DNA of 64,000 nt from Halomonas sp. KG2 (GTDB lineage: Bacteria; Pseudomonadota; Gammaproteobacteria; Pseudomonadales; Halomonadaceae). The position numbers and the translations under genes are program-made. This document shows, one piece after another, positions 1 through 64,000 of this stretch. Position 1 is the stretch's first letter. Every line of letters starts with the position of its first letter. The stretch lies in contig CP098528.1 in the NCBI GenBank assembly GCA_030440445.1, positions 3,472,001-3,536,000 of the forward strand, in the 5' to 3' direction. Below the pieces are notes generated by a model. That model worked only from the letters and a program-made list of their open reading frames with translations, ran no database searches and was not told the DNA's origin.

Positions 1-279
1 GTGCCCAATCACTATTAACCGCTGTACGCTGGGATTAACTAACGCATCGTTTAAAGCGGCTGGGTGTATATCGACGAAACCAGAACCAGCGTAATAAGAC
101 ACGATTAACTACTAATAATTCAGTGTTACTTCTATTGGCGTGTTCAGCTTAAGGCGCGGCTGCGATAGAATCTCTATCGGATCTTGACCTGCATCATCAA
201 GCGGGTGGCCGCACCCGGGCAAAATGCTAATGCAAAATGCTACGGGTTACCCCCTAACCGCGTTCGATGGGAACATGAA
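1..279. other. Non-coding leader upstream of ccoN
   Basis: No convincing gene is seen here. The reading frame of ccoN is open back to a TTG at 184, but cbb3 subunit I proteins normally begin at the ATG at 280. The stretch contains a perfect 7-bp inverted repeat, CGATAGA (163-169) and TCTATCG (173-179) separated by 3 bases, and just after it an FNR/Anr-like box at 184-197. It is best read as the ccoN promoter region. Confidence 0.6.
184..197 (+). promoter_or_regulatory. Putative Anr/FNR box upstream of ccoN
   Basis: TTGAC-N4-ATCAT matches the FNR/Anr consensus TTGAT-N4-ATCAA at 8 of 10 positions and lies 82 bp before the ccoN ATG. cbb3 oxidase operons are classic Anr/FNR targets, and an Anr gene lies 10 kb downstream. 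A weak -10-like TAATGC at 228-233 is possible, but it would put the box slightly further upstream than the usual -41.5 position. Inferred from pattern and context. Confidence 0.55.
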
Positions 280-1704
280 ATGAGCACAGCACTGGAACAC
301 CCGACCTACAACTACAAGGTAGTTCGGCAGTTCGCGATCATGACCGTTGTGTGGGGCATTGTAGGTATGACGCTTGGCGTTATCCTTGCCTCCCAGCTAG
401 TTTGGCCGCAACTGAACCTTGGCTTACCTTGGACAAGCTTCGGGCGCCTTCGTCCGTTACACACTAACGCTGTTATCTTCGCCTTCGGTGGCTCAGCGCT
501 ATTTGCGACGTCTTACTATGTCGTACAGCGTACCTGTCAGACTCGCCTGTTCTCTGACAAGCTCGCAGCGTTCACCTTCTGGGGATGGCAAGCGGTTATT
601 CTCTCGGCTGTCGTGTCATTGCCGCTAGGCTATACCACTACAAAAGAGTATGCAGAGCTCGAATGGCCAATCAATATTTTGATTGCGGTCGTTTGGATTA
701 GCTACGCTATCGTTTTCTTAATGACGATTAAAAAGCGCACCACTTCCCATATTTACGTGGCGAACTGGTTCTTTGCAGCGTTTATTTTGACCGTCGCGGT
801 GCTGCACATCGTTAATAATGCGGCTATTCCGGTCACCCCCATGTACTCCACCTCGATTTATGCGGGTGCGGTAGATGCGATGGTGCAGTGGTGGTATGGC
901 CACAATGCGGTCGGTTTCTTCCTTACGGCAGGCTTCCTGGGCATGATGTACTACTTCGTGCCAAAACAGGCCGAACGCCCGGTCTATTCCTACCGTCTCT
1001 CCATCGTCCATTTCTGGGCGTTGATTATGATTTATATGTGGGCAGGCCCCCACCACCTTCACTACACAGCGCTGCCTAACTGGGCACAGTCGCTGGGTAT
1101 GATTATGTCTATCATTCTGCTTGCACCTTCCTGGGGCGGTATGATCAACGGCATGATGACCCTGTCTGGCGCTTGGCATAAACTGCGCACCGATCCAACA
1201 CTTCGCTTCCTGGTGGTAGCGCTGTCGTTCTACGGCATGTCGACGTTTGAAGGGCCAATGATGGCCATCAAGACCGTCAACGCGCTGTCGCATTACACCG
1301 ACTGGACCATTGGTCACGTGCATGCTGGTGCACTAGGTTGGGTAGCGATGATTACCATTGGCTCTATGTACCACCTGATCCCGCGGGTCTTCGGGCGTAC
1401 TGAGATGTACTCCGTCAATCTGATTGCGGTGCATTTCTGGTTAGCCACCATTGGTACTGTGTTGTATATCGCCGCTATGTGGGTCAACGGCATCATGCAA
1501 GGCCTAATGTGGCGCGCGATTAATGCTGACGGCACGCTGATGTACACCTTTGTAGAGTCTGTCGAAGCCAGTGGCCCCGGCTACTTTGTGCGTATGATTG
1601 GCGGCCTCTTCTGGGTAACAGGCATGCTAATTATGGCATTCAACGTTTACATGACCGTAAAACGTCGCGAAACGATTAGCCATTCAGCGCCACAAGCCGC
1701 TTAA
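280..1704 (+). CDS. ccoN: cbb3-type cytochrome c oxidase subunit I (CcoN)
   Basis: Catalytic subunit of the high-affinity cbb3 terminal oxidase, which reduces oxygen to water in the inner membrane and pumps protons. With the ATG at 280 it is 474 residues, the normal CcoN length, and begins [15 protein letters not shown] as is typical of the family. An upstream TTG in frame would add 32 hydrophilic residues unlike CcoN and would overlap the Anr box. Expected metal ligands are visible: H208 in WWYGHN, the CuB histidines H258 and H259 in HHLHYT, and H346 and H348 in [10 protein letters not shown]. About a dozen hydrophobic segments run through the protein. First gene of ccoNOQP; ccoO starts 19 bp later. 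Probably induced at low oxygen by Anr. Confidence 0.97.
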
Positions 1705-1723
1705 AACGGGGAAGTTGAGACCA

Positions 1724-2332
1724 ATGAAACACGAGATTGTTGAAAAGAACGTTGGCCTGCTCGCCGTGTTGATCCTGGTTGCGATCAGCTTTGGTGGCCT
1801 GGCCGAAGTCGTACCGCTGTTCTTTCAAAAGCAAACAACTGAGCCAGTTGAGGGCCTCGAGCCTCTCACCGCACTGGAACTGGAAGGGCGCGACATATAC
1901 CGCCGCGAGGGCTGCGTAGGCTGCCACTCCCAGATGGTTCGCCCCTTCAGGGCAGAAACCGAACGCTATGGCCACTATAACGTGGCAGGCGAACAGGTTT
2001 ACGAACACAACTTCCTTTGGGGTTCCAAGCGCACCGGGCCGGATCTTGCTCGCGTAGGTGGGCGCTATAGTGATGATTGGCACCGTGCCCACCTCTATAA
2101 CCCACGAGATGTGGTACCCGAGTCAGTCATGCCTGAATATCCTTGGCTGTTTGAAAACACCTTGGATGGCGAATCGACACCGGCAAAAATGCGCACCCTG
2201 CGTCAGTTAGGCGTGCCATATACCGATGAAGATATCGCCACTGCGACAGAAGACGTTCGCGGCACTCAGGAAATTACTGCACTGGTGGCCTACTTGCAGC
2301 AGTTAGGCACCGTGCTTGAGGGCACTCGTTAA
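1724..2332 (+). CDS. ccoO: cbb3 oxidase subunit II, mono-haem cytochrome c (CcoO)
   Basis: Membrane-anchored mono-haem cytochrome c subunit of the cbb3 oxidase, passing electrons toward CcoN. It is 202 residues from the ATG at 1724, opening [13 protein letters not shown] as in other CcoO proteins. One N-terminal membrane segment spans about residues 12-34, and a single haem c motif CVGCH is at 64-68. A TTG at 1715 could add three residues, but the ATG fits the family and is preceded by GGGGAAG. It sits between ccoN and ccoQ; the ccoQ ATG begins 3 bases after its stop. Confidence 0.97.
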
Positions 2333-2335
2333 GTT

Positions 2336-2557
2336 ATGGATACGGGAACTTTCCGCGGCCTTATCACGCTGATATTGATTGTCGCTTTTATTGGCATCTG
2401 TTTATGGGCTTATTCCAAGCGACGCAAACCAGACTTCGACGAAGCAGCTAACCTGCCTTTCGCCGATGACGATGATAAGCAACCGACCCGTGACAAGCAT
2501 GCTTCGTCTGAGCACGAAGTGGATTCCCGCCACGACAGGGGAGATAAAAATACATGA
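2336..2557 (+). CDS. ccoQ: cbb3 oxidase small subunit (CcoQ/FixQ)
   Basis: Small subunit of the cbb3 oxidase, thought in other bacteria to stabilise the complex. At 73 residues it has the usual layout: one transmembrane helix (about residues 8-26), then a short basic stretch SKRRKPDFDE and an acidic, hydrophilic tail that is longer than in many CcoQ proteins. It begins 3 bases after ccoO, and its stop overlaps the ccoP start (ATGA), so the two are likely translationally coupled. Confidence 0.93.
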   Translation: MDTGTFRGLITLILIVAFIGICLWAYSKRRKPDFDEAANLPFADDDDKQPTRDKHASSEHEVDSRHDRGDKNT

Positions 2558-3483
2558 ATAATTTATGGGGTGACTCCCTATCCAGTTTCTGGAGCGCCTG
2601 GATCATTGTCGTCACACTGGGCACTATCGCTCTGAGCGTTTGGATCTTATTATCCAACCGCCGTACCGATAAAACACCTGATGCTGATGGCAATATCGAA
2701 ACCACTGGCCACGCGGCTGATGGGATCGAAGAGTACGACAACGCACTACCCCAGTGGTGGTTCAAGCTGTTTATCCTCACCGTTATTTTTGCCCTGGGCT
2801 ACTTAGTACTTTACCCAGGCCTAGGTAACTATGCAGGCATTTTGGGCTGGTCCCAAGAAGGCCAGTGGGAAGAAGAAGTTGCTGATGCCGAAGAGCGCTT
2901 CACACCGATTTTTGCTCAGTATCAGGAAATACCTATTCCTGAATTGGCAAAAGACGCTGAAGCAATGCGGGTAGCAGAGCGTGTTTTCCTGAACAACTGT
3001 GCGGTATGTCACGGCTCTAACGCCCAAGGTGGTTACGGCTTCCCGAACCTCACCGATGACGACTGGCTGTATGGCGGTGAGCCGGAAAACATCATGACGA
3101 CGTTGAATAATGGCCGTAATGGATTAATGCCTGCCTGGCAGCAGCTTGGCGAGAACAACATTGAGAACCTCACTCAGTACGTTCTCTCAATGTCTGGCGA
3201 AGAGCATGATGCAGACCGTGCCGCCAGTGGCGAAAGCACTTTCCTAGCAGCGTGCGCGGCATGTCATACACCCAGTGGAACGGGAAATACCGCGCTTGGC
3301 GCACCCAACCTGACTGATGATGTATGGCTCTATTTGGCACCGGGACAAAGCGTTGCTGATTCTGTCCGCCAAACACTGCGCAATGGTCGCAACGGCCACA
3401 TGCCAGCACAAGCGGCTTATATCGGTGAAGAGCGTGTTCATCTAGTAGCCGCTTATGTCTACAGCCTACGCTTCAACGACTAA
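2554..3483 (+). CDS. ccoP: cbb3 oxidase subunit III, di-haem cytochrome c (CcoP)
   Basis: Di-haem cytochrome c subunit, the usual electron entry point of the cbb3 oxidase. It has 309 residues. Two hydrophobic segments are near the N-terminus (about 12-34 and 70-88), as in the long CcoP form, followed by two cytochrome c domains with haem motifs CAVCH (149-153) and CAACH (234-238). Candidate distal methionines are in the GLMPAW and GHMPAQ contexts. The start overlaps the ccoQ stop by 4 bases. It ends the oxidase operon, and a strong hairpin follows at 3523. Confidence 0.97.
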   Translation: MNNLWGDSLSSFWSAWIIVVTLGTIALSVWILLSNRRTDKTPDADGNIETTGHAADGIEEYDNALPQWWFKLFILTVIFALGYLVLYPGLGNYAGILGWSQEGQWEEEVADAEERFTPIFAQYQEIPIPELAKDAEAMRVAERVFLNNCAVCHGSNAQGGYGFPNLTDDDWLYGGEPENIMTTLNNGRNGLMPAWQQLGENNIENLTQYVLSMSGEEHDADRAASGESTFLAACAACHTPSGTGNTALGAPNLTDDVWLYLAPGQSVADSVRQTLRNGRNGHMPAQAAYIGEERVHLVAAYVYSLRFND

Positions 3484-3522
3484 TCGCTTAGTTAGTAGCA
3501 ACCGCTTGTAGGTAGTAGCACG

Positions 3523-3552
3523 AGGGTGCGGTTTCATACCGCACCCTTTCTT
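3523..3552 (+). terminator. Hairpin terminator after ccoNOQP
   Basis: A perfect 10-bp stem, AGGGTGCGGT (3523-3532) with ACCGCACCCT (3538-3547), has a 5-base loop and is followed by TTCTTC. It lies 40 bp after the ccoP stop and separates the oxidase operon from the assembly operon. The tail is only moderately T-rich. Confidence 0.75.
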
Positions 3553-3700
3553 CATCCACCGCCCATCCAGACACCCTTGCTATCCGTTACACTACTATTT
3601 AGCGACACGGCATACAGTTGTGTTATCTAGCGTCGCAGGTTTAACGCCACGATATCCATGCTGCCGCCCATTCCCGCCTTAGTGAGCTGCGATCATCGCC

Positions 3701-5137
3701 ATGGAAAAAATACCTAGCCAAGATATTACGCCGCCGCCCGTTGGGCACCATACCCCTGGGGAAAGTACAACTCAGAGCATGTATGCCAAGCGCCGACATA
3801 TTTATGTGCGCGAAATTAAAGGGCTCTTCCAGAAAGTAAGGCGCAGCGCCAACTGGGCGCTTATGCTCGGCTTCTTCCTGCTTCCATGGCTGAACTGGGG
3901 CGACCGCCCTGCCATCTGGTTTGACCTTCCAGGCCGAGAGTTTCATATTTTTGCTGCCACATTTTATCCCCAAGAGTTCGTATTACTTTCGTGGCTGCTT
4001 ATTATCTGTGCCTTTGGACTATTTTTTATTACTGTTTTTGCTGGACGCGTTTGGTGCGGCTATACCTGCCCACAAAGCGTCTGGACATTCTTATTTATTT
4101 GGCTTGAGCACCGCATAGAGGGATCTAGAAACCACCGTATTAAGCTCGACAAGCAGCCAATGAATGCTGACAAAGCGTGGCGGAAAGGAGCTAAACATTC
4201 CGCTTGGTTACTGATTTCTTTGGCTACTGGCATTACTTTTGTGGGTTACTTCACCCCCATCCGCACGCTAGTAACGGAACTGCCTACGCTAGAAGCCCAT
4301 GGCTGGTCCTATTTTTGGGTTGGCTTCTTTTTAGTATTTACCTATTTAAATGCAGGCTGGCTGCGCGAGCAGGTGTGTATTTACATGTGCCCCTACGCGC
4401 GCTTCCAATCAGTCATGTTTGATCGCGACACGCTGATCGTGTCGTACGACGAAGCACGCGGCGAGCCAAGAGGTCGGCGGAAGAAGTCGCTTAGCCATAC
4501 TCAGGCGAGAGAAGCCGGCTTTGGCGACTGTATAGACTGCGAGCTATGCGTTCAGGTTTGCCCAACAGGTATTGATATTCGTGATGGGCTCCAGTACGAG
4601 TGCATTACCTGTGCAGCCTGCATTGATGCCTGTGACAGCGTCATGGACAAAATGGGCTACCCCAAAGGGCTTATTCGCTACACAACGGAAAATGCGCTAG
4701 AAGGCAAGAAAAGCCACATCTTACGGCCTCGACTGCTGGGCTACTTTGCCGCGCTGATTATTATGGTCGTTGCGTTTGCCTGGGCGGTTAACGACCGCAT
4801 ACCACTTAGTTTCGACGCCGAGCGTGAGCGCACACAGCTGTATCAAATGACCCGAGAAGGGCAAATCAGCAATGTTTACAGCCTTACAGTGCGTAACCTT
4901 GATAACCAGCCACACACTTACCAAATCAGTGTGTTAGGCCTACCCAGCTTAACGCTAGATAGCGCGTCGATTAGCGTGCCAGCAGGCGAATCTCGCATTC
5001 AGGTAGTCACCGTACTTGCAAACCCTCAAGATCTAAGCCAGCCCAGCCACCCCATTACTTTTGTGCTACAAGCACAACAAGATGAGCAAATCCGTCAGGA
5101 GCGTGAAGCCCGCTTCTTAGGTAACGCCAGGAGATAA
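3701..5137 (+). CDS. ccoG: cbb3 oxidase accessory protein CcoG (polyferredoxin)
   Basis: Membrane protein of the CcoG/FixG (RdxA/RdxB) family required for cbb3 assembly, reported elsewhere to act as a Cu(II) reductase feeding copper to CcoN. It has 478 residues. Several transmembrane helices and the conserved WCGYTCPQ motif lie in the first half, then NAGWLREQVCIYMCPYARF. A double 4Fe-4S ferredoxin module follows with cysteines at 277, 280, 283, 287 and 301, 304, 307, 311. The C-terminal 120 residues form the Ig-like domain usual in FixG. It opens the assembly operon; ccoH begins 7 bases after its stop. Confidence 0.95.
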   Translation: MEKIPSQDITPPPVGHHTPGESTTQSMYAKRRHIYVREIKGLFQKVRRSANWALMLGFFLLPWLNWGDRPAIWFDLPGREFHIFAATFYPQEFVLLSWLLIICAFGLFFITVFAGRVWCGYTCPQSVWTFLFIWLEHRIEGSRNHRIKLDKQPMNADKAWRKGAKHSAWLLISLATGITFVGYFTPIRTLVTELPTLEAHGWSYFWVGFFLVFTYLNAGWLREQVCIYMCPYARFQSVMFDRDTLIVSYDEARGEPRGRRKKSLSHTQAREAGFGDCIDCELCVQVCPTGIDIRDGLQYECITCAACIDACDSVMDKMGYPKGLIRYTTENALEGKKSHILRPRLLGYFAALIIMVVAFAWAVNDRIPLSFDAERERTQLYQMTREGQISNVYSLTVRNLDNQPHTYQISVLGLPSLTLDSASISVPAGESRIQVVTVLANPQDLSQPSHPITFVLQAQQDEQIRQEREARFLGNARR

Positions 5138-5144
5138 ATGCGTT

Positions 5145-5669
5145 ATGTCAGACCCTACGATTACGCCTTGGTACAAACAGTTCTGGCCATGGTTTTTGTT
5201 AGGCTTGCTGTTCTCCTCCATTATTGTCAGCACGACCTTTGCGGTTATGTCGATCAAAAGCTACGACGGTATGGTGGTACAAGAAGATTACTACGAGCAC
5301 GGCAAAGCAATTAACATGGTATTCGCCAAGCAAGAGCAAGCGCGCGCTTTAAATTTAAGTGCCGAGTTACGCATTGATCCGCTGACCAGCGATATTGTTG
5401 TTGATCTTGCGGGTGATGCTCGCCCAGATAAGCTCTATCTAGATCTTATCTTTCCCACCGAAGACGATCGTGACCAGTCGTTTGTACTAGAGCATGTGCG
5501 CGAAGGCCGCTACATCACTCAAGGACCTGACAATCTGCGCTATCGCTGGTATCTACAGCTACAGCCAGAGCAAGGCGATGAATCAGAATGGCGCCTTATC
5601 GGAGAAGCACGCTTTCCTGACGAAAACACGATTGCACTACTACCTGGCGGGCGCTCGGAGAACGAATGA
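5145..5669 (+). CDS. ccoH: cbb3 oxidase assembly protein CcoH (FixH family)
   Basis: FixH-family assembly factor with 174 residues. One membrane helix (about 13-35) is followed by the family signature VQEDYYEHGKAIN and a beta-rich periplasmic domain. Elsewhere CcoH stays associated with the mature oxidase and works with the CcoI copper pump. An AGGAG sits 11 bases before the ATG. The stop overlaps the ccoI start as ATGA, which points to translational coupling. Confidence 0.92.
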   Translation: MSDPTITPWYKQFWPWFLLGLLFSSIIVSTTFAVMSIKSYDGMVVQEDYYEHGKAINMVFAKQEQARALNLSAELRIDPLTSDIVVDLAGDARPDKLYLDLIFPTEDDRDQSFVLEHVREGRYITQGPDNLRYRWYLQLQPEQGDESEWRLIGEARFPDENTIALLPGGRSENE

Positions 5670-8143
5670 CCACGACCGCCCTTAGCTGCTACCACTGCGG
5701 CAACCCGGTGCCCGAAGGGGCACCGTGGCGAATTAACATTGACGACACATCCAAACCACTATGCTGCCCAGGTTGCGAAGCCGTCGCCCACGCCATCGTT
5801 GATGGCGGGTTGGAGAGCTATTATCGCTATCGCACAGAAATGCCAGAGCGCCCTGACGAGCGCCAAGCTGCCAAAGCAGAAACCTGGTCGGTATTTGATG
5901 ACCCAGGGCTGCAAGCGCAGTTTGTTCACCCAGAGGGTGACGAAGGACAAGTACGAGCCACACTAGCAATAGACGGCATCACCTGTGCAGCCTGCGCCTG
6001 GCTCATTGAACACCGTTTGAATGCACTTGATGGCGTTACTTCTAGCGCGGTCAACCTTACCCATCATCGCCTACGTGTGAGCTGGGACCCCGCCGTCATC
6101 AACCTCTCACAGCTGTTCGCTGAACTAGCGGCCATTGGCTACGATGCGCAGCCCTATGAACCTGATCAAGCCCAAACGCGCTTACAACATGAAGAACGCA
6201 TGAATGTGCGCCGCCTGATTGTCGCGGCTGTCGGGATGATGCAGGTCATGATGTTCTCCATTCCCATTTATGTATCGGGGCCAGGTGAGCTTAGCGAAGA
6301 CTTTTACGCTCTGTTTCACTGGCTATCGTTTGCCCTAGCCACGCCCGTGGTATTTTTCTCAGCGCAGCCTTTTTTCCGTAACGCATTGCGTGATCTGAAA
6401 ACCGGCGTTCTTGGCATGGATGTGCCGGTCTCGCTAGCCATTGGCGGCGCCTATTTGGCGAGCAGTTATGCAGTGCTGTTTAACGTTGGCGATGTTTATT
6501 TCGACTCGGTCGCCATGTTTACCTTCTTCTTGCTATTTGGCCGTTATGTAGAAGGTAGGGCCAGGCGGCGCAGCGGCCACAGCGGCAATGCGCTGAGCGG
6601 CGTTTTGCCAGTGTCTGCTATTCGCCTTGAAGCGGATGGCAGTGAACGCATTCTGCCTGCCAGTGAACTTAAAGAAGGCGACCGCGTGCTCATCAAGCCC
6701 GGTCATGGCGTTCCCGCTGACGGCATTATCGAAGACGGCGAATCCAGCCTTGATGAGTCGATGCTGACCGGCGAGTATTTGCCAGTGACTCGACGGGTAG
6801 GCGAAAGCGTGGTGGGTGGCAGCCAAAACATGGAAAACCCGCTCATCATAAAGGTAACCCATGCTGGCAATAGCGCCAGAGTGGCCGGTATTGTCGATTT
6901 AACCGATCGCGCCTTTGCAAGTCGCCCACGACTTGCCCAGATGGCGGCGCGTATGGCGCACCTGTTTGTATTACGACTGCTGATCGTTACCGCGTGTGTC
7001 ACCGTAGCATGGTGGTTTATTGATCCATCTCGTGTGCTATGGGTACTACTCTCGGTATTAGTAGTCACTTGCCCTTGTGCACTGGCGCTGGCCACCCCCA
7101 CTGCGCTGACAGCAGGGCATGGCCAATTGCGCCAGCGAGGCGTACTAATTACACGTGCTGACGCGATCGAATCACTCTCCAACGTCACCCGCGTGATCTT
7201 TGATAAGACCGGTACGCTGACCCGCGGCGAAATGCAGCTGACCCAAACGCACCCTATTGACCAACAGCATCTCGCCCACAGCGATACGACGCTCAGTGAA
7301 GAGCATGCCCAAGCCATCGCGGCGGCGCTAGAGGCACACTCTGAACACCCCATAGCCAGAGCTTTTCGCCCATTTAGAGATGCCACTCTGCAGGCACGCA
7401 ACATCAAAAGTGTGACTGGAAGCGGGCTAGAAGGCACTTTAAACGGCGCAACATGGCGATTAGGCAAACCTGATTTTGCGACGACAACCACACTGCCTCC
7501 ACCAAGCACCGGCCAGTGGCTTTTACTCAGTGAAAACAGCGCACCACGTGCCTGGTTCAAGCTACACGATGGCATTCGTGAAGATGCGGCTCAAACCGTT
7601 GCCGCACTTCAAGCCCGTGGATTGGAAGTAGAACTACTTTCTGGTGACACGCAAGAAGCGGTAGAGAGCTTGGCAGAACAGCTCAATATTACCACGTGGC
7701 ACGCTGGCAAATCGCCTGAGGGCAAGCTGGCACGACTACGTGAGTTACAAGCCAGCGGTGAGCGTGTCGTGATGATCGGTGACGGTATCAATGATGTGCC
7801 GGTATTAGCTGGCGCTGACGTTGCCATTGCTATGAATGGCGCCACAGACCTCGCCCGTACCCGCGCCGACGCGATATTGCTCAGTCCACGCCTAATGCGT
7901 ATTTTTGAGGCGATTGATATTTCCTGCGCCACACGCCGAATTATGCGCCAAAATATGATGTGGTCGGTTTGCTACAACTTTTCGGCACTGCCTTTAGCAG
8001 CAATGGGGTTAATCCCCCCCTGGCTCGCTGCGATTGGCATGTCGCTAAGCTCCCTGATTGTGGTAGGTAACGCGCTGCGTCTTACTCGCTGGCGTACCCC
8101 GCCCGCCCCTCAGATTGCCCTATCAACACCGGTGACGGCATGA
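5666..8143 (+). CDS. ccoI: Copper-transporting P1B-type ATPase for cbb3 assembly (CcoI/FixI)
   Basis: CopA2/FixI-type P-type ATPase that exports copper across the inner membrane for insertion into the cbb3 oxidase. It has 825 residues. The N-terminal metal-binding segment has cysteine pairs at C8/C11 and C33/C34/C37, then an HMA domain with the CAAC motif (107-110). The membrane copper site is CPC at 469-471, the actuator loop carries MLTGEYLPV, the phosphorylation site is D513 in DKTGT, and the hinge is GDGIND near 705-710. The cysteine-rich extra N-terminus and position between ccoH and ccoS argue for CcoI rather than a detoxifying CopA. Overlaps both neighbours by 4 bases. Confidence 0.96.
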   Translation: MTTTALSCYHCGNPVPEGAPWRINIDDTSKPLCCPGCEAVAHAIVDGGLESYYRYRTEMPERPDERQAAKAETWSVFDDPGLQAQFVHPEGDEGQVRATLAIDGITCAACAWLIEHRLNALDGVTSSAVNLTHHRLRVSWDPAVINLSQLFAELAAIGYDAQPYEPDQAQTRLQHEERMNVRRLIVAAVGMMQVMMFSIPIYVSGPGELSEDFYALFHWLSFALATPVVFFSAQPFFRNALRDLKTGVLGMDVPVSLAIGGAYLASSYAVLFNVGDVYFDSVAMFTFFLLFGRYVEGRARRRSGHSGNALSGVLPVSAIRLEADGSERILPASELKEGDRVLIKPGHGVPADGIIEDGESSLDESMLTGEYLPVTRRVGESVVGGSQNMENPLIIKVTHAGNSARVAGIVDLTDRAFASRPRLAQMAARMAHLFVLRLLIVTACVTVAWWFIDPSRVLWVLLSVLVVTCPCALALATPTALTAGHGQLRQRGVLITRADAIESLSNVTRVIFDKTGTLTRGEMQLTQTHPIDQQHLAHSDTTLSEEHAQAIAAALEAHSEHPIARAFRPFRDATLQARNIKSVTGSGLEGTLNGATWRLGKPDFATTTTLPPPSTGQWLLLSENSAPRAWFKLHDGIREDAAQTVAALQARGLEVELLSGDTQEAVESLAEQLNITTWHAGKSPEGKLARLRELQASGERVVMIGDGINDVPVLAGADVAIAMNGATDLARTRADAILLSPRLMRIFEAIDISCATRRIMRQNMMWSVCYNFSALPLAAMGLIPPWLAAIGMSLSSLIVVGNALRLTRWRTPPAPQIALSTPVTA

Positions 8144-8361
8144 CGATTTTATACTTACTGATTCCACTTTCACTCACTCTTCTGGGCCTCGCGGTGTGGG
8201 CGTTTTTCTGGGCCGTGAAGCACGACCAGTTTGACGATTTGGAAGGCCCAGCCCACCGCATTCTATTCGACGATGATGAGAATGACCTGACTCCCGAGCA
8301 GCGTGCCGCACGTAAAAAAAGCGGCTCTTCTTCTCAAGATAACCAAGAGCCGCCCGCATGA
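8140..8361 (+). CDS. ccoS: cbb3 oxidase maturation protein CcoS
   Basis: Small membrane protein of the CcoS/FixS family, needed elsewhere for cofactor insertion (haem b and CuB) into CcoN. At 73 residues it has one N-terminal transmembrane helix (residues 2-24), the family sequence FFWAVKHDQFDDLEGPA, and a charged cytoplasmic tail. Start and stop both overlap the neighbouring genes by 4 bases (ATGA), so ccoI, ccoS and the next gene form a tightly coupled unit. Confidence 0.93.
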   Translation: MTILYLLIPLSLTLLGLAVWAFFWAVKHDQFDDLEGPAHRILFDDDENDLTPEQRAARKKSGSSSQDNQEPPA

Positions 8362-9053
8362 ATCCGACGGGACTTGATTTACCGCCCCTGCTAGCCGCGT
8401 TTGTATTTGGCTTAATGGGCGGCGCCCACTGTATCGGCATGTGTGGCGGCATTATGAGCGCGCTGACCTTTGCCGTACCGCCTAGCATGCGACACCCTGC
8501 CCGCATGGGTGGGCTGCTGATTAGCTATAACGCCGGACGCATTCTCAGCTATATGGTGGCGGGTGCCATTGTTGCTGCACTTGGCACACTTATCTCACTT
8601 TCTCCGTCTGCACGTGTTGCATTGCAGGCTTTCGCCGCATTGATGCTCATCTTAATGGCGCTCTATATCGCCAACTGGTGGAAAGGACTGCTGAAAGTAG
8701 AAGCGGTGGGAAGGCACCTTTGGCGATATATTGAGCCAGTGGGAAGACGCCTGATGCCTGTCGTCCATCTTCCTCAAGCCTTCGCCCTAGGGACACTGTG
8801 GGGCTGGCTGCCCTGTGGGCTGGTTTACTCCATGCTAGCCTGGAGCTTAGCGATTGCAGACCCACTCGATGGCGCGCTTCTAATGGGGGCTTTTGGCCTG
8901 GGTACACTCCCTGCTCTGCTGGCAACAGGACTTGCAGCACAGCAGTTAAGCCATTTAATTCGCCACCCTGCCACTCGCAGCGTCGCCGCACTGTCGATTA
9001 TAAGTTTCGCCCTTTGGCAGCTATGGACGCTTATTCCTCTAACAGCGCATTAG
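8358..9053 (+). CDS. Sulfite exporter TauE/SafE-family membrane protein
   Basis: Inner-membrane protein of 231 residues, the last gene of the cbb3 assembly operon. The first helix holds the motif AHCIGMCGG (from about residue 23), whose paired cysteines are the hallmark of the COG2836 branch found next to ccoS in many proteobacteria. About six hydrophobic helices are evident. Despite the family name, genomic context suggests a part in copper or cytochrome maturation rather than sulfite export; that is inference. The start overlaps the ccoS stop. Members also resemble the membrane part of DsbD-like proteins, so thiol or metal chemistry is plausible. Confidence 0.85.
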   Translation: MNPTGLDLPPLLAAFVFGLMGGAHCIGMCGGIMSALTFAVPPSMRHPARMGGLLISYNAGRILSYMVAGAIVAALGTLISLSPSARVALQAFAALMLILMALYIANWWKGLLKVEAVGRHLWRYIEPVGRRLMPVVHLPQAFALGTLWGWLPCGLVYSMLAWSLAIADPLDGALLMGAFGLGTLPALLATGLAAQQLSHLIRHPATRSVAALSIISFALWQLWTLIPLTAH

Positions 9054-9070
9054 TCAGACCCTCCTATAGT

Positions 9071-9084
9071 TTGATATAGCTCAA
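9071..9084 (+). promoter_or_regulatory. Putative Anr/FNR box and promoter of hemN
   Basis: TTGAT-N4-CTCAA matches the Anr/FNR consensus at 9 of 10 positions. A -10-like TAGCAT lies at 9107-9112, implying a start near 9119 and placing the box centre (9077.5) at about -41.5. That is the spacing of FNR-activated class II promoters. hemN is an established Anr target in related bacteria. Confidence 0.75.
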
Positions 9085-9123
9085 CGCATTCCAAGTGACA
9101 CCGACGTAGCATGCCGAGAGAAC

Positions 9124-9155
9124 ACTGAGCGACGGCGCTCAGTCACTCCTTTTGT
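9124..9155 (+). terminator. Hairpin before hemN (terminator or leader structure)
   Basis: A perfect 8-bp stem, ACTGAGCG (9124-9131) with CGCTCAGT (9136-9143) and loop ACGG, is followed by CACTCCTTTTGTTT. It is the only terminator-like structure after the ccoG-safE operon, yet it lies just downstream of the predicted hemN start site, so it would fall in the hemN leader RNA as well. Confidence 0.55.
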
Positions 9156-9181
9156 TTACTTCTCACTTCGGAGCGCTCGCC

Positions 9182-10609
9182 ATGCCCGTTCATGCCACTG
9201 CTGCCTTCTCACCTACCAACACTGATGTGTCTGGGGCTAATGCCTGGAATGAAACGCTGCTGCGTCGCTATGACAAAAGTGGCCCACGTTACACGTCCTA
9301 CCCGACAGCTCTAGCGTTTCATGAGCAGTTTAGTGCCGATGACTTTACTCAGGCGCTAGCGCGCAGTAACGAGAGCCACCGCCCGCTATCACTGTATGTA
9401 CATGTACCCTTTTGTCGAAAAATTTGCTTCTACTGCGCTTGCAATAAAATCGCAACGAAGAATACCGCCCTTGCAGAACCTTACCTTTCTCGGCTAGATC
9501 GAGAAATGGTGCTCACTGCCCGCCATTTAGACACTTCACGCCCGGTGCAACAGTTACACTGGGGTGGTGGTACGCCCACATTTCTAACCTTGGCACAGAT
9601 GGGGGACCTAATTGACCGCCTAGATGCCCGTTTTGGTTTATCTAGCTCAGCCGATCGCGATTACGCTATTGAAATAGATCCTCGTGAAGCAGATGTATTT
9701 ACGTTGCGCCATCTACAGTCTCTCGGCTTTAATCGACTAAGCCTTGGCGTGCAGGATTTAAATCTGCAGGTACAAAAAGCCATCAACCGAGTACAACCCC
9801 GGGTACTCACCGAAACGTTGATGGAAGAAGCACACCGTCTTGGTTTTCGCTCACTCAATCTTGATTTAATTTATGGGCTGCCATTTCAAACCGAAAAAAG
9901 CTTTGCTGAGACGCTAAGTCAAGTCATCGAACTCAACCCGGCACGGCTGTCCGTATTTAATTATGCGCACATGCCCACCCGCTTTGCGCCACAACGACGC
10001 ATTAACGAAACGGACCTCCCCAGCGCTGATGAAAAGCTGGCTATTTTGCATACCACCATAGAAATGCTGACTAACGCAGGCTATGTGCATATTGGCATGG
10101 ATCACTTTGCACGACCTGACGATAGCCTGGCGATTGCACAGCGCAACGGCACCTTACAACGCAATTTCCAGGGCTACTCTAGCCATGCACAGTGCGATTT
10201 AGTTGGCTTAGGCGTATCCGCTATATCACGGGTTGACGACGTTTACGCACAAAACCCGACTCAGCTTGACCAATATGAAGCAGCCTTAGATCAAGGTAAG
10301 CTGGCAACCGTCAAAGGATTAAGGTTAAATAAGGACGACCTAATACGAAGAGACGTGATTGAACGGCTAATGTGCGACATGCACATTGATCTAGCGGCAG
10401 TTGGAAAGCGTTGGCACATCGATGCTAATGACTATTTCTCCACCGCAATTGAGCAATTGAAGACAGCTGAGCAAGACGGCTTAATCACTCGCCATCAGCA
10501 AGTTATTAGCGCCACCCCCACTGGACGGCTGCTGATTCGCCATTTGGCGATGGCCTTTGATGCTCGCCTAGCTGATCAGCCTACTCAGCGCTACTCTAAG
10601 ATTGTATAA
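9182..10609 (+). CDS. hemN: Oxygen-independent coproporphyrinogen III dehydrogenase (HemN)
   Basis: Radical SAM enzyme that converts coproporphyrinogen III to protoporphyrinogen IX without oxygen, supporting haem synthesis at low oxygen. From the ATG at 9182 (preceded 8 bases upstream by CGGAG) it is 475 residues. The radical SAM cluster motif is C78xxxC82xxC85, followed by the second CNKI and then GGGTPTFL. The HemN-specific YTSYPTA appears near residue 38, and the C-terminal HemN domain is complete. A TTG at 9152 in frame would add 10 residues and lacks a ribosome site. It follows the cbb3 assembly operon and precedes anr. Confidence 0.96.
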   Translation: MPVHATAAFSPTNTDVSGANAWNETLLRRYDKSGPRYTSYPTALAFHEQFSADDFTQALARSNESHRPLSLYVHVPFCRKICFYCACNKIATKNTALAEPYLSRLDREMVLTARHLDTSRPVQQLHWGGGTPTFLTLAQMGDLIDRLDARFGLSSSADRDYAIEIDPREADVFTLRHLQSLGFNRLSLGVQDLNLQVQKAINRVQPRVLTETLMEEAHRLGFRSLNLDLIYGLPFQTEKSFAETLSQVIELNPARLSVFNYAHMPTRFAPQRRINETDLPSADEKLAILHTTIEMLTNAGYVHIGMDHFARPDDSLAIAQRNGTLQRNFQGYSSHAQCDLVGLGVSAISRVDDVYAQNPTQLDQYEAALDQGKLATVKGLRLNKDDLIRRDVIERLMCDMHIDLAAVGKRWHIDANDYFSTAIEQLKTAEQDGLITRHQQVISATPTGRLLIRHLAMAFDARLADQPTQRYSKIV

Positions 10610-10667
10610 GCTTCTTGAGACGTCTTGCCTCTGGGCCTATGATGGCTAACGAGAAAGGGAGAATGAT

Positions 10668-11420
10668 ATGCCACACCCCGCCAGCCAACGACGCTCACTG
10701 CTGCAAGAGGCGCGCTGTCAGACCTGTAGCCTAAGCTCGTTGTGTCTACCGCTCGCCTTAGAGCTTGAGGACATGAGCCAGTTTGATGCCATCATTCGCC
10801 GCCGCGCACCGCTCAAAAAAGGCGAGCCCCTGTTTCGCCAGGGTGATCACTTCACCAGTGTGTATGCCGTCCGCTCAGGCAGCCTGAAACAGGTGACCAG
10901 CGAAGGGAACGGCAATGATCAGCTGACAAATTTCTACCTTCCCAGCGAACTAGTAGGATTAGATGGAATTGACGAAGAGCACTACCCCGGTAGCGTCATT
11001 GCACTGGAAACCACAACGGTATGTGAGATCCCATTTGACCGTTTGGACCTGCTTTCCGAAGAACTGCCCGAACTACGTGGCCAGCTTTATCGGAGCATGA
11101 GCAAAGAATTGCGAGATGACCGGCGCATGATGCGCTTGCTATCGCGCAAGACGGCCGATCAACGACTAGCCAGCTTTTTAGTCACCCTTTCAGACCGTTT
11201 TCGCCGACGTGGATACTCGCCTTATAGCTTCAGACTCTCCATGTCCCGCGCCGACATCGGCAATTACTTAGGCTTGGCGGTAGAAACGGTCAGCCGTATT
11301 CTTAGCCGCTTTCAACAGCAAGAGGTGGTGGCTGTTTCAGGGCGCGAGGTTAATATTTTAGATATGCGGCGCCTCATCACGCTAGCTGAAGAGGAAGAAC
11401 AGTCGGCTAGTCCACGCTAA
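10668..11420 (+). CDS. anr: Fnr/Anr-type oxygen-sensing transcriptional regulator
   Basis: CRP/FNR-family activator that senses oxygen through a 4Fe-4S cluster and switches on microaerobic genes. It has 250 residues. The cluster cysteines are C17, C20, C26 and the distal C119. A cyclic-nucleotide-like fold spans about 40-160, then a helix-turn-helix with recognition helix containing [11 protein letters not shown], whose E-x-x-S-R residues read TTGAT half sites. AAAGGGAGAA precedes the ATG. It lies 58 bp after hemN, and likely targets ccoN and hemN lie in the same window. Its 3' end overlaps that of ttcA by 14 bp. Confidence 0.95.
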
Positions 11421-12372
11421 GCGCCTGAATACGCCCTTCCATCAACGCCGCTTGTTTGGCTTCAAGGCCAGCAAAGTCAAATAAACGGCGGTCTGCTAGC
11501 TGGGAAGGCGCTACATTGGTCACCGCTTTAAACATGCTTTCTAGGCGTCCTGGATGTTTTTTATCCCACTCAGCCAACATATCTTTGACGACTTGACGCT
11601 GGAGATTGGGCTGAGAGCCACATAAGTTGCAGGGGATAATGGGGAATTCCATTAGCCGAGAAAACTCTGCAATATCAGCCTCTTTGCAGTAGGCAAGGGG
11701 GCGAATGACAATATTCTTGCCATCGTCAGATAAAAGCTTGGGAGGCATTGCTTTCAAAGTGCCACCAAAGAACATGTTAAGAAATAACGTTTCTAAAATA
11801 TCTTCACGATGATGCCCTAAGGCAATTTTCGTTGCCCCAATTTCCTCGGCAAACCCATAAAGAGAGCCACGTCTTAGTCGTGAGCAGAGCGCGCAGGTCG
11901 TTTTTCCTTCTGGGGTTTTCTCTTTCACCACCGAGTAGGTGTCACGCTCTAGAATGTGGTATTCAACCCCCACTTTATCTAGGTACTGGGGCAGCACATG
12001 CTCCGGGAAGCCTGGCTGTTTTTGATCCATATTGACGGCGACCAGAGAGAAGTTAACCGGCGCGTTGCGCTGCAGGTTAAGCAGTATCTCCAGCATCGTA
12101 TAGCTATCTTTGCCGCCAGACAGGCACACCATCACTTTGTCACCTTCACCAATCATTTGATAATCAATGATGGCGTTGCCAACCTCTCGCCGTAAGCGCT
12201 TTTGTAGCTTATTAAATTCACGCTTTTGTTTAGCGGCGTGATGCTCGGATGGTGTCTGTGCGCTATTAACAGCAGGGCTGTCAACAGAAACAGTATCAGG
12301 CGCTGCGGGGTCAAAATAGTCAGGTTGTAGCATGGTGTAGGCACTGCCGATGGTAGAAGAAGCAGCGGGCAT
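11407..12372 (-). CDS. ttcA: tRNA 2-thiocytidine(32) synthetase TtcA
   Basis: Iron-sulfur ATPase that thiolates cytidine 32 of tRNAs in the cytoplasm. The PP-loop SGGKDS and two CxxC pairs (CALC and CNLC) expected for TtcA are present, along with the [12 protein letters not shown] segment. The start is uncertain: the frame opens with GTG at 12396, an ATG at 12372 is used here (321 residues), and another ATG lies at 12333. None has a strong ribosome site. Before the conserved core (from [10 protein letters not shown]) lies a low-complexity N-terminal extension of about 45 residues. ttcA converges on anr, an arrangement also seen in related genera where ttcA neighbours fnr. Confidence 0.92.
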
Positions 12373-12438
12373 TCTAACAAGACTCACCACGTCCACCCAA
12401 GATAAACCCGTGGATTCATCCCGTGAGGATAGTAACGA

Positions 12439-13098
12439 CTATCCCTGCTGGGCGATCTCGCGCTGCAAACGCAGATATAAAAGCGCGCTTGCGGTTGCAT
12501 CCCCCAGCACTCCCATCCATTGAAGAGCGGGCATTTGCCAACGAGCGAGCGCTTCGGTTAGGCGGCCGTTCGTCTCACACTGCGGATGTAAGCGACGCAG
12601 TTGGCGATAGTGTAGCTTACCAACATCGACCTGGGCATTGGGCAAACCAAATCCCAACCCTGCTTTAAACAAAAGATTTAGGTGTTCCACCGAGCGGCCT
12701 AACTGCCAACCAATTAGCGGCCGATTACCAATGAATTCAGCTAGCGCCCCAAGATGCTCAGCGTTAGGCGCCAGCACCATGTCCGTCGCATACAGCTGAT
12801 GATGTCGCCGCAGCGCGGGGACGTTGCTGTTCTGCTCTTCTGCCAGGGTAGCCACCCAGGCTCGGCTGGTCTGCACTCTCCCTGGGCTTAAGACAACAGC
12901 AGCGACGCTGACCACCGGCGCTTGGCCTGGGCTAACCTGGCAGGCAAGCGCCACCATTTCTTCCCCCATGTAGGGCTGAAACAGCCATGCGTAGGGGGAA
13001 TCTGCCCAGCGTCGGCGGTCGCTTTCGCGCTGCATTAATGTACGCAGCGAGCCACTGAGCAGTGACATATGCCGGTCTAACAAGCGCATTCCGCTCAC
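12439..13098 (-). CDS. Exonuclease-like (DnaQ-fold) protein, catalytic residues apparently lost
   Basis: A 219-residue protein in the position where Pseudomonas carries a DEDDh 3'-5' exonuclease next to a CBS/DUF294 gene. The layout recalls the DnaQ fold: a first strand MVALACQVSP where D-x-E is expected, RPLIGWQLGRSVEHLNLLF where the N-H-x(3)-F-D region is expected, and GDATASALLYLRL where the last helix is expected. The Asp-Glu pair of ExoI and the His of ExoIII are absent and only the late Asp remains, so nuclease activity is unlikely. Its ATG overlaps the stop of the preceding gene (ATGA). Assignment rests mainly on context and weak resemblance. Confidence 0.7.
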   Translation of the reverse strand: MSGMRLLDRHMSLLSGSLRTLMQRESDRRRWADSPYAWLFQPYMGEEMVALACQVSPGQAPVVSVAAVVLSPGRVQTSRAWVATLAEEQNSNVPALRRHHQLYATDMVLAPNAEHLGALAEFIGNRPLIGWQLGRSVEHLNLLFKAGLGFGLPNAQVDVGKLHYRQLRRLHPQCETNGRLTEALARWQMPALQWMGVLGDATASALLYLRLQREIAQQG

Positions 13099-14912
13099 GA
13101 ATACTCCAAATGATAACGATGGGAGAGCCGCTGTTTAAAATCTTTTACGATATGCAGCGCCTCACGCAACAGGTCACGCTCAAGGGACGAGAGTTCTTGC
13201 ACCACCACACGGTTGCTACGCTGCTGAGTCGATGCTTCTGCTGTCTGCAATTGCTGCTTTAAACGTAGTTCGGTAAACAGCGCCAACGCCTCGCCCAGGT
13301 CGTCAGCAAAACGGCGATCAAGACGACCATCTTCTGCTAAAGCGTCCAAGCGATCTAAGGTGGAAGTAGCATTAATGCGTCGCTCGAGGGCCATTGTGCG
13401 CACCCCATGAACAATGGGGAAAATACCGCCTTTTTTAATATCGATCCCATGCTGGGGCTTTTTTAAGGAGCCAAATAGCGTTAGCGGTGTTGAGAAACGC
13501 AGTGCAGCGCGCGCAAAGTAGGACAGCAATAGCTCATCCCGTGAGCAGCGTTCAAACAGCTCCGCACGCACACTGTCTAGCAATTGCGGATTACCAGCCA
13601 CACCATGGGCATCCAGTAAAATCGCCAGCTTCATTAGACTATCGCCATCTCTTGCACTCACCCACTTAGCAATGTTGTTTTTCCATTGCGACACAGTGCC
13701 AACCCATTCAGGATTAGACACCATGATATTACCTGGGCATGGTGGATAGCCGAGCTGAATCAGCGTTTGAGTAAGCACATTCATGTCTTCGGCAAGCGAA
13801 GGCCATTGGCTGTCATCGGCTAAAATCAGGCCATTATCTTGATCTGTTTTAAGAATTTGTTCGCCGCGCCCTTCGCTCCCCATCACCATTAGGCAACTTT
13901 GGGAGTGATACTGCTCAGGAATAACAAATGACCACGCTTTATTGATGATTCGGCCATTCAACGCGGCCAGTAGGTCCATGGCAAAACGTAGTTTGACCCC
14001 TTGCGCCATAAGCGCATTCACCAATTCTGGCGTGCGTTGGCTGGCAGCCGCCAATGCTTCTAAGCTATTTGCCTGCTCCACCTGCAGACTAACGACATAG
14101 CTACGGCTCGAAAAATAGCTAAGTACATCCGTTAGCTCCACCACCCCTTTCAGGGCGCCCTGTTCCATAACCACCACCCGCGTTACTTTATGCCGCGTCA
14201 TCAGCACGAGCGCTTCAAATAAGTATTGATGGGGGGTAACGGTCACCAACGAGAAATGGGCAACATCCTCAACGGGCGCTGTATGTTCATAGTTATTCAG
14301 CACGACACCATTGAGCAAATCGGTTTTAGTGACAATGCCAAACTCGCCCTGGGTTTTGACTAGCAAGCTATCTGCATGACTATCGTTGAGCTGACGCACC
14401 GCGCTGGCAATATCTGTCGATGCATCCATGATAAGAGGTTCACGCATACATTCGCTGACTTTAGCCAACATAAAACCGGCCATGGTCACGCCGCCTTCGG
14501 CACGCTTTTCAGTCATTAACCGCGCTTTGTGAGATAGCGACTGTTTGAAGAAATTTTCGAAGTCAGGATGATGACGGCATAGTTTTATAAATAGCGCCTT
14601 GGGCATCACATAGCACAAGCACTCTTGCTCAGCTTGGAAGCGATAGCGGCTTTTGCCATTCAGAATACTAATGGCGCCAAACAGATCACCAGCCGTGTAG
14701 TGCCCAATCCGTGCACTGGACGCTGGCAGGGTAGGATCCAGTTCAGCAACTTCGCCCTTGTGAATCAAAAATACTGATTCACCCGCTTGCCCCATCTCGA
14801 TAATAATTTCATCACGATCAAAATAGGCGATGTCCATACCACGACGAACGTGGTCACGCCCTTCATCATCAATTAATGTGAAGGGCAATTGGGAAAGATC
14901 AACGTCAATCAT
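13095..14912 (-). CDS. Cyclic-nucleotide-binding / CBS / DUF294 nucleotidyltransferase-like signalling protein
   Basis: Cytoplasmic regulator-type protein of 605 residues. An N-terminal cNMP-binding-like domain (about 10-135) is followed by a pair of CBS domains (about 160-285), then a DUF294 nucleotidyltransferase domain similar to the uridylyltransferase part of GlnD, with GSEGRGEQ and the metal-binding DQD a few residues later, and a DUF294 C-terminal domain. The active-site motif is intact, so nucleotidyl transfer to a protein partner is possible; the substrate is unknown. It is transcribed divergently from the symporter operon and coupled to the exonuclease-like gene. In Pseudomonas the same four genes are neighbours, which suggests a link with acetate uptake or use. 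Confidence 0.88.
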   Translation of the reverse strand: MIDVDLSQLPFTLIDDEGRDHVRRGMDIAYFDRDEIIIEMGQAGESVFLIHKGEVAELDPTLPASSARIGHYTAGDLFGAISILNGKSRYRFQAEQECLCYVMPKALFIKLCRHHPDFENFFKQSLSHKARLMTEKRAEGGVTMAGFMLAKVSECMREPLIMDASTDIASAVRQLNDSHADSLLVKTQGEFGIVTKTDLLNGVVLNNYEHTAPVEDVAHFSLVTVTPHQYLFEALVLMTRHKVTRVVVMEQGALKGVVELTDVLSYFSSRSYVVSLQVEQANSLEALAAASQRTPELVNALMAQGVKLRFAMDLLAALNGRIINKAWSFVIPEQYHSQSCLMVMGSEGRGEQILKTDQDNGLILADDSQWPSLAEDMNVLTQTLIQLGYPPCPGNIMVSNPEWVGTVSQWKNNIAKWVSARDGDSLMKLAILLDAHGVAGNPQLLDSVRAELFERCSRDELLLSYFARAALRFSTPLTLFGSLKKPQHGIDIKKGGIFPIVHGVRTMALERRINATSTLDRLDALAEDGRLDRRFADDLGEALALFTELRLKQQLQTAEASTQQRSNRVVVQELSSLERDLLREALHIVKDFKQRLSHRYHLEYS

Positions 14913-15171
14913 GAGTGACCCCAGTTAATCGCGATGAAGAACACAATGGCTTAAGGTTTGATTGCTTTTTAACCAGCGCCTTTATTATACCTTTTGCTAT
15001 ACCGCTAACGTCGCAAAGACGTTTGTTTAGCGACCAAAGTAGCGACACGAACTAGCAAACTTGGCCATTTAATATACCACCTATTAAAAGTAGCAAACAT
15101 TGCTTTTAAGCGACCCATAGACCATCGTCCTATCACCTAGATAAAAAAGCTAAAAAAACTTCAAAAACAGG

Positions 15172-15193
15172 TGTTTATTTTCAAAAATAAACA
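15172..15193. promoter_or_regulatory. Perfect inverted repeat in the symporter promoter region
   Basis: Arms TGTTTATTTT (15172-15181) and AAAATAAACA (15184-15193) are separated by CA. The AT-rich arms and lack of a T tail argue against a terminator. It lies about 28 bases before the TACCAAAGTCT box and could be an operator; the cognate protein is unknown. Confidence 0.5.
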
Positions 15194-15220
15194 TCACAAT
15201 ACGTACTGAAAGCTCATTGA

Positions 15221-15231
15221 TACCAAAGTCT
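15221..15231 (+). promoter_or_regulatory. Candidate CrbR/ErdR site upstream of the acetate symporter operon
   Basis: TACCAAAGTCT matches at 10 of 11 positions an element on the other strand upstream of acs (25464-25474). Both operons are expected targets of the CrbS/CrbR-type two-component system encoded between them. Assignment to that regulator is inference from shared sequence and context. Confidence 0.5.
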
Positions 15232-15507
15232 GGGATTTATTTTTTGCAATTATTGCCCACTATTAACAACGGGCTATACAGGATGTTCACGTGGCACTTG
15301 TTAAACACTTATCAAGGCACTGAAGAAAACCTTGCCAAACCATTAACCAGCAGAGCAACTTAACCAACAAGATGATATGCGTCTAATCGCACTAAATCAT
15401 CGCAGACAACTAAAAGAGCGGTTTTCTATGAAGGATTGCCCTAATGGATCACACGCTATCCTGAGTTAACTTTCCAACCCTAAAAATCACAACTGGAGAG
15501 CACCACA

Positions 15508-15768
15508 ATGGCAGATGACAAATCCAACGCTGCTGAATACTGGAAAGCCAACGTCCGATTAATCTTTGGATGCTTGGCCGTTTGGGCGTTCGTTTCTTAT
15601 GGATGTGCCATCCTCTTTCGTCCGCTGCTAGCGGGCATTCCCGTTGGTGGGACTGACTTGGGCTTTTGGTTCGCTCAACAGGGCTCCATCCTCACCTTCA
15701 TCGTACTGATCTTCTTCTATGCCTGGAGAATGAACAAACTCGATGCAAAATTCGGCCTTGGGGAGTAA
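15508..15768 (+). CDS. DUF4212 small membrane subunit of a solute:sodium symporter
   Basis: An 86-residue DUF4212 (YjcH-like) protein with two transmembrane helices (about 16-38 and 51-72). It opens MADDKSNAAEYWKANVRLI, typical of the family, and CTGGAGAG precedes the ATG. DUF4212 proteins are nearly always encoded directly before an SSS-family symporter, and here the symporter ATG follows 6 bases after the stop. It is thought to be an accessory subunit of that carrier, probably for acetate or related monocarboxylates; the precise role is unproven. Confidence 0.92.
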   Translation: MADDKSNAAEYWKANVRLIFGCLAVWAFVSYGCAILFRPLLAGIPVGGTDLGFWFAQQGSILTFIVLIFFYAWRMNKLDAKFGLGE

Positions 15769-15774
15769 GCCAGT

Positions 15775-17556
15775 ATGAGCCAGTTTGCCATTAACCTATT
15801 ATTTGTCGGCGCGTCGTTTGCGCTCTATATCGGGATTGCGATATGGGCTCGAGCCGGGTCGACCAAAGACTTCTACGTTGCCGGTGGCGGCGTTCACCCT
15901 ATCACCAACGGTATGGCGACTGCCGCTGACTGGATGTCAGCTGCATCGTTTATTTCAATGGCCGGCCTGCTAGCATCTGGCGGGTACGCTAACTCCACCT
16001 TCTTGATGGGCTGGACAGGTGGTTACGTTATCCTGGCAATGCTGCTAGCGCCTTACCTGCGTAAGTTTGGCAAGTTTACAGTGCCCGACTTTATTGGTGA
16101 CCGCTTCTATAGCAACACTGCGCGCTTCGTCGCGATTGTGTGTTTGATCGTTGCCTCTGTTACTTACGTTATCGGCCAAATGACCGGTGCTGGCGTTGCT
16201 TTCTCGCGCTTCTTGGAAGTCAGTAACACCTGGGGTATCTGGATCGCAGCGCTGATTGTGTTCCTGTACGCCGTTTTTGGCGGCATGAAAGGTATTACCT
16301 ACACGCAGGTTGCTCAGTACGTGGTACTTATCATCGCCTACACTATTCCGGCGGTGTTCATTGCCATGCAACTAACCGGCAACCCAATTCCGATGTTCGG
16401 TATGTTCAGTACCCATACGGAGTCTGGCATTCCGCTGCTGACCAAGTTGGATGAAGTCGTTACTGCGCTTGGTTTCCGCGACTATACCGCCGACGTCGAT
16501 AATAAGCTGAACATGGTGCTGTTTACTCTGTCGCTAATGGTGGGTACTGCTGGTTTACCCCACGTTATTATTCGCTTTTTCACTGTGCCGAAAGTTGCTG
16601 ATGCACGCTGGTCCGCTGGTTGGGCACTCGTGTTTATTGCCCTGCTGTATCTCACCGCCCCCGCGGTTGGCTCCATGGCACGCTTGAACTTGGCTACCAC
16701 CGTCTATCCAGAGATGGCGGGGCAGGTAGAGAACTACGAAGAAGCCGCCCTCAATCCGATTCTCTACGCAGACCGCCCTGAGTGGGTGCGCACTTGGGAA
16801 GAAACTGGGCTTATTACTTTTAACGATCTCAATAACGACGGCCGCATCCAAATGTACAACGATGCTGTCGACTTTTCTGATCGTGGCTGGGAAGGTAACG
16901 AGCTAACCGTTAATAACGACATTCTCGTACTAGCTAACCCTGAAATTGCCAACTTGCCGGGCTGGGTTATCGGCCTTATTGCAGCAGGCGGTATCGCTGC
17001 GGCTCTTTCAACAGCGGCGGGTCTACTATTGGCCATCTCGTCAGCCATTAGTCACGATTTGATCAAAACAATGATCAATCCGAAGATCTCTGAGAAGGGT
17101 GAAATGCTGGCAGCACGTATTTCAATGGGCGGCGCGATTCTTCTGGCTACCTACCTTGGGCTTAATCCACCCGGGTTCGCAGCGCAGACGGTTGCACTTG
17201 CCTTTGGTATCGCTGGTGCCTCACTGTTCCCAGCGCTGATGATGGGCATTTTCTCCAAGCGCATGAACAGCAAAGGCGCGATTTGCGGCATGCTGGCAGG
17301 TCTGATCTGCACCTTGCTCTATATCTTCACCTATCTCGGTTGGTTCTTCGTTCCCGGCACCAACATGCTGGCTAACACGCCAGACAACTGGATCTTGGGC
17401 ATTTCACCACTCTCCTTCGGTGCAATAGGCGCGATGATTAACTTTGCGGTTGCGTTTACTGTCTCTAGCGCAACGGAAGAGCCTCCGCAGGAGATTCAAG
17501 ACCTGGTAGAAAGCGTTCGCTACCCGAAAGGTGCTGGTGTCGCGGTCGACCACTAA
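15775..17556 (+). CDS. Sodium:solute symporter, VC_2705 subfamily (probable acetate/monocarboxylate carrier)
   Basis: SSS-family inner-membrane carrier of 593 residues with about 13 hydrophobic helices. The conserved start of the fold (STKDFYVAGGG, then ADWMSAASF) is present. Between two helices is a long hydrophilic insert typical of the VC_2705 subfamily, containing an EF-hand-like loop, D351-x-N353-x-D355-G-R-I, which suggests a bound divalent ion in the extracytoplasmic loop. Proximity to acs and a CrbS/CrbR-type system suggests acetate or a short monocarboxylate as substrate, coupled to sodium in this halophile. ActP is the nearest well-known relative. A hairpin follows the gene. Confidence 0.93.
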   Translation: MSQFAINLLFVGASFALYIGIAIWARAGSTKDFYVAGGGVHPITNGMATAADWMSAASFISMAGLLASGGYANSTFLMGWTGGYVILAMLLAPYLRKFGKFTVPDFIGDRFYSNTARFVAIVCLIVASVTYVIGQMTGAGVAFSRFLEVSNTWGIWIAALIVFLYAVFGGMKGITYTQVAQYVVLIIAYTIPAVFIAMQLTGNPIPMFGMFSTHTESGIPLLTKLDEVVTALGFRDYTADVDNKLNMVLFTLSLMVGTAGLPHVIIRFFTVPKVADARWSAGWALVFIALLYLTAPAVGSMARLNLATTVYPEMAGQVENYEEAALNPILYADRPEWVRTWEETGLITFNDLNNDGRIQMYNDAVDFSDRGWEGNELTVNNDILVLANPEIANLPGWVIGLIAAGGIAAALSTAAGLLLAISSAISHDLIKTMINPKISEKGEMLAARISMGGAILLATYLGLNPPGFAAQTVALAFGIAGASLFPALMMGIFSKRMNSKGAICGMLAGLICTLLYIFTYLGWFFVPGTNMLANTPDNWILGISPLSFGAIGAMINFAVAFTVSSATEEPPQEIQDLVESVRYPKGAGVAVDH

Positions 17557-17614
17557 GTCATAATCGAATCCTCCTCTTTGGCACACTGCCATTAGATTCG
17601 GAATCGATACTTCT

Positions 17615-17642
17615 CATCGGGCTTCCTTAGGGGAGCCCGATG
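17615..17642 (+). terminator. Hairpin after the symporter gene
   Basis: Stem CATCGGGCT (17615-17623) with AGCCCGATG (17634-17642) can extend inward with a CC/GG pairing around TTAG. No T-run follows, so it may be a factor-assisted terminator or an RNA-stabilising structure. It separates the symporter from the next gene. Confidence 0.5.
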
Positions 17643-17662
17643 TCATTTAGAAAGGATATTTT

Positions 17663-18193
17663 ATGATCTGGCATCTTGTTGCCGCTGTATTTGCAGGGCT
17701 TGCCGCCGCAGGGATAGGCCTATTACTTAGGACGCTTAGCCGTAAACGGCTGCCTAAATGGATTGTGCCCGTTTTTGGTGGCCTGGGTATGCTGGGGTAT
17801 CAGGTCTCAACCGAATACAGCTGGTTTGAACACAAGCGCTCTCAACTACCTGAAACTGCCATCGTCATTTCCAGCGATACGTCTAGCGCCGTGTGGCGAC
17901 CATGGACCTTTGTGTTTCCGATGACGACTAAATTCAGCATCGTTGATAGCGACAATGTGCGCGCTCGTCACATTGACGATGAGTTAATTGCCGAATTTAT
18001 TCTCTATCAATTCGAACGCCGCCATACCGATATACTGACTACTCAGCCTTATGTGTTGAACTGCGCTCACCGCGAGATAGTCCCCCTGAATCCAGAGACG
18101 GGCGACGCTGAATTAAACGAGCGCCGCACACTGAGGGAAACCGCGCCTTTGTTAACAACCGTTTGCCAACTTGCCGCCGACCAGCAGACGTGA
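17663..18193 (+). CDS. Conserved hypothetical membrane-anchored protein
   Basis: A 176-residue protein that I do not recognise as a named family. It starts with a hydrophobic helix (about 2-22), a short basic stretch (RTLSRKRLPKW), and a second, weaker hydrophobic segment (about 33-47), followed by a soluble domain of about 130 residues rich in beta-forming and charged residues. AGAAAGGATATTTT precedes the ATG. It lies between the symporter and the CrbS-type kinase, on the same strand, with a terminator-like hairpin after it. A role connected with acetate uptake or sensing is only a guess from position. Confidence 0.75.
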   Translation: MIWHLVAAVFAGLAAAGIGLLLRTLSRKRLPKWIVPVFGGLGMLGYQVSTEYSWFEHKRSQLPETAIVISSDTSSAVWRPWTFVFPMTTKFSIVDSDNVRARHIDDELIAEFILYQFERRHTDILTTQPYVLNCAHREIVPLNPETGDAELNERRTLRETAPLLTTVCQLAADQQT

Positions 18194-18194
18194 T

Positions 18195-18227
18195 GCCCCT
18201 CCTTCGCCTAGAATAGGGGCTTTATTT
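18195..18227 (+). terminator. Rho-independent terminator-like hairpin before the sensor kinase
   Basis: GCCCCT (18195-18200) pairs with AGGGGC (18215-18220), followed by TTTATTTA. It lies immediately after the hypothetical gene and 60 bp before the kinase gene, so the kinase probably has its own promoter. Confidence 0.6.
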
Positions 18228-18288
18228 AGATGATCGTTATTTGATATTAGATCGTCGCTAGGCGAAGCCTTCAACGTGGGGAGACGAC

Positions 18289-21200
18289 ATGTTTCATGGC
18301 GGTCTGCTGGTCGCGGTATCACTGCTTTACATTGCGGTGCTGTTTGGAATTGCCTGGTTCGGTGATCGCCGTGCACGGACTCACGGCGCCAGCCGCCGAC
18401 GGCCAATCATCTACAGTTTGGCATTGGCCATTTACTGCACCTCGTGGACGTTTTACGGCGCAGTGGGGCAAGCAGCCACGGCTGGCTGGTCATTCGCCAG
18501 TATCTTTGTCGGGCCAATCTTAACGTTTTTACTGTTTTGGCCTGTTCTGGCAAAAATGATTCGTGTTGCCAAGCACCAAAACGTCACGTCAATCGCTGAC
18601 TTTATTGCTTCCCGCTACGGCAAAACCCAATCCCTTGCAGCGTTTGCTAGTTTAGTTGCCCTCATTGGCACCCTGCCCTACATTGCCCTGCAGTTAAAAG
18701 CGGTGTCTACCACCTTTAGCGTTCTCACCGACGCAGCGGATATGACCCATACGCCGCTGTTTGGCGACACAGCGTTTTATGTCGCTATTGTCATGGCAAT
18801 CTTCGCTATCCTTTTTGGCACTCGCCATACGGACGCGACAGAGCATCACGAAGGGCTGATTCATGCGGTAGCATTTGAGTCTCTTGTAAAACTGCTAGCG
18901 TTTGTCGTCCTTGGCGCTTTTGTTACCTGGGGCATGTTTGATGGCCTAGGCGAACTAATGGGCCACGCTGAAAGCCAACTGGAGTTGCAGCGCCAACTAG
19001 CCAATCAAGATTTTGGCCAAAGCTTCTGGGCGCAAACGCTGCTCGCCATGCTCGCCATACTTTGCCTGCCTCGCCAGTTTCATGTGGCAGTAGTGGAAAA
19101 CACCCACCCAGATGATGCAACGAAAGCACGCTGGCTATTTCCTCTTTACCTACTCGCAGTCGCCTTTTTTGTGGTGCCTTTGGCGGCAGCCGGTCTACTG
19201 CTGTTTTCGGAAAGCGGGGTTGAGCCTGATACTTACGTACTTGCTCTTTCGATGGCGTCTGGCCAGCAGTGGCTGACCCTGCTCACCTTTATTGGCGGAT
19301 TTTCTGCCGCGACAGGCATGGTTATTGTGGCGGCAGTGGCAGTATCCATCATGATTTCTAATGAAATTGTGATCCCAGCACTATTTAGGTTGCGTTGGTT
19401 CGACACAAAAGCTCGTGACTATGGCCGCTTAGTACTCCGCGCGCGCCGCCTGACGATTGTTGCTGTATTGGCAATGGCTTACGGCTTCTATCAGCTCATT
19501 GCCGAATTCACCTCGTTGGCCTCAATTGGCATGCTGTCCTTTGCGGCCGCCGCTCAGTTTGCCCCCGCACTCATCGGCGGGCTGTATTGGAAGCGCGGTA
19601 ACCGCCTCGGCGTTATTGTTGGCATGAACGCAGGCTTTGCGATTTGGGCATACAGCTTGTTAATGCCGGCTATGATCAATGCCGGAGTACTGCCTCAAGC
19701 ATGGCTGGCGGGCGGCCCCTTAGGGCTTAATTGGCTATCGCCGACAACCCTCTTTGGCTTAAACCTCAGCGATCCATTTACCCACGGAGTCATGCTGTCG
19801 CTGGGCATCAACTTGTTCTGCTATATCTTTGTGTCACAGGTGACTTCTCAGCGGGTCGTCGAGCGTATTCAGGCATCGCTGTTTGTCGATAGCGTAGAAA
19901 CTCGTCAAACATCCGTAAACCGCCCATGGACAGGTGCCACCACTGTCGGTGACCTTAAAGTGCTGTGTGAGCGTTTTCTTGGGGCAGACCAAGTGGATCG
20001 TGCATTTGAGGATTACGCACGCCGCGCGGGAAAACCCATGGAAGATAGTTCACGGGCGTCTATCGACGTCATCCAATTTACTGAGCGCTTTCTTGCGTCA
20101 GTGTTAGGCGCATCGTCAGCACGCATAGTCGTTAACTCGGCGCTTCAGGGGCGCGGCATCGGCATTTCAGATGTCATTTCAATCGTTGATGAAGCCTCTC
20201 AAGTCTTAGAGTTCAACCGCGCACTACTGCAAGCCACCATTGAAAACATCAACCAGGGTATTAGCGTGGTTGACCAGAATTTGCGCTTGGTGGTGTGGAA
20301 CCAGCGCTATTTAGAGCTGTTCCGCTTCCCTGATCACTTGATACGGGTCGGCGCCCCCATAGATCGTATTTTTCGCTACAACGCGCACAGCGGCGAATAT
20401 GGCCCAGGAGACCCGGAAGAGCACGTCCAACTGCTGCTCGACAACATTCGCGACGGCCAGCCTCACCGCTATGTGCGCTATCGCCAAGATGGCAGCGTAT
20501 TGGAAGTCCAAGGCAACCCGATGCCTGGTGGTGGTTTTGTCTATACCTATCAAGATATTACTCAGCAGAAGCGCATCGAAGAGGCGCTGATCCGCTCTGA
20601 AAACAACATCCGTATCTACACCGATAATGTGCCAGCGCTGATTGCCTACTTTGATAAAGAGTGCCGTTATCTATTTACCAACCGCGCCTACGAACAAGCT
20701 TTCGACATAGATCGTAATGCCGTGATTGGGCGCCGCTACGAAGACGTATTACCGGTTAAAAAAGCCGAAGAGCGCATGCCGTGGGTTCAACGAACACTGG
20801 CAGGCGAACGCGTTAGTTTTGAAGTCTCAATGCGCGTTAATGATGCCATGCGCTATATGCTGGTCACCTATACGCCCCACTTTGGTGATAGCCAATCGAT
20901 TTTAGGCTTCTTCGCGCTTTATCAAGATATTACCGAGCGCCGCCAAGCCGAAATCGCCTTAAAAGTGACCAACGAAACCCTGGAAGAGCGCGTTCGCGAG
21001 CGCACGCAAGCACTTTCCGAGGCCAACGCGGCGCTGCGCCAAGAGAACCGTGTGCGCGCTGAAGCAGAGCAAGCGCTGCGCCAAGCGAAACAGTTAGCTG
21101 AAGATGCTAACGCTTCCAAAACGCGCTTTTTGGCTGCCGCTAGTCATGACTTGCTCCAGCCGCTGAACGCAGCCCGGCTGTTTACCTCTGCATTAATGCA

Positions 21201-22236
21201 GAACGTCACCGCTAGCGACACCCAGCGCACCATCAGCCATATTGATAACTCACTTCAAGCCGCTGAAGAGCTGCTTGGCACTCTGCTAGATATTTCAAAG
21301 CTTGATGCGGGTGCGCTTACACCGCGACGCAGCCATTTTGCACTCGCAGATATTATTCGCCCATTGCGTGCCGAATTTGAAGTGATGGCCGATGACCGTG
21401 GGCTGGATCTTGTCGTCGTACCGACGCAACAATGGGTAGATTCCGATCCGCAGATGCTTCGCCGGATTGTACAAAACTTTCTATCCAACGCGATTCGCTA
21501 TACCCAAGAAGGTCGTGTACTTCTAGGCTGCCGCCGCCAAGCGGGACGGCTTTCCATAGAGGTATGGGATAGCGGGCCAGGTATTCCTGAATCTAAGCTA
21601 ACGGAAATTTTCCAAGAGTTCCGCCGGTTGGATCAAGTTTCACGCCATAAAGAGAGTGAGAAAGGGCTCGGCTTAGGCCTCTCAATCGCCGATCGTATGA
21701 GCCGTGTACTTGACCACCCAATTAAGGTTCGATCCTGGGTAGGGGTGGGGACTGCATTCTGCGTCAGCGTTCCCATTGTTGCCGCCCTTGAAGTGACTTT
21801 AGCGGACCAGGAACCTCAAAACCGCCGTAGCGGTAATAAGTTAGCGGGTACCCGCATTGTGTGTATCGATAACGAAACGCTCATTTTAGAGGGCATGACG
21901 GCCATGCTGAGCGGCTGGGGATGTGAAGTATTTACGGCGACCAGCATTGGCGGCGCAAAATCGATTCTGCGCAACATGGACGGCGACCCCGACGCTATTT
22001 TGGCCGACTATCACCTGGACAACGAAGTCACGGGCTTGATGGCACTCGAAGCACTCAGCGAGCGCTTTGAGGGAGCCGTACCGGGCATTGTGATTACCGC
22101 CGACCGTACGGAAGCGGTGGCCGAGGAGATCAAGCGTGCGGGTTATCAACTGCTGCTTAAGCCGGTCAAACCCGCCGCGCTACGCGCGCTTTTAACTCGT
22201 ACCCTTCAGGCTAGCCGAGCAGGAGGGAAAACGTAA
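18289..22236 (+). CDS. crbS: CrbS-type hybrid sensor histidine kinase with SSS transporter-like sensor domain
   Basis: A 1315-residue membrane kinase. Residues about 5-510 form an SSS-family transporter-like domain with about 13 helices; a STAC-like linker lies around 545-620, two PAS domains at about 640-750 and 770-880, a coiled coil at 885-935, then HisKA with phospho-accepting H953 in AASHDLLQPLN, a HATPase domain with GLGLGLSIADRMS, and a C-terminal receiver with phospho-acceptor D1240. This architecture is that of CrbS, which with CrbR turns on acetate use in Vibrio and Pseudomonas. The partner regulator gene converges on it about 220 bp away across a repeat cluster. The ligand sensed is not evident from sequence. 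Confidence 0.92.
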   Translation: MFHGGLLVAVSLLYIAVLFGIAWFGDRRARTHGASRRRPIIYSLALAIYCTSWTFYGAVGQAATAGWSFASIFVGPILTFLLFWPVLAKMIRVAKHQNVTSIADFIASRYGKTQSLAAFASLVALIGTLPYIALQLKAVSTTFSVLTDAADMTHTPLFGDTAFYVAIVMAIFAILFGTRHTDATEHHEGLIHAVAFESLVKLLAFVVLGAFVTWGMFDGLGELMGHAESQLELQRQLANQDFGQSFWAQTLLAMLAILCLPRQFHVAVVENTHPDDATKARWLFPLYLLAVAFFVVPLAAAGLLLFSESGVEPDTYVLALSMASGQQWLTLLTFIGGFSAATGMVIVAAVAVSIMISNEIVIPALFRLRWFDTKARDYGRLVLRARRLTIVAVLAMAYGFYQLIAEFTSLASIGMLSFAAAAQFAPALIGGLYWKRGNRLGVIVGMNAGFAIWAYSLLMPAMINAGVLPQAWLAGGPLGLNWLSPTTLFGLNLSDPFTHGVMLSLGINLFCYIFVSQVTSQRVVERIQASLFVDSVETRQTSVNRPWTGATTVGDLKVLCERFLGADQVDRAFEDYARRAGKPMEDSSRASIDVIQFTERFLASVLGASSARIVVNSALQGRGIGISDVISIVDEASQVLEFNRALLQATIENINQGISVVDQNLRLVVWNQRYLELFRFPDHLIRVGAPIDRIFRYNAHSGEYGPGDPEEHVQLLLDNIRDGQPHRYVRYRQDGSVLEVQGNPMPGGGFVYTYQDITQQKRIEEALIRSENNIRIYTDNVPALIAYFDKECRYLFTNRAYEQAFDIDRNAVIGRRYEDVLPVKKAEERMPWVQRTLAGERVSFEVSMRVNDAMRYMLVTYTPHFGDSQSILGFFALYQDITERRQAEIALKVTNETLEERVRERTQALSEANAALRQENRVRAEAEQALRQAKQLAEDANASKTRFLAAASHDLLQPLNAARLFTSALMQNVTASDTQRTISHIDNSLQAAEELLGTLLDISKLDAGALTPRRSHFALADIIRPLRAEFEVMADDRGLDLVVVPTQQWVDSDPQMLRRIVQNFLSNAIRYTQEGRVLLGCRRQAGRLSIEVWDSGPGIPESKLTEIFQEFRRLDQVSRHKESEKGLGLGLSIADRMSRVLDHPIKVRSWVGVGTAFCVSVPIVAALEVTLADQEPQNRRSGNKLAGTRIVCIDNETLILEGMTAMLSGWGCEVFTATSIGGAKSILRNMDGDPDAILADYHLDNEVTGLMALEALSERFEGAVPGIVITADRTEAVAEEIKRAGYQLLLKPVKPAALRALLTRTLQASRAGGKT

Positions 22237-22263
22237 TGATACGGCGGATTGATGCATCACACT

Positions 22264-22450
22264 GTCATTCCCGAAGGGGGTTATCGGGAATCCACTTTGA
22301 CCTTTCTCGCTGATGCCTAGGAGCCTGCTTCAAAATGGATTCCCGCTAAAAGCATGCGGGAATGACACAGTGGTGAGGAACGCGGGAATGACGGAGCCGC
22401 GAGATAGACGCACCACACCGTCATTCCCGAAGGGGGTTATCGGGAATCCA
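22264..22450. repeat. Cluster of REP-like palindromes between crbS and crbR
   Basis: Two identical 31-base copies (22264-22294 and 22420-22450) each form a hairpin with arms ATTCCCGA and TCGGGAAT. Between them is a related hairpin with arms ATTCCCGC (22339-22346) and GCGGGAAT (22356-22363), and another half unit, GCGGGAATGAC, near 22382. All share the core (G)TCATTCCCG. They fill the space between two convergent genes, as REP/BIME elements usually do, and may end or protect both transcripts. Confidence 0.8.
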
Positions 22451-22459
22451 ACTTACCCT

Positions 22460-23122
22460 TCAAGAAGAAACTTTTGGCGGTTCCACTTCAAGTTTCTGAG
22501 CAGCAATAACAGCCTGGGTGCGCGAGTGCACTCCCAGCTTGCGCAGAATAGCCGTCACGTGGGCCTTAATAGTGGCTTCTGAGACGCTAAGCTCATAGGC
22601 GATCTGTTTATTCAACAAACCTTCCGTCAGCATATTGAGCACACGAAACTGCTGCGGCGTCAGTGAGGCAATTGCCTCCGCAAAACGCGACTCTTCTTCG
22701 CTGGTTTCATCTAAGACGTTCGCCAACGCTTCTGGCAGCCAAACTTCCCCCTGCAGAATTTCCCCCACTGCTTCAGCAATCAACTGTAGCGAGGAAGATT
22801 TAGGAATAAAGCCTGACGCGCCGTAATCGATGGCACGACGTACTACATAGGGCTCGTCACTGCCTGAAACAACCGCCACCGGAATATCGGGCATCTGGCC
22901 ACGCAATTGAATCAAACCTGAGAAGCCATGCGCTCCTGGCATATGGAGGTCTAGCAAAATCAAATCAGCATCAGGATGTCGATTAACGACCTCAGTGGTG
23001 GCTTCCATGGTGTCGGCTTCGACAATCTCAGCCTGGGGGGCTAACTGGCGCAACGCCTGAGTGAGCGCTGCACGAAACAGCGGATGGTCGTCTGCGACGA
23101 TAAACTTATGGGCTACTGCCAT
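22460..23122 (-). CDS. crbR: CrbR/ErdR-type LuxR-family response regulator
   Basis: Two-component DNA-binding regulator of 220 residues from the ATG at 23122, which has a strong GGAGG 7-8 bases upstream; an in-frame upstream start at 23194 has no such site. The receiver domain has the acidic pair D11/D12 and phospho-acceptor D58 in LLDLHMPG. The C-terminal LuxR helix-turn-helix contains LLNKQIAYELSVSEATIKAH. Location opposite the CrbS-type kinase and next to acs supports a role in activating acs and the acetate carrier, as for CrbR in Vibrio and ErdR in Pseudomonas. Confidence 0.9.
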   Translation of the reverse strand: MAVAHKFIVADDHPLFRAALTQALRQLAPQAEIVEADTMEATTEVVNRHPDADLILLDLHMPGAHGFSGLIQLRGQMPDIPVAVVSGSDEPYVVRRAIDYGASGFIPKSSSLQLIAEAVGEILQGEVWLPEALANVLDETSEEESRFAEAIASLTPQQFRVLNMLTEGLLNKQIAYELSVSEATIKAHVTAILRKLGVHSRTQAVIAAQKLEVEPPKVSS

Positions 23123-23270
23123 GGATATTCCTCCGGTTCCTCGAGCAGCGGGGTTGACTACCGCCGCGACGCTAGGCTCATACGGTTGAAGCATGGTACC
23201 CCATGGGCTTCGTCATTCCCAAGCATCACATGCACTATTTGTCATAGATACGTCATCCAAACAGAAATAA

Positions 23271-23296
23271 CAGTGCCGGCTCCATGGCCGGCACTG
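23271..23296 (-). terminator. Second hairpin downstream of acs
   Basis: A perfect 10-bp stem, CAGTGCCGGC (23271-23280) with GCCGGCACTG (23287-23296), has a 6-base loop. Read leftward it is followed by TTATTTCTGTTT. It could be a back-up terminator for acs and also insulates the regulator gene. Confidence 0.55.
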
Positions 23297-23350
23297 CAAC
23301 GGATCTGTCCAGTTTGCCTTATTTAACATAGCAAATGAATGACATCCGTC

Positions 23351-23388
23351 ATTTAAAAGTGCCCCCATTAGAAAGATAACTGGGGGCA
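23351..23388 (-). terminator. Terminator of acs
   Basis: Stem TGCCCCCA (23360-23367) pairs with TGGGGGCA (23381-23388). Read on the minus strand it is followed by CTTTTAAAT. It starts 8 bases after the acs stop. Confidence 0.75.
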
Positions 23389-23395
23389 AAGAGCA

Positions 23396-25345
23396 TTACT
23401 GGTTGGCACGATGCTCGATGAGTTCGTCCACCACCGACGGATCAGCCAGCGTGCTGGTATCGCCCAGGCCGTCACACTCATTAGCTGCAATTTTACGTAA
23501 AATGCGCCGCATAATTTTACCAGAACGTGTTTTTGGCAGCCCTGGCGCCCACTGAATTACATCTGGCGATGCAATCGGGCCAATATCTTTACGTACCCAT
23601 TGAGTCAGCTCTTTCTTGAGTTCATCCGTGGGCTCAACATCATCATTGAGCGTTACATAGATATAGATGCCCTGGCCCTTAATATCGTGCGGGAAGCCAA
23701 CGACGGCGGCTTCTGCCACTGCCGAGTGAGCAACCAGAGACGACTCTATTTCAGCAGTGCCCATACGGTGGCCTGAGACGTTAAGCACGTCGTCAACCCG
23801 CCCTGTAATCCAGTAATAGCCATCCTCATCCCGACGACAGCCATCCCCAGTAAAATACATGCCGTCGTAAGTAGAGAAGTAGGTTTGTACAAAGCGTTCG
23901 TGGTCGCCCCAAATGGAGCGCGCTTGGCCCGGCCAGGAGTCGAGAATGACTAGATTGCCTTCCGTCTCGCCTTCCAATTTATGGCCTTCATTATCCACCA
24001 GCGCGGGGTTCACACCAAAGAAGGGCGTTGTCGCAGAACCAGGCTTTAGATCTGTAGCACCGGGAAGTGGCGCGATCATAATGCCGCCCGTTTCGGTTTG
24101 CCACCAAGTATCCACAATAGGACACTGCTCATTGCCAATAACGCGATAGAACCACTCCCAGGCTTCTGGGTTGATAGGTTCGCCCACAGAACCCAGCAAG
24201 CGCAATGAATCACGTTTGCTAGAGTCCATCACGTTATCACCATGCGCCATTAAGGCACGGACAGCGGTAGGCGCGGTATAGAGGATATTGACCTGATGCT
24301 TATCGACAATTTCGCCCATGCGGCCATGGCTTGGGTAGCTCGGTACGCCTTCAAACATTAGCGTGGTTGCACCATTGGCAAGCGGTCCGTACACGATATA
24401 GCTGTGGCCCGTCACCCAGCCTACGTCCGCTGTACACCAGTAAATTTCACCTTCTTGATAGTCGAAAACATACTGATGGGTCATCGCGGCGTAGGTCAGG
24501 TAGCCGCCAGTGGTATGCTTTAAGCCCTTAGGCGCACCAGTTGACCCAGAGGTATAGAGAATAAACAGTGGATCTTCGGCATTCATGGCCTCAACTGGGC
24601 ATTCGGTAGACTGCTTATCCACCAGCTCGTCAAACCAAATGTCACGACCTTCCTGCCAATCAATATCACCGCCTGTACGCTTCACCACCAATACGTTTTT
24701 ACATACATCGGTGCCATCGCGCGTCAGCGCCGAATCGACGTTCTCCTTAAGGGGGACGTGTTTACCACCACGCACCGACTCATCAGCTGTGATCACCAGT
24801 TTAGAATCAGCACCAATTACCCGCTGAGCGACGGCATCCGGCGAAAAGCCGCCAAACACAACAGAGTGCACAGCACCAATACGGGCACATGCCAACATGG
24901 CCATGGCCGCCTCGGGAATCATCGGCATATACAGCGTCACTGTATCGCCTTTGTTAACTCCCAGCGACTTCAGGCCGTTGGCCAGCTGGTTAGTGCGCTC
25001 ATAAAGCTCGCGGTAAGTAATGTGTTTTGAATCGTTAGGGTTATCCCCTTCCCAGATAATCGCCGTTTGGTCGCCACGCTTCTCCAAGTGGCGATCTAGA
25101 CAGTTGGCGCTAACGTTTAGCTCACCATCTTCAAACCAGCGAATATCAACATTATCGCGTGCGAAGGAGGTGTTTTTAATCTTGGTTGGCGTCTTGATCC
25201 AATCCAGACGCTTTGCTTGCTCAGCCCAGAAACTTTCCGGGTCGTCCATGGACTGCTGATACATTGCCGCATATTTATCTTTATCAGCCCATGCACTGGC
25301 AGCGATACTATCGCGCACTGGATAGACGTTTTTATGCTCGCTCAT
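23396..25345 (-). CDS. acs: Acetyl-CoA synthetase
   Basis: AMP-forming acetate:CoA ligase that makes acetyl-CoA from acetate in the cytoplasm. From the ATG at 25345 (AGAGG about 9 bases upstream, opening [10 protein letters not shown]) it is 649 residues, the usual length; the frame is open further upstream but without family similarity. Motifs of the ANL family are present: [11 protein letters not shown] (A3), [10 protein letters not shown] (A5), [20 protein letters not shown] (A7/A8) and the C-terminal [11 protein letters not shown] with the lysine that is acetylated for control in other bacteria. Likely regulated by the neighbouring CrbS/CrbR-type pair; a candidate site lies 119 bp upstream. 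Confidence 0.97.
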
Positions 25346-25463
25346 GAAGTTGCCTCTGTCCGTGAAATTGCACTCTCTAGAAAATGGTGTCGGTATTATT
25401 ATTAGTCGCACCGACGCGCTTAATATTTACCTAGCATAAACCTCCCAACGCCGGCTTCCCTTT

Positions 25464-25474
25464 AGACATTGGTA
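25464..25474 (-). promoter_or_regulatory. Candidate CrbR/ErdR site upstream of acs
   Basis: On the minus strand TACCAATGTCT differs by one base from the element at 15221-15231 before the symporter operon. A -10-like TATGCT (plus-strand 25433-25438) follows at a spacing that would put the box around -43. A related palindrome, AGACC-AA-GGTCT, is at 25538-25549 inside the end of sprT. Regulator assignment is inference. Confidence 0.5.
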
Positions 25475-25514
25475 TTAACATTTTAAATATTAAAAACAAT
25501 AAGTTAAAGCACTT

Positions 25515-26063
25515 TCAAGGTTTTCTAAAAGCACTGTAGACCAAGGTCTGATCACAATGGCGGCAGCGATAGCGACGCCCCTTTACCACTAAAGAATGAC
25601 GCCTGGCTGTGAAACAATGCGTTTGACAGCCACATTGATAATAATATGGCCGAGACTGGGCATCCTGAACATCAAAGCGATGAGTCACCTTAGGCTCAAG
25701 GCCAAACAGGTCTCGCATGACGGCTTGCCATTCTCGACCATGCGGTTTGAGCCGCGTGCCATTGGCTAAATGAAAGACTAACCAATGCGCCATTTCATGG
25801 GGAATCACCTCGTCAAAAAACGCCTGCCGATTATTGCTCAGTAAAACAGGATTAAAACGCAGCCCGCCACGCCCTAGATGCGCCTGCCCTGCTGAGGCAC
25901 CTTTTAGGTCGAACCACACCTTTGGCGCTGGCAGTGCAGGATAGACTTCTTGGCAGCGTCTTAACGCTTCATCAGTTCTGTCTCGCACGGCGTGCATGAG
26001 CGCCTCTGAAGAGAGTGTTGCAAGTTTTTCAGCAGGCCATGGGGGCAGTGGTAAAGTCTTCAT
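25515..26063 (-). CDS. sprT: SprT-family zinc metalloprotease-like protein
   Basis: SprT-like protein of 182 residues from the ATG at 26063 (an in-frame TTG at 26096 is less likely). The zinc motif HEMAHWLVFH fits HExxH, and a third ligand is probably the H in LKPHGREW. The C-terminus carries a cysteine/histidine cluster (CGCQTHC and YRCRHC) typical of the SprT zinc-ribbon. Its biological role is poorly defined; related eukaryotic Spartan proteins cut DNA-protein crosslinks. It is divergent from the UPF0149 gene, sharing a short promoter region. Confidence 0.9.
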   Translation of the reverse strand: MKTLPLPPWPAEKLATLSSEALMHAVRDRTDEALRRCQEVYPALPAPKVWFDLKGASAGQAHLGRGGLRFNPVLLSNNRQAFFDEVIPHEMAHWLVFHLANGTRLKPHGREWQAVMRDLFGLEPKVTHRFDVQDAQSRPYYYQCGCQTHCFTARRHSLVVKGRRYRCRHCDQTLVYSAFRKP

Positions 26064-26153
26064 TAGTGATAAACTAACCAGTAACGATGTTGCCAACGAG
26101 TGTTGCCGATCAACATCTTTTTCTCAAAGACGATTTTTATGATGAGGCCCCTT

Positions 26154-26828
26154 ATGGCAGAGCGCAATAACGTTCCCGCAGCAACGTCGCCCAATACCAC
26201 CCCACCTCAGCCGCTACTTGATGACGAGCAACTTGATCGATTGGATGACTTTCTCGACTCAGAGCAGGTCGGCGAAGATGCGCTGGATCTTATCTCTGCC
26301 CATGGCTTTTTAGTGGCGCTGGCAGTTGCCCCTAGCGAATTACCCACCAGTCAATGGCTAGCTGAGCTGTTTCAGGGAGAGCCAAGTTATCGGGATGATG
26401 CCGAGCGAGACGAGATTATCCAACTGTTAACACTGCTACGTGACAACGCCGTCGCAGTGCTTGAACAAGGTGGTTTACCAGAGCTACCCTTCGAGCTAAC
26501 GCTCGATGGCATCCCCGCTGAAGAAACGCCTATCGGCGACTGGTGCGCGGGGTTTATGGAAGGTGTCTTTAGCGACGAAAGCGCATGGTTTCAAGATGAC
26601 GAAGAGGCTGCCGCCACGCTACTGCTGCCCTTTATGTCGCTCTCAGGTTTATTCGATGATGAGCCAGAAATGGCTGAGATGGCCCAAGATCAGGCCAGTC
26701 AGGAAACCTTTGTTGCCCAATTGCCAGAATTAGTCCTGGACCTTTATCTTCACTACCGCGTGCCCCCCGAAACGCCGAAACCTAAGCCACGCAAGAAAAC
26801 CCCGGCCAAAGGTAAAAAGCGTCGATAG
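26154..26828 (+). CDS. UPF0149 / YecA-YgfB family protein
   Basis: A 224-residue, strongly acidic cytoplasmic protein from the ATG at 26154, which has GAGG 6 bases upstream; the frame opens earlier at 26100. The YgfB/YecA fold is visible in LDDFLDSEQVGEDALDLISA, then WCAGFMEGVF and ATLLLPFMSLSG. The C-terminus is a lysine-rich tail (KPKPRKKTPAKGKKRR) rather than the SEC-C zinc motif seen in YecA. Members have been linked to regulation of ampDh3 in Pseudomonas, but the role here is unknown. It converges on the phospholipase D gene with an 18-bp gap. Confidence 0.85.
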   Translation: MAERNNVPAATSPNTTPPQPLLDDEQLDRLDDFLDSEQVGEDALDLISAHGFLVALAVAPSELPTSQWLAELFQGEPSYRDDAERDEIIQLLTLLRDNAVAVLEQGGLPELPFELTLDGIPAEETPIGDWCAGFMEGVFSDESAWFQDDEEAAATLLLPFMSLSGLFDDEPEMAEMAQDQASQETFVAQLPELVLDLYLHYRVPPETPKPKPRKKTPAKGKKRR

Positions 26829-26846
26829 CCGATTGTTAGCCGCACA

Positions 26847-27968
26847 TTATTTAAGGCGGGTGACAATACCATCCACTACGCCATAGACCCACTCTCGGGC
26901 TCGCTGCCGCCAGGACCGTGCGGCCCAGGCGGCAGCATCGACTTCTTGACTGGCGGTAAAGTTACGCTCAAACAGCGATTGAACTTGTTTGGCGAAGGCT
27001 TGGTTTTCTACTTCTTGATTAGCTTCAAGGTTCCAGTGCAGATTCCAATGGTCGAAGTTACATGAGCCAAGACTGACCCAGTCATCGGCTAACACAAACT
27101 TGGCATGAATAAACGTGGGCTGGAACTCAAAAATCCGCACGCCGGCTTTTAACAACGCTTGGTAAAACCGTTGTCCTGCATAGCGCACGCCTGGGTGGTC
27201 ATGTTTACTGCCCGGTAATAGTAAACAAACATCCACGCCACGCCGTGCTGCCCGAATCAGGCGTCGGCGCAGCGTGAAGGTCGGCACAAAATAAGGTGTA
27301 CATAGCCAAAGCCGCTTGTTTGCCTGATTTACCCGCGCATGGAGCGAGTGGCGAATAGCTTGGTAACGATAACCCCTCGCTGACATCACTCGGCCGCGTA
27401 TGCCATCAGCATAATGTACGGCTGTCCGCTGTGGCGGCAACGCCGCGCTAGCCCGCCCACCACCTTCTTGCCGTGTTAACCGGGAGCGCCATAAGCGGCG
27501 AAAAAGCCCTTCCCAATCAGCAACCACCGGGCCTTCGATGCGCACCGCAATTTCGTACCATGCTTCCAGAAACTCATCCACCGCGCCAAATCCGCCGGTA
27601 AACGCAATCTCTCCATCCACGACAACAATTTTACGGTGGTCACGGCTTAAGTTGCGAGCCAGCGAGTGAAAACCGATGGGATTAAAGAACCGTAATGCGA
27701 CACCTGCTTGCTCTAGGCGTGTGCGGTCACGGTGCTCCAATCCCATAGAGCCATAACCATCGAGCAGCAAATACACCTTTACACCGCGCTCAGCAGCGTC
27801 GATCAACGCATTACTCATCTGGCTGGCTAACTTACCTGACTCCATCAAGTAGAGCTCCACCAGCACGTAGTACTCCGCTTGACTAACCGCATCAAACATA
27901 GCTGGCAAAAATCGCGTTGCTTCCGGCAACAGAGTCGTGCGGTTGCCTTCACGCCACACGTGCTGCAT
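26847..27968 (-). CDS. clsB: Phospholipase D-family cardiolipin synthase (ClsB-like)
   Basis: A 373-residue protein with two HKD motifs of the phospholipase D superfamily: H111-x-K113-x4-D118 followed by GGFGAVDEF, and H288-x-K290-x4-D295 followed by GSCNFD. There are no N-terminal membrane helices, which resembles ClsB/YbhO rather than ClsA, so it probably joins phospholipids into cardiolipin at the inner membrane; other PLD-type activities cannot be excluded. AAGGAG lies 6 bases before the ATG. It is the last gene of the tsaB-rsmJ unit, 27 bp after rsmJ. Confidence 0.88.
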   Translation of the reverse strand: MQHVWREGNRTTLLPEATRFLPAMFDAVSQAEYYVLVELYLMESGKLASQMSNALIDAAERGVKVYLLLDGYGSMGLEHRDRTRLEQAGVALRFFNPIGFHSLARNLSRDHRKIVVVDGEIAFTGGFGAVDEFLEAWYEIAVRIEGPVVADWEGLFRRLWRSRLTRQEGGGRASAALPPQRTAVHYADGIRGRVMSARGYRYQAIRHSLHARVNQANKRLWLCTPYFVPTFTLRRRLIRAARRGVDVCLLLPGSKHDHPGVRYAGQRFYQALLKAGVRIFEFQPTFIHAKFVLADDWVSLGSCNFDHWNLHWNLEANQEVENQAFAKQVQSLFERNFTASQEVDAAAWAARSWRQRAREWVYGVVDGIVTRLK

Positions 27969-27995
27969 AGAGACTCCTTCTCTTGATGAAACGGC

Positions 27996-28715
27996 TCAGC
28001 GACGAGTTAGCGAACGATGGACGTACAAATCGTACCGGCTCGTTTTACCTTCCAGCGTATGCTGCGGCGCGGGACCGCCGATAGGGGGTGCTTTACGGGG
28101 GCGCTTGACCACTACTCGATGCGTCGCTACATCCAGCGCAGCTTCTAATAAGCGCGGTGCATCATCGTCATCTCCCGCCAGCTCTCGAAACACGCGCATC
28201 TCTTTTTTGACCAACGCCGACTTTTCACGGTGCGGAAACATCGGATCAAGATGAACAACCTCAGGATCAAAGGCCGCGCTTTCCACAAGGGCAGCCAACT
28301 GCTCAGCGGCATCACCATGGCGGAGCGTCATACGCAAGGCAATCTCTGCTGTCGACTCTGTTCTTGCGGCACGCGCGAGGCCATCCTGAAGCAGCGCGGC
28401 AATCGCCGCGACACGTTCAATTAATAAGACATTTGCGCCCAGGCTTGCCAGTACAAATGCATCCCGACCCAAACCAGCCGTGGCATCCACGACGTTAGGT
28501 GTGATGCCTTTAGCAAGCCCACAGGCTTTTGCCACTAACTGCCCGCGACCACCACCAAACTGACGGCGATGGGCTGCCTTTCCAGCGGCAAAATCCACGC
28601 TAAGCGGTTTTCCGTATTGGCGCTCATCACCTGACAGTGCCAATTGGCCATCAACGTAACTAAGTGCTAACCCCGAAGGCAGCACAAGCGTCTCTGGGCT
28701 TGCCATGTGGCTCAT
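27996..28715 (-). CDS. rsmJ: 16S rRNA (guanine1516-N2)-methyltransferase RsmJ
   Basis: SAM-dependent methyltransferase that modifies G1516 of 16S rRNA. It has 239 residues. The Rossmann SAM-binding motif [17 protein letters not shown] appears in the middle, the RsmJ hallmark [19 protein letters not shown] comes before it, and the catalytic-type motif HLDPMFPHR after it. The ATG overlaps the tsaB stop (ATGA). An alternative start three codons on (MASPETL) is possible. Confidence 0.94.
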
Positions 28716-29413
28716 GCTGGCTTTTTCCAGGCCACGTCGTTGCGCAAATAAACTGGCTGTGCTTCATGGGCTGCCTGACCCAACCCCGCTTCCAAATCAC
28801 GAGCGGCGAGCCATGCCATCTCTTCGGCCCGTGGCTCAAGATCAGTGAGGTGCTGAGACATGTTGGCTTGTAGGCTTAACGCAAAGTCATCCCACAGCGT
28901 AAACCCCGAGCCCACGCCTACCCAGTCGGTCTCCTCCGCAGGCAAACAAAAGTTAGCAGGCGCCACGACTACTTCGTCACTTTGCAAGCTAAGCGTGTCA
29001 TTTAAACAGTGCCAAGTAGCCGCATAGATTTCGCCCATACGGGCATCTAACGCGGTCACTACATGACGAAAATGGTAGCGGCGATGGGCCTGAAGCGCGA
29101 GCGCTTCCAAGGTGGAAATACCCAACAATGGACGATCCAGCCCAAACGCCAAGCCTTGCGCTGCACCGGCAGCGATGCGCAAGCCGGTGAATGAGCCAGG
29201 GCCACGCCCAAACGCAACCGCATCTAGCTGCTGCGTAGAAATATTGGCCTCAGCGAGAATGTCATCCACCATCGGCATTAAGCGCCGGGTATGGGCCCTT
29301 GGCGTCATCTCGAAACGCGCCAAGCATTCACGCTGGCTACCCTGCTGGCGCAATAAAGCCGCAGAGCAGGCACTAGAAGATGCGTCCAGTGCGAGAAGGT
29401 ATAACGATGACAT
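28712..29413 (-). CDS. tsaB: tRNA N6-threonylcarbamoyladenosine biosynthesis protein TsaB
   Basis: Component of the TsaBDE complex that puts the threonylcarbamoyl group on A37 of ANN-decoding tRNAs. It has 233 residues. The ASKHA-type N-terminus reads [16 protein letters not shown], and the [21 protein letters not shown] segment is diagnostic. It leads a unit with rsmJ and the clsB-like gene; adk lies 109 bp upstream on the same strand. Confidence 0.94.
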
Positions 29414-29467
29414 CGATTCTGCACTCCATAAAATAGACCGTCATTATACCTTTACGCGGCCTCAACG

Positions 29468-29500
29468 ACGATGGCCCGCAGGTAACCTGCGGGCCATCGT
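29468..29500 (-). terminator. Long hairpin after adk
   Basis: Perfect 16-bp arms (29468-29483 and 29485-29500) around a single A form a very stable hairpin 22 bp after the adk stop. Neither flank has a T-run, so it may act as an RNA-stabilising or factor-dependent end. Confidence 0.6.
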
Positions 29501-29522
29501 GACATTCACTAGCATGTGCTAC

Positions 29523-30194
<672 letters not shown>

Positions 30195-30371
30195 TTAGTC
30201 GTTAGATATGAATAATTTTTGAATAATGGACTGACAATAACCGTGCCGTTCGGATGACACAACTCCCCAAAAGCCTGATAACGCATTTTTTTAACATTTT
30301 CTTAAGCAAAAACAGTCAGGTGGCAATTTCTTGTACTTTGGTCACCCCTTCTTTGCAGACCTACTGAACTG

Positions 30372-30410
30372 TTTTAAACACAAGCGGCGCCCTATTGGGC
30401 GCCGCTTGTG
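30372..30410 (-). terminator. Rho-independent terminator of aceEF
   Basis: A perfect 14-bp GC-rich stem, plus-strand 30379-30392 and 30397-30410 with loop TATT, is followed on the minus strand by TTTAAAAC. It begins 16 bases after the aceF stop. Confidence 0.85.
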
Positions 30411-30426
30411 GCTTACTGCGAGACGA

Positions 30427-32463
30427 TTACAGCAGCAATCGGCGAATATCCGTCAGCACATCGGCCAGAAAGGCCGTAAAGCGGGCAGCATCCGCACCGT
30501 TAATCGCCCGGTGATCATAGGAGAGCGAGAGCGGCATCATTAAGCGCGGTTGGAAGGCGCTGCCATCCCATACCGGCTTCATCTGCGCTTTCGATACCCC
30601 CAGGATCGCCACTTCCGGCGCATTAACGATCGGTGTGAACGCGGTGCCACCAATCGAGCCAAGGCTCGAAATGGTGAAGCAGCCACCGGTCATCTCATCA
30701 CGCTTAAGCTTCTTGGTTTGCGCTTTCTTGCCTAGCTCCGCCATCTCCTTGGCTATCTCGATCAAGGATTTCTTATCAGCGTTACGCACCACCGGCACCA
30801 TCAGGCCATCCGGCGTATCCACGGCAATCCCAATATGCACGTAGTTTTTCCATACCAGCGTTTCGCCGTCGCCTTTCAGGCTGACGTTGAACTGGGGGAA
30901 TTTACGCAGTGCAAAGGCACAGGCTTTGACCATAAACGGCAACGGTGTCAGCTTGGCGCCCTGGGCTTCAGCCTCGGCTTTCATGGCCTTACGGAAGCTT
31001 TCAAGCTCGGTAATGTCGGCCTCGTCGAACTGCGTCACGTGAGGCACGTTAAGCCAGCTGCGGTGCAGATTGGTCGCGCCCATTTTCAGCAGGCGACCCA
31101 TCGGCTTCTCTTCTACGTCGCCAAACTGACTGAAGTCAACTTCCGGTATCGCGGGAATGCCAGCACCACCACTCGCCGCAGGGGCAGCCGCTGTTTGTGC
31201 TTTACCTTGGTTGGCAATGGCCTGTTTCACGTAGGCCTGCACATCTTCTTTCAGCACCCGATCTTTCGGGCCACTAGGCTTAACAAGACCGAGGTCTACG
31301 CCGAGCTCACGTGCCAGCATGCGTACTGCGGGGCCTGCGTGTACCAGTTTCCCATCGCGGGGCTTATGAGAGGCCATCTGCGCTTCAGGGCTAGGCGTGC
31401 CTTCTGGTGAAGCGGCAGGCTTCGCACTTGACTGACTGGCACTAGAGGACTGAGCTTTCTCCGGCGCCGCTTTTTTAGGGGCTGCCTTCTTGGCACCGGC
31501 TACTTCTATATAGCCAATCACATCGCCTTCAGAGACGGTGTCACCCTCTTTCACAGTAAGCTCTAAGAGCTTGCCTTTGTAAGGGCTCGGCACGTCCATC
31601 GACGCTTTATCAGATTCCAGAGTGATCAACGGGTCTTCTTCGTTGACCTCATCACCTGCCGCCACACCAATTTCGATAATCGGCACGTCAGAAGAACCCG
31701 ACAAGTCAGGTACACGAATCTCTTTGCGCTCAGGCTCACCGCTACCGCTATCTTCTTCAACGACCGGCTCTTCAGCCGCTGCTTCCGGCTCGCTGCTGGC
31801 TTGGCTAGCGGCTTGCTGCGGTGCATCTTCTTCAGCCGATGCATCACCGCCTTCGCCAGCGATTTCCATCTGGCCGATCACGTCGCCTTCCGAGACGGTA
31901 TCGCCTTCTTTTACCGTGAGCGCAACGATCTTACCACCGTGCGGGCTGGGCACGTCCATGGAGGCTTTATCCGACTCCAGGGTGATTAGGGTGTCTTCGG
32001 CGTTGACCTCATCACCGGCGCTGACGGCGACTTCGATGATTTCAACGCTGTCGGAACCGCCCAGGTCAGGCACCTTGATGTCAACGGTTTGCTTGCCGCC
32101 GCTGGCTTTCTTCGCTGCCGGTGCGGGGGCTGCTTCCTGCGTTGGTTTGTCTTGTTTCGCTGGCGCGTCGTTGGGCTGGCTGTCAGACGCGGGGGCTGAC
32201 GTCTCTTCGCCACCGTCTGTGCCGCCTTCAACCTCCAGCTCAACGATGTCGTCGCCTTCGGAGACAGTATCGCCTTCTTTGACCAGCACTTTGAGCACCT
32301 TGCCGCCTTTCGGGGCCGGGACGTCCATGCTGGCTTTGTCGGATTCCAGGGTGATTAGGGTGTCTTCCGCTTCAATGACGTCGCCTTCTGACACCGCAAT
32401 CTCGATGATTTCGACATCGGTATCGCCACCGATATCGGGAACTTTGATGATTTCGCTACTCAA
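30427..32463 (-). CDS. aceF: Pyruvate dehydrogenase E2, dihydrolipoyl acetyltransferase
   Basis: Core subunit of the pyruvate dehydrogenase complex, transferring acetyl groups to CoA. It has 678 residues. Three lipoyl domains carry lysines K43, K166 and K286, each within ESDKASMDVP, and are joined by flexible Ala/Pro/Glu-rich linkers. A peripheral subunit-binding domain (about 370-410, AGPAVRMLARELGVDL) precedes the catalytic domain, which ends with SYDHRAINGADAARF holding the active-site histidine. Its start is 58 bp after aceE on the same strand. Confidence 0.97.
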   Translation of the reverse strand: MSSEIIKVPDIGGDTDVEIIEIAVSEGDVIEAEDTLITLESDKASMDVPAPKGGKVLKVLVKEGDTVSEGDDIVELEVEGGTDGGEETSAPASDSQPNDAPAKQDKPTQEAAPAPAAKKASGGKQTVDIKVPDLGGSDSVEIIEVAVSAGDEVNAEDTLITLESDKASMDVPSPHGGKIVALTVKEGDTVSEGDVIGQMEIAGEGGDASAEEDAPQQAASQASSEPEAAAEEPVVEEDSGSGEPERKEIRVPDLSGSSDVPIIEIGVAAGDEVNEEDPLITLESDKASMDVPSPYKGKLLELTVKEGDTVSEGDVIGYIEVAGAKKAAPKKAAPEKAQSSSASQSSAKPAASPEGTPSPEAQMASHKPRDGKLVHAGPAVRMLARELGVDLGLVKPSGPKDRVLKEDVQAYVKQAIANQGKAQTAAAPAASGGAGIPAIPEVDFSQFGDVEEKPMGRLLKMGATNLHRSWLNVPHVTQFDEADITELESFRKAMKAEAEAQGAKLTPLPFMVKACAFALRKFPQFNVSLKGDGETLVWKNYVHIGIAVDTPDGLMVPVVRNADKKSLIEIAKEMAELGKKAQTKKLKRDEMTGGCFTISSLGSIGGTAFTPIVNAPEVAILGVSKAQMKPVWDGSAFQPRLMMPLSLSYDHRAINGADAARFTAFLADVLTDIRRLLL

Positions 32464-32521
32464 GGTCGCGCTCCTTCCAAATCGGATCGAGCCGGCGGGC
32501 TTCTGCCCGCCGGGCAGCGGT

Positions 32522-35194
32522 TTAGCTGGTCAGCGGGTTTGGCTTGCTGGCATCAATGCCATACTTCTTCAGCGCCTCGCCGACGTGCTTGCGATCAAGC
32601 TCACCACGGTCTGCCAGCGCGCGTAGCGCCGCCACGGTGACGAAGTAGCGGTCTACTTCAAAGAAGTAGCGCAGCTTCTCGCGGGTGTCGGAACGGCCAA
32701 AGCCGTCCGTGCCCAGCACGGTGTACTCGCTCGGCACCCAGGCACGCACCTGGTCGGCGTAGAGCTTCATGTAGTCGGTGGAGGCAATCACCGGGCCGTC
32801 ACGGCCTTCCAGGCACTTCGTCACGTGGGGCTTGTTGGCCTCAGCGTCCGGGTTCAGGAAGCCTTCACGCTCCAGCAGCAGCGCTTCGCGGCGCAGCTCG
32901 TTAAAGCTGGTCACACTCCAGATATCCGCACCAATGCCCCAGTCGTTGGCCAACAGCTCGGCAGCCGCTTCGACTTCGCGCAGGATGGTGCCGGAGCCCA
33001 GCAGTTGCACGCGGCCTTTATCGCCCTGGGTTTCGTTGAGCAGGTACATGCCTTTGACGATATCGTCGGTAGGCACGTTCTCAAGCGCGGGGTGCTCGTA
33101 GTTTTCGTTCATCACCGTCAGGTAGTAGAAGCAGTTCTCTTTGTCGGAGAACATGCGCTTCAGACCATCCTGGAGGATGACCGCCACTTCGTGGGCATAG
33201 GTCGGGTCGTAGCTGCGGCAGTTGGGGATGGTGGAGGCTTGAATCAAGCTGTGGCCATCCTGGTGCTGCAGACCTTCACCGTTGAGCGTGGTACGCCCGG
33301 CGGTGCCGCCGACCATAAAGCCGCGGGCTTGCAGGTCACCGGCGGCCCAGGCCAAGTCACCAATGCGCTGGAAGCCGAACATCGAGTAGTAGACGTAGAA
33401 CGGCAGCAGGGTGACGTTGTTGTTGCTGTAGGACGTCGCGGCGGCAATCCATGCGGACATGGCACCGGCTTCACTAATCCCTTCTTCGAGAATCTGGCCT
33501 TTCTGATCCTCGCGGTAGAACATGATCTGGCCTTTATCGACCGGCTCATACTTCTGACCTTCCGAGGTGTAGATGCCGAGCTGACGGAACATGCCTTCCA
33601 TGCCGAAGGTACGCGCTTCGTCAGGAATAATCGGGACGACATGTTTGCCGAGCTTCTTATCCTTCACCAGGCCGTTCAGCACGCGCACGAACGCCATGGT
33701 GGTCGAGACTTCGCGCCCTTTGGAACCGACCATTTGCGAGGCAAAGGTTTTGTCGTCCAGGCTGGGGATCTCCAGCGCCTCAAAGTCACTGCGGCGGCTC
33801 GGCAGGTAGCCGTTTAAGCGTTCCCGCTGCAGGTGCATGTATTTCAGCTCGGGAGAGTCTTCTTCCGGCTTGTAATAGGGCACATCTTTAAGCTGCTCGT
33901 CGGTGAGCGGAATGCCGAAGCGGTCGCGGAATTTACGCAACGCCTCGTACTCCATGCTCTTGACCTGGTGGGACTCGTTGGCGGCTTCGCCATCGCCGCT
34001 GCCCATGCCGTAGCCTTTGACGGTATGCGCCAGAATGACCGTGGGCTTACCGTTGGTCTGGTTGACCGCTTCGTGGTAGGCCGCGTAGACCTTGAACGGA
34101 TCGTGACCACCGCGGTTGAGCTTCCAGATGTCTTCATCAGACAGGTCGTTGACCATCGCTTCGGTTTCGGGGTACTTACCGAAGAAGTGCTCACGGGTGT
34201 ACGAGCCACCGTTGGCCTTGTAGTTCTGGTACTCACCGTCGACCGCTTCATCCATGCGCTTTTGCAGGATGCCTTTCTTGTCCTTCTCGAACAGCGGATC
34301 CCAGTGACGCCCCCAGACCACCTTGATGACGTTCCAGCCGGCACCACGGAATACGCCTTCGAACTCGTCCATGACGCGGGAGTTGCCGCGCACCGGACCG
34401 TCCAAGCGCTGCAGGTTGCAGTTGATAACGAAGATCAGGTTATCGAGGTTTTCACGCCCCGCTAGGGAGATCGCGCCCAGTGACTCCGGCTCATCACACT
34501 CGCCGTCACCCATGAAGCACCAGATCTTACGGTCGTACATGTCTTTCAGCTCACGGTGATGCAGGTACTTCATCACGTGGGCTTGATAGATGGCCTGAAT
34601 CGGGCCAAGGCCCATGGACACCGTGGGGAACTGCCAGTAGTCCGGCATCAGCCACGGGTGCGGGTAGGAAGAGAGGCCATCGCCGTCGACTTCGCGACGG
34701 AATTTGTCCATCTGCTCTTCTGATAAACGGCCTTCCAAGTAGGAACGCGCGTAAATCCCCGGGGCAACGTGGCCCTGGATGTAAATCAGGTCGCCTTCAA
34801 AATCGCCTTTGGGGGCGCGGAAGAAGTGGTTAAAGCCAACATCGTACAGCGTGGCCGACGACATAAAGCTGGCAATGTGGCCGCCCAGCCCGGGGTTGGC
34901 GCGGTTATTACGGATGACCTGGGCAATGGCGTTGTAACGAATCAACGACCGAATGCGGCGCTCCATAAACAGATCGCCGGGCATCGGTGCTTCGCGATGC
35001 ACAGGGATCGTATTCCGGTGCGGGGTTGTCACCGAGAAGGGTACCTTCATCCCGTCCCGGCGCAGGCGATCCGCCAAGCGGGTCATCAGGTAGCGGGCAC
35101 GATCTTCGCCCTCACGATCCAGTACTGATTCCAGGGATTCCAGCCACTCCGTGGTTTCGAGCGGATCGAGATCTTCTCTTGTCTCCAGACTCAT
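32522..35194 (-). CDS. aceE: Pyruvate dehydrogenase E1 component, homodimeric type
   Basis: Thiamine-diphosphate enzyme that decarboxylates pyruvate and acetylates the E2 lipoyl groups. At 890 residues it is the full-length homodimeric form of gammaproteobacteria. The ThDP motif begins GDGECDEPES and continues to the NLDNLIFVINCNLQ stretch; HTVKGYGMG and GTAGRTTLNGEGLQHQDGHS are characteristic. First gene of aceEF. Repeated TGTAG/CTACA inverted repeats upstream (35309-35542) are candidate operators. Confidence 0.98.
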   Translation of the reverse strand: MSLETREDLDPLETTEWLESLESVLDREGEDRARYLMTRLADRLRRDGMKVPFSVTTPHRNTIPVHREAPMPGDLFMERRIRSLIRYNAIAQVIRNNRANPGLGGHIASFMSSATLYDVGFNHFFRAPKGDFEGDLIYIQGHVAPGIYARSYLEGRLSEEQMDKFRREVDGDGLSSYPHPWLMPDYWQFPTVSMGLGPIQAIYQAHVMKYLHHRELKDMYDRKIWCFMGDGECDEPESLGAISLAGRENLDNLIFVINCNLQRLDGPVRGNSRVMDEFEGVFRGAGWNVIKVVWGRHWDPLFEKDKKGILQKRMDEAVDGEYQNYKANGGSYTREHFFGKYPETEAMVNDLSDEDIWKLNRGGHDPFKVYAAYHEAVNQTNGKPTVILAHTVKGYGMGSGDGEAANESHQVKSMEYEALRKFRDRFGIPLTDEQLKDVPYYKPEEDSPELKYMHLQRERLNGYLPSRRSDFEALEIPSLDDKTFASQMVGSKGREVSTTMAFVRVLNGLVKDKKLGKHVVPIIPDEARTFGMEGMFRQLGIYTSEGQKYEPVDKGQIMFYREDQKGQILEEGISEAGAMSAWIAAATSYSNNNVTLLPFYVYYSMFGFQRIGDLAWAAGDLQARGFMVGGTAGRTTLNGEGLQHQDGHSLIQASTIPNCRSYDPTYAHEVAVILQDGLKRMFSDKENCFYYLTVMNENYEHPALENVPTDDIVKGMYLLNETQGDKGRVQLLGSGTILREVEAAAELLANDWGIGADIWSVTSFNELRREALLLEREGFLNPDAEANKPHVTKCLEGRDGPVIASTDYMKLYADQVRAWVPSEYTVLGTDGFGRSDTREKLRYFFEVDRYFVTVAALRALADRGELDRKHVGEALKKYGIDASKPNPLTS

Positions 35195-35308
35195 AGAGGT
35201 CTCTCCGAATGACGATAAATGACAATGAGCCCCGCCAACCCTTAGGGCCTGGGGCGGCTGCGGTGTTTAGCCACCACAGGCCGATAAAACGCCGACGCCT
35301 AAGCGCCG

Positions 35309-35329
35309 TGTAGATGTTTTCTTTCTACA
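35309..35329. promoter_or_regulatory. TGTAGA/TCTACA inverted repeat upstream of aceE
   Basis: TGTAGA (35309-35314) and TCTACA (35324-35329) are separated by 9 bases. It is the closest of three related inverted repeats to the aceE start, about 115 bp away. Confidence 0.4.
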
Positions 35330-35353
35330 TTCAACAAGCTACGTACTTTTCGA

Positions 35354-35368
35354 TGTAGTAAAGCTACA
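35354..35368. promoter_or_regulatory. TGTAG-N5-CTACA operator candidate upstream of aceE
   Basis: TGTAGTAAAGCTACA is a perfect 5-5-5 inverted repeat. A near copy, TGTAGCCAAACTACC, is at 35528-35542 with the same 5-base spacing. The repetition suggests a dimeric regulator of pyruvate dehydrogenase; the protein is unknown. Confidence 0.5.
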
Positions 35369-35527
35369 CAATTGTCGTAAAAGTTAGCCTTTTGTATATG
35401 AGAAGATACCGCAAAGTCGTCACTCTGCCAATTCCAGCAAGCCCTAAAAGGCTATCGAAAACAGACTATTGCACCGCAACATAAAAAAATAGTAAGACTT
35501 TAGACGAATCTACCAAACGCTCAAAAA

Positions 35528-35542
35528 TGTAGCCAAACTACC
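35528..35542. promoter_or_regulatory. Second TGTAG-N5-CTAC repeat upstream of aceE
   Basis: TGTAGCCAAACTACC repeats the 5-5-5 pattern of the site at 35354 with one mismatch in the right arm. It lies 335 bp before aceE and 71 bp after the ampD stop. Confidence 0.4.
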
Positions 35543-35613
35543 GTTTTATTTACTTACGAGTGAAGTACTTAATTAAATTTCCAACGTTCTTTTACAAATT
35601 TATTAACCCAGCG

Positions 35614-36180
35614 CTAAGCATCTAACTGTTGATAATAATAAGCCCAGTCAAAGGCTGGCCCTGGATCAGTTTTACGCAGTGGAGCCACGTGAGCATGACC
35701 GGTAATGCGTGACTTATCCAGCTGTGGGTAGCGCGCTATTAGCCACTGAGTTACCGCTACTAACCTTTGATATTGCGCTTTGGTAAAAGGGGTCACGTCG
35801 TCACCCTCCAGCTCAATACCCACTGAAAAGTCATTTAAGGCTGTTCGCCACGCCTTTTGATACGGATCCAGCCAGCATGAGCGCCCGGCATGCCAGGCGC
35901 GATGATCTGTATCAACAAACTGTAAGCACTCGCCATCGCGACGAATCAGAAAGTGAGCTGATACCCTAAGATGTGCAATCTCAGCAAAAAAGGGGTGCTC
36001 TGCTGAATTTAGCTGGTTAGTAAACAGTGCCTCAATGGCATCACCACTAAACTGACCGGGCGGCAAACTAATCGCATGAATAAGCAGTAGCGAGACCTCA
36101 CTATTGGGGCGCTGATCGCAGTTGGGTGATGCCATTTGTCTAGCGCTTGGCCACTGCCCATCAAAGGCTGTACTTTTCAT
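35614..36180 (-). CDS. ampD: 1,6-anhydro-N-acetylmuramyl-L-alanine amidase AmpD
   Basis: Cytoplasmic zinc amidase that removes the peptide from anhydromuropeptides during murein recycling. From the ATG at 36180 it is 188 residues, the usual AmpD length; the frame extends to a TTG at 36240 with no support. The zinc and catalytic residues are recognisable: the His of LLLIHAISLPPG, the conserved WHAGRS, the Glu of GIELEG, and the C-terminal GHAHVAPLRKTDPGPAFDW with the second His and the Asp. It diverges from nadC, as in many gammaproteobacteria where the two are neighbours. Confidence 0.95.
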   Translation of the reverse strand: MKSTAFDGQWPSARQMASPNCDQRPNSEVSLLLIHAISLPPGQFSGDAIEALFTNQLNSAEHPFFAEIAHLRVSAHFLIRRDGECLQFVDTDHRAWHAGRSCWLDPYQKAWRTALNDFSVGIELEGDDVTPFTKAQYQRLVAVTQWLIARYPQLDKSRITGHAHVAPLRKTDPGPAFDWAYYYQQLDA

Positions 36181-36263
36181 AACAGATACACTCTTCTCTA
36201 CGTTGGCATTCTCTTTCACTATAATGCCCAACACACTCAATAACGCCTAGAGAACTCACCGCC

Positions 36264-37118
36264 ATGCATTATGAAAACGCTCTTGCCGAAGAGATACGCG
36301 CTAGCGCAGCCCGCTTACTAGCTGAGGATATTGGCCCTGGCGATATTACAGCGCAGCTAATCCCTGAGAACCAATGGGCAACCGCCAGCATCATTACGCG
36401 TGAACCCGCAGTACTTTGTGGTGTTGCTTGGGTAGATGAGATTTTTCGACGGTTAGATAACCGCGTTACGCTACGTTGGCAGGCAGCAGACGGCGACTCT
36501 CTTCAAGCAGATCAGTGTTTTTTAGAGCTAGAAGGGCCTGCTCGCAGCCTACTGACCGGTGAACGAGCGGCCCTAAATATGCTGCAAACATTGTCTGCCA
36601 CAGCTACCTCAACACGACATTATGTTGATTTAATTGAAGGCACTAATGTCCGTTTACTAGATACGCGTAAAACGTTGCCTGGAATGCGCCTCGCCCAAAA
36701 GTACGCCGTAACCTGCGGCGGTGGACATAATCATCGTATAGGATTGTGGGATGCTTTCTTAATTAAAGAGAATCATATTACTGCTTGTGGCGGTATTAAG
36801 GCAGCCGTTGAGCAAGCTCGTAAACTGGCAAGTGACCTGCCAGTAGAGGTAGAGGTGGAAACGTTTGAGGAGCTTGATCAGGCACTGGCCGCAAAGGCAG
36901 ACATTATCATGCTCGATAATTTCGCCTTAGAAGACTTACATGTAGCCGTCGAAATAAATGGTGGGCGGGCAACACTTGAGGCCTCTGGCAATGTCGGCGC
37001 AGCCACATTAAAGGCAATTGCCGATACTGGTGTTGACTGTATTTCCAGCGGCGCACTTACCAAAGACCTAAAATCGATCGATTTATCGATGCGTATTACC
37101 CACACCTTCGACATTTGA
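36264..37118 (+). CDS. nadC: Nicotinate-nucleotide pyrophosphorylase (quinolinate phosphoribosyltransferase)
   Basis: Makes nicotinate mononucleotide from quinolinate and PRPP in de novo NAD synthesis. It has 284 residues. The N-terminal [10 protein letters not shown], the PRPP-site region [20 protein letters not shown], the [20 protein letters not shown] segment and the C-terminal [14 protein letters not shown] region ([18 protein letters not shown]) are all conserved. It converges with the GNAT gene, with a 5-bp gap. Confidence 0.97.
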
Positions 37119-37123
37119 TGTAC

Positions 37124-37684
37124 TCAGGTTTCGACAGCGTTAAGCTTTTTGACTAAGCGATAGCGTTTCAAAAGCTCGCCACTGCGCTCTACCCACTGCT
37201 CGCCGAGGTTGCTAAAACCTCGGCGAATCAAGCGTTCATAAAGCACTGAGCTTGCTTCAATTTCTACACTCGATACGCCCTGCTCAAGCAACATACGTTC
37301 AGCGTGTATCAACAGTGTGGTACCGATCCCACGTCCAGTCAGTGAAGGCCACACATAAAGTGTCTCTATGCGTTTGGCCGCAATATCCAGCTCTAAAAAA
37401 CCTACGCATCGCCCATCACAGCTGGCGACCAGCGTAGTATAAAGCGTTTGTCTGGCCGCCCAGGCGCTTGCCTCGCGTGGCAGAGCATTCGCCCAAGCTC
37501 GGCGTTCGTCTACACCATAGTGGGAAGCGGCACTCTGCATCACGGCGTGATAAAACACCTCTGCTTGGTCAGCTGCGTCACGGGTAAACCCTTCACGATA
37601 GATAATTCTTGGAGTAGGCGTAGAAGGTGTTTGGCTCACGTTAGCACTTGTCACGTTGGTGCTTGTCACGTTGGTACTTAGCAT
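37124..37684 (-). CDS. GNAT-family N-acetyltransferase
   Basis: Acetyl-CoA-dependent acyltransferase of the GNAT fold with unknown substrate. It has 186 residues. The acetyl-CoA-binding motif is RGIGTTLLIHAE, preceded by the strand IETLYVWPSLTG, and the C-terminal half has the LYERLIRRGF segment common in the family. The first 17 residues are a micro-repeat (TNVTS, TNVTS, ANVSQ) encoded by three 15-bp tandem units at 37637-37681. It is divergent from trmO. Confidence 0.85.
   Translation of the reverse strand: MLSTNVTSTNVTSANVSQTPSTPTPRIIYREGFTRDAADQAEVFYHAVMQSAASHYGVDERRAWANALPREASAWAARQTLYTTLVASCDGRCVGFLELDIAAKRIETLYVWPSLTGRGIGTTLLIHAERMLLEQGVSSVEIEASSVLYERLIRRGFSNLGEQWVERSGELLKRYRLVKKLNAVET
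37637..37681. repeat. Three 15-bp tandem repeats at the 5' end of the GNAT gene
   Basis: Units 37637-37651, 37652-37666 and 37667-37681 share CACGTT-G/A-G-x-C/A-CTTG. The period is a multiple of three, so copy changes would only lengthen or shorten the protein's N-terminus. Confidence 0.8.
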
Positions 37685-37789
37685 GTATACAACTCCACTA
37701 TTTAATTATCGCACCTTAACGTTTCATTGCATCCCAACTCGATGCTTGGCTGTTTTATACTTCGTTTTTATCTACACGTAAGGTGTGTC

Positions 37790-38518
37790 ATGCACGATAT
37801 ATCCATAACTGAGCCATTTACCATCAACCCTATAGGTTATATTGAAAGCGACTACCCTGATAAGTTTGGCATTCCTCGCCAACCAGGACTAGCGACGGCA
37901 GCGAAAGCGACACTGGTATTAACGCCCCCCTTCAACACACCGTTAAGCGTTCGTGGACTTGAAGCATTTAGCCACTTATGGATCAGCTTTATATTTCACC
38001 GCAGCCCCGAAGAGTGGGTTCCCCTTGTACGCCCTCCCCGACTGGGTGGCAATAAAAAAATAGGGGTATTCGCGAGTCGCAGCACACACCGGCCTAATCG
38101 TTTAGGGCTATCACTTGTTGAGCTAGTGGGAATTGATACGCACCATGGTGTACGCCTACTGCTCAAAGGAGCAGATTTAATGACAGGCACGCCCGTAGCG
38201 GATATCAAACCTTACCTGCCTTGGACTGAAGCCGTTCCGAATGCACGCTCAGGCTATGCCTCTGCACCGCCACCTTTTTACCCCGTAGAATTCTCCTCAG
38301 CGGCCGAAACAGCGCTCGCTGAACGCGCAGATGCTAGTGACTTAAGGCGGCTCATTACCCAAGTATTAGGCCAAGACCCACGACCCGCTTACCATCAGGA
38401 TCAACTAGAACGGGAATATGGCATGCAGTTAAGAGATGTCAATATTCGTTTTCAAGTACAACAGATGCCTGAGCTAGGCAATGTCGTTTATATAATCAAC
38501 ATTCAAAAAAACAACTAA
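37790..38518 (+). CDS. trmO: tRNA (N6-threonylcarbamoyladenosine(37)-N6)-methyltransferase TrmO
   Basis: TsaA/YaeB-family SAM-dependent methyltransferase acting on t6A37 of certain tRNAs. From the ATG at 37790 (AAGGTG just upstream) it is 242 residues; the frame is open back to 37727. Family motifs include the N-terminal INPIGYIES, GIPRQPGL, the FSHLWISFIFH strand, and GVFASRSTHRPNRLGLSLV. It fits functionally with tsaB in this window, whose product makes its substrate. It converges with the CHASE2 kinase gene across a heptamer repeat. Confidence 0.93.
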   Translation: MHDISITEPFTINPIGYIESDYPDKFGIPRQPGLATAAKATLVLTPPFNTPLSVRGLEAFSHLWISFIFHRSPEEWVPLVRPPRLGGNKKIGVFASRSTHRPNRLGLSLVELVGIDTHHGVRLLLKGADLMTGTPVADIKPYLPWTEAVPNARSGYASAPPPFYPVEFSSAAETALAERADASDLRRLITQVLGQDPRPAYHQDQLEREYGMQLRDVNIRFQVQQMPELGNVVYIINIQKNN

Positions 38519-38525
38519 CAATTGT

Positions 38526-38577
38526 CAACTCACAACTCACAACTCACAACTCACAACTCACAACTCACAACTCACAA
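38526..38577. repeat. Heptanucleotide microsatellite (CAACTCA)7
   Basis: Seven perfect head-to-tail copies of CAACTCA (38526-38574) plus CAA lie between the trmO stop and the kinase gene. The kinase's last codons and its TGA stop (38565-38567) lie inside the array. Because that stop is met within the first two units as read by the kinase, gain of copies would not change the protein. Confidence 0.9.
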
Positions 38578-40871
38578 AAAGGTAGCTTCATTGTAAATTG
38601 ACTGCCTTTACCAAACTCACTTTCACAATAAATTTCGCCGCCATGCTTAGCTGCTACCGTTTTCACTAATGCTAGCCCTAGACCATGCCCATCCGCCATT
38701 CCATCTTTATCACTGCGAGTAAAGTCGTCAAAAATATCGTTAATCTCATCAGACTCAATACCAACGCCATTGTCAGAAACCTGCAGCACAATCCACCTAT
38801 CCTGTCGATACACAAAAACATTAACTTCGCCTCCAGAAGGCGTATACTTAACGGCATTTTCAATTAAGTTAAAGACGGCTCTTGCAAGATAGTTTTTGTC
38901 GCCCATCATCGGGGCGCCGTCTTCATCTTTGAGCTTTCTCACCATTTTAATATCTTTTACTTTCGCAAGTGGGTAAACTTGATCTAGCACTTCCATAACA
39001 ACATCTTCAAAAAGCACAAACTCTTTTTTCAAATCAAATGACTTGGCTCGCGTTAAATTAATAAAGTCGTTAATCATCCCAAGTCCCATCGTGAGGCATT
39101 GTTCCAAATAGCTATAGAAATTAGCTTGCGATGCGGCCGAGGCTGGATTTTTTTGGGCTTCTAGAAATGCTAGCGCTCTTGCCTGAGGAGCTTTCATATC
39201 ATGTGATAAGAAACTAAGCATACTAGACCTCTGTGCTTCAGCTTCTACTTCACTTGTCAGGTCAACCAGCCATACTAACCAGCCCCCAGCCGCACTATTC
39301 GTCGTTGTAGATAACTCTCCCATCTCCAGTCGGTACGTTCGCCCATCCCTGTCAGTACATAATCCACCTATTTGAATGCCGTTGACGTTACTCGTGTCAG
39401 CTGGCTGGGGTGGCCATATAGTCGAAAAACCGTGTTTCTCTTCAAAGGTTAGGAAGGATGGCAAAGCATCAATGTGATCGATGGCATGCTCTCCTTCCTC
39501 CCAACAAATCGCCAATGCTTTTTTATTTGCCTGTAGAACCTCTCCCTTCTTATTTAGTATGAAGATGGGGAGCGGTAATGAGTGCATTGCATCTAATATG
39601 AATCGCCGCCCTTCTACAATTCTATCTAGCGCAAATTCAAGTGCTTGAGACTGCTGATAAAGCTTCCCACCCTCACCTCGAATATCATCAGGCTGCCTAA
39701 AGGGCAAGATAGATGGTTCTTGATATAACAATTCCAGCTCGCGCTTAAACCAAGACAGTAAGGCTGCCTGGCTTTGCCAAACAATTGCAATGATGGCGAT
39801 CCCCAACGCTATTAAGCTCGCAAAAGGAGGCCACCACCACCTAAAATTCAGCGCTACTAAAGAAGCGAATAACACACCAGTACCGAGCGACAGCACCACT
39901 AATAGCAAATAGCGAAACCTTAGCCACCATGCCAGTAGAATTAAAATAACAATAGGTAAGCTTGCTAAAAATGCCCCTAGCCAACTATCCACTTCGCGTA
40001 TATAAGTTTCATTTCGTAGGGCATCGAGTAAGTGAGCATGCACCTCAACACCTGGCATTAAACCTGAAGACAATAACGACACATTGTAACGATCGCCCAA
40101 ACCAAGAGCAGTCATGCCCACTAAGACAGTGCGACCTCGGAGCAAAGAAGCGGGTACATACCCCATTAATACATCATGGTAAGAAACGGTCGGATATGAG
40201 CCAGATGGACCACGAAATGGTATTCTTATCGCCTCAGTTGGCCAGTTTGATGATATATCACTCCCTCCCTTTTTTTCTGGATCCACAAGAAGGGTCATTA
40301 GCTGTGGCCAGACATCATCACCGCGCTCAATCAACAGCTCCACTGACCGAGCTACTCCATCAGCATCAAGCATCACATTGATATGCCCAACGCCTTTGGC
40401 GGCAGATAATAATGGAGAGGGGGGGATTAAGACATCTCGTGTCCTACCGTCCAGCAGCGATTCAGAAAGTAGTGCCATAGGTAGATAAGTGCGGCCATGG
40501 CGATCCATCGCATTGGCAAGCTGCCGATCCTCTTCAGGTAGCCGACTTGGCTCAACTAAAAGGATGTCCAAAACAATCGATTGCACGCCCGCAGCGTTCA
40601 ACTGATCAATCAGCTGTGTGTGAACATCTCTAGACCAAGGCCAACGCCCCAATGCTTGTAAACTGGGTTCATCGATCGCTACAACTAAAATATCGTCAGA
40701 GGGAGGCTCTGATTGCCTGGAAAGCCAAGCATCGTAAAAAAAATTATCAGACAGTAAGGGAGACAAACTATAAAGAAAGAAAGCAATGGGCAGTAACAAG
40801 CTACCCATTGCACACCATGTCATCACAAACCGCCGGTGCAATGCTCTAGAAAGGTTACTTCCCTGAGTCAT
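38565..40871 (-). CDS. CHASE2-domain sensor histidine kinase
   Basis: Membrane-bound kinase of 768 residues. One N-terminal helix (about 16-38) is followed by an extracytoplasmic CHASE2 domain (about 40-290, with ILVVAIDEPSLQALGRWPW and GRTVLVGMTALGLGD), three more helices (about 293-370), a PAS domain (about 425-535), HisKA with H557 in LSHDMKAPQ, and an HATPase domain with NLIENAVKYT, DNGVGIES and GHGLGLALVKTVAAKHGG. No response regulator lies next to it, so it is an orphan kinase in this window. It is the last gene of the leftward series FecR-kinase. The ATG is preceded 8 bases upstream by AGAGG, which is part of a repeat element (40876-41031). The signal sensed is unknown. Confidence 0.92.
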   Translation of the reverse strand: MTQGSNLSRALHRRFVMTWCAMGSLLLPIAFFLYSLSPLLSDNFFYDAWLSRQSEPPSDDILVVAIDEPSLQALGRWPWSRDVHTQLIDQLNAAGVQSIVLDILLVEPSRLPEEDRQLANAMDRHGRTYLPMALLSESLLDGRTRDVLIPPSPLLSAAKGVGHINVMLDADGVARSVELLIERGDDVWPQLMTLLVDPEKKGGSDISSNWPTEAIRIPFRGPSGSYPTVSYHDVLMGYVPASLLRGRTVLVGMTALGLGDRYNVSLLSSGLMPGVEVHAHLLDALRNETYIREVDSWLGAFLASLPIVILILLAWWLRFRYLLLVVLSLGTGVLFASLVALNFRWWWPPFASLIALGIAIIAIVWQSQAALLSWFKRELELLYQEPSILPFRQPDDIRGEGGKLYQQSQALEFALDRIVEGRRFILDAMHSLPLPIFILNKKGEVLQANKKALAICWEEGEHAIDHIDALPSFLTFEEKHGFSTIWPPQPADTSNVNGIQIGGLCTDRDGRTYRLEMGELSTTTNSAAGGWLVWLVDLTSEVEAEAQRSSMLSFLSHDMKAPQARALAFLEAQKNPASAASQANFYSYLEQCLTMGLGMINDFINLTRAKSFDLKKEFVLFEDVVMEVLDQVYPLAKVKDIKMVRKLKDEDGAPMMGDKNYLARAVFNLIENAVKYTPSGGEVNVFVYRQDRWIVLQVSDNGVGIESDEINDIFDDFTRSDKDGMADGHGLGLALVKTVAAKHGGEIYCESEFGKGSQFTMKLPFCEL

Positions 40872-40875
40872 TTAG

Positions 40876-41031
40876 GAAACCTCTGATTAACTATTGCGCT
40901 TGTCCATACTGCGTTAAAAATCATCTCGTGCGCGAGTCCGATCAAAATGCTCATTTACACCCCGTAAACTGCGCTTTTTCGTTGATTTTTTCCTTGTCTG
41001 GCCTGCGCTCATAACGTTAATCAGAGGCTCC
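40876..41031. mobile_element. MITE-like element with 12-bp terminal inverted repeats
   Basis: CCTCTGATTAAC (40880-40891) and GTTAATCAGAGG (41016-41027) are perfect inverted ends of a roughly 150-bp element without a coding region. Its right end supplies the TGA stop of the FecR-protein gene and its left end supplies the AGAGG ribosome site of the kinase gene. The outer limits are uncertain by a few bases, and no clear target duplication was seen. Confidence 0.7.
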
Positions 41032-42298
41032 TTAGTGTTCCAGCATCGAGAACAACAGCCATATCTGTACGTTCACCTAAGCTGACAACACGCCAGAATA
41101 TCTCGTTACCTGGCAAACGGCTTACTCTTAAAGGACCATTATTTTGAGGTTCATAATCCAATAAAACTCGCGTAAATTCGTGATCAGCAGCTAGTTGCAA
41201 GCGATAGTTTGTTTGTGCTTTATGGAACCACTCGAATATCCACGCATCTTCCTCCTGTTTAACGGATACTCGATCACCATGGTGATGAATAACGAAAATA
41301 GTGCTCTCACCTTCAATACCTAGCTCATCTATAGCGGATATGCGTAAATGGTAGAACCCTGGAGGAAGTGGGTCGAACTGTATCTGGCTGCTCTGAGATC
41401 GCTGATCACGTATTATCGTTAAAAAGTTTGGATCACTTGCTATTTGCGCTCTGAAAGCCTGCCCCTGCATAGGCGATAAAATATCTACTTGTATGGCTTC
41501 ATTTGAAAGCGAATTGATAGCCACTCCCTCTGGTGGAGGTAATAGCTGTACTACTTGGATACCACCTGCTTCATCAACACGTGCACCCTCTCCCTCATTT
41601 ATTGAGGCTTCGGCAGTATCCACCCGATGTTGAGCAGCAACATTTCCCTCATAAACCGACGTTAGCAGTGCTTCGTCTGTATAGCTTGCCCGAAAGTGAG
41701 TACCGCGCACACCTAGGACGCCCGCAGTTGTTTCTATATTGTATGCTCGTCTGCGCATGCGATTTGTAGGCACATAAGACTCTATCTCTCCATGCTCTAA
41801 TTGAAACGTGATGCCTCTCTCCCCTTCACGCTTTAACACAATGCGTGAATTAGAAGGTACCACCGCCCTAGCCCCGTCACGCATCTGAACGGTCAAGGAA
41901 GAACCTGGGCCAGTTTGAATAACGGAGTCGACCTTAATAAGGTCTCCACTCTCTAAAAGATTTTCACCGTTCTCTTCGACTATCCATGCATCTCCCGAAC
42001 GGTATAGAACTGACAAGGGAAAAGGGTCGAGAGCACTGAGGTCCACCATGGTATCAGGCTGAAGTTTGAAGGGATCAGCTATCGCATTCACTTGCTGCAA
42101 AGTAGGCCACTCGTCAGGAGTACCATAATAATATTCGGAGATATCCCAAAGTGTATCGCCTGGCATCACTTGATGGTGTGTATCAGATGCATAGGCAAGC
42201 CCCCAATTCAGTAAAAACACACCTCCGAATACAACGCCTAAAAGATGTTGTAATAGTGACTGAGCTTTCAGACGACTCCCGCTGCTTCTTATATTCAT
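41021..42298 (-). CDS. Secreted LysM and FecR-domain protein
   Basis: Exported protein of about 425 residues from the ATG at 42298; an in-frame ATG at 42358, with AGGA upstream, would give 445. After a signal peptide (cleavage near AYASD) comes a LysM domain (HQVMPGDTLWDISEYYYG), which usually binds peptidoglycan, then a FecR domain (SGDLIKVDSVIQTGPGSSL through TTAGVLGVRGTHFRASY), then a region with fibronectin-like strands. Unlike classical FecR it has no cytoplasmic anti-sigma part. LysM-FecR proteins often accompany CHASE2 signalling proteins, as here. The last two or three residues and stop lie within the MITE-like element. Confidence 0.88.
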   Translation of the reverse strand: MNIRSSGSRLKAQSLLQHLLGVVFGGVFLLNWGLAYASDTHHQVMPGDTLWDISEYYYGTPDEWPTLQQVNAIADPFKLQPDTMVDLSALDPFPLSVLYRSGDAWIVEENGENLLESGDLIKVDSVIQTGPGSSLTVQMRDGARAVVPSNSRIVLKREGERGITFQLEHGEIESYVPTNRMRRRAYNIETTAGVLGVRGTHFRASYTDEALLTSVYEGNVAAQHRVDTAEASINEGEGARVDEAGGIQVVQLLPPPEGVAINSLSNEAIQVDILSPMQGQAFRAQIASDPNFLTIIRDQRSQSSQIQFDPLPPGFYHLRISAIDELGIEGESTIFVIHHHGDRVSVKQEEDAWIFEWFHKAQTNYRLQLAADHEFTRVLLDYEPQNNGPLRVSRLPGNEIFWRVVSLGERTDMAVVLDAGTLRSL

Positions 42299-42390
42299 AA
42301 CGCCACCATCTTCAATGCGCATAGGTACGCTTGGTAATGTATTTCTTTCAAACAGCATTAATTTCTATCCTGAATTCAGGATTAAAAAGA

Positions 42391-43308
42391 TCACTCAATT
42401 AGTGTATTGGATATCCAACCTAAAGCGGGTGCATTGCCCTGTTCGAAGTAGACTTGACTCCATCCATCCATGCTCCCTAGCACGTAAACAGTGGTGCCTT
42501 TTGTCAATGACGCAATACGTTCAAAATCAGTACTTGCTCCCGCGCGGATATTAACGCGGCTTCCGGCAATTTGCTTTTCTTCAAGATTAGGCAGGCTGGC
42601 ATTAATATTTTCTTGCGCCAAACCATTGCCCCCTTGAGCAGCCATAACAAACCAAAAAACAGCCCAAGCATGGTTACGTTCAACCCCATGCCCCCTAGCG
42701 TGCATCGCACCTAAATTATTTTGTGCGAACGGATCATTTTGCTTCGCAGCACGTTCATACCACTCAAACGCGCGGGTATAGCTTTGCTCTACTCCACGAC
42801 CTGTTTCGTAAAGGCTTCCGATATTGTTCTGAGCTGCCACATGTCCCTGCTCAGCAGCCAACTCAAACCATCTCGCTGCAAGCTCAGCATTTTCATCAAC
42901 GCCCTCACCTTCCAAATACAATAAACCTAGTTGAAATTGCGCTGCAGCATTGCCCGCCTCGGCAGCCCGCTCAAACCATTGCGCGGCTGATCCTGGGTCG
43001 CCATCAAGACGTTCAAGAAGATAAAGCTCAGCCAGCCTAACCTGAGCATCTGTGAGCCCATTATCCGCCGCAAGTCGGTACCATTTGTAGGCTTCATCTA
43101 AGCTGGCACTTACTCCTTGGCCGCGTTCGAACATCATTCCCAGTGCAAACTGAGAGTCCGAGTTGCCTCGTTCTGCTGCCGTACGCCACTCATGAATAGC
43201 GGAGGCATAATGACCACGCTGGTATTCGTCAAGCCCTGCCTCATAATCCGCACTGGCTAGCGTGCTAACCCCGACAAAAACAAGGCTCAACCAGGGTAGT
43301 ATCCTCAT
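42391..43308 (-). CDS. Sel1-repeat protein with C-terminal SH3b domain
   Basis: Exported 305-residue protein from the ATG at 43308, which has GGAAGG about 8 bases upstream. The signal peptide ends near LASA. Five to six Sel1/TPR-like repeats follow, each with the A-x2-G-x4-LG pattern (for example GNSDSQFALGMMFERGQGV and GHVAAQNNIGSLYETGRGV), then an SH3b domain in the last 55 residues (RVNIRAGASTDFERIASL). Such proteins act as periplasmic scaffolds; no specific partner is evident. The FecR-protein gene follows 33-92 bp later on the same strand. Confidence 0.9.
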   Translation of the reverse strand: MRILPWLSLVFVGVSTLASADYEAGLDEYQRGHYASAIHEWRTAAERGNSDSQFALGMMFERGQGVSASLDEAYKWYRLAADNGLTDAQVRLAELYLLERLDGDPGSAAQWFERAAEAGNAAAQFQLGLLYLEGEGVDENAELAARWFELAAEQGHVAAQNNIGSLYETGRGVEQSYTRAFEWYERAAKQNDPFAQNNLGAMHARGHGVERNHAWAVFWFVMAAQGGNGLAQENINASLPNLEEKQIAGSRVNIRAGASTDFERIASLTKGTTVYVLGSMDGWSQVYFEQGNAPALGWISNTLIE

Positions 43309-43322
43309 ATTCAGGCCTTCCT

Positions 43323-43356
43323 TCACAAAAGCCCGATAGACTCTCGTCTACCGGGC
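43323..43356 (-). terminator. Terminator after the DUF6447 gene
   Basis: GCCCG-A-TAGAC (43331-43341) pairs with GTCTA-C-CGGGC (43346-43356) with one mismatch, loop TCTC. On the minus strand it is followed by TTTTGTG. It separates the TAA-associated genes from the Sel1-FecR-kinase group. Confidence 0.7.
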
Positions 43357-43392
43357 ATTCAATAAAATTGAGCAATCTCACCACTTACGAGA

Positions 43393-43722
43393 TTACTTCA
43401 CTGGCGTTATCGACTGCGTCACTTCTGCCAAAATACGGGCATAAGTATTGCGGGCCGTTTGCGTAATAGCCAGTTGATCTTGTAAACGCTGTAGTTCTTG
43501 ATCAGTTACTCGCAGGTTCTGAATTTGTTCGCGCCCCTGCTGTCCCAGGCTTTCAAGCGTGTACTCTTTACCATCTATCGTGACAGTTGGCTGTGCTGCT
43601 TGTTCACCAACGGCAACCGCTGATTCACTCTCATTAGCAGTTACGTTTTTATCGCTTTGGTTGGCTTCACTTTTACTAACTGCTCTGCTTTTTACTGAAC
43701 TTGACGTGCGCGGTTTGCTCAT
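43393..43722 (-). CDS. DUF6447 family small protein
   Basis: A 109-residue protein with a low-complexity, Ser/Lys-rich N-terminal half and a conserved C-terminal half, VTIDGKEYTLESLGQQG followed by a helix (LQRLQDQLAITQTARNTYARIL) likely to form a coiled coil. This matches DUF6447, whose function is unknown. No signal peptide is seen. GAGGTAGTTCCTT precedes the ATG. It lies among the adhesin-associated genes, before a terminator. Confidence 0.8.
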   Translation of the reverse strand: MSKPRTSSSVKSRAVSKSEANQSDKNVTANESESAVAVGEQAAQPTVTIDGKEYTLESLGQQGREQIQNLRVTDQELQRLQDQLAITQTARNTYARILAEVTQSITPVK

Positions 43723-43788
43723 AAGGAACTACCTCTCAGTTAATGTAAATTATCATAAAATAATAAGAGCAATTATCTAAGTGCTCAA

Positions 43789-44199
43789 TTAGGAGTCTTC
43801 TTCGACCGCTTCTTCTTCAACTGCTTCAATAGCGTTAACAGCTTCAGCTGGCGTACCGACACGCTCATGGGTCAGCACACAAAGTACACCAGTGCGTGTA
43901 TGTTGAATTTCAAAGTTTGTATCGCAGAAAAGAGCCATGGTATTAAGCACACGGTTTTCAAGTAATAGTGGGTTTTGCAAGTCACTTTCATTGACGACCA
44001 AACGTGCTAAAAATATACCACCTTCGGGGCACCCTAGCGCTTGCTCGTCACTTACTGCGACACATACCGAGCCTTGATCCACAGACTTCTTAGCGGGTTC
44101 CTCTTGCTGCTCCGCCATTACCCCCATACTGAATACAGATAGAACAACTGCCGCCGCAACTGCTGCTACGAACGTCGTGAGATAGCCAACATACTTCAT
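43789..44199 (-). CDS. Small secreted protein of unknown function
   Basis: A 136-residue protein with a clear signal peptide (hydrophobic 7-29, cleavage after GVMA). The mature part has four cysteines (in VCVAV, LGCPE, LFCDT and LCVLT), possibly two disulfides, and an acidic C-terminal tail (AVEEEAVEEDS). AGGAA precedes the ATG by 8 bases. I do not recognise the family. It follows the TpgA-like gene on the same strand after a terminator-like hairpin, so a role with the adhesin is only suggested by position. Confidence 0.75.
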   Translation of the reverse strand: MKYVGYLTTFVAAVAAAVVLSVFSMGVMAEQQEEPAKKSVDQGSVCVAVSDEQALGCPEGGIFLARLVVNESDLQNPLLLENRVLNTMALFCDTNFEIQHTRTGVLCVLTHERVGTPAEAVNAIEAVEEEAVEEDS

Positions 44200-44226
44200 T
44201 ATTTCAGTTCCTAATTTTCAGTTGTT

Positions 44227-44253
44227 AAAAGGCAGGGATAACACTATATCCCT
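44227..44253 (-). terminator. Terminator after the first TpgA-like gene
   Basis: AGGGATA (44234-44240) pairs with TATCCCT (44247-44253). Read leftward, the stem is followed by GCCTTTTAAC. It lies about 45 bp after the stop of the lipoprotein gene. Confidence 0.65.
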
Positions 44254-44296
44254 ACCGTTAGTAGTTATCTTTAGTACTAGTTAGCTACATAAGCAA

Positions 44297-45130
44297 CTAA
44301 CGAGCCGTCTCTGTAACCGTGATTTCTACACGTCTATTCGGCCTCAAACACTCAGTCACACCTGGCGTTGCACTTCTTCCTGGGCACTCAACAACAGGAT
44401 CCGCCATACCACGCCCAACCGTCATAATGCTTGAGCGACGAACTCCCTGATTAGCCATACGGGTTCCCACAGTCTCAGCACGAGAGTTGGATAATGCTAA
44501 ATTATAAGCCTCATTACCAAATCGATCTGTATAACCGATGATCATTACGCTCGGGTTTACAAAGTCACTTGTGATTGTTTGAGTCACTAGATCAACAGCA
44601 CGACGCCCCTCTAATGTTAACGTGTCGCTATCAAAATCAAATAACACATCGCCTGATAGTGTTAGTTTCTCTTCACGCGGTTCAGCGGCAATTTCTTCTA
44701 CTTCGATTGGCACCAGTAACGCCGGACACTGTGCATCCCGCCAACGCGTGCTCTCTAATGCCATCTCATCATCATAGTGCACTTGGTATTGGCAGGTGAT
44801 GTACTCATTGCCGTTACCCGTGTACAAGTTGAACACGTAGTTCCACTCCCGCACACCAAAGAACCCTTCCGAGTAATGGGGGTTGCCGATTAGCTGGCGT
44901 ACTTGATCCTTCGTCTGGCTTTCCTGAATGCGTAAAATGTTTTCAGGATCGACAAACTTGCCGCCGTCATACCAGTTACCCGCTAGTGCTGGAAAGCCAT
45001 CACCCGCTTCACGCAACTCCGTACGGTCGTTGTTAGGCGGGCTAGCACAGCCTGCTAACACGAGAACGGCGGCGATACTGGCGGCCCCGAGGGCCGCCTT
45101 GGTCATCATTCTGTTACTAAGATTGTTCAC
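44297..45130 (-). CDS. TpgA-like lipoprotein (BamE-like + OmpA C-terminal domains), partner of TAA 1
   Basis: A 277-residue lipoprotein starting at GTG 45130. The lipobox is LAGC with lipidated C28. Residues about 60-125 resemble the BamE/SmpA fold (TKDQVRQLIGNPHY), and the C-terminal OmpA-like domain (about 160-275, LSGDVLFDFDSD, GYTDRFGNEAYN, RPNRRVEI) should bind peptidoglycan. This matches TpgA of Acinetobacter, encoded after the adhesin AtaA and helping anchor it to the cell wall. Here the TAA stop codon (TAA) overlaps the AAGGAG ribosome site, implying translational coupling. The N-terminal two thirds is nearly identical to the second copy at 60164, but the OmpA domain differs. Confidence 0.9.
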   Translation of the reverse strand: MNNLSNRMMTKAALGAASIAAVLVLAGCASPPNNDRTELREAGDGFPALAGNWYDGGKFVDPENILRIQESQTKDQVRQLIGNPHYSEGFFGVREWNYVFNLYTGNGNEYITCQYQVHYDDEMALESTRWRDAQCPALLVPIEVEEIAAEPREEKLTLSGDVLFDFDSDTLTLEGRRAVDLVTQTITSDFVNPSVMIIGYTDRFGNEAYNLALSNSRAETVGTRMANQGVRRSSIMTVGRGMADPVVECPGRSATPGVTECLRPNRRVEITVTETAR

Positions 45131-46570
45131 GTCGTTCTCCTTTACCAGTGCCAGCCAGCGCCAATACCTGCGCCGAAGTTGCTTTGCGAGTCACCCGTTA
45201 CCTTGCCTTGAATCACCCAGCGGCCATTGTCAGAAAGGCGAGAGACACCTACCGAGACCGCCGATTCGCCACCGTAGGTGCCTGCCCCTACACCAATCAT
45301 GCTCTTACCGGGCATCCACGCTTGCGGCACCGTGGAAGCAGCAATCGCACTGGCAGAACCCGCATTAGCGTTGCGTTCGACGCTGTCGATACGGCCATGC
45401 ACGTTGACGATCTCGTTTTCAAAACGACGTCCCAGCTCGTTCATCTGCCCTACGTTAACCGCATCGGTCTCATTAACCCCCGGCGCTACGTTGGTGATGG
45501 TGGTGCCTTCTGCGCCTTTCAGTGTGATGGTGCTGTAGTCAACATTGCCATCTTCATCACGGTCGTAGTTCACCGCGCCGCGCTGAACAGCATCCAACTG
45601 GCGGACGTTAACGGCATCGGTATCTCGTGTACCGCCCGCCACATTGGTGATCTGGCGTTCGTTACCTTCGCTACCCACCGACACGGCTCCTTGCGTCGAT
45701 GCCACCGACTCATTGGAGAAACGCTCACGCTCACCGTTCATGCCTTCACGGTCGGCAACAGAGTCCGCACCGAGGGCAACGCTGCCTTCCGCTTTGGCTT
45801 GTGCACCGGCTCCCGAAGCCACACTACGATCGCCTGCCGCAACACTGTCTGAGCCCATGGCGATGCTGTCAGCACCTTGTGGGTCTGCGGCGGGGCCGTC
45901 GCTGTTGGCGCGGAAGTATTTGGAGCCCCCTTGTTCAATGTTGGTGATTTGGTTCTGCACATCCCAAAGCTGACTACCGTTCACCGCATCCGAGCTGTTT
46001 TGTGCAATATCACCGGGAGCAACGTTAGTGATCTTCGTGCCGCCATCGCCTTCCAAGGTAATGGTGTTGTAATCAACACTGCCGTCGTCGTTGCGGTCAT
46101 ATTTCACTGCGCGGTCATCCAAGTCCGCCAGGTCGTTGGTGATATTACTGATATCGCCTTCAACAGTGGTGACGCGGTTGTCTAGCTCACCGACCGCTTG
46201 GTTGGTGGCATACAACTGGCTGCCGTTAATCGCATCGGTGCTCTCAGCCGAAATTCGGCCTGCTGCGACGTTGGTCACCGTTCGCTCAGCGCCGACGCTA
46301 CCAACGCTAACGGTGGCTACTGGGGAGACACCCGCAAACTGGTACGTTTGGCCTGCAATTTCAACCGATGCGGTGCTAACCGCTTCTGCAGTACGAGCAC
46401 CTTCCCCTAGCGCAACGCTGCCTTGGTGCGAAGCAATCGCGTCGTAACCTAACGCCAGAGCGCGATCTGCTGAGGCAATGGCCTCATAACCCACGGCGGT
46501 GGAACCTTCTCCTTGGGCAAAGGCATCGCTCACTGCTAAGCCACTATCATTGGTGCGCACGTAGCGAATG
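44640..46570 (-). repeat. Duplicated segment across the TAA 1/TpgA 1 junction
   Basis: This stretch, from the middle of the lipoprotein gene through the gene boundary to the last roughly 475 codons of TAA 1, is nearly identical to 60495-62425, at a constant offset of 15855 bp. Similarity drops at both outer edges inside coding sequence. Confidence 0.85.
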
Positions 46571-49500
46571 CCTAAGCCATTTTCAGTAACGTATTCATTA
46601 CTGATATCGCCAGTCACGTTCGTCACGATGCTTTCCAGCTGATACAGCTGAGAGCCGTTGATCGCATCTTTACTATCTGCGGATACGTCACCATCAGCCA
46701 CATTGGTGATTTTGTTATCACCCATGTCGATGCCGTCACCGCTAATAGTCGGGCCATCCTCACCTACGGTAATGGAACTGACGATTTTAAGATCATCATT
46801 CAGCGCCAGTTCCAGCGTCTCGTCATCGCTTAGCTTGGTGATGATGTTGCTGTTACCTTCTTCATCAGCCTCGCCCACGATATCTAGACGATCACCCAGA
46901 CGGCGCTCAGTGTCCTCACCTTCGTTAGCACCAAACGTCAGCGGCGTATCGGCAACTTCGCCAACCGAGTTATCAACGTAGCTCTTGTTGGTGATGTGAT
47001 CGCCTTCGGTGATCTCGCCGGTGTAGGTAACGTTACCTTCGTTGTTAACGAAGAAGTTGTCGCCCAGGCGGGTTTCACCTACCACGGTCAGGTTCTCGTT
47101 AACCGTCATGTTGTTGGTGGTGATGCTGTCACCGTCAATGAAGGTCTCGCCAACCGTAATGCTGTTGTCGACGTTCAAGTCGGCATTCAGCGCCAGTTTC
47201 AGCGTCTCGTCATCGCTCAACTTGGTGATGATGTTGCTGTGACCTTCATCATCGGCTTCGCCCACGATATCGAGACGGTCGCCCAGACGGCGCTCGGTGT
47301 CTTCACCTTCGTTGGCACCAAACGTCAGTGGCGTATCGGCAACTTCGCTAACCGAGTTATCCACGTACTGCTTGTTGGTGATGTGCGTCTCGTCGGTGAT
47401 CGGACCGTCGTAATGCGCTTCGTTGTTGACCACGGAGAAGCTATCACCCAGGTAGGTGTCACCTTCAACCGTCAGGTTTTCGTTGATGGTGGTGTTACCA
47501 GCAACGGTCAGGTTCTCGTTCAGGAACGTGTCGCCTTCAACCGTCAGGTTCTCGTTCACCGTCATGTTGTTGGTGATGACTTGGTCGCCGTCGATCAGCG
47601 TTTCGTTGATCGTCAGGCTGCCGTCTTCACCCAGGTCAATGTTTTCAGCCAGTTGAATGTTCAGCGTGTCTTCACCATCGGCTACAACTCCAATGTTGCC
47701 TTCGGTCAAGCCACCTTCAGCACCGCCTTTCACGTTGGCCGTTTCACCCAAGCGACGCTCAAACGACTCGCCACTATCACCCGCAAACGTTAGCGGCGTA
47801 TCACCCAACTCGGTCACGCTGTTGTCAACGTAGTTCTTGTTGGTGATGTGGTCGCCTTCGGTGATGTCGCCGGTGTAGGTGACGTTACCTTCGTTGTTAA
47901 CGAAGAAGTTGTCGCCCAGGCGGGTTTCACCTGCCACGGTCAGGTTCTCGTTCACCGTCATGTTGTTGGTGGTGACGCTGTCACCATCAATGAAGGTCTC
48001 GCCCACTGTGATGCTGTTGTCGACGTTCAAGTCGGCATTCAGCGCCAGTTCCAGCGTCTCGTCATCGGTCACCTTGGTGATGATGTTGCTGTGACCTTCA
48101 TCATCGGCTTCGCCCACGATGTCTAGACGATCACCCAGGCGGCGCTCGGTGTCTTCACCTTCGTTGGCACCAAACGTCAGTGGCGTATCACCCAACTCGG
48201 TCACGCTGTTGTCAACGTAGCTCTTGTTGGTGATGTGGTCGCCTTCGGTGATCGGGCCATCGTAGTACGCTTCATTGTTAACGATGGAGAAGTGATCACC
48301 TAGGTGGGTATCGCCTTCTACCGTCAGGTTTTCGTTGATGGTGGTGCTGCCATCGACATACAGGTTCTCGTTCAGGAACGTGTCACCTTCAACCGTCAGG
48401 TTCTCATTAACCGTCATGTTGTTGGTGGTGATGCTGTCACCGTCAATGAAGGTCTCGCCAACCGTAATGCTGTTGTCGACGTTCAAGTCGGCATTCAGCG
48501 CTAGTTCCAGCGTTTCTTCATCGGTCACCTTGGTGATGATGTTGCTGTGACCTTCATCATCGGCTTCGCCCACGATATCGAGGCGGTCGCCCAGACGGCG
48601 CTCGGTGTCTTCACCTTCGTTGGCACCAAACGTCAGTGGCGTATCGGCAACTTCGCTAACCGAGTTATCCACGTACTGCTTGTTGGTGATGTGCGTCTCG
48701 TCGGTGATCGGACCGTCGTAATGCGCTTCGTTGTTGACCACGGAGAAGCTATCACCCAGGTAGGTGTCACCTTCAACCGTCAGGTTTTCGTTGATGGTGG
48801 TGTTACCAGCAACGGTCAGGTTCTCGTTCAGGAACGTGTCGCCTTCAACCGTCAGGTTCTCGTTCACCGTCATGTTGTTGGTGATGACTTGGTCGCCGTC
48901 GATCAGCGTTTCGTTGATCGTCAGGCTGCCGTCTTCACCCAGGTCAATGTTTTCAGCTAGCTGAATGTTCAGCGTGTCTTCACCATCGGCTACAACTCCT
49001 ATGTTGCCTTCGGTCAAGCCACCTTCAGCACCGCCTTTCACGTTGGCCGTTTCACCCAAGCGACGCTCAAACGACTCGCCACTATCACCCGCAAACGTTA
49101 GCGGCGTATCACCCAACTCGGTCACGCTGTTGTCAACGTAGCTCTTGTTGGTGATGTGGTCGCCTTCGGTGATGTCGCCGGTGTAGGTGACGTTACCTTC
49201 GTTGTTAACGAAGAAGTTGTCGCCCAGGCGGGTTTCACCTGCCACGGTCAGGTTCTCGTTCACCGTCATGTTATTGGTGGTGATGCTGTCACCGTCAATG
49301 AAGGTCTCGCCCACTGTGATGCTGTTGTCGACGTTCAAGTCGGCATTCAGCGCTAGTTCCAGCGTTTCTTCATCGGTCACCTTGGTGATGATGTTGCTGT
49401 GACCTTCATCATCGGCTTCGCCCACGATATCAAGACGGTCGCCCAGACGGCGCTCGGTGTCTTCACCTTCGTTGGCACCAAACGTCAGCGGCGTATCGCC

Positions 49501-52500
49501 CAACTCAGTTACGCTGTTATCAACGTACGTTTTGTTGGTGATGTGGTCGCCTTCGGTGATCGAGCCATCGTAGTGCGCTTCATTGTTAACGATGGAGAAG
49601 TGATCACCCAGGTGGGTATCGCCTTCTACCGTCAGGTTTTCGTTGATGGTGGTGCTGCCATCGACATACAGGTTCTCATTCAGATGCGTATCACCTTCAA
49701 CCGTCAGGTTCTCATTAACCGTCATGTTGTTGGTGGTAATGCTGTCACCGTCAATGAAGGTGTCGCCTACGGTGATGCTGTTGTCGACGTTCAAGTCGGC
49801 ATTCAGCGCCAGTTCCAGCGTTTCTTCATCGGTCACCTTGGTGATGATGTTGCTGTGACCTTCATCATCGGCTTCGCCCACGATATCGAGACGGTCGCCC
49901 AGACGGCGCTCGGTATCTTCACCTTCGTTGGCACCAAATGTCAGTGGCGTATCGCCCAACTCAGTTACGCTGTTGTCAACGTACGTTTTGTTGGTGATGT
50001 GATCGCCTTCGGTGATCGGGCCATCGTAGTACGCTTCATTGTTAACGATGGAGAAGTGATCACCCAGGTGGGTATCGCCTTCTACCGTCAGGTTTTCGTT
50101 GATGGTAGTGCTGCCATCGACATACAGGTTCTCATTCAGATGCGTATCACCTTCAACCGTCAGGTTCTCGTTAACCGTCATGTTGTTGGTGGTGATACCG
50201 CCTTCGTTGATGGTGGTGTTATCCGCAACCGTCAGCTCTTCGGTGACGTTCACCGTGGTCGACTCGACGCTTTCCAGGTTCGTCAGGTTCTTGGACAGCT
50301 GGACTTCAAGATCGCCGTCGGCGTTCTGAACCGTACGTAGGTTCTCGGCCGAGGCGGCGTCTGCCGTCAGGTCGGTCATGCCGCCGACGATGTTGAGCTG
50401 CTCACCCAGGTCTTTGTGGATCACTTCACCGTCGTTACCCGCGAAGTTGAGGCCTTCGGCAACGAGGTCGTCACCCAGACCGTCGACGTAGGTCTTGTTG
50501 GTGATGTGGTCACCTTCGGTGATCTCGCCGGTGTAGGTGACATTACCTTCGTTGTTAACGACGAAGTTGTCGCCCAGCTTAGTCTCACCTGCCACCGTGA
50601 GGTTTTCAGTGATATCGACGTTGTTGGTGGTGATACCGCCTTCGTTGATGGTGGTGTTATCCGCAACCGTCAGCTCTTCGGTGACGTTCACCGTGGTCGA
50701 CTCGACGCTTTCCAGGTTCGTCAGGTTCTTGGACAGCTGGACTTCAAGATCGCCGTCGGCGTTCTGAACCGTACGTAGGTTCTCGGCCGAGGCGGCGTCT
50801 GCCGTCAGGTCGGTCATGCCGCCGACGATGTTGAGCTGCTCACCCAGGTCTTTGTGGATCACTTCACCGTCGTTACCCGCGAAGTTGAGGCCTTCGGCAA
50901 CGAGGTCGTCGCCCAGACCGTCGACGTAGGTCTTGTTGGTGATGTGGTCACCTTCGGTGATCTCGCCGGTGTAGGTGACATTACCTTCGTTGTTAACGAC
51001 GAAGTTGTCGCCCAGCTTAGTCTCACCTGCCACCGTGAGGTTTTCAGTGATATCGACGTTGTTGGTGGTGATACCGCCTTCGTTGATGGTGGTGTTATCC
51101 GCAACCGTCAGCTCTTCGGTGACGTTCACCGTGGTCGACTCGACGCTTTCCAGGTTCGTCAGGTTCTTGGACAGCTGGACTTCAAGATCGCCGTCGGCGT
51201 TCTGAACCGTACGCAGGTTCTCGGCCGAGGCGGCGTCTTCATCCAGGTCGGTCATGCCGCCAACGATGTCGAGCTGCTCACCCAGGTCTTTGTGGATCAC
51301 TTCACCGTCGTTACCCGCGAAGTTGAGGCCTTCGGCGATCAAGTCGTCGCCCAGACCATCCACGTAGGTCTTGTTGGTGATGTGGTCGCCTTCGGTGATG
51401 TCGCCGGTGTAGGTGACATTACCTTCGTTGTTGACGACGAAGTTATCACCCAGCTTAGTCTCACCTGCCACCGTGAGGTTTTCAGTGATATCGACGTTGT
51501 TGGTGGTGAGTCCGCCTTCATTGATGGTGGTGTTGTTGGCCACCGTCAGTTCTTCGGTAACGTTCACCGTGGTCGATTCGACGCTTTCCAGGTTCGTCAG
51601 GTTCTTAGACAGCTGGATTTCAAGCTCGCCATTCTCGTTGCGAACGGTGCGCAGGTTTTCGGCCGAGGCGGCGTCTTCATCCAGGTCGGTCATGCCGCCA
51701 ACGATGTCGAGTTGCTCACCCAGGTCTTTGTGGATCACTTCACCGTCGTTACCCGCGAAGTTGAGGCCTTCGGCGATCAAGTCGTCGCCCAGACCATCGA
51801 CGTAGGTCTTGTTGGTGATGTGGTCGCCTTCGGTGATGTCGCCGGTGTAGGTGACATTACCTTCGTTGTTGACGACGAAGTGGTCGCCTAGTTGGGTCTC
51901 ACCGGCCACCGTGAGGTTTTCAGTGATATCGACGTTGTTGGTGGTGATACCGCCTTCGTTGATGGTGGTGTTATCCGCAACCGTCAGCTCTTCGGTGACG
52001 TTCACCGTGGTCGACTCGACGCTTTCCAGGTTCGTCAGGTTCTTAGACAGCTGGATTTCAAGCGCGCCGTCGGCGTTCTGAACCGTACGCAGGTTTTCAG
52101 CTGAAGCGGCGTCTGCCGTCAGGTCGGTCATGCCGCCGACGATGTTGAGCTGCTCACCCAGGTCTTTGTGGATCACTTCACCGTCGTTACCCGCGAAGTT
52201 GAGGCCTTCGGCAACGAGGTCGTCGCCCAGACCGTCGACGTAGGTCTTGTTGGTGATGTGGTCGCCTTCGGTGATCTCACCGGTGTAGGTGACGTTACCG
52301 TCGTTGTTGACGACGAAGTGGTCGCCCAGTTGGGTCTCACCTGCCACCGTGAGGTTTTCAGTGATATCGACGTTGTTGGTGGTGAGTCCGCCTTCATTGA
52401 TGGTGGTGTTGTTGGCCACCGTCAGTTCTTCGGTAACGTTCACCGTGGTCGATTCGACGCTTTCCAGGTTCGTCAGGTTCTTGGACAGCTGGATTTCAAG

Positions 52501-55500
52501 CGCGCCGTCGGCGTTCTGAACCGTACGTAGGTTTTCAGCTGAGGCGGCGTCTGCCGTCAGGTCGGTCATGCCGCCAACGATGTCGAGCTGCTCACCCAGG
52601 TCTTTGTGGATCACTTCACCGTCGTTACCCGCGAAGTTGAGGCCTTCGGCAACCAGGTCTTCACCCAGACCATCAACGTAGGTCTTGTTGGTGATGTGGT
52701 CGCCTTCGGTGATGTCGCCGGTGTAGGTGACGTTACCTTCGTTGTTGACGACGAAGTTGTCACCCAACTTGGTCTCACCTGCCACCGTGAGGTTTTCAGT
52801 GATATCGACGTTGTTGGTGGTGAGTCCGCCTTCATTGATGGTGGTGTTGTTGGCCACCGTCAGTTCTTCGGTAACGTTCACCGTGGTCGATTCGACGCTT
52901 TCCAGGTTCGTCAGGTTCTTAGATAGCTGGATTTCAAGCGCGCCGTCGGCGTTCTGAACCGTACGCAGGTTCTCGGCCGAGGCGGCGTCTTCATCCAGGT
53001 CGGTCATGCCGCCAACGATGTCGAGCTGCTCACCCAGGTCTTTGTGGATCACCTCACCGTCGTTACCCGCGAAGTTGAGGCCTTCGGCGATCAAGTCGTC
53101 GCCCAGACCATCGACGTAGGTCTTGTTGGTGATGTGGTCGCCTTCGGTGATGTCGCCGGTGTAGGTGACGTTACCGTCGTTGTTGACGACGAAGTTGTCG
53201 CCCAGTTGGGTCTCACCTGCCACCGTGAGGTTTTCAGTGATATCGACGTTGTTGGTGGTGATACCGCCTTCGTTGATGGTGGTGTTATCCGCAACCGTCA
53301 GCTCTTCGGTGACGTTCACCGTGGTCGACTCGACGCTTTCCAGGTTCGTCAGGTTCTTGGACAGCTGGACTTCAAGATCGCCGTCGGCGTTCTGAACCGT
53401 ACGTAGGTTTTCAGCTGAAGCGGCGTCTGCCGTCAGGTCGGTCATGCCGCCGACGATGTTGAGCTGCTCACCCAGGTCTTTGTGGATCACTTCACCGTCG
53501 TTACCCGCGAAGTTCAGGCCTTCGGCAACGAGGTCGTCGCCCAGACCGTCGACGTAGGTCTTGTTGGTGATGTGGTCGCCTTCGGTGATCTCGCCGGTGT
53601 AGGTGACGTTACCGTCGTTGTTGACGACGAAGTTGTCGCCCAGTTGGGTCTCACCTGCCACCGTGAGGTTTTCAGTGATATCGACGTTGTTGGTGGTGAT
53701 ACCGCCTTCGTTGATGGTGGTGTTATCCGCAACCGTCAGCTCTTCGGTGACGTTCACCGTGGTCGACTCGACGCTTTCCAGGTTCGTCAGGTTCTTAGAC
53801 AGCTGGATTTCAAGCGCGCCGTCGGCGTTCTGAACCGTACGCAGGTTCTCGGCCGAGGCGGCGTCTTCATCCAGGTCGGTCATGCCGCCAACGATGTCGA
53901 GCTGCTCACCCAGGTCTTTGTGGATCACCTCACCGTCGTTACCCGCGAAGTTGAGGCCTTCGGCGATCAAGTCGTCGCCCAGACCATCGACGTAGGTCTT
54001 GTTGGTGATGTGGTCGCCTTCGGTGATGTCGCCGGTGTAGGTGACATTACCTTCGTTGTTGACGACGAAGTGGTCGCCTAGTTGGGTCTCACCGGCCACC
54101 GTGAGGTTTTCAGTGATATCGACGTTGTTGGTGGTGATACCGCCTTCGTTGATGGTGGTGTTATCCGCAACCGTCAGCTCTTCGGTGACGTTCACCGTGG
54201 TCGACTCGACGCTTTCCAAGTTCGTCAGGTTCTTGGACAGCTGGACTTCAAGATCGCCGTCGGCGTTCTGAACCGTACGTAGGTTTTCAGCTGAAGCGGC
54301 GTCTGCCGTCAGGTCGGTCATGCCGCCGACGATGTTGAGCTGCTCACCCAGGTCTTTGTGGATCACTTCACCGTCGTTACCCGCGAAGTTGAGGCCTTCG
54401 GCAACGAGGTCGTCGCCCAGACCGTCGACGTAGGTCTTGTTGGTGATGTGGTCGCCTTCGGTGATCTCACCGGTGTAGGTGACGTTACCGTCGTTGTTGA
54501 CGACGAAGTTGTCGCCCAGTTGGGTTTCACCTGCCACCGTGAGGTTTTCAGTGACATTCACTTCGGTGAAGTCAACGATATCCGTCGTCGCCACGGTGAT
54601 ATCAGTGCCGTTGCGAGTAATGGCGATGTTCTGGCCATTTTCGAACTGCACGGTGTCACCCGGTGCCACATTGGTGGTCGTGTCACCGTTGGTCTGGACG
54701 TTCCAGCCTTTGTTGGCCACATCACTAACGTCGGTCAACTGGTCAACGTTCACTGCGTCGGTGCCATCCGTACCTGGCCCAACGTTGGTGATCTTGTTGC
54801 CTGCCATGTCCAAGCCGCCAGTCAAGGTGGTTTGGCCAGTCACGTTCAGCGTGCCGCCGATGGTGGCGTTGTTGGCAACATCTAGCGTGTTGGTGGTGAC
54901 GCTGTTGACGTCCAGGTCATCGCTCATGGCAATAACAAGGGTCTCGTCGTCGGTCACTTCCGTGCTGAGGTTGGCGTTGCTGGTGACAATGTTTAGCGCG
55001 TCACCCAGCTTACGATCCGTCGTGCCGGTGTCGCCACCGAAGGTGATCGGGGTGTCCGCAAGGTCACCAATGCCACCATCCACATACTCTTTGTTGACGA
55101 TGTGGGTGTTCTCAGTGATGGCTCCGTCGTAGAACGCTTCGTTATTAACGACCTTGAAACTGTCACCCAGGTAGGTGTCGCCTTGAACAATCGTGTCGCC
55201 CGCGATGGTAGTGTTGCCACCAATATTGGTATCGCCCGCCACATCCAGCTGGTTGGTCACATTCACATTGGTAAAGTCAACATCGTCTGCCGTGGCTACT
55301 TCAATGCTGTTACCCGTGCGGGTAATGGCAATGTTCTTGCCCTGACTGAAGTCCGCCGTTTCGCCTGGGGCAATGTTCTCGCCGACGGCTTCGCCGTTAG
55401 CGGTGAGATCCCAGCCTTTGTTGGCCACATCACTAACGTCGGTCAACTGGTCAACGTTCACTGCGTCGGTGCCATCCGTACCTGGCCCAACGTTGGTGAT

Positions 55501-58500
55501 CTTGTTGCCTGCCATGTCCAAGCCGCCAGTCAAGGTGGTTTGGCCAGTCACGTTCAGCGTGCCGCCGATGGTGGCGTTGTTGGCAACATCTAGCGTGTTG
55601 GTGGTGACGCTGTTGACGTTCAGGTCATCGCTCATGGCAATAACAAGGGTCTCGTCGTCGGTCACTTCCGTGCTGAGGTTGGCGTTGCTGGTGACGATAT
55701 CCAACTGGTCACCTAGCTTACGATCGGTCGTACCAGTATCGCCGCCGAAGGTGATCGGGGTGTCCGCAAGGTCACCAATGCCACCATCCACATACTCTTT
55801 GTTGACGATGTGGGTGTTCTCAGTGATGGCTCCGTCGTAGAACGCTTCGTTATTAACGACCTTGAAGTTGTCACCCAGGTAGGTGTCGCCTTGAACAATC
55901 GTGTCGCCCGCGATGGTAGTGTTGCCACCAATATTGGTATCGCCAGAGACATTCACTTCGGTGAAGTCAACGATATCCGTCGTCGCCACGGTGATATCAG
56001 TGCCGTTGCGAGTAATGGCGATGTTCTGGCCATTTTCGAACTGCACGGTATCGCCCGGTGCCACATTGGTAGCTGTGTCACCGTTGGTCTGGACGTTCCA
56101 GCCTTTGTTGGCCACATCACTAACGTCGGTCAACTGGTCAACGTTCACTGCGTCGGTGCCATCCGTACCTGGCCCAACGTTGGTGATCTTGTTGCCTGCC
56201 ATGTCCAAGCCGCCAGTCAAGGTGGTTTGGCCAGTCACGTTCAGCGTGCCGCCGATGGTGGCGTTGTTGGCAACATCTAGCGTGTTGGTGGTGACGCTGT
56301 TGACGTTCAGGTCATCGCTCATGGCAATAACAAGGGTCTCGTCGTCGGTCACTTCCGTGCTGAGGTTGGCGTTGCTGGTGACGATATCCAACTGGTCACC
56401 TAGCTTACGCTCTGTGGTACCAGTGTCGCCGCCGAAGGTGATCGGGGTGTCCGCAAGGTCACCAATGCCACCATCCACATACTCTTTGTTGACGATGTGG
56501 GTGTTTTCAGTGATGGCACCGTCGTAGAACGCTTCGTTGTTGACGACCGAGAAGTTGTCACCCAGGTAGGTGTCACCATCAACGTCCAAATTATTGGAGA
56601 CATTGACGTTGGTGAAGTCAACATTGTCTGCAGTGGCAACCGTGATGTCAGTGCCAAAGCGCGTGATATCGATGTTCTTGCCATCGATGAACTGGACGGT
56701 AGCGTTAGGTGCCACATTCGTCGCTGTATCACCGTTGGTCTGGACGTTCCAGCCAGCGCTGGCAACATCATTCACTGCTTTCAACTGGCTAACGTTGACC
56801 GCATCGCTATCCGCCGTGCCCGCGGCCACGCCGGTGATTTGACGGAACACATTGGTTCCGTCACCCACGGCCACCGCCCCGGTAGTGCTCTCGGTGGCAG
56901 CAATCGCCGCATCCATACCATCGGCGGCGCTGGTAGTCGGGTTGTAACCTGCCACACCCGCACCGGTATCGGCGATGGAACCATTACCCAGCGCCACGCC
57001 CTCGGCAACGGTGACATCCGCGCCGTTACCGATCACGAAGGCATTGGCGACATCGACATCATTGCCGTTGCCGATGATGCGGCTGCCTGTGGCGGAAGCA
57101 CTCATCAGGTTGTTATTGCCGAAGATGCCAGCATTATCAGCAGAAATTGGCGCAGCTGCAGTGCCGTTGTTGTTACCTAGGGTATAGGTGCCACTCCCAC
57201 TCACATAACTCGGATCACCAATCGCGCCTGAATTATCGCCATCTACCACGTTTTTAGTACCAATACTGATCGATTGGCTGCCCGTGGCTTTAGCGTCATG
57301 CCCCAGGGCGATAGCGTTTTTGGCTGCTTCCGCGTCAGAGCCCATTGCCACCGCATTACTCGCACTGGTTTTAGCCCTAGAGCCAATGGCAATTGAACTG
57401 TTTGCCTTTGATTCGATAGTTGATAAGTTAGTGGCGGAAGTACCCAAGGCAATCGAGTCATAAGCCCCAGCCTCATTCTTCGCTGATCTGCCGATGGACA
57501 CTGCTCCTGGAGCGCCCTCTCCAACAGTGGCCGCAGACCCCAACGCGACGCTATCCCACGCACTGTCACCTATGCTGGAATTCCTGCCAATGGCCGTAGC
57601 ATTGCGCGATTTATCGCCCACGACAGCCGCAGAGCCGATCGCCGTGGCACCATCGGAGTCCTCGACACTTGCCACTGTCCCTATTGTTGCATTCGAGCCG
57701 ATCGCTGTGGCGTTGGCTGAGCCATTAATCGCGACATCCGCGCCTAAGCCAATAGAAGGACCTCCATCGGATGTTCCATCCACGCTAGCACCGCGTCCCA
57801 TGGCGACATCACCTTTGGCCAGGACTTGCGCATCATGGCCGATGGCCATGCCCGACACGGCACCTTCAAGCACCTTGGCGTTGCGACCGACTGCCGTGGC
57901 AGAGGTGGCACCACTTTCCACTGTCGCGCCCTGCCCGACGGCCACTGAGCCCCACGCATTAACCGTGGCACTACTACCAATTGCCGTGGAAAAAGTGGCC
58001 TTATTCGCCACTTTCGAGCTGCTGCCGATGGCGATTGAGCTGTTTGCATTGTCGCCGACCTTCGCATTGGGGCCGATAGCTGCGGCATAGCTTGACCCCA
58101 TCCCCGTGCTTGCATGGGAGCCTAAGGCAAGGGCAGCTGTCTCGTTAGCCTTTGCCTGACGACCAATAGCGATGACCGAGTTTACAGCTACTGTACTGGT
58201 ACCTGTCGCCGTTGCATCTTCACCAATGGCAATGGAGGTGCCACCAAACGCCTGCGCTCCCGTACCGATGGCCACGTTGTCAGCTTGGTTCCCTGTCGCG
58301 CCAGCAATGACCCCCGTCTCGGCCGAGTTACCAATGGCAATGTCCCGCGTTGTACCTGCAGTGGCCGTATCGCCAACGGCCACTGCGGACTGTCCGGAAG
58401 CGGTTGCCTGCGCGCCTTGCGCAATACCATAATCACCCTTGGCTTCTGCCTCAGTACCAAAGGCGATACTGTCTTTCCCTGATGTTTGAGCGGCATAGCC

Positions 58501-59307
58501 GATCGCCGTGCTTCTCTCAGCGTCACTGCGCGTACCAGAACCGATCGCGATGCCATCGGTTGCCGTTACGCGTGTTCCCGAAGCATCAACCGTACCATTC
58601 GAGACCGTACCACCAATCGTTCCGGTATCAAGTGCGTTCCCAATAGACAGGCCCCTCAACGCACCAGCTTCTGCCTGGGCACCCACCCCAATGGCCGTAG
58701 AGTCACGCCCTAGCCCCTTGGCACGCCGGCCAATCGCAGTGGAATTATGGCCAGTGCTTCGTGTCGACGTACCAAAGGCTACAGAAGCGTAGCCGGCCGA
58801 TTGCGCATCGTTGCCGAACGCCGAGGAAAAATCGCCATCCGAAACAGCCCCGCTTCCAACGGCCGCGGAAAAGCCCCCTTTTGCCGTCGATAAAATCCCA
58901 ATCGCAAGGCTCGACTCTCCGCTCGCTGCCGCCTTTACTCCAATCGCGGTAGCCGATAACGCTGATGCATTGGTAGCTACCCCAATAGCCGTCGCATGAT
59001 CTGCACAAGCTTTTGAGCTATACCCGAGCGCAAGCCGTGTAATGTCGCCATTACAATCGTCCCCGCCAAAACCTTCATGGGCCTGTCCGCTTGGCATAAC
59101 CAGCACCAGCGAGCCAACGGCCAGCGCGACGGCAACAACAGCAGGACGCAGCAGAGCGGGCACGCCTGAGAAGGCGATTTCTGGCGCGGGCAGTTGGCCA
59201 ACCACTCCTTTTCGCGTGGCGGCTTTATCACGACTACGCGCTGCTTCCGAGACGACTACCAGCCGACCAAGGGCCCGGTTCCAAATTAGTCGAAACACGT
59301 TATTCAT
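45142..59307 (-). CDS. Giant trimeric autotransporter adhesin (TAA 1), 4721 residues
   Basis: Complete surface fibre protein. The extended signal peptide opens MNNVFRLIWNRALGRLVVVSE (ESPR), with cleavage near A76. Residues about 105-830 form a YadA-like head of 14-residue repeats with xAIGxxAxA patterns. A neck (AVNVSQLK) near 836 leads into a stalk to about 4200 built of three tandem families: about 236 residues x3, 146 residues x10, and about 152-residue units arranged in two 436-residue blocks. A second head-like stretch lies near 4240-4330, then necks (DAINGSQL, DAVNVRQLD), and the last 95 residues form the four-strand YadA anchor ending in W. The stalk contains 21 copies of an NKxYVD motif. 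Cysteines C85 and C101 lie near the mature N-terminus. Probably mediates adhesion or biofilm growth; the ligand is unknown. Confidence 0.95.
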   Translation of the reverse strand: MNNVFRLIWNRALGRLVVVSEAARSRDKAATRKGVVGQLPAPEIAFSGVPALLRPAVVAVALAVGSLVLVMPSGQAHEGFGGDDCNGDITRLALGYSSKACADHATAIGVATNASALSATAIGVKAAASGESSLAIGILSTAKGGFSAAVGSGAVSDGDFSSAFGNDAQSAGYASVAFGTSTRSTGHNSTAIGRRAKGLGRDSTAIGVGAQAEAGALRGLSIGNALDTGTIGGTVSNGTVDASGTRVTATDGIAIGSGTRSDAERSTAIGYAAQTSGKDSIAFGTEAEAKGDYGIAQGAQATASGQSAVAVGDTATAGTTRDIAIGNSAETGVIAGATGNQADNVAIGTGAQAFGGTSIAIGEDATATGTSTVAVNSVIAIGRQAKANETAALALGSHASTGMGSSYAAAIGPNAKVGDNANSSIAIGSSSKVANKATFSTAIGSSATVNAWGSVAVGQGATVESGATSATAVGRNAKVLEGAVSGMAIGHDAQVLAKGDVAMGRGASVDGTSDGGPSIGLGADVAINGSANATAIGSNATIGTVASVEDSDGATAIGSAAVVGDKSRNATAIGRNSSIGDSAWDSVALGSAATVGEGAPGAVSIGRSAKNEAGAYDSIALGTSATNLSTIESKANSSIAIGSRAKTSASNAVAMGSDAEAAKNAIALGHDAKATGSQSISIGTKNVVDGDNSGAIGDPSYVSGSGTYTLGNNNGTAAAPISADNAGIFGNNNLMSASATGSRIIGNGNDVDVANAFVIGNGADVTVAEGVALGNGSIADTGAGVAGYNPTTSAADGMDAAIAATESTTGAVAVGDGTNVFRQITGVAAGTADSDAVNVSQLKAVNDVASAGWNVQTNGDTATNVAPNATVQFIDGKNIDITRFGTDITVATADNVDFTNVNVSNNLDVDGDTYLGDNFSVVNNEAFYDGAITENTHIVNKEYVDGGIGDLADTPITFGGDTGTTERKLGDQLDIVTSNANLSTEVTDDETLVIAMSDDLNVNSVTTNTLDVANNATIGGTLNVTGQTTLTGGLDMAGNKITNVGPGTDGTDAVNVDQLTDVSDVANKGWNVQTNGDTATNVAPGDTVQFENGQNIAITRNGTDITVATTDIVDFTEVNVSGDTNIGGNTTIAGDTIVQGDTYLGDNFKVVNNEAFYDGAITENTHIVNKEYVDGGIGDLADTPITFGGDTGTTDRKLGDQLDIVTSNANLSTEVTDDETLVIAMSDDLNVNSVTTNTLDVANNATIGGTLNVTGQTTLTGGLDMAGNKITNVGPGTDGTDAVNVDQLTDVSDVANKGWDLTANGEAVGENIAPGETADFSQGKNIAITRTGNSIEVATADDVDFTNVNVTNQLDVAGDTNIGGNTTIAGDTIVQGDTYLGDSFKVVNNEAFYDGAITENTHIVNKEYVDGGIGDLADTPITFGGDTGTTDRKLGDALNIVTSNANLSTEVTDDETLVIAMSDDLDVNSVTTNTLDVANNATIGGTLNVTGQTTLTGGLDMAGNKITNVGPGTDGTDAVNVDQLTDVSDVANKGWNVQTNGDTTTNVAPGDTVQFENGQNIAITRNGTDITVATTDIVDFTEVNVTENLTVAGETQLGDNFVVNNDGNVTYTGEITEGDHITNKTYVDGLGDDLVAEGLNFAGNDGEVIHKDLGEQLNIVGGMTDLTADAASAENLRTVQNADGDLEVQLSKNLTNLESVESTTVNVTEELTVADNTTINEGGITTNNVDITENLTVAGETQLGDHFVVNNEGNVTYTGDITEGDHITNKTYVDGLGDDLIAEGLNFAGNDGEVIHKDLGEQLDIVGGMTDLDEDAASAENLRTVQNADGALEIQLSKNLTNLESVESTTVNVTEELTVADNTTINEGGITTNNVDITENLTVAGETQLGDNFVVNNDGNVTYTGEITEGDHITNKTYVDGLGDDLVAEGLNFAGNDGEVIHKDLGEQLNIVGGMTDLTADAASAENLRTVQNADGDLEVQLSKNLTNLESVESTTVNVTEELTVADNTTINEGGITTNNVDITENLTVAGETQLGDNFVVNNDGNVTYTGDITEGDHITNKTYVDGLGDDLIAEGLNFAGNDGEVIHKDLGEQLDIVGGMTDLDEDAASAENLRTVQNADGALEIQLSKNLTNLESVESTTVNVTEELTVANNTTINEGGLTTNNVDITENLTVAGETKLGDNFVVNNEGNVTYTGDITEGDHITNKTYVDGLGEDLVAEGLNFAGNDGEVIHKDLGEQLDIVGGMTDLTADAASAENLRTVQNADGALEIQLSKNLTNLESVESTTVNVTEELTVANNTTINEGGLTTNNVDITENLTVAGETQLGDHFVVNNDGNVTYTGEITEGDHITNKTYVDGLGDDLVAEGLNFAGNDGEVIHKDLGEQLNIVGGMTDLTADAASAENLRTVQNADGALEIQLSKNLTNLESVESTTVNVTEELTVADNTTINEGGITTNNVDITENLTVAGETQLGDHFVVNNEGNVTYTGDITEGDHITNKTYVDGLGDDLIAEGLNFAGNDGEVIHKDLGEQLDIVGGMTDLDEDAASAENLRTVRNENGELEIQLSKNLTNLESVESTTVNVTEELTVANNTTINEGGLTTNNVDITENLTVAGETKLGDNFVVNNEGNVTYTGDITEGDHITNKTYVDGLGDDLIAEGLNFAGNDGEVIHKDLGEQLDIVGGMTDLDEDAASAENLRTVQNADGDLEVQLSKNLTNLESVESTTVNVTEELTVADNTTINEGGITTNNVDITENLTVAGETKLGDNFVVNNEGNVTYTGEITEGDHITNKTYVDGLGDDLVAEGLNFAGNDGEVIHKDLGEQLNIVGGMTDLTADAASAENLRTVQNADGDLEVQLSKNLTNLESVESTTVNVTEELTVADNTTINEGGITTNNVDITENLTVAGETKLGDNFVVNNEGNVTYTGEITEGDHITNKTYVDGLGDDLVAEGLNFAGNDGEVIHKDLGEQLNIVGGMTDLTADAASAENLRTVQNADGDLEVQLSKNLTNLESVESTTVNVTEELTVADNTTINEGGITTNNMTVNENLTVEGDTHLNENLYVDGSTTINENLTVEGDTHLGDHFSIVNNEAYYDGPITEGDHITNKTYVDNSVTELGDTPLTFGANEGEDTERRLGDRLDIVGEADDEGHSNIITKVTDEETLELALNADLNVDNSITVGDTFIDGDSITTNNMTVNENLTVEGDTHLNENLYVDGSTTINENLTVEGDTHLGDHFSIVNNEAHYDGSITEGDHITNKTYVDNSVTELGDTPLTFGANEGEDTERRLGDRLDIVGEADDEGHSNIITKVTDEETLELALNADLNVDNSITVGETFIDGDSITTNNMTVNENLTVAGETRLGDNFFVNNEGNVTYTGDITEGDHITNKSYVDNSVTELGDTPLTFAGDSGESFERRLGETANVKGGAEGGLTEGNIGVVADGEDTLNIQLAENIDLGEDGSLTINETLIDGDQVITNNMTVNENLTVEGDTFLNENLTVAGNTTINENLTVEGDTYLGDSFSVVNNEAHYDGPITDETHITNKQYVDNSVSEVADTPLTFGANEGEDTERRLGDRLDIVGEADDEGHSNIITKVTDEETLELALNADLNVDNSITVGETFIDGDSITTNNMTVNENLTVEGDTFLNENLYVDGSTTINENLTVEGDTHLGDHFSIVNNEAYYDGPITEGDHITNKSYVDNSVTELGDTPLTFGANEGEDTERRLGDRLDIVGEADDEGHSNIITKVTDDETLELALNADLNVDNSITVGETFIDGDSVTTNNMTVNENLTVAGETRLGDNFFVNNEGNVTYTGDITEGDHITNKNYVDNSVTELGDTPLTFAGDSGESFERRLGETANVKGGAEGGLTEGNIGVVADGEDTLNIQLAENIDLGEDGSLTINETLIDGDQVITNNMTVNENLTVEGDTFLNENLTVAGNTTINENLTVEGDTYLGDSFSVVNNEAHYDGPITDETHITNKQYVDNSVSEVADTPLTFGANEGEDTERRLGDRLDIVGEADDEGHSNIITKLSDDETLKLALNADLNVDNSITVGETFIDGDSITTNNMTVNENLTVVGETRLGDNFFVNNEGNVTYTGEITEGDHITNKSYVDNSVGEVADTPLTFGANEGEDTERRLGDRLDIVGEADEEGNSNIITKLSDDETLELALNDDLKIVSSITVGEDGPTISGDGIDMGDNKITNVADGDVSADSKDAINGSQLYQLESIVTNVTGDISNEYVTENGLGIRYVRTNDSGLAVSDAFAQGEGSTAVGYEAIASADRALALGYDAIASHQGSVALGEGARTAEAVSTASVEIAGQTYQFAGVSPVATVSVGSVGAERTVTNVAAGRISAESTDAINGSQLYATNQAVGELDNRVTTVEGDISNITNDLADLDDRAVKYDRNDDGSVDYNTITLEGDGGTKITNVAPGDIAQNSSDAVNGSQLWDVQNQITNIEQGGSKYFRANSDGPAADPQGADSIAMGSDSVAAGDRSVASGAGAQAKAEGSVALGADSVADREGMNGERERFSNESVASTQGAVSVGSEGNERQITNVAGGTRDTDAVNVRQLDAVQRGAVNYDRDEDGNVDYSTITLKGAEGTTITNVAPGVNETDAVNVGQMNELGRRFENEIVNVHGRIDSVERNANAGSASAIAASTVPQAWMPGKSMIGVGAGTYGGESAVSVGVSRLSDNGRWVIQGKVTGDSQSNFGAGIGAGWHW
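47100..49680 (-). repeat. Two tandem 1308-bp blocks in the TAA 1 stalk
   Basis: Sequence from about 47100 to 48370 recurs 1308 bp further on with very few differences (for example the segments at 47456 and 48764, and 47848 and 49156). Each block encodes 436 residues made of smaller units with GDTPLTFGANEGEDTERRLG-type and GESFERRLGETANV-type sequences. Additional 456-bp units continue to about 50184. Confidence 0.85.
50185..54558 (-). repeat. Ten tandem 438-bp repeats in the TAA 1 stalk
   Basis: Each unit encodes 146 residues from NVDITENLTVAGE to TINEGGITTN; the first as translated lacks two residues. All ten carry GEVIHKDLGEQL and NKTYVDGLG. Units fall into two main types, LTADAASAEN and LDEDAASAEN, that alternate at first and then become mixed, which suggests repeated unequal exchange. 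Confidence 0.95.
54559..56760 (-). repeat. Three tandem repeats of about 708 bp in the TAA 1 stalk
   Basis: Corresponding points lie 708 bp apart (55102 and 55810), the most N-terminal copy being about 20 bp shorter. Each encodes about 236 residues including NKEYVDGGIGDLADTPITF, NATIGGTLNVTGQTTLTGG and the neck-like GTDAVNVDQLTDVSDVANKG. Confidence 0.85.
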
Positions 59308-60163
59308 TATTTAGAACTCCACTAATTATTCGGTGAGGAGGTGCTGTTGCCTCGCTCAGTTACCTTTACCTTGACCTTGGCCATCTCGGTACAATGTTGA
59401 TGCTCAGAAGCAACACCTAACCCAGCGCAACACTTTTCCGACTCAGCAACCGCTGAATGCCACTAAACAACCGGAGCATTCGCAACGCAGCTACAGACAA
59501 ACGACCAATTCGAATAACCGCCAGCCGCTGCCCTAAAGCGCAGACGTTAGCGATTTTGTTCAAGGTTCCTTTTAGTGGATACATTCTCTTACTTAGATAA
59601 TCACAATCTCAATATGGGTTTAAGATTGTTAACATTCACATAGATGTAAAAACAACCCAGACTTAGAGATCTATTTACCTAATTTAATAATCATTATTTT
59701 TAACAAAATATTCACTATACAGATCGTTCATAACCACTCTTTCCACTTTCTCGCAGACAGTCAAAAACATGGCTATCAACGCCTTGAAAATAATGAAAAA
59801 AAATACACCGGAATTTAACAAGCCACGCTATTAAAGCCGAAAAAATAGCTATTCATTAAAATTCATTATGATGAAATAACATTCGCAGCCAGGTTGATAT
59901 TCAGCAATCGTTAACTAATTTTACCTAGAGAACCTCACACTATTTACAATTGTTCATACAAACCCCCTCTCACAAAACACTTATTAGTTGAACTCAGGAG
60001 TAGGCAGCCAGACTTACAGCACTAAGAAACAATCTTAAACACTTTCGTCATCTCAATTAAAAAGCGACTTTTATAGCCATATAAAAGCCCACGATGCGCA
60101 TGCTTATTAAAGCGTGAACATCGTGGGCATTGGGGTCGAGCTGTTATTGACTGACTAGAGTGC
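59308..60163. other. AT-rich intergenic region between the two adhesin units
   Basis: No gene is evident in these 856 bases, by far the most AT-rich part of the window. It should hold the TAA 1 promoter (read leftward). GGAG lies about 10 bases before the TAA 1 ATG. A 13-base word, AACAATCTTAAAC, occurs at 60028-60040 and again inverted at 59618-59630, and may be a paired binding site. The terminator of the second TpgA-like gene is at its right end. Confidence 0.6.
60081..60128 (-). terminator. Terminator after the second TpgA-like gene
   Basis: GCCCACGATG (60087-60096) pairs with CATCGTGGGC (60119-60128), with further pairing possible inside. On the minus strand it is followed by TTTTATA. 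Confidence 0.8.
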
Positions 60164-60985
60164 TTATTGCAGCGTCATCTCCACTCTGCGATTAGGCCTC
60201 AAGCACTCCTTCACGCTTGGTGTAGCCACTTGACCTGGGCAATCAACGATAGGGTCGGCCTCTCCTCTTCCTAGCAGCGTTAAGTTACGTCGCTCTATTC
60301 CCTGTGAGACTAGATAACTGCCAACTGCCTCCGCACGTGACTGAGACAAGCTAAGATTATACTGCTCCTCACCAAATCGATCCGTGTAGCCAACAACGAG
60401 TACACTTGGTGATGAGTAGGCATCAAGCACCATATCTGACACCCGTTCCAAAGCGCGTCGCCCCTCTAACGAGAGTTGGTCACTATCAAAATCAAATAGC
60501 ACATCGCCTGATAACGTTAATTTCTCTTCACGCGGCTCAGCGGCTATTTCTTCTACTTCGATTGGCACCAATAACGCCGGACATTGCGCGTCGCGCCAAC
60601 GCGTGCTTTCTAACGCCATCTCATCATCATAGTGCACTTGGTATTGGCAGGTGATGTACTCATTGCCATTGCCCGTGTACAGGTTGAATACGTAGTTCCA
60701 CTCTCGAACGCCAAAGAATCCTTCCGCGTAATGGGGATTGCCGATCAGTTGCCGTACTTGGTCTTTGCTTTGCCCTTCTGCAATACGAAGCACGCTATCC
60801 GGCTCCACAAACTTGCCACCGTCATACCAGTTGCCCGCTAGCGCCGGAAAGCCATCACCCGCTTCACGCAACTCTGTACGGTCACTGTTAGGCGGGCTAG
60901 CACAGCCTGCTAACACGAGAACGGCGGCGATACTGGCGGCCCCGAGGGCCGCCTTGGTCATCATGCTGTTACTAAGATTGTTCAC
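60164..60985 (-). CDS. TpgA-like lipoprotein, partner of TAA 2
   Basis: A 273-residue paralogue of the lipoprotein at 44297, with the same GTG start, lipobox (C28), BamE-like domain and OmpA-like C-terminal domain. The first 165 residues differ at only about a dozen positions, but from LFDFDSD onward the OmpA domain diverges clearly (for example ERVSDMVLDAYSSPSVLVV against DLVTQTITSDFVNPSVMII), while the peptidoglycan-contact motifs GYTDRFG and RPNRRVE are kept in both. It is coupled to TAA 2 by the same stop/ribosome-site overlap. A terminator follows. Confidence 0.9.
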   Translation of the reverse strand: MNNLSNSMMTKAALGAASIAAVLVLAGCASPPNSDRTELREAGDGFPALAGNWYDGGKFVEPDSVLRIAEGQSKDQVRQLIGNPHYAEGFFGVREWNYVFNLYTGNGNEYITCQYQVHYDDEMALESTRWRDAQCPALLVPIEVEEIAAEPREEKLTLSGDVLFDFDSDQLSLEGRRALERVSDMVLDAYSSPSVLVVGYTDRFGEEQYNLSLSQSRAEAVGSYLVSQGIERRNLTLLGRGEADPIVDCPGQVATPSVKECLRPNRRVEMTLQ

Positions 60986-60996
60986 GTCGTTCTCCT

Positions 60997-63900
60997 TTAC
61001 CAGTGCCAGCCAGCGCCAATACCTGCGCCGAAGTTGCTTTGCGAGTCACCCGTCACCTTGCCTTGAATCACCCAGCGGCCATTGTCAGAAAGGCGAGAGA
61101 CACCTACCGAGACCGCCGATTCGCCACCGTAGGTGCCTGCCCCCACACCAATCATGCTCTTACCGGGCATCCACGCTTGCGGCACCGTGGAAGCAGCAAT
61201 CGCACTGGCAGAACCTGCATTAGCGTTGCGTTCAACATCGTCGATACGGCCATGCACGTTGACAATCTCGTTCTCAAAGCGACGCCCCAGCTCGTTCAAC
61301 TGCCCCACGTTGGCAGCATCGTTGGCATTAATACCTGGCGCCACATTGGTGATGGTGGTGCCTTCTGCGCCTTTCAGCGTGATGGTGCTGTAGTCAACAT
61401 TGCCATCTTCATCACGGTCGTAGTTCACCGCGCCGCGCTGAACAGCATCCAACTGACGAACGTTAACCGCGTCGGTGTCTTGGGTACCGCCTGCTACGTT
61501 GGTGATCTGACGCTCATTTCCTTCACTACCCACTGAAACGGCACCCTGTGTGGAAGCAACGGATTCGTTGGAGAAACGCTCACGCTCACCGTTCATGCCT
61601 TCACGGTCGGCAACAGAGTCCGCACCGAGGGCAACGCTGCCTTCCGCTTTGGCTTGCGCACCGGCTCCCGAAGCCACGCTACGATCGCCTGCCGCGACAC
61701 TGCCTGGCCCCATGGCGATGCTGTCAGCACCTTGTGGGTCTGCGGCGGGCCCATCGCTGTTGGCGCGGAAGTACTTGGAGCCCCCTTGTTCAATGTTGGT
61801 GATTTGGTTCTGCACATCCCATAGCTGGCCGCCGTTCACCGCATCCGAGCTGTTTTGTGCAATATCACCGGGAGCAACATTGGTGATCTTCGTGCCGCCA
61901 TCGCCTTCCAAGGTAATGGTGTCATAGTTAACACTGCCATCGTCGTTGCGGTCATATTGCACCGCGCGGTCATCCAGATCCGCCAAGTCGTTGGTGATAT
62001 TAGTGATATCGCCTTCGACATTGGTGACGCGGTTGTCTAGCTCACCGACTGCCTGGTTGGTGGCATACAACTGGCTGCCGTTAATGGCATCAGTGCTCTC
62101 AGCCGAAATTCGGCCTGCTGCGACGTTCGTCACCGTTCGCTCAGCACCGACGCTGCCAACGCTGACGGTGGCTACTGGGGAAACACCCGCAAACTGGTAC
62201 GTTTGGCCTGCAATTTCAACCGATGCGGTGCCAACCGCTTCTGCAGTGCGAGCCCCTTCCCCTAACGCGACACTCCCTTGGTGCGAAGCAATCGCGTCGT
62301 ACCCCATCGCCAGAGCGCGATCTACCGAGGCAACGGCTTCGTAGCCCACGGCGGTGGAGCCTTCTCCTTGGGCAAAGGCATCGCTGACTGCTAAGCCACT
62401 GTCGTTGGTGCGCACGTAGCGAATACCACGACCGTTGTTGGTGATGTACTCATCGCTTCCGTCACCCACCACGTTGGTAACGCTGTTTTCTAGCACTTCG
62501 ATCCACTGATTCGTGGCGTAAAGTTGAGAGCCGTTGATGGCATCCTTGCTATCGGCTGAGACATCGCCTTCGGCTAAGTTGGTGATGCCCTCACTACTAA
62601 TGACTGGCCCGTCTTGTCCGACGGTAAGGCTATTAGCAACTGATACATCATCGGATAGACCAAAAGCGACTTCTTCACGATCATTAACCGTGGCCTGGGT
62701 GATGAGTATGTTACCGTCATCACTTAAGAGGTTAACTTCACCCGTTGGGGCCACATTGCTAGCGTCGCCATCTTCAACGCTCAGGTTCCATCCAGCGTTC
62801 GCCGCGGCACTCACCTCTTCGATAGCCTGATTAGAAGCAAACAATTGGCTGCCATTGATGGCATCGGTGCTGGTAGCACTTACTCGCCCTGCTGCCACAT
62901 TAGTGATCGTACGCTCATTACCCACACTACCAACACTGACAGTGCTCATCGGCGTAGTGCCTGCAAACGAGTAATCATTGCCGATCAGTGTAATACCCTG
63001 GGTCGCAACCGATTCATCTGTAGCACTGTTACTGCCTAACGCCACACTTTGATCGTGGCTAACCATCGCACCTGCGCCAAGAGCGATACCCTGCTGGGCT
63101 TCGGAGCGGGCATTGCTACCAAACGCTATTCCGTCTGACAGCAGTACTTCGGCACTATCGCCAATGGCAGTGCCGCCTGGAGCCATTTGACCGACAATCG
63201 CGCCGTTACCAATGCCAATGCCGTTATCACCGTTTGTGACGGTGGTCGGGCCAACGGCAATGCTATCGTTACCTGCTGCAAGTGAGTCGGGCGCTGTAGA
63301 GTTGGCGTGGAAATACTTAGTGCCTGTAGCCACCACGGAGCCTATCGCTCCCTGAAGCTGGCGCACGGTGACAGCGTCTTGCGCTTCAGTACCATCGGCA
63401 ACATTAATAATCTGACGGTAAGAGTCGCTGTCCCCGACGGAAATCGAACCAAGTAATTCTTTGTCGGTGGTGTTGTACTCAATGGTTGCCGAACCCACAG
63501 GAATAAATCCTGATTCTGGCGCTAAAGCACGGTCAGAAATCGAGCCACTACCCAGTGCCAAGCTATCTGTAATCGGCGCGTTAGCACCAAATCCCATGGC
63601 CACGGCACCTTCACCACTGGCGCTAGCATCTACGCCACTAGCGATGGCATTCAACCCCGTGGCACCATCGTTATTAAAGTTGCCACCGACAGTGCCGCCG
63701 TCGTTCACACTGTAGTAACGGGCACGGTTTTCATTGAAATATTGGAGGTTAAGCGCATCACCGTCATCCACTGGCGTGCCTACATTGCTGATGACTTGGT
63801 TATTGGCATCAATACCACCACTCGCGGTAATGCTGGGTCCACCAGCAATGGTGAGGCCATCGTTAGTGACGGTGGTGAGGTTGCCGCTACCATCGTCTAC

Positions 63901-64000
63901 GCTTAGACCGGTGTTGGTGAGTTGGCTGTTGCCAGCCGTCACACTATCGAGATCAAGGTCACGATTCAGGGTGATTTCCACTTCGCCTGCATCATCGATG
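60997..64000 (-). CDS. Trimeric autotransporter adhesin (TAA 2), N-terminus beyond the window edge
   Basis: C-terminal 1000 or so residues of a second adhesin. The reading frame stays open to base 64000; the GTG at 63981 is internal (it continues upstream as IDDAGE), so this is a partial gene. Visible parts are YadA-like head repeats (SGEGAVAMGFGANAP, GDNGIGIGNGAIVGQ), necks (DAINGSQLFASNQAI, DAVTVRQLQ), and the same C-terminal ~475 residues and anchor as TAA 1, ending GAGIGAGWHW. The long 438-bp repeats of TAA 1 are absent from the visible part. It lies directly upstream of its own TpgA-like gene. Confidence 0.93.
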   Translation of the reverse strand, partial: IDDAGEVEITLNRDLDLDSVTAGNSQLTNTGLSVDDGSGNLTTVTNDGLTIAGGPSITASGGIDANNQVISNVGTPVDDGDALNLQYFNENRARYYSVNDGGTVGGNFNNDGATGLNAIASGVDASASGEGAVAMGFGANAPITDSLALGSGSISDRALAPESGFIPVGSATIEYNTTDKELLGSISVGDSDSYRQIINVADGTEAQDAVTVRQLQGAIGSVVATGTKYFHANSTAPDSLAAGNDSIAVGPTTVTNGDNGIGIGNGAIVGQMAPGGTAIGDSAEVLLSDGIAFGSNARSEAQQGIALGAGAMVSHDQSVALGSNSATDESVATQGITLIGNDYSFAGTTPMSTVSVGSVGNERTITNVAAGRVSATSTDAINGSQLFASNQAIEEVSAAANAGWNLSVEDGDASNVAPTGEVNLLSDDGNILITQATVNDREEVAFGLSDDVSVANSLTVGQDGPVISSEGITNLAEGDVSADSKDAINGSQLYATNQWIEVLENSVTNVVGDGSDEYITNNGRGIRYVRTNDSGLAVSDAFAQGEGSTAVGYEAVASVDRALAMGYDAIASHQGSVALGEGARTAEAVGTASVEIAGQTYQFAGVSPVATVSVGSVGAERTVTNVAAGRISAESTDAINGSQLYATNQAVGELDNRVTNVEGDITNITNDLADLDDRAVQYDRNDDGSVNYDTITLEGDGGTKITNVAPGDIAQNSSDAVNGGQLWDVQNQITNIEQGGSKYFRANSDGPAADPQGADSIAMGPGSVAAGDRSVASGAGAQAKAEGSVALGADSVADREGMNGERERFSNESVASTQGAVSVGSEGNERQITNVAGGTQDTDAVNVRQLDAVQRGAVNYDRDEDGNVDYSTITLKGAEGTTITNVAPGINANDAANVGQLNELGRRFENEIVNVHGRIDDVERNANAGSASAIAASTVPQAWMPGKSMIGVGAGTYGGESAVSVGVSRLSDNGRWVIQGKVTGDSQSNFGAGIGAGWHW

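Follow-up and report, generated by a model that had tools for sequence, protein, structure and literature searches.

An adhesin locus of Halomonas sp. KG2 with a candidate envelope-sensing switch of its own

In the stretch of 64,000 nucleotides analysed here (the window), from a probably salt-loving Halomonas host, two tandem units of a giant trimeric autotransporter adhesin (TAA) and a TpgA-like lipoprotein occupy the minus strand of positions 38565-64000, followed on the same strand by genes for a small Cys protein, a DUF6447 protein, a Sel1-SH3b protein, a LysM-FecR protein and a CHASE2 histidine kinase (Table 1). Does this layout reflect one unit in which envelope-sensing genes control the adhesins, or a mere neighbourhood? 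The first-pass annotation had proposed such a unit from the gene order, and the open frames it relied on were found again, with profile matches bearing out its domain names (YadA, BamE + OmpA, DUF6447, Sel1 + SH3_3, FecR and CHASE2). Sequence comparisons suggest a single adhesin unit that includes an envelope-sensing switch of its own, a reading to which we assign a probability of roughly 0.62 and in which the regulatory link is the inferred part.

Adhesins, lipoproteins and accessory proteins

Features of type Vc trimeric autotransporters (anchor, head and stalk repeats, extended signal peptide) were present in the adhesins, with PF03895, PF05658, PF05662 and PF13018 all above cut-off. The TAA1 stalk contains ten 438-bp units (94% matches, positions 50182-54554), and TAA2 extends about 12 kb past the window end, its N-terminal part (ESPR, heads) lying in another reading frame (L003 16701-19154 versus 3997-17094). 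By eye, a terminator-like hairpin lies directly 3' of the second lipoprotein gene, inside the 856-bp intergenic region, parts of which resemble the upstream regions of TAA3 of genome G140 and of the TAA of G151.

Table 1. Features of the adhesin locus, in window positions
Feature	Position	Strand	Basis or content
CHASE2 histidine kinase, 768 aa	38565..40871	-	CHASE2 + HATPase_c, HisKA sub-threshold
135-bp repeated element between FecR and kinase genes	40885..41019	.	inverted ends
LysM-FecR protein	41021..42358	-	LysM + FecR; N-terminal signal/anchor by eye
Sel1-repeat + SH3b protein	42391..43326	-	Sel1 (5 stretches) + SH3_3; signal peptide by eye
DUF6447 protein, long form	43393..43722	-	domain match
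Small Cys protein, N-terminal hydrophobic helix	43789..44199	-	open frame
TpgA-like lipoprotein 1	44297..45130	-	BamE-type TpgA-N + OmpA domain; domain matches
TAA1, 4721 aa	45142..59307	-	ESPR, YadA heads, long repeated stalk, YadA anchor
856-bp intergenic region upstream of TAA1	59308..60163	-	sequence comparison, by eye
TpgA-like lipoprotein 2	60164..60985	-	BamE-type TpgA-N + OmpA domain; domain matches
TAA2, C-terminal 1000 residues	60997..64000	-	heads, stalks, YadA anchor; open frame, domain matches

TAA-TpgA pairing is, as previously noted, known from Acinetobacter: according to the available text on AtaA-TpgA of Acinetobacter sp. Tol 5, the TpgA N-domain binds the TAA membrane anchor (PMC13082670; PDB 9VNJ) and the protein is also anchored to peptidoglycan via a peptidoglycan-binding domain (PMC13082670). 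Both window lipoproteins combine a BamE-like TpgA-N with an OmpA domain in a TAA-adjacent gene and have TpgA as their best NCBIfam match (159.8 and 158.6 bits), lipoprotein 1 matching TpgA-N of PDB 9vnj at E 7.1e-18. Since these scores miss the TpgA equivalog cut-off NF047726 (350 bits), which was reached in 0 of 151 family genomes, we call the proteins TpgA-like and not TpgA. All 13 TpgA matches of at least 157 bits in these genomes had a TAA anchor no more than 0.9 kb away.

The accessory genes showed the TAA linkage that had been predicted for the set, as every close Sel1-SH3b homologue (10/10), small Cys protein (6/6) and long DUF6447 form (3/3) of the 151 genomes had a TAA anchor at a distance of 3.4 kb or less, and the weaker Sel1 matches fell without exception (8/8) in genomes lacking such an anchor. 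The small Cys protein matched no Pfam or NCBIfam family, and with a mean pLDDT of 67.7 for its predicted structure and no PDB match at E<=0.001 we give it no fold. Among 369 class-wide genomes it occurred in one, the window's own; its 35 protein matches, where a source was named, came from Halomonas/Vreelandella with the exception of one Guyparkeria. A lipobox could be seen by eye in some homologues. For the DUF6447 protein, inspection by eye gave no signal peptide. A literature search at the level of titles and abstract starts returned no paper on Sel1-SH3b or small Cys proteins together with TAAs.

The sensor genes and their transcription

The LysM domain of the window's FecR protein scored 20.1 bits against a Pfam cut-off of 20.9, with 33.9 in a homologue. 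The adjacent kinase has the H-box SHDMKAP with His557, and its linker looked PAS-like by eye. For the 135-bp element that separates the two genes, the genome contains six matches, full or partial; where the window carries it, the FecR and kinase genes of G140 overlap. Because of this element and of a terminator-like hairpin between the DUF6447 and Sel1 genes, a single long transcript is uncertain. A scan gave 6 promoter-like sites (10.1 in shuffles) and 9 terminator-like sites (6.0 in shuffles), and we do not take it as proof of operon borders.

No convincing common regulator site was found upstream of the TAAs. A 27-nt block taken from upstream of G140 TAA3 (27/27) recurred at 24/27 before G140 TAA2 and 23/27 in G151, but reached only 18/27 in G152 and before either TAA of the window genome (G000; one of these two matches is on the reverse strand). 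Nine other upstream regions gave 13-16 matches, and we leave the block as a lead. Its TTAAC-N6-TTCAC shape presumably resembles the CreB tag, a likeness on which a literature search found nothing.

A candidate partner regulator and two gene arrangements

The first-pass annotation had described the kinase as an orphan. Outside the window, we found an OmpR-type response regulator (G000:C1:3548875-3549615) with Asp57 in the phosphoacceptor place, 720 bp upstream of TAA2 and divergent from it, and about 36 kb from the kinase. It is the best match of a regulator adjoining an equivalent FecR/kinase pair in related genomes. The kinase is not an orphan, this regulator being its likely partner, and since the regulator lies at the far end, divergent from TAA2, the two genes bracket the locus.

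The order TAA-TpgA-small Cys-DUF6447-Sel1-FecR-kinase was repeated in G140, H. alkaliantarctica FS-N4 and V. azerica TBZ9 (in the last, extra small frames separate TpgA from the Cys protein, and TAA and kinase are in pieces). Because an identical order recurs in three further genomes, the layout is not due to chance. These three and the window genome form the window-type arrangement, flanked by purC, BamC-like, dapA and trmO, nadC. A second arrangement (G074, G084, H. elongata 153B and H. organivorans) has a TpgA-N-type lipoprotein, the kinase and FecR on one side, a divergent TAA, and the regulator beyond the TAA; in H. organivorans the regulator adjoins a TAA on another contig. Flanking genes in G074, including an ABC transporter and a nitronate monooxygenase, differ from those of the window type.

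Among the 151 family genomes, 15 of which have a TAA, a close FecR/CHASE2 pair was TAA-linked in 4 of 6 genomes; adding named relatives gave 11 non-redundant FecR/kinase loci, of which 8 have a TAA and all 11 a TpgA-type lipoprotein. A same-clade regulator accompanies 10 of the 11, on the kinase's contig in 8 and TAA-adjacent on another contig in 2 (G151, G154). These ten regulators group with two paralogs from V. azerica (local support for the group 0.978), and the regulator adjoining FecR/kinase in MAG L072 (only 37% identical) falls outside. When the paralogs were used to probe the TAA link, the prediction failed: both of those in V. azerica (58% identical) lie away from TAAs. A 41% regulator match in the MAG (L126) had no TAA there either.

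Since a TAA-linked pair was absent from 11 of the 15 TAA genomes, a TAA does not require the sensor, nor is the sensor exclusive to TAAs. Present at the locus in 4/15, it is ruled out as a universal TAA partner; the proposed gene set stands, the sensor being optional within it. The loci without an adjoining TAA are G139, G115 (= H. halmophila) and MAG L072, and more distant FecR/CHASE2 pairs in G078 and G044 (103-104 bits) had no TAA. As a control, 22 of 46 other CHASE2 matches were scanned in all frames, and 0/22 had a TAA anchor or TpgA-N protein.

Near the kinase/FecR genes of the second-group genomes and the MAG lies a TpgA paralog that retains TpgA-N (PDB 9vnj E 4.5e-18 versus 6.7e-5 for the best BamE), with no detectable OmpA domain in the 6/6 scanned. 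In H. elongata and H. organivorans, the TpgA on the TAA side retained its OmpA domain.

Known switches and readings of the locus

The sensor type, thought at first to be undescribed, corresponds to the BiofilmReg operon of Burkholderia contaminans, reported in the available text to comprise a CreB/OmpR-type regulator, a LysM-FecR peptidoglycan-binding protein and a CHASE2 kinase, with a plasposon insertion in the regulator gene abolishing biofilm (PMC5192318). The same text gives the CHASE2 recognition target as not known in 2016 and does not name any genes on which the switch acts (PMC5192318). The Halomonas locus shares all three component types, including an OmpR-type winged-helix regulator that goes with the set and the adjacency of FecR and kinase genes. 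It differs in having the regulator at the far end of the TAA cluster and in its TpgA-type lipoproteins, whereas the Burkholderia genes are described as a contiguous single operon, mostly with a DUF4136 gene and, in that text, no mention of a TAA (PMC5192318). MAG L072 was the only one of the 11 loci in which regulator, FecR and kinase formed an uninterrupted run on one strand. As they are not contiguous in one operon in the window genome, we suggest that the Halomonas set works like BiofilmReg and do not file it as a member. To our knowledge, the AtaA-TpgA locus has no sensor genes. The B. cenocepacia TAA cluster BCAM0218-0228 has its own kinases and regulators, and its authors suggested a two-component cascade over the TAAs; the accessible text presents kinase BCAM0227 as a sensor of BDSF and mentions no LysM-FecR protein (PMC3404963).

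In the reading that we favour, each of the two giant TAAs would be exported, anchored and paired with a TpgA-like lipoprotein of its own that ties the barrel to peptidoglycan, while the Sel1-SH3b, small Cys and DUF6447 proteins would accompany them as helpers. LysM-FecR and the CHASE2 kinase would sense the condition of the cell wall or of the outer membrane, and the kinase would phosphorylate the OmpR-type regulator, which would switch TAA transcription, most likely as an activator. The genes with their order, conservation and linkage to TAAs were observed directly, as were the position and clade of the regulator. We infer that kinase and regulator are partners, and likewise what the signal is, which promoters are targeted and whether control is positive or negative.

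The sensor module could instead serve general envelope or biofilm control, the TAA genes having been inserted into a pre-existing biofilm-regulator locus. The three module loci without a TAA would fit this, as would the FecR-like proteins in 14 of the 22 other CHASE2 stretches, all without a TAA, and the absence of the words autotransporter and adhesin from the available BiofilmReg paper text (PMC5192318). However, a TpgA-N-type lipoprotein lies near the module even at TAA-less loci and TAA linkage holds through two different gene arrangements, and we regard this explanation as rather unlikely. Very unlikely, in our view, is the absence of any functional link, with the sensor genes as synteny neighbours of a unit made only of TAA, TpgA, Sel1-SH3b, small Cys and DUF6447 genes: TAA linkage is indeed tighter for the accessory genes than for the kinase pair, and spacing and the hairpin permit separate transcription, but the flanking genes differ between the arrangements and still 8 of 11 loci keep the sensor genes together with a TAA.

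A more specific idea, which we consider quite unlikely, is that the sensor measures the adhesin itself, the TpgA-N-only paralog relaying the state of fibre anchoring via LysM-FecR to the CHASE2 kinase. Such an OmpA-less paralog could occupy TAA barrels, or be a competitor for them, with no grip on peptidoglycan; if true, this would be a lipoprotein-relayed check of whether giant fibres are mounted or pulled.

The Sel1-SH3b protein and the small Cys protein family add two TAA-linked partners. Under the favoured reading of one adhesin unit with its own switch, the cell-wall sensor of this gene block may tell the cell when to make fibres, and the Halomonas-type locus offers a direct candidate target for a BiofilmReg-like switch that is simple to test.

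Gene order of the locus and a candidate partner for the kinase

All the genes named in the first-pass annotation were found on the minus strand, in the order that it gave, from the second trimeric autotransporter adhesin gene (TAA2) to the CHASE2 histidine kinase gene. The window spans contig positions 3472001-3536000.

Features of the adhesin locus in the window, in order of transcription
Feature	Coordinates	Strand	Basis
TAA2	60997-64000, extends past window edge	-	open frame + domain search
TpgA-like lipoprotein (TAA2 unit)	60164-60985	-	open frame + domain search
Intergenic gap, 856 bp	between TpgA-like gene of TAA2 unit and TAA1	-	
TAA1, 4721 aa	45142-59307	-	open frame + domain search
Second TpgA-like lipoprotein (TAA1 unit)	44297-45130	-	open frame + domain search
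Small Cys protein	43789-44199	-	open frame
DUF6447 protein	43393-43722	-	open frame + domain search
Sel1-SH3b protein	42391-43326	-	open frame + domain search
LysM-FecR protein	41021-42358	-	open frame + domain search
CHASE2 histidine kinase	38565-40871	-	open frame + domain search

From the TpgA-like gene of the TAA1 unit to the kinase gene, successive spacers measure 97, 66, 66, 32 and 149 bp, and the kinase side is flanked by trmO, then by an acetyltransferase gene and a nadC-type gene. Between the FecR and kinase genes lies a 135-bp element with inverted ends (window 40885-41019), which is matched, in full or in part, at 6 places in the window genome and resembles a small non-autonomous mobile element; in the relative G140, the FecR and kinase genes overlap in its place.

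The kinase had been described as an orphan, a view that had to be abandoned: in related genomes an OmpR-type response regulator adjoins this FecR/kinase pair, and its best match in the window genome (50% identical, the next by E-value being 35%) is encoded at the other end of the locus, just beyond the window and ~36 kb from the kinase gene. This regulator gene is divergent from TAA2, with a 720-bp gap between its start (3548875) and that of the TAA2 N-terminal frame (3548154), and purC, a BamC-like gene and dapA lie on its far side. Domain searches found receiver and winged-helix domains in its product, where Asp57 occupies the phosphoacceptor place, and we infer that it is the partner of the kinase. 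The layout in G140 matches, with three TAA anchors separating regulator and kinase. V. azerica also carries two further copies of the TAA-locus regulator away from TAAs (L124 6309-7085, L125 7384-8211), and elsewhere in the family different regulators lie close to TAA loci: G018 has a LuxR-type autoinducer regulator there (L045 15597-16337), and G146 a hybrid histidine kinase (L044 2-1828).

The two TAA genes are 92% identical over their final 1440 nt and divergent beyond that. Identity between the two tpgA-like genes (60164-60985 and 44297-45130) is ~89% across the first 480 aligned positions and falls after them. This high-similarity tract, covering the TAA 3' end and the tpgA 5' half in both units, suggests that a recent duplication or gene conversion took place. 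The TAA1 stalk contains ten 438-bp units (94% matches). TAA2 is divided over two frames (16701-19154 and 3997-17094 on its stretch, L003) and the split falls in a repeat-bearing region, with 90-bp units at 16818-17011. Frames are also broken in several relatives (L034/L063, L067, L068), and assembly error, decay and on/off switching are all possible causes.

Sensor and adhesin genes across the family

Scanning named genomes with a FecR-LysM alignment gave at least 48 loci, and in 6 of them the match spans most of its length; the remaining 42 of the listed loci, partial matches mostly at the LysM end, were left out of the locus comparison. Eleven non-redundant FecR/kinase loci were compared: those of Halomonas sp. 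KG2, H. alkaliantarctica FS-N4, V. azerica TBZ9, H. elongata 153B, H. organivorans, a gammaproteobacterial MAG (G155) and the relatives G140, G074, G084, G115 and G139. In 8/11, a TAA is no more than 10 kb away (recognised by its N-terminal end in H. elongata and H. organivorans), and the other three have no adjoining TAA, G115 having one on another contig. All 11 have a TpgA-type protein, and 10 have a regulator of one clade, either on the kinase's contig (8) or beside a TAA on another contig (H. alkaliantarctica and H. organivorans). In the MAG, FecR and kinase are contiguous with an OmpR-type regulator that is more distant (37% identical). Two arrangements recur. In the window type, the regulator is divergent from the TAA series, whose strand also carries the helper, FecR and kinase genes downstream. 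In the second group, the genes for kinase and FecR are adjacent or close to that of a TpgA-N-type lipoprotein; a TAA is divergent from them, and the regulator is located past it. Judging from the named relatives, these would correspond to Vreelandella-like genomes and Halomonas proper, respectively.

Among 151 family genomes, TAA anchors gave 22 matches (15 genomes) and CHASE2 gave 52 (32 genomes). At E<=0.001 the FecR-LysM query matched in 68 genomes, with 6 at >=230 bits; apart from G078 and G044, which went into the control set below, the weaker matches were mostly LysM-only and were excluded from the pair count. The small Cys protein occurs in 6 genomes, always at most 2.5 kb from a TAA anchor, and Sel1-SH3b (E<=1e-30) gave 18 matches in 17 genomes: the 10 at >=290 bits are each no farther than 3.4 kb from a TAA, and the 8 weaker ones are in genomes without TAA. 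If genes were placed at random among genomes, the probability of the 6/6 result would be 3e-7 and that of the 10/10 result 2e-12, values that ignore kinship and serve as a guide only. The TpgA model matched in all 151 genomes, mostly via OmpA domains, none of the matches listed exceeding the curated cut-off; its 13 matches at >=157 bits (9 genomes) are all within 0.9 kb of a TAA. DUF6447 was found in 27 genomes, its 3 long forms all at TAAs. At 3/5 loci read (L128, L129, L130), a short form directly follows a large DUF4347/RTX or DUF4214 protein, and DUF6447 may accompany large surface proteins in general.

The control set comprised 22 of the remaining 46 CHASE2 matches: 20 mostly better-scoring ones, plus G078 and G044, whose FecR/CHASE2 pairs without TAA score 103-104 bits with the FecR-LysM query. 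A FecR-like protein was found in 14/22 of these stretches, showing that FecR close to CHASE2 is common. With all frames scanned, none of the 22 had a TAA anchor or TpgA-N protein (G078 and G044 encode OmpA-type proteins with a weak TpgA match), indicating that the link to TAA and TpgA is the mark of one clade.

A TpgA-N lipoprotein without OmpA domain

The lipoprotein near the kinase in the second group (G074) matched the TpgA-N domain of the AtaA-TpgA structure (PDB 9VNJ) at 4.5e-18, versus 6.7e-5 for the best BamE; for the MAG, these values were 4.7e-16 and 3.2e-3. Pfam scans of six of the seven kinase-side lipoproteins, all but that of G139, found BamE and no OmpA domain in any, and in an alignment of 6/7 the OmpA domain's conserved stretch is missing, whereas the TpgA proteins on the TAA side in H. 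elongata and H. organivorans have both domains. In AtaA, it is the TpgA-N part that is described as binding the TAA anchor (PMC13082670). These features underlie the most speculative, and rather unlikely, reading of the locus, in which the sensor would measure the adhesin itself.

Known systems and reading of the locus

The sensor part, first taken as not belonging to a described system, has the component types of BiofilmReg of Burkholderia, an operon reported to include a regulator, a LysM-FecR protein and a CHASE2 kinase (PMC5192318). An insertion in its regulator removed biofilm, the authors reckoning that transcription of all four genes had stopped; Burkholderiales are reported to have orthologs, and two strains of Pseudomonas to have pairs (PMC5192318). 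The words 'Halomonas', 'autotransporter' and 'adhesin' were absent from a full-text word search of that article. In a cluster reported from B. cenocepacia, two kinases and three regulators accompany three TAAs (PMC3404963). Among the papers listed in our literature searches, none connects LysM-FecR/CHASE2 to TAAs or describes a TAA locus of Halomonas in its title or abstract start.

Several observations argue against a switch belonging to the adhesin unit: TAA loci in the family mostly lack the sensor, three sensor loci have no adjoining TAA, the regulator paralogs of V. azerica are distant from TAAs, and a search for a clear regulator binding site found none. We consider it somewhat probable (about 0.62) that this locus is an adhesin unit that carries a dedicated switch for envelope sensing. 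The regulator would then bind promoters and control them in a direction that we can only infer, activation being a guess from the Burkholderia phenotype.
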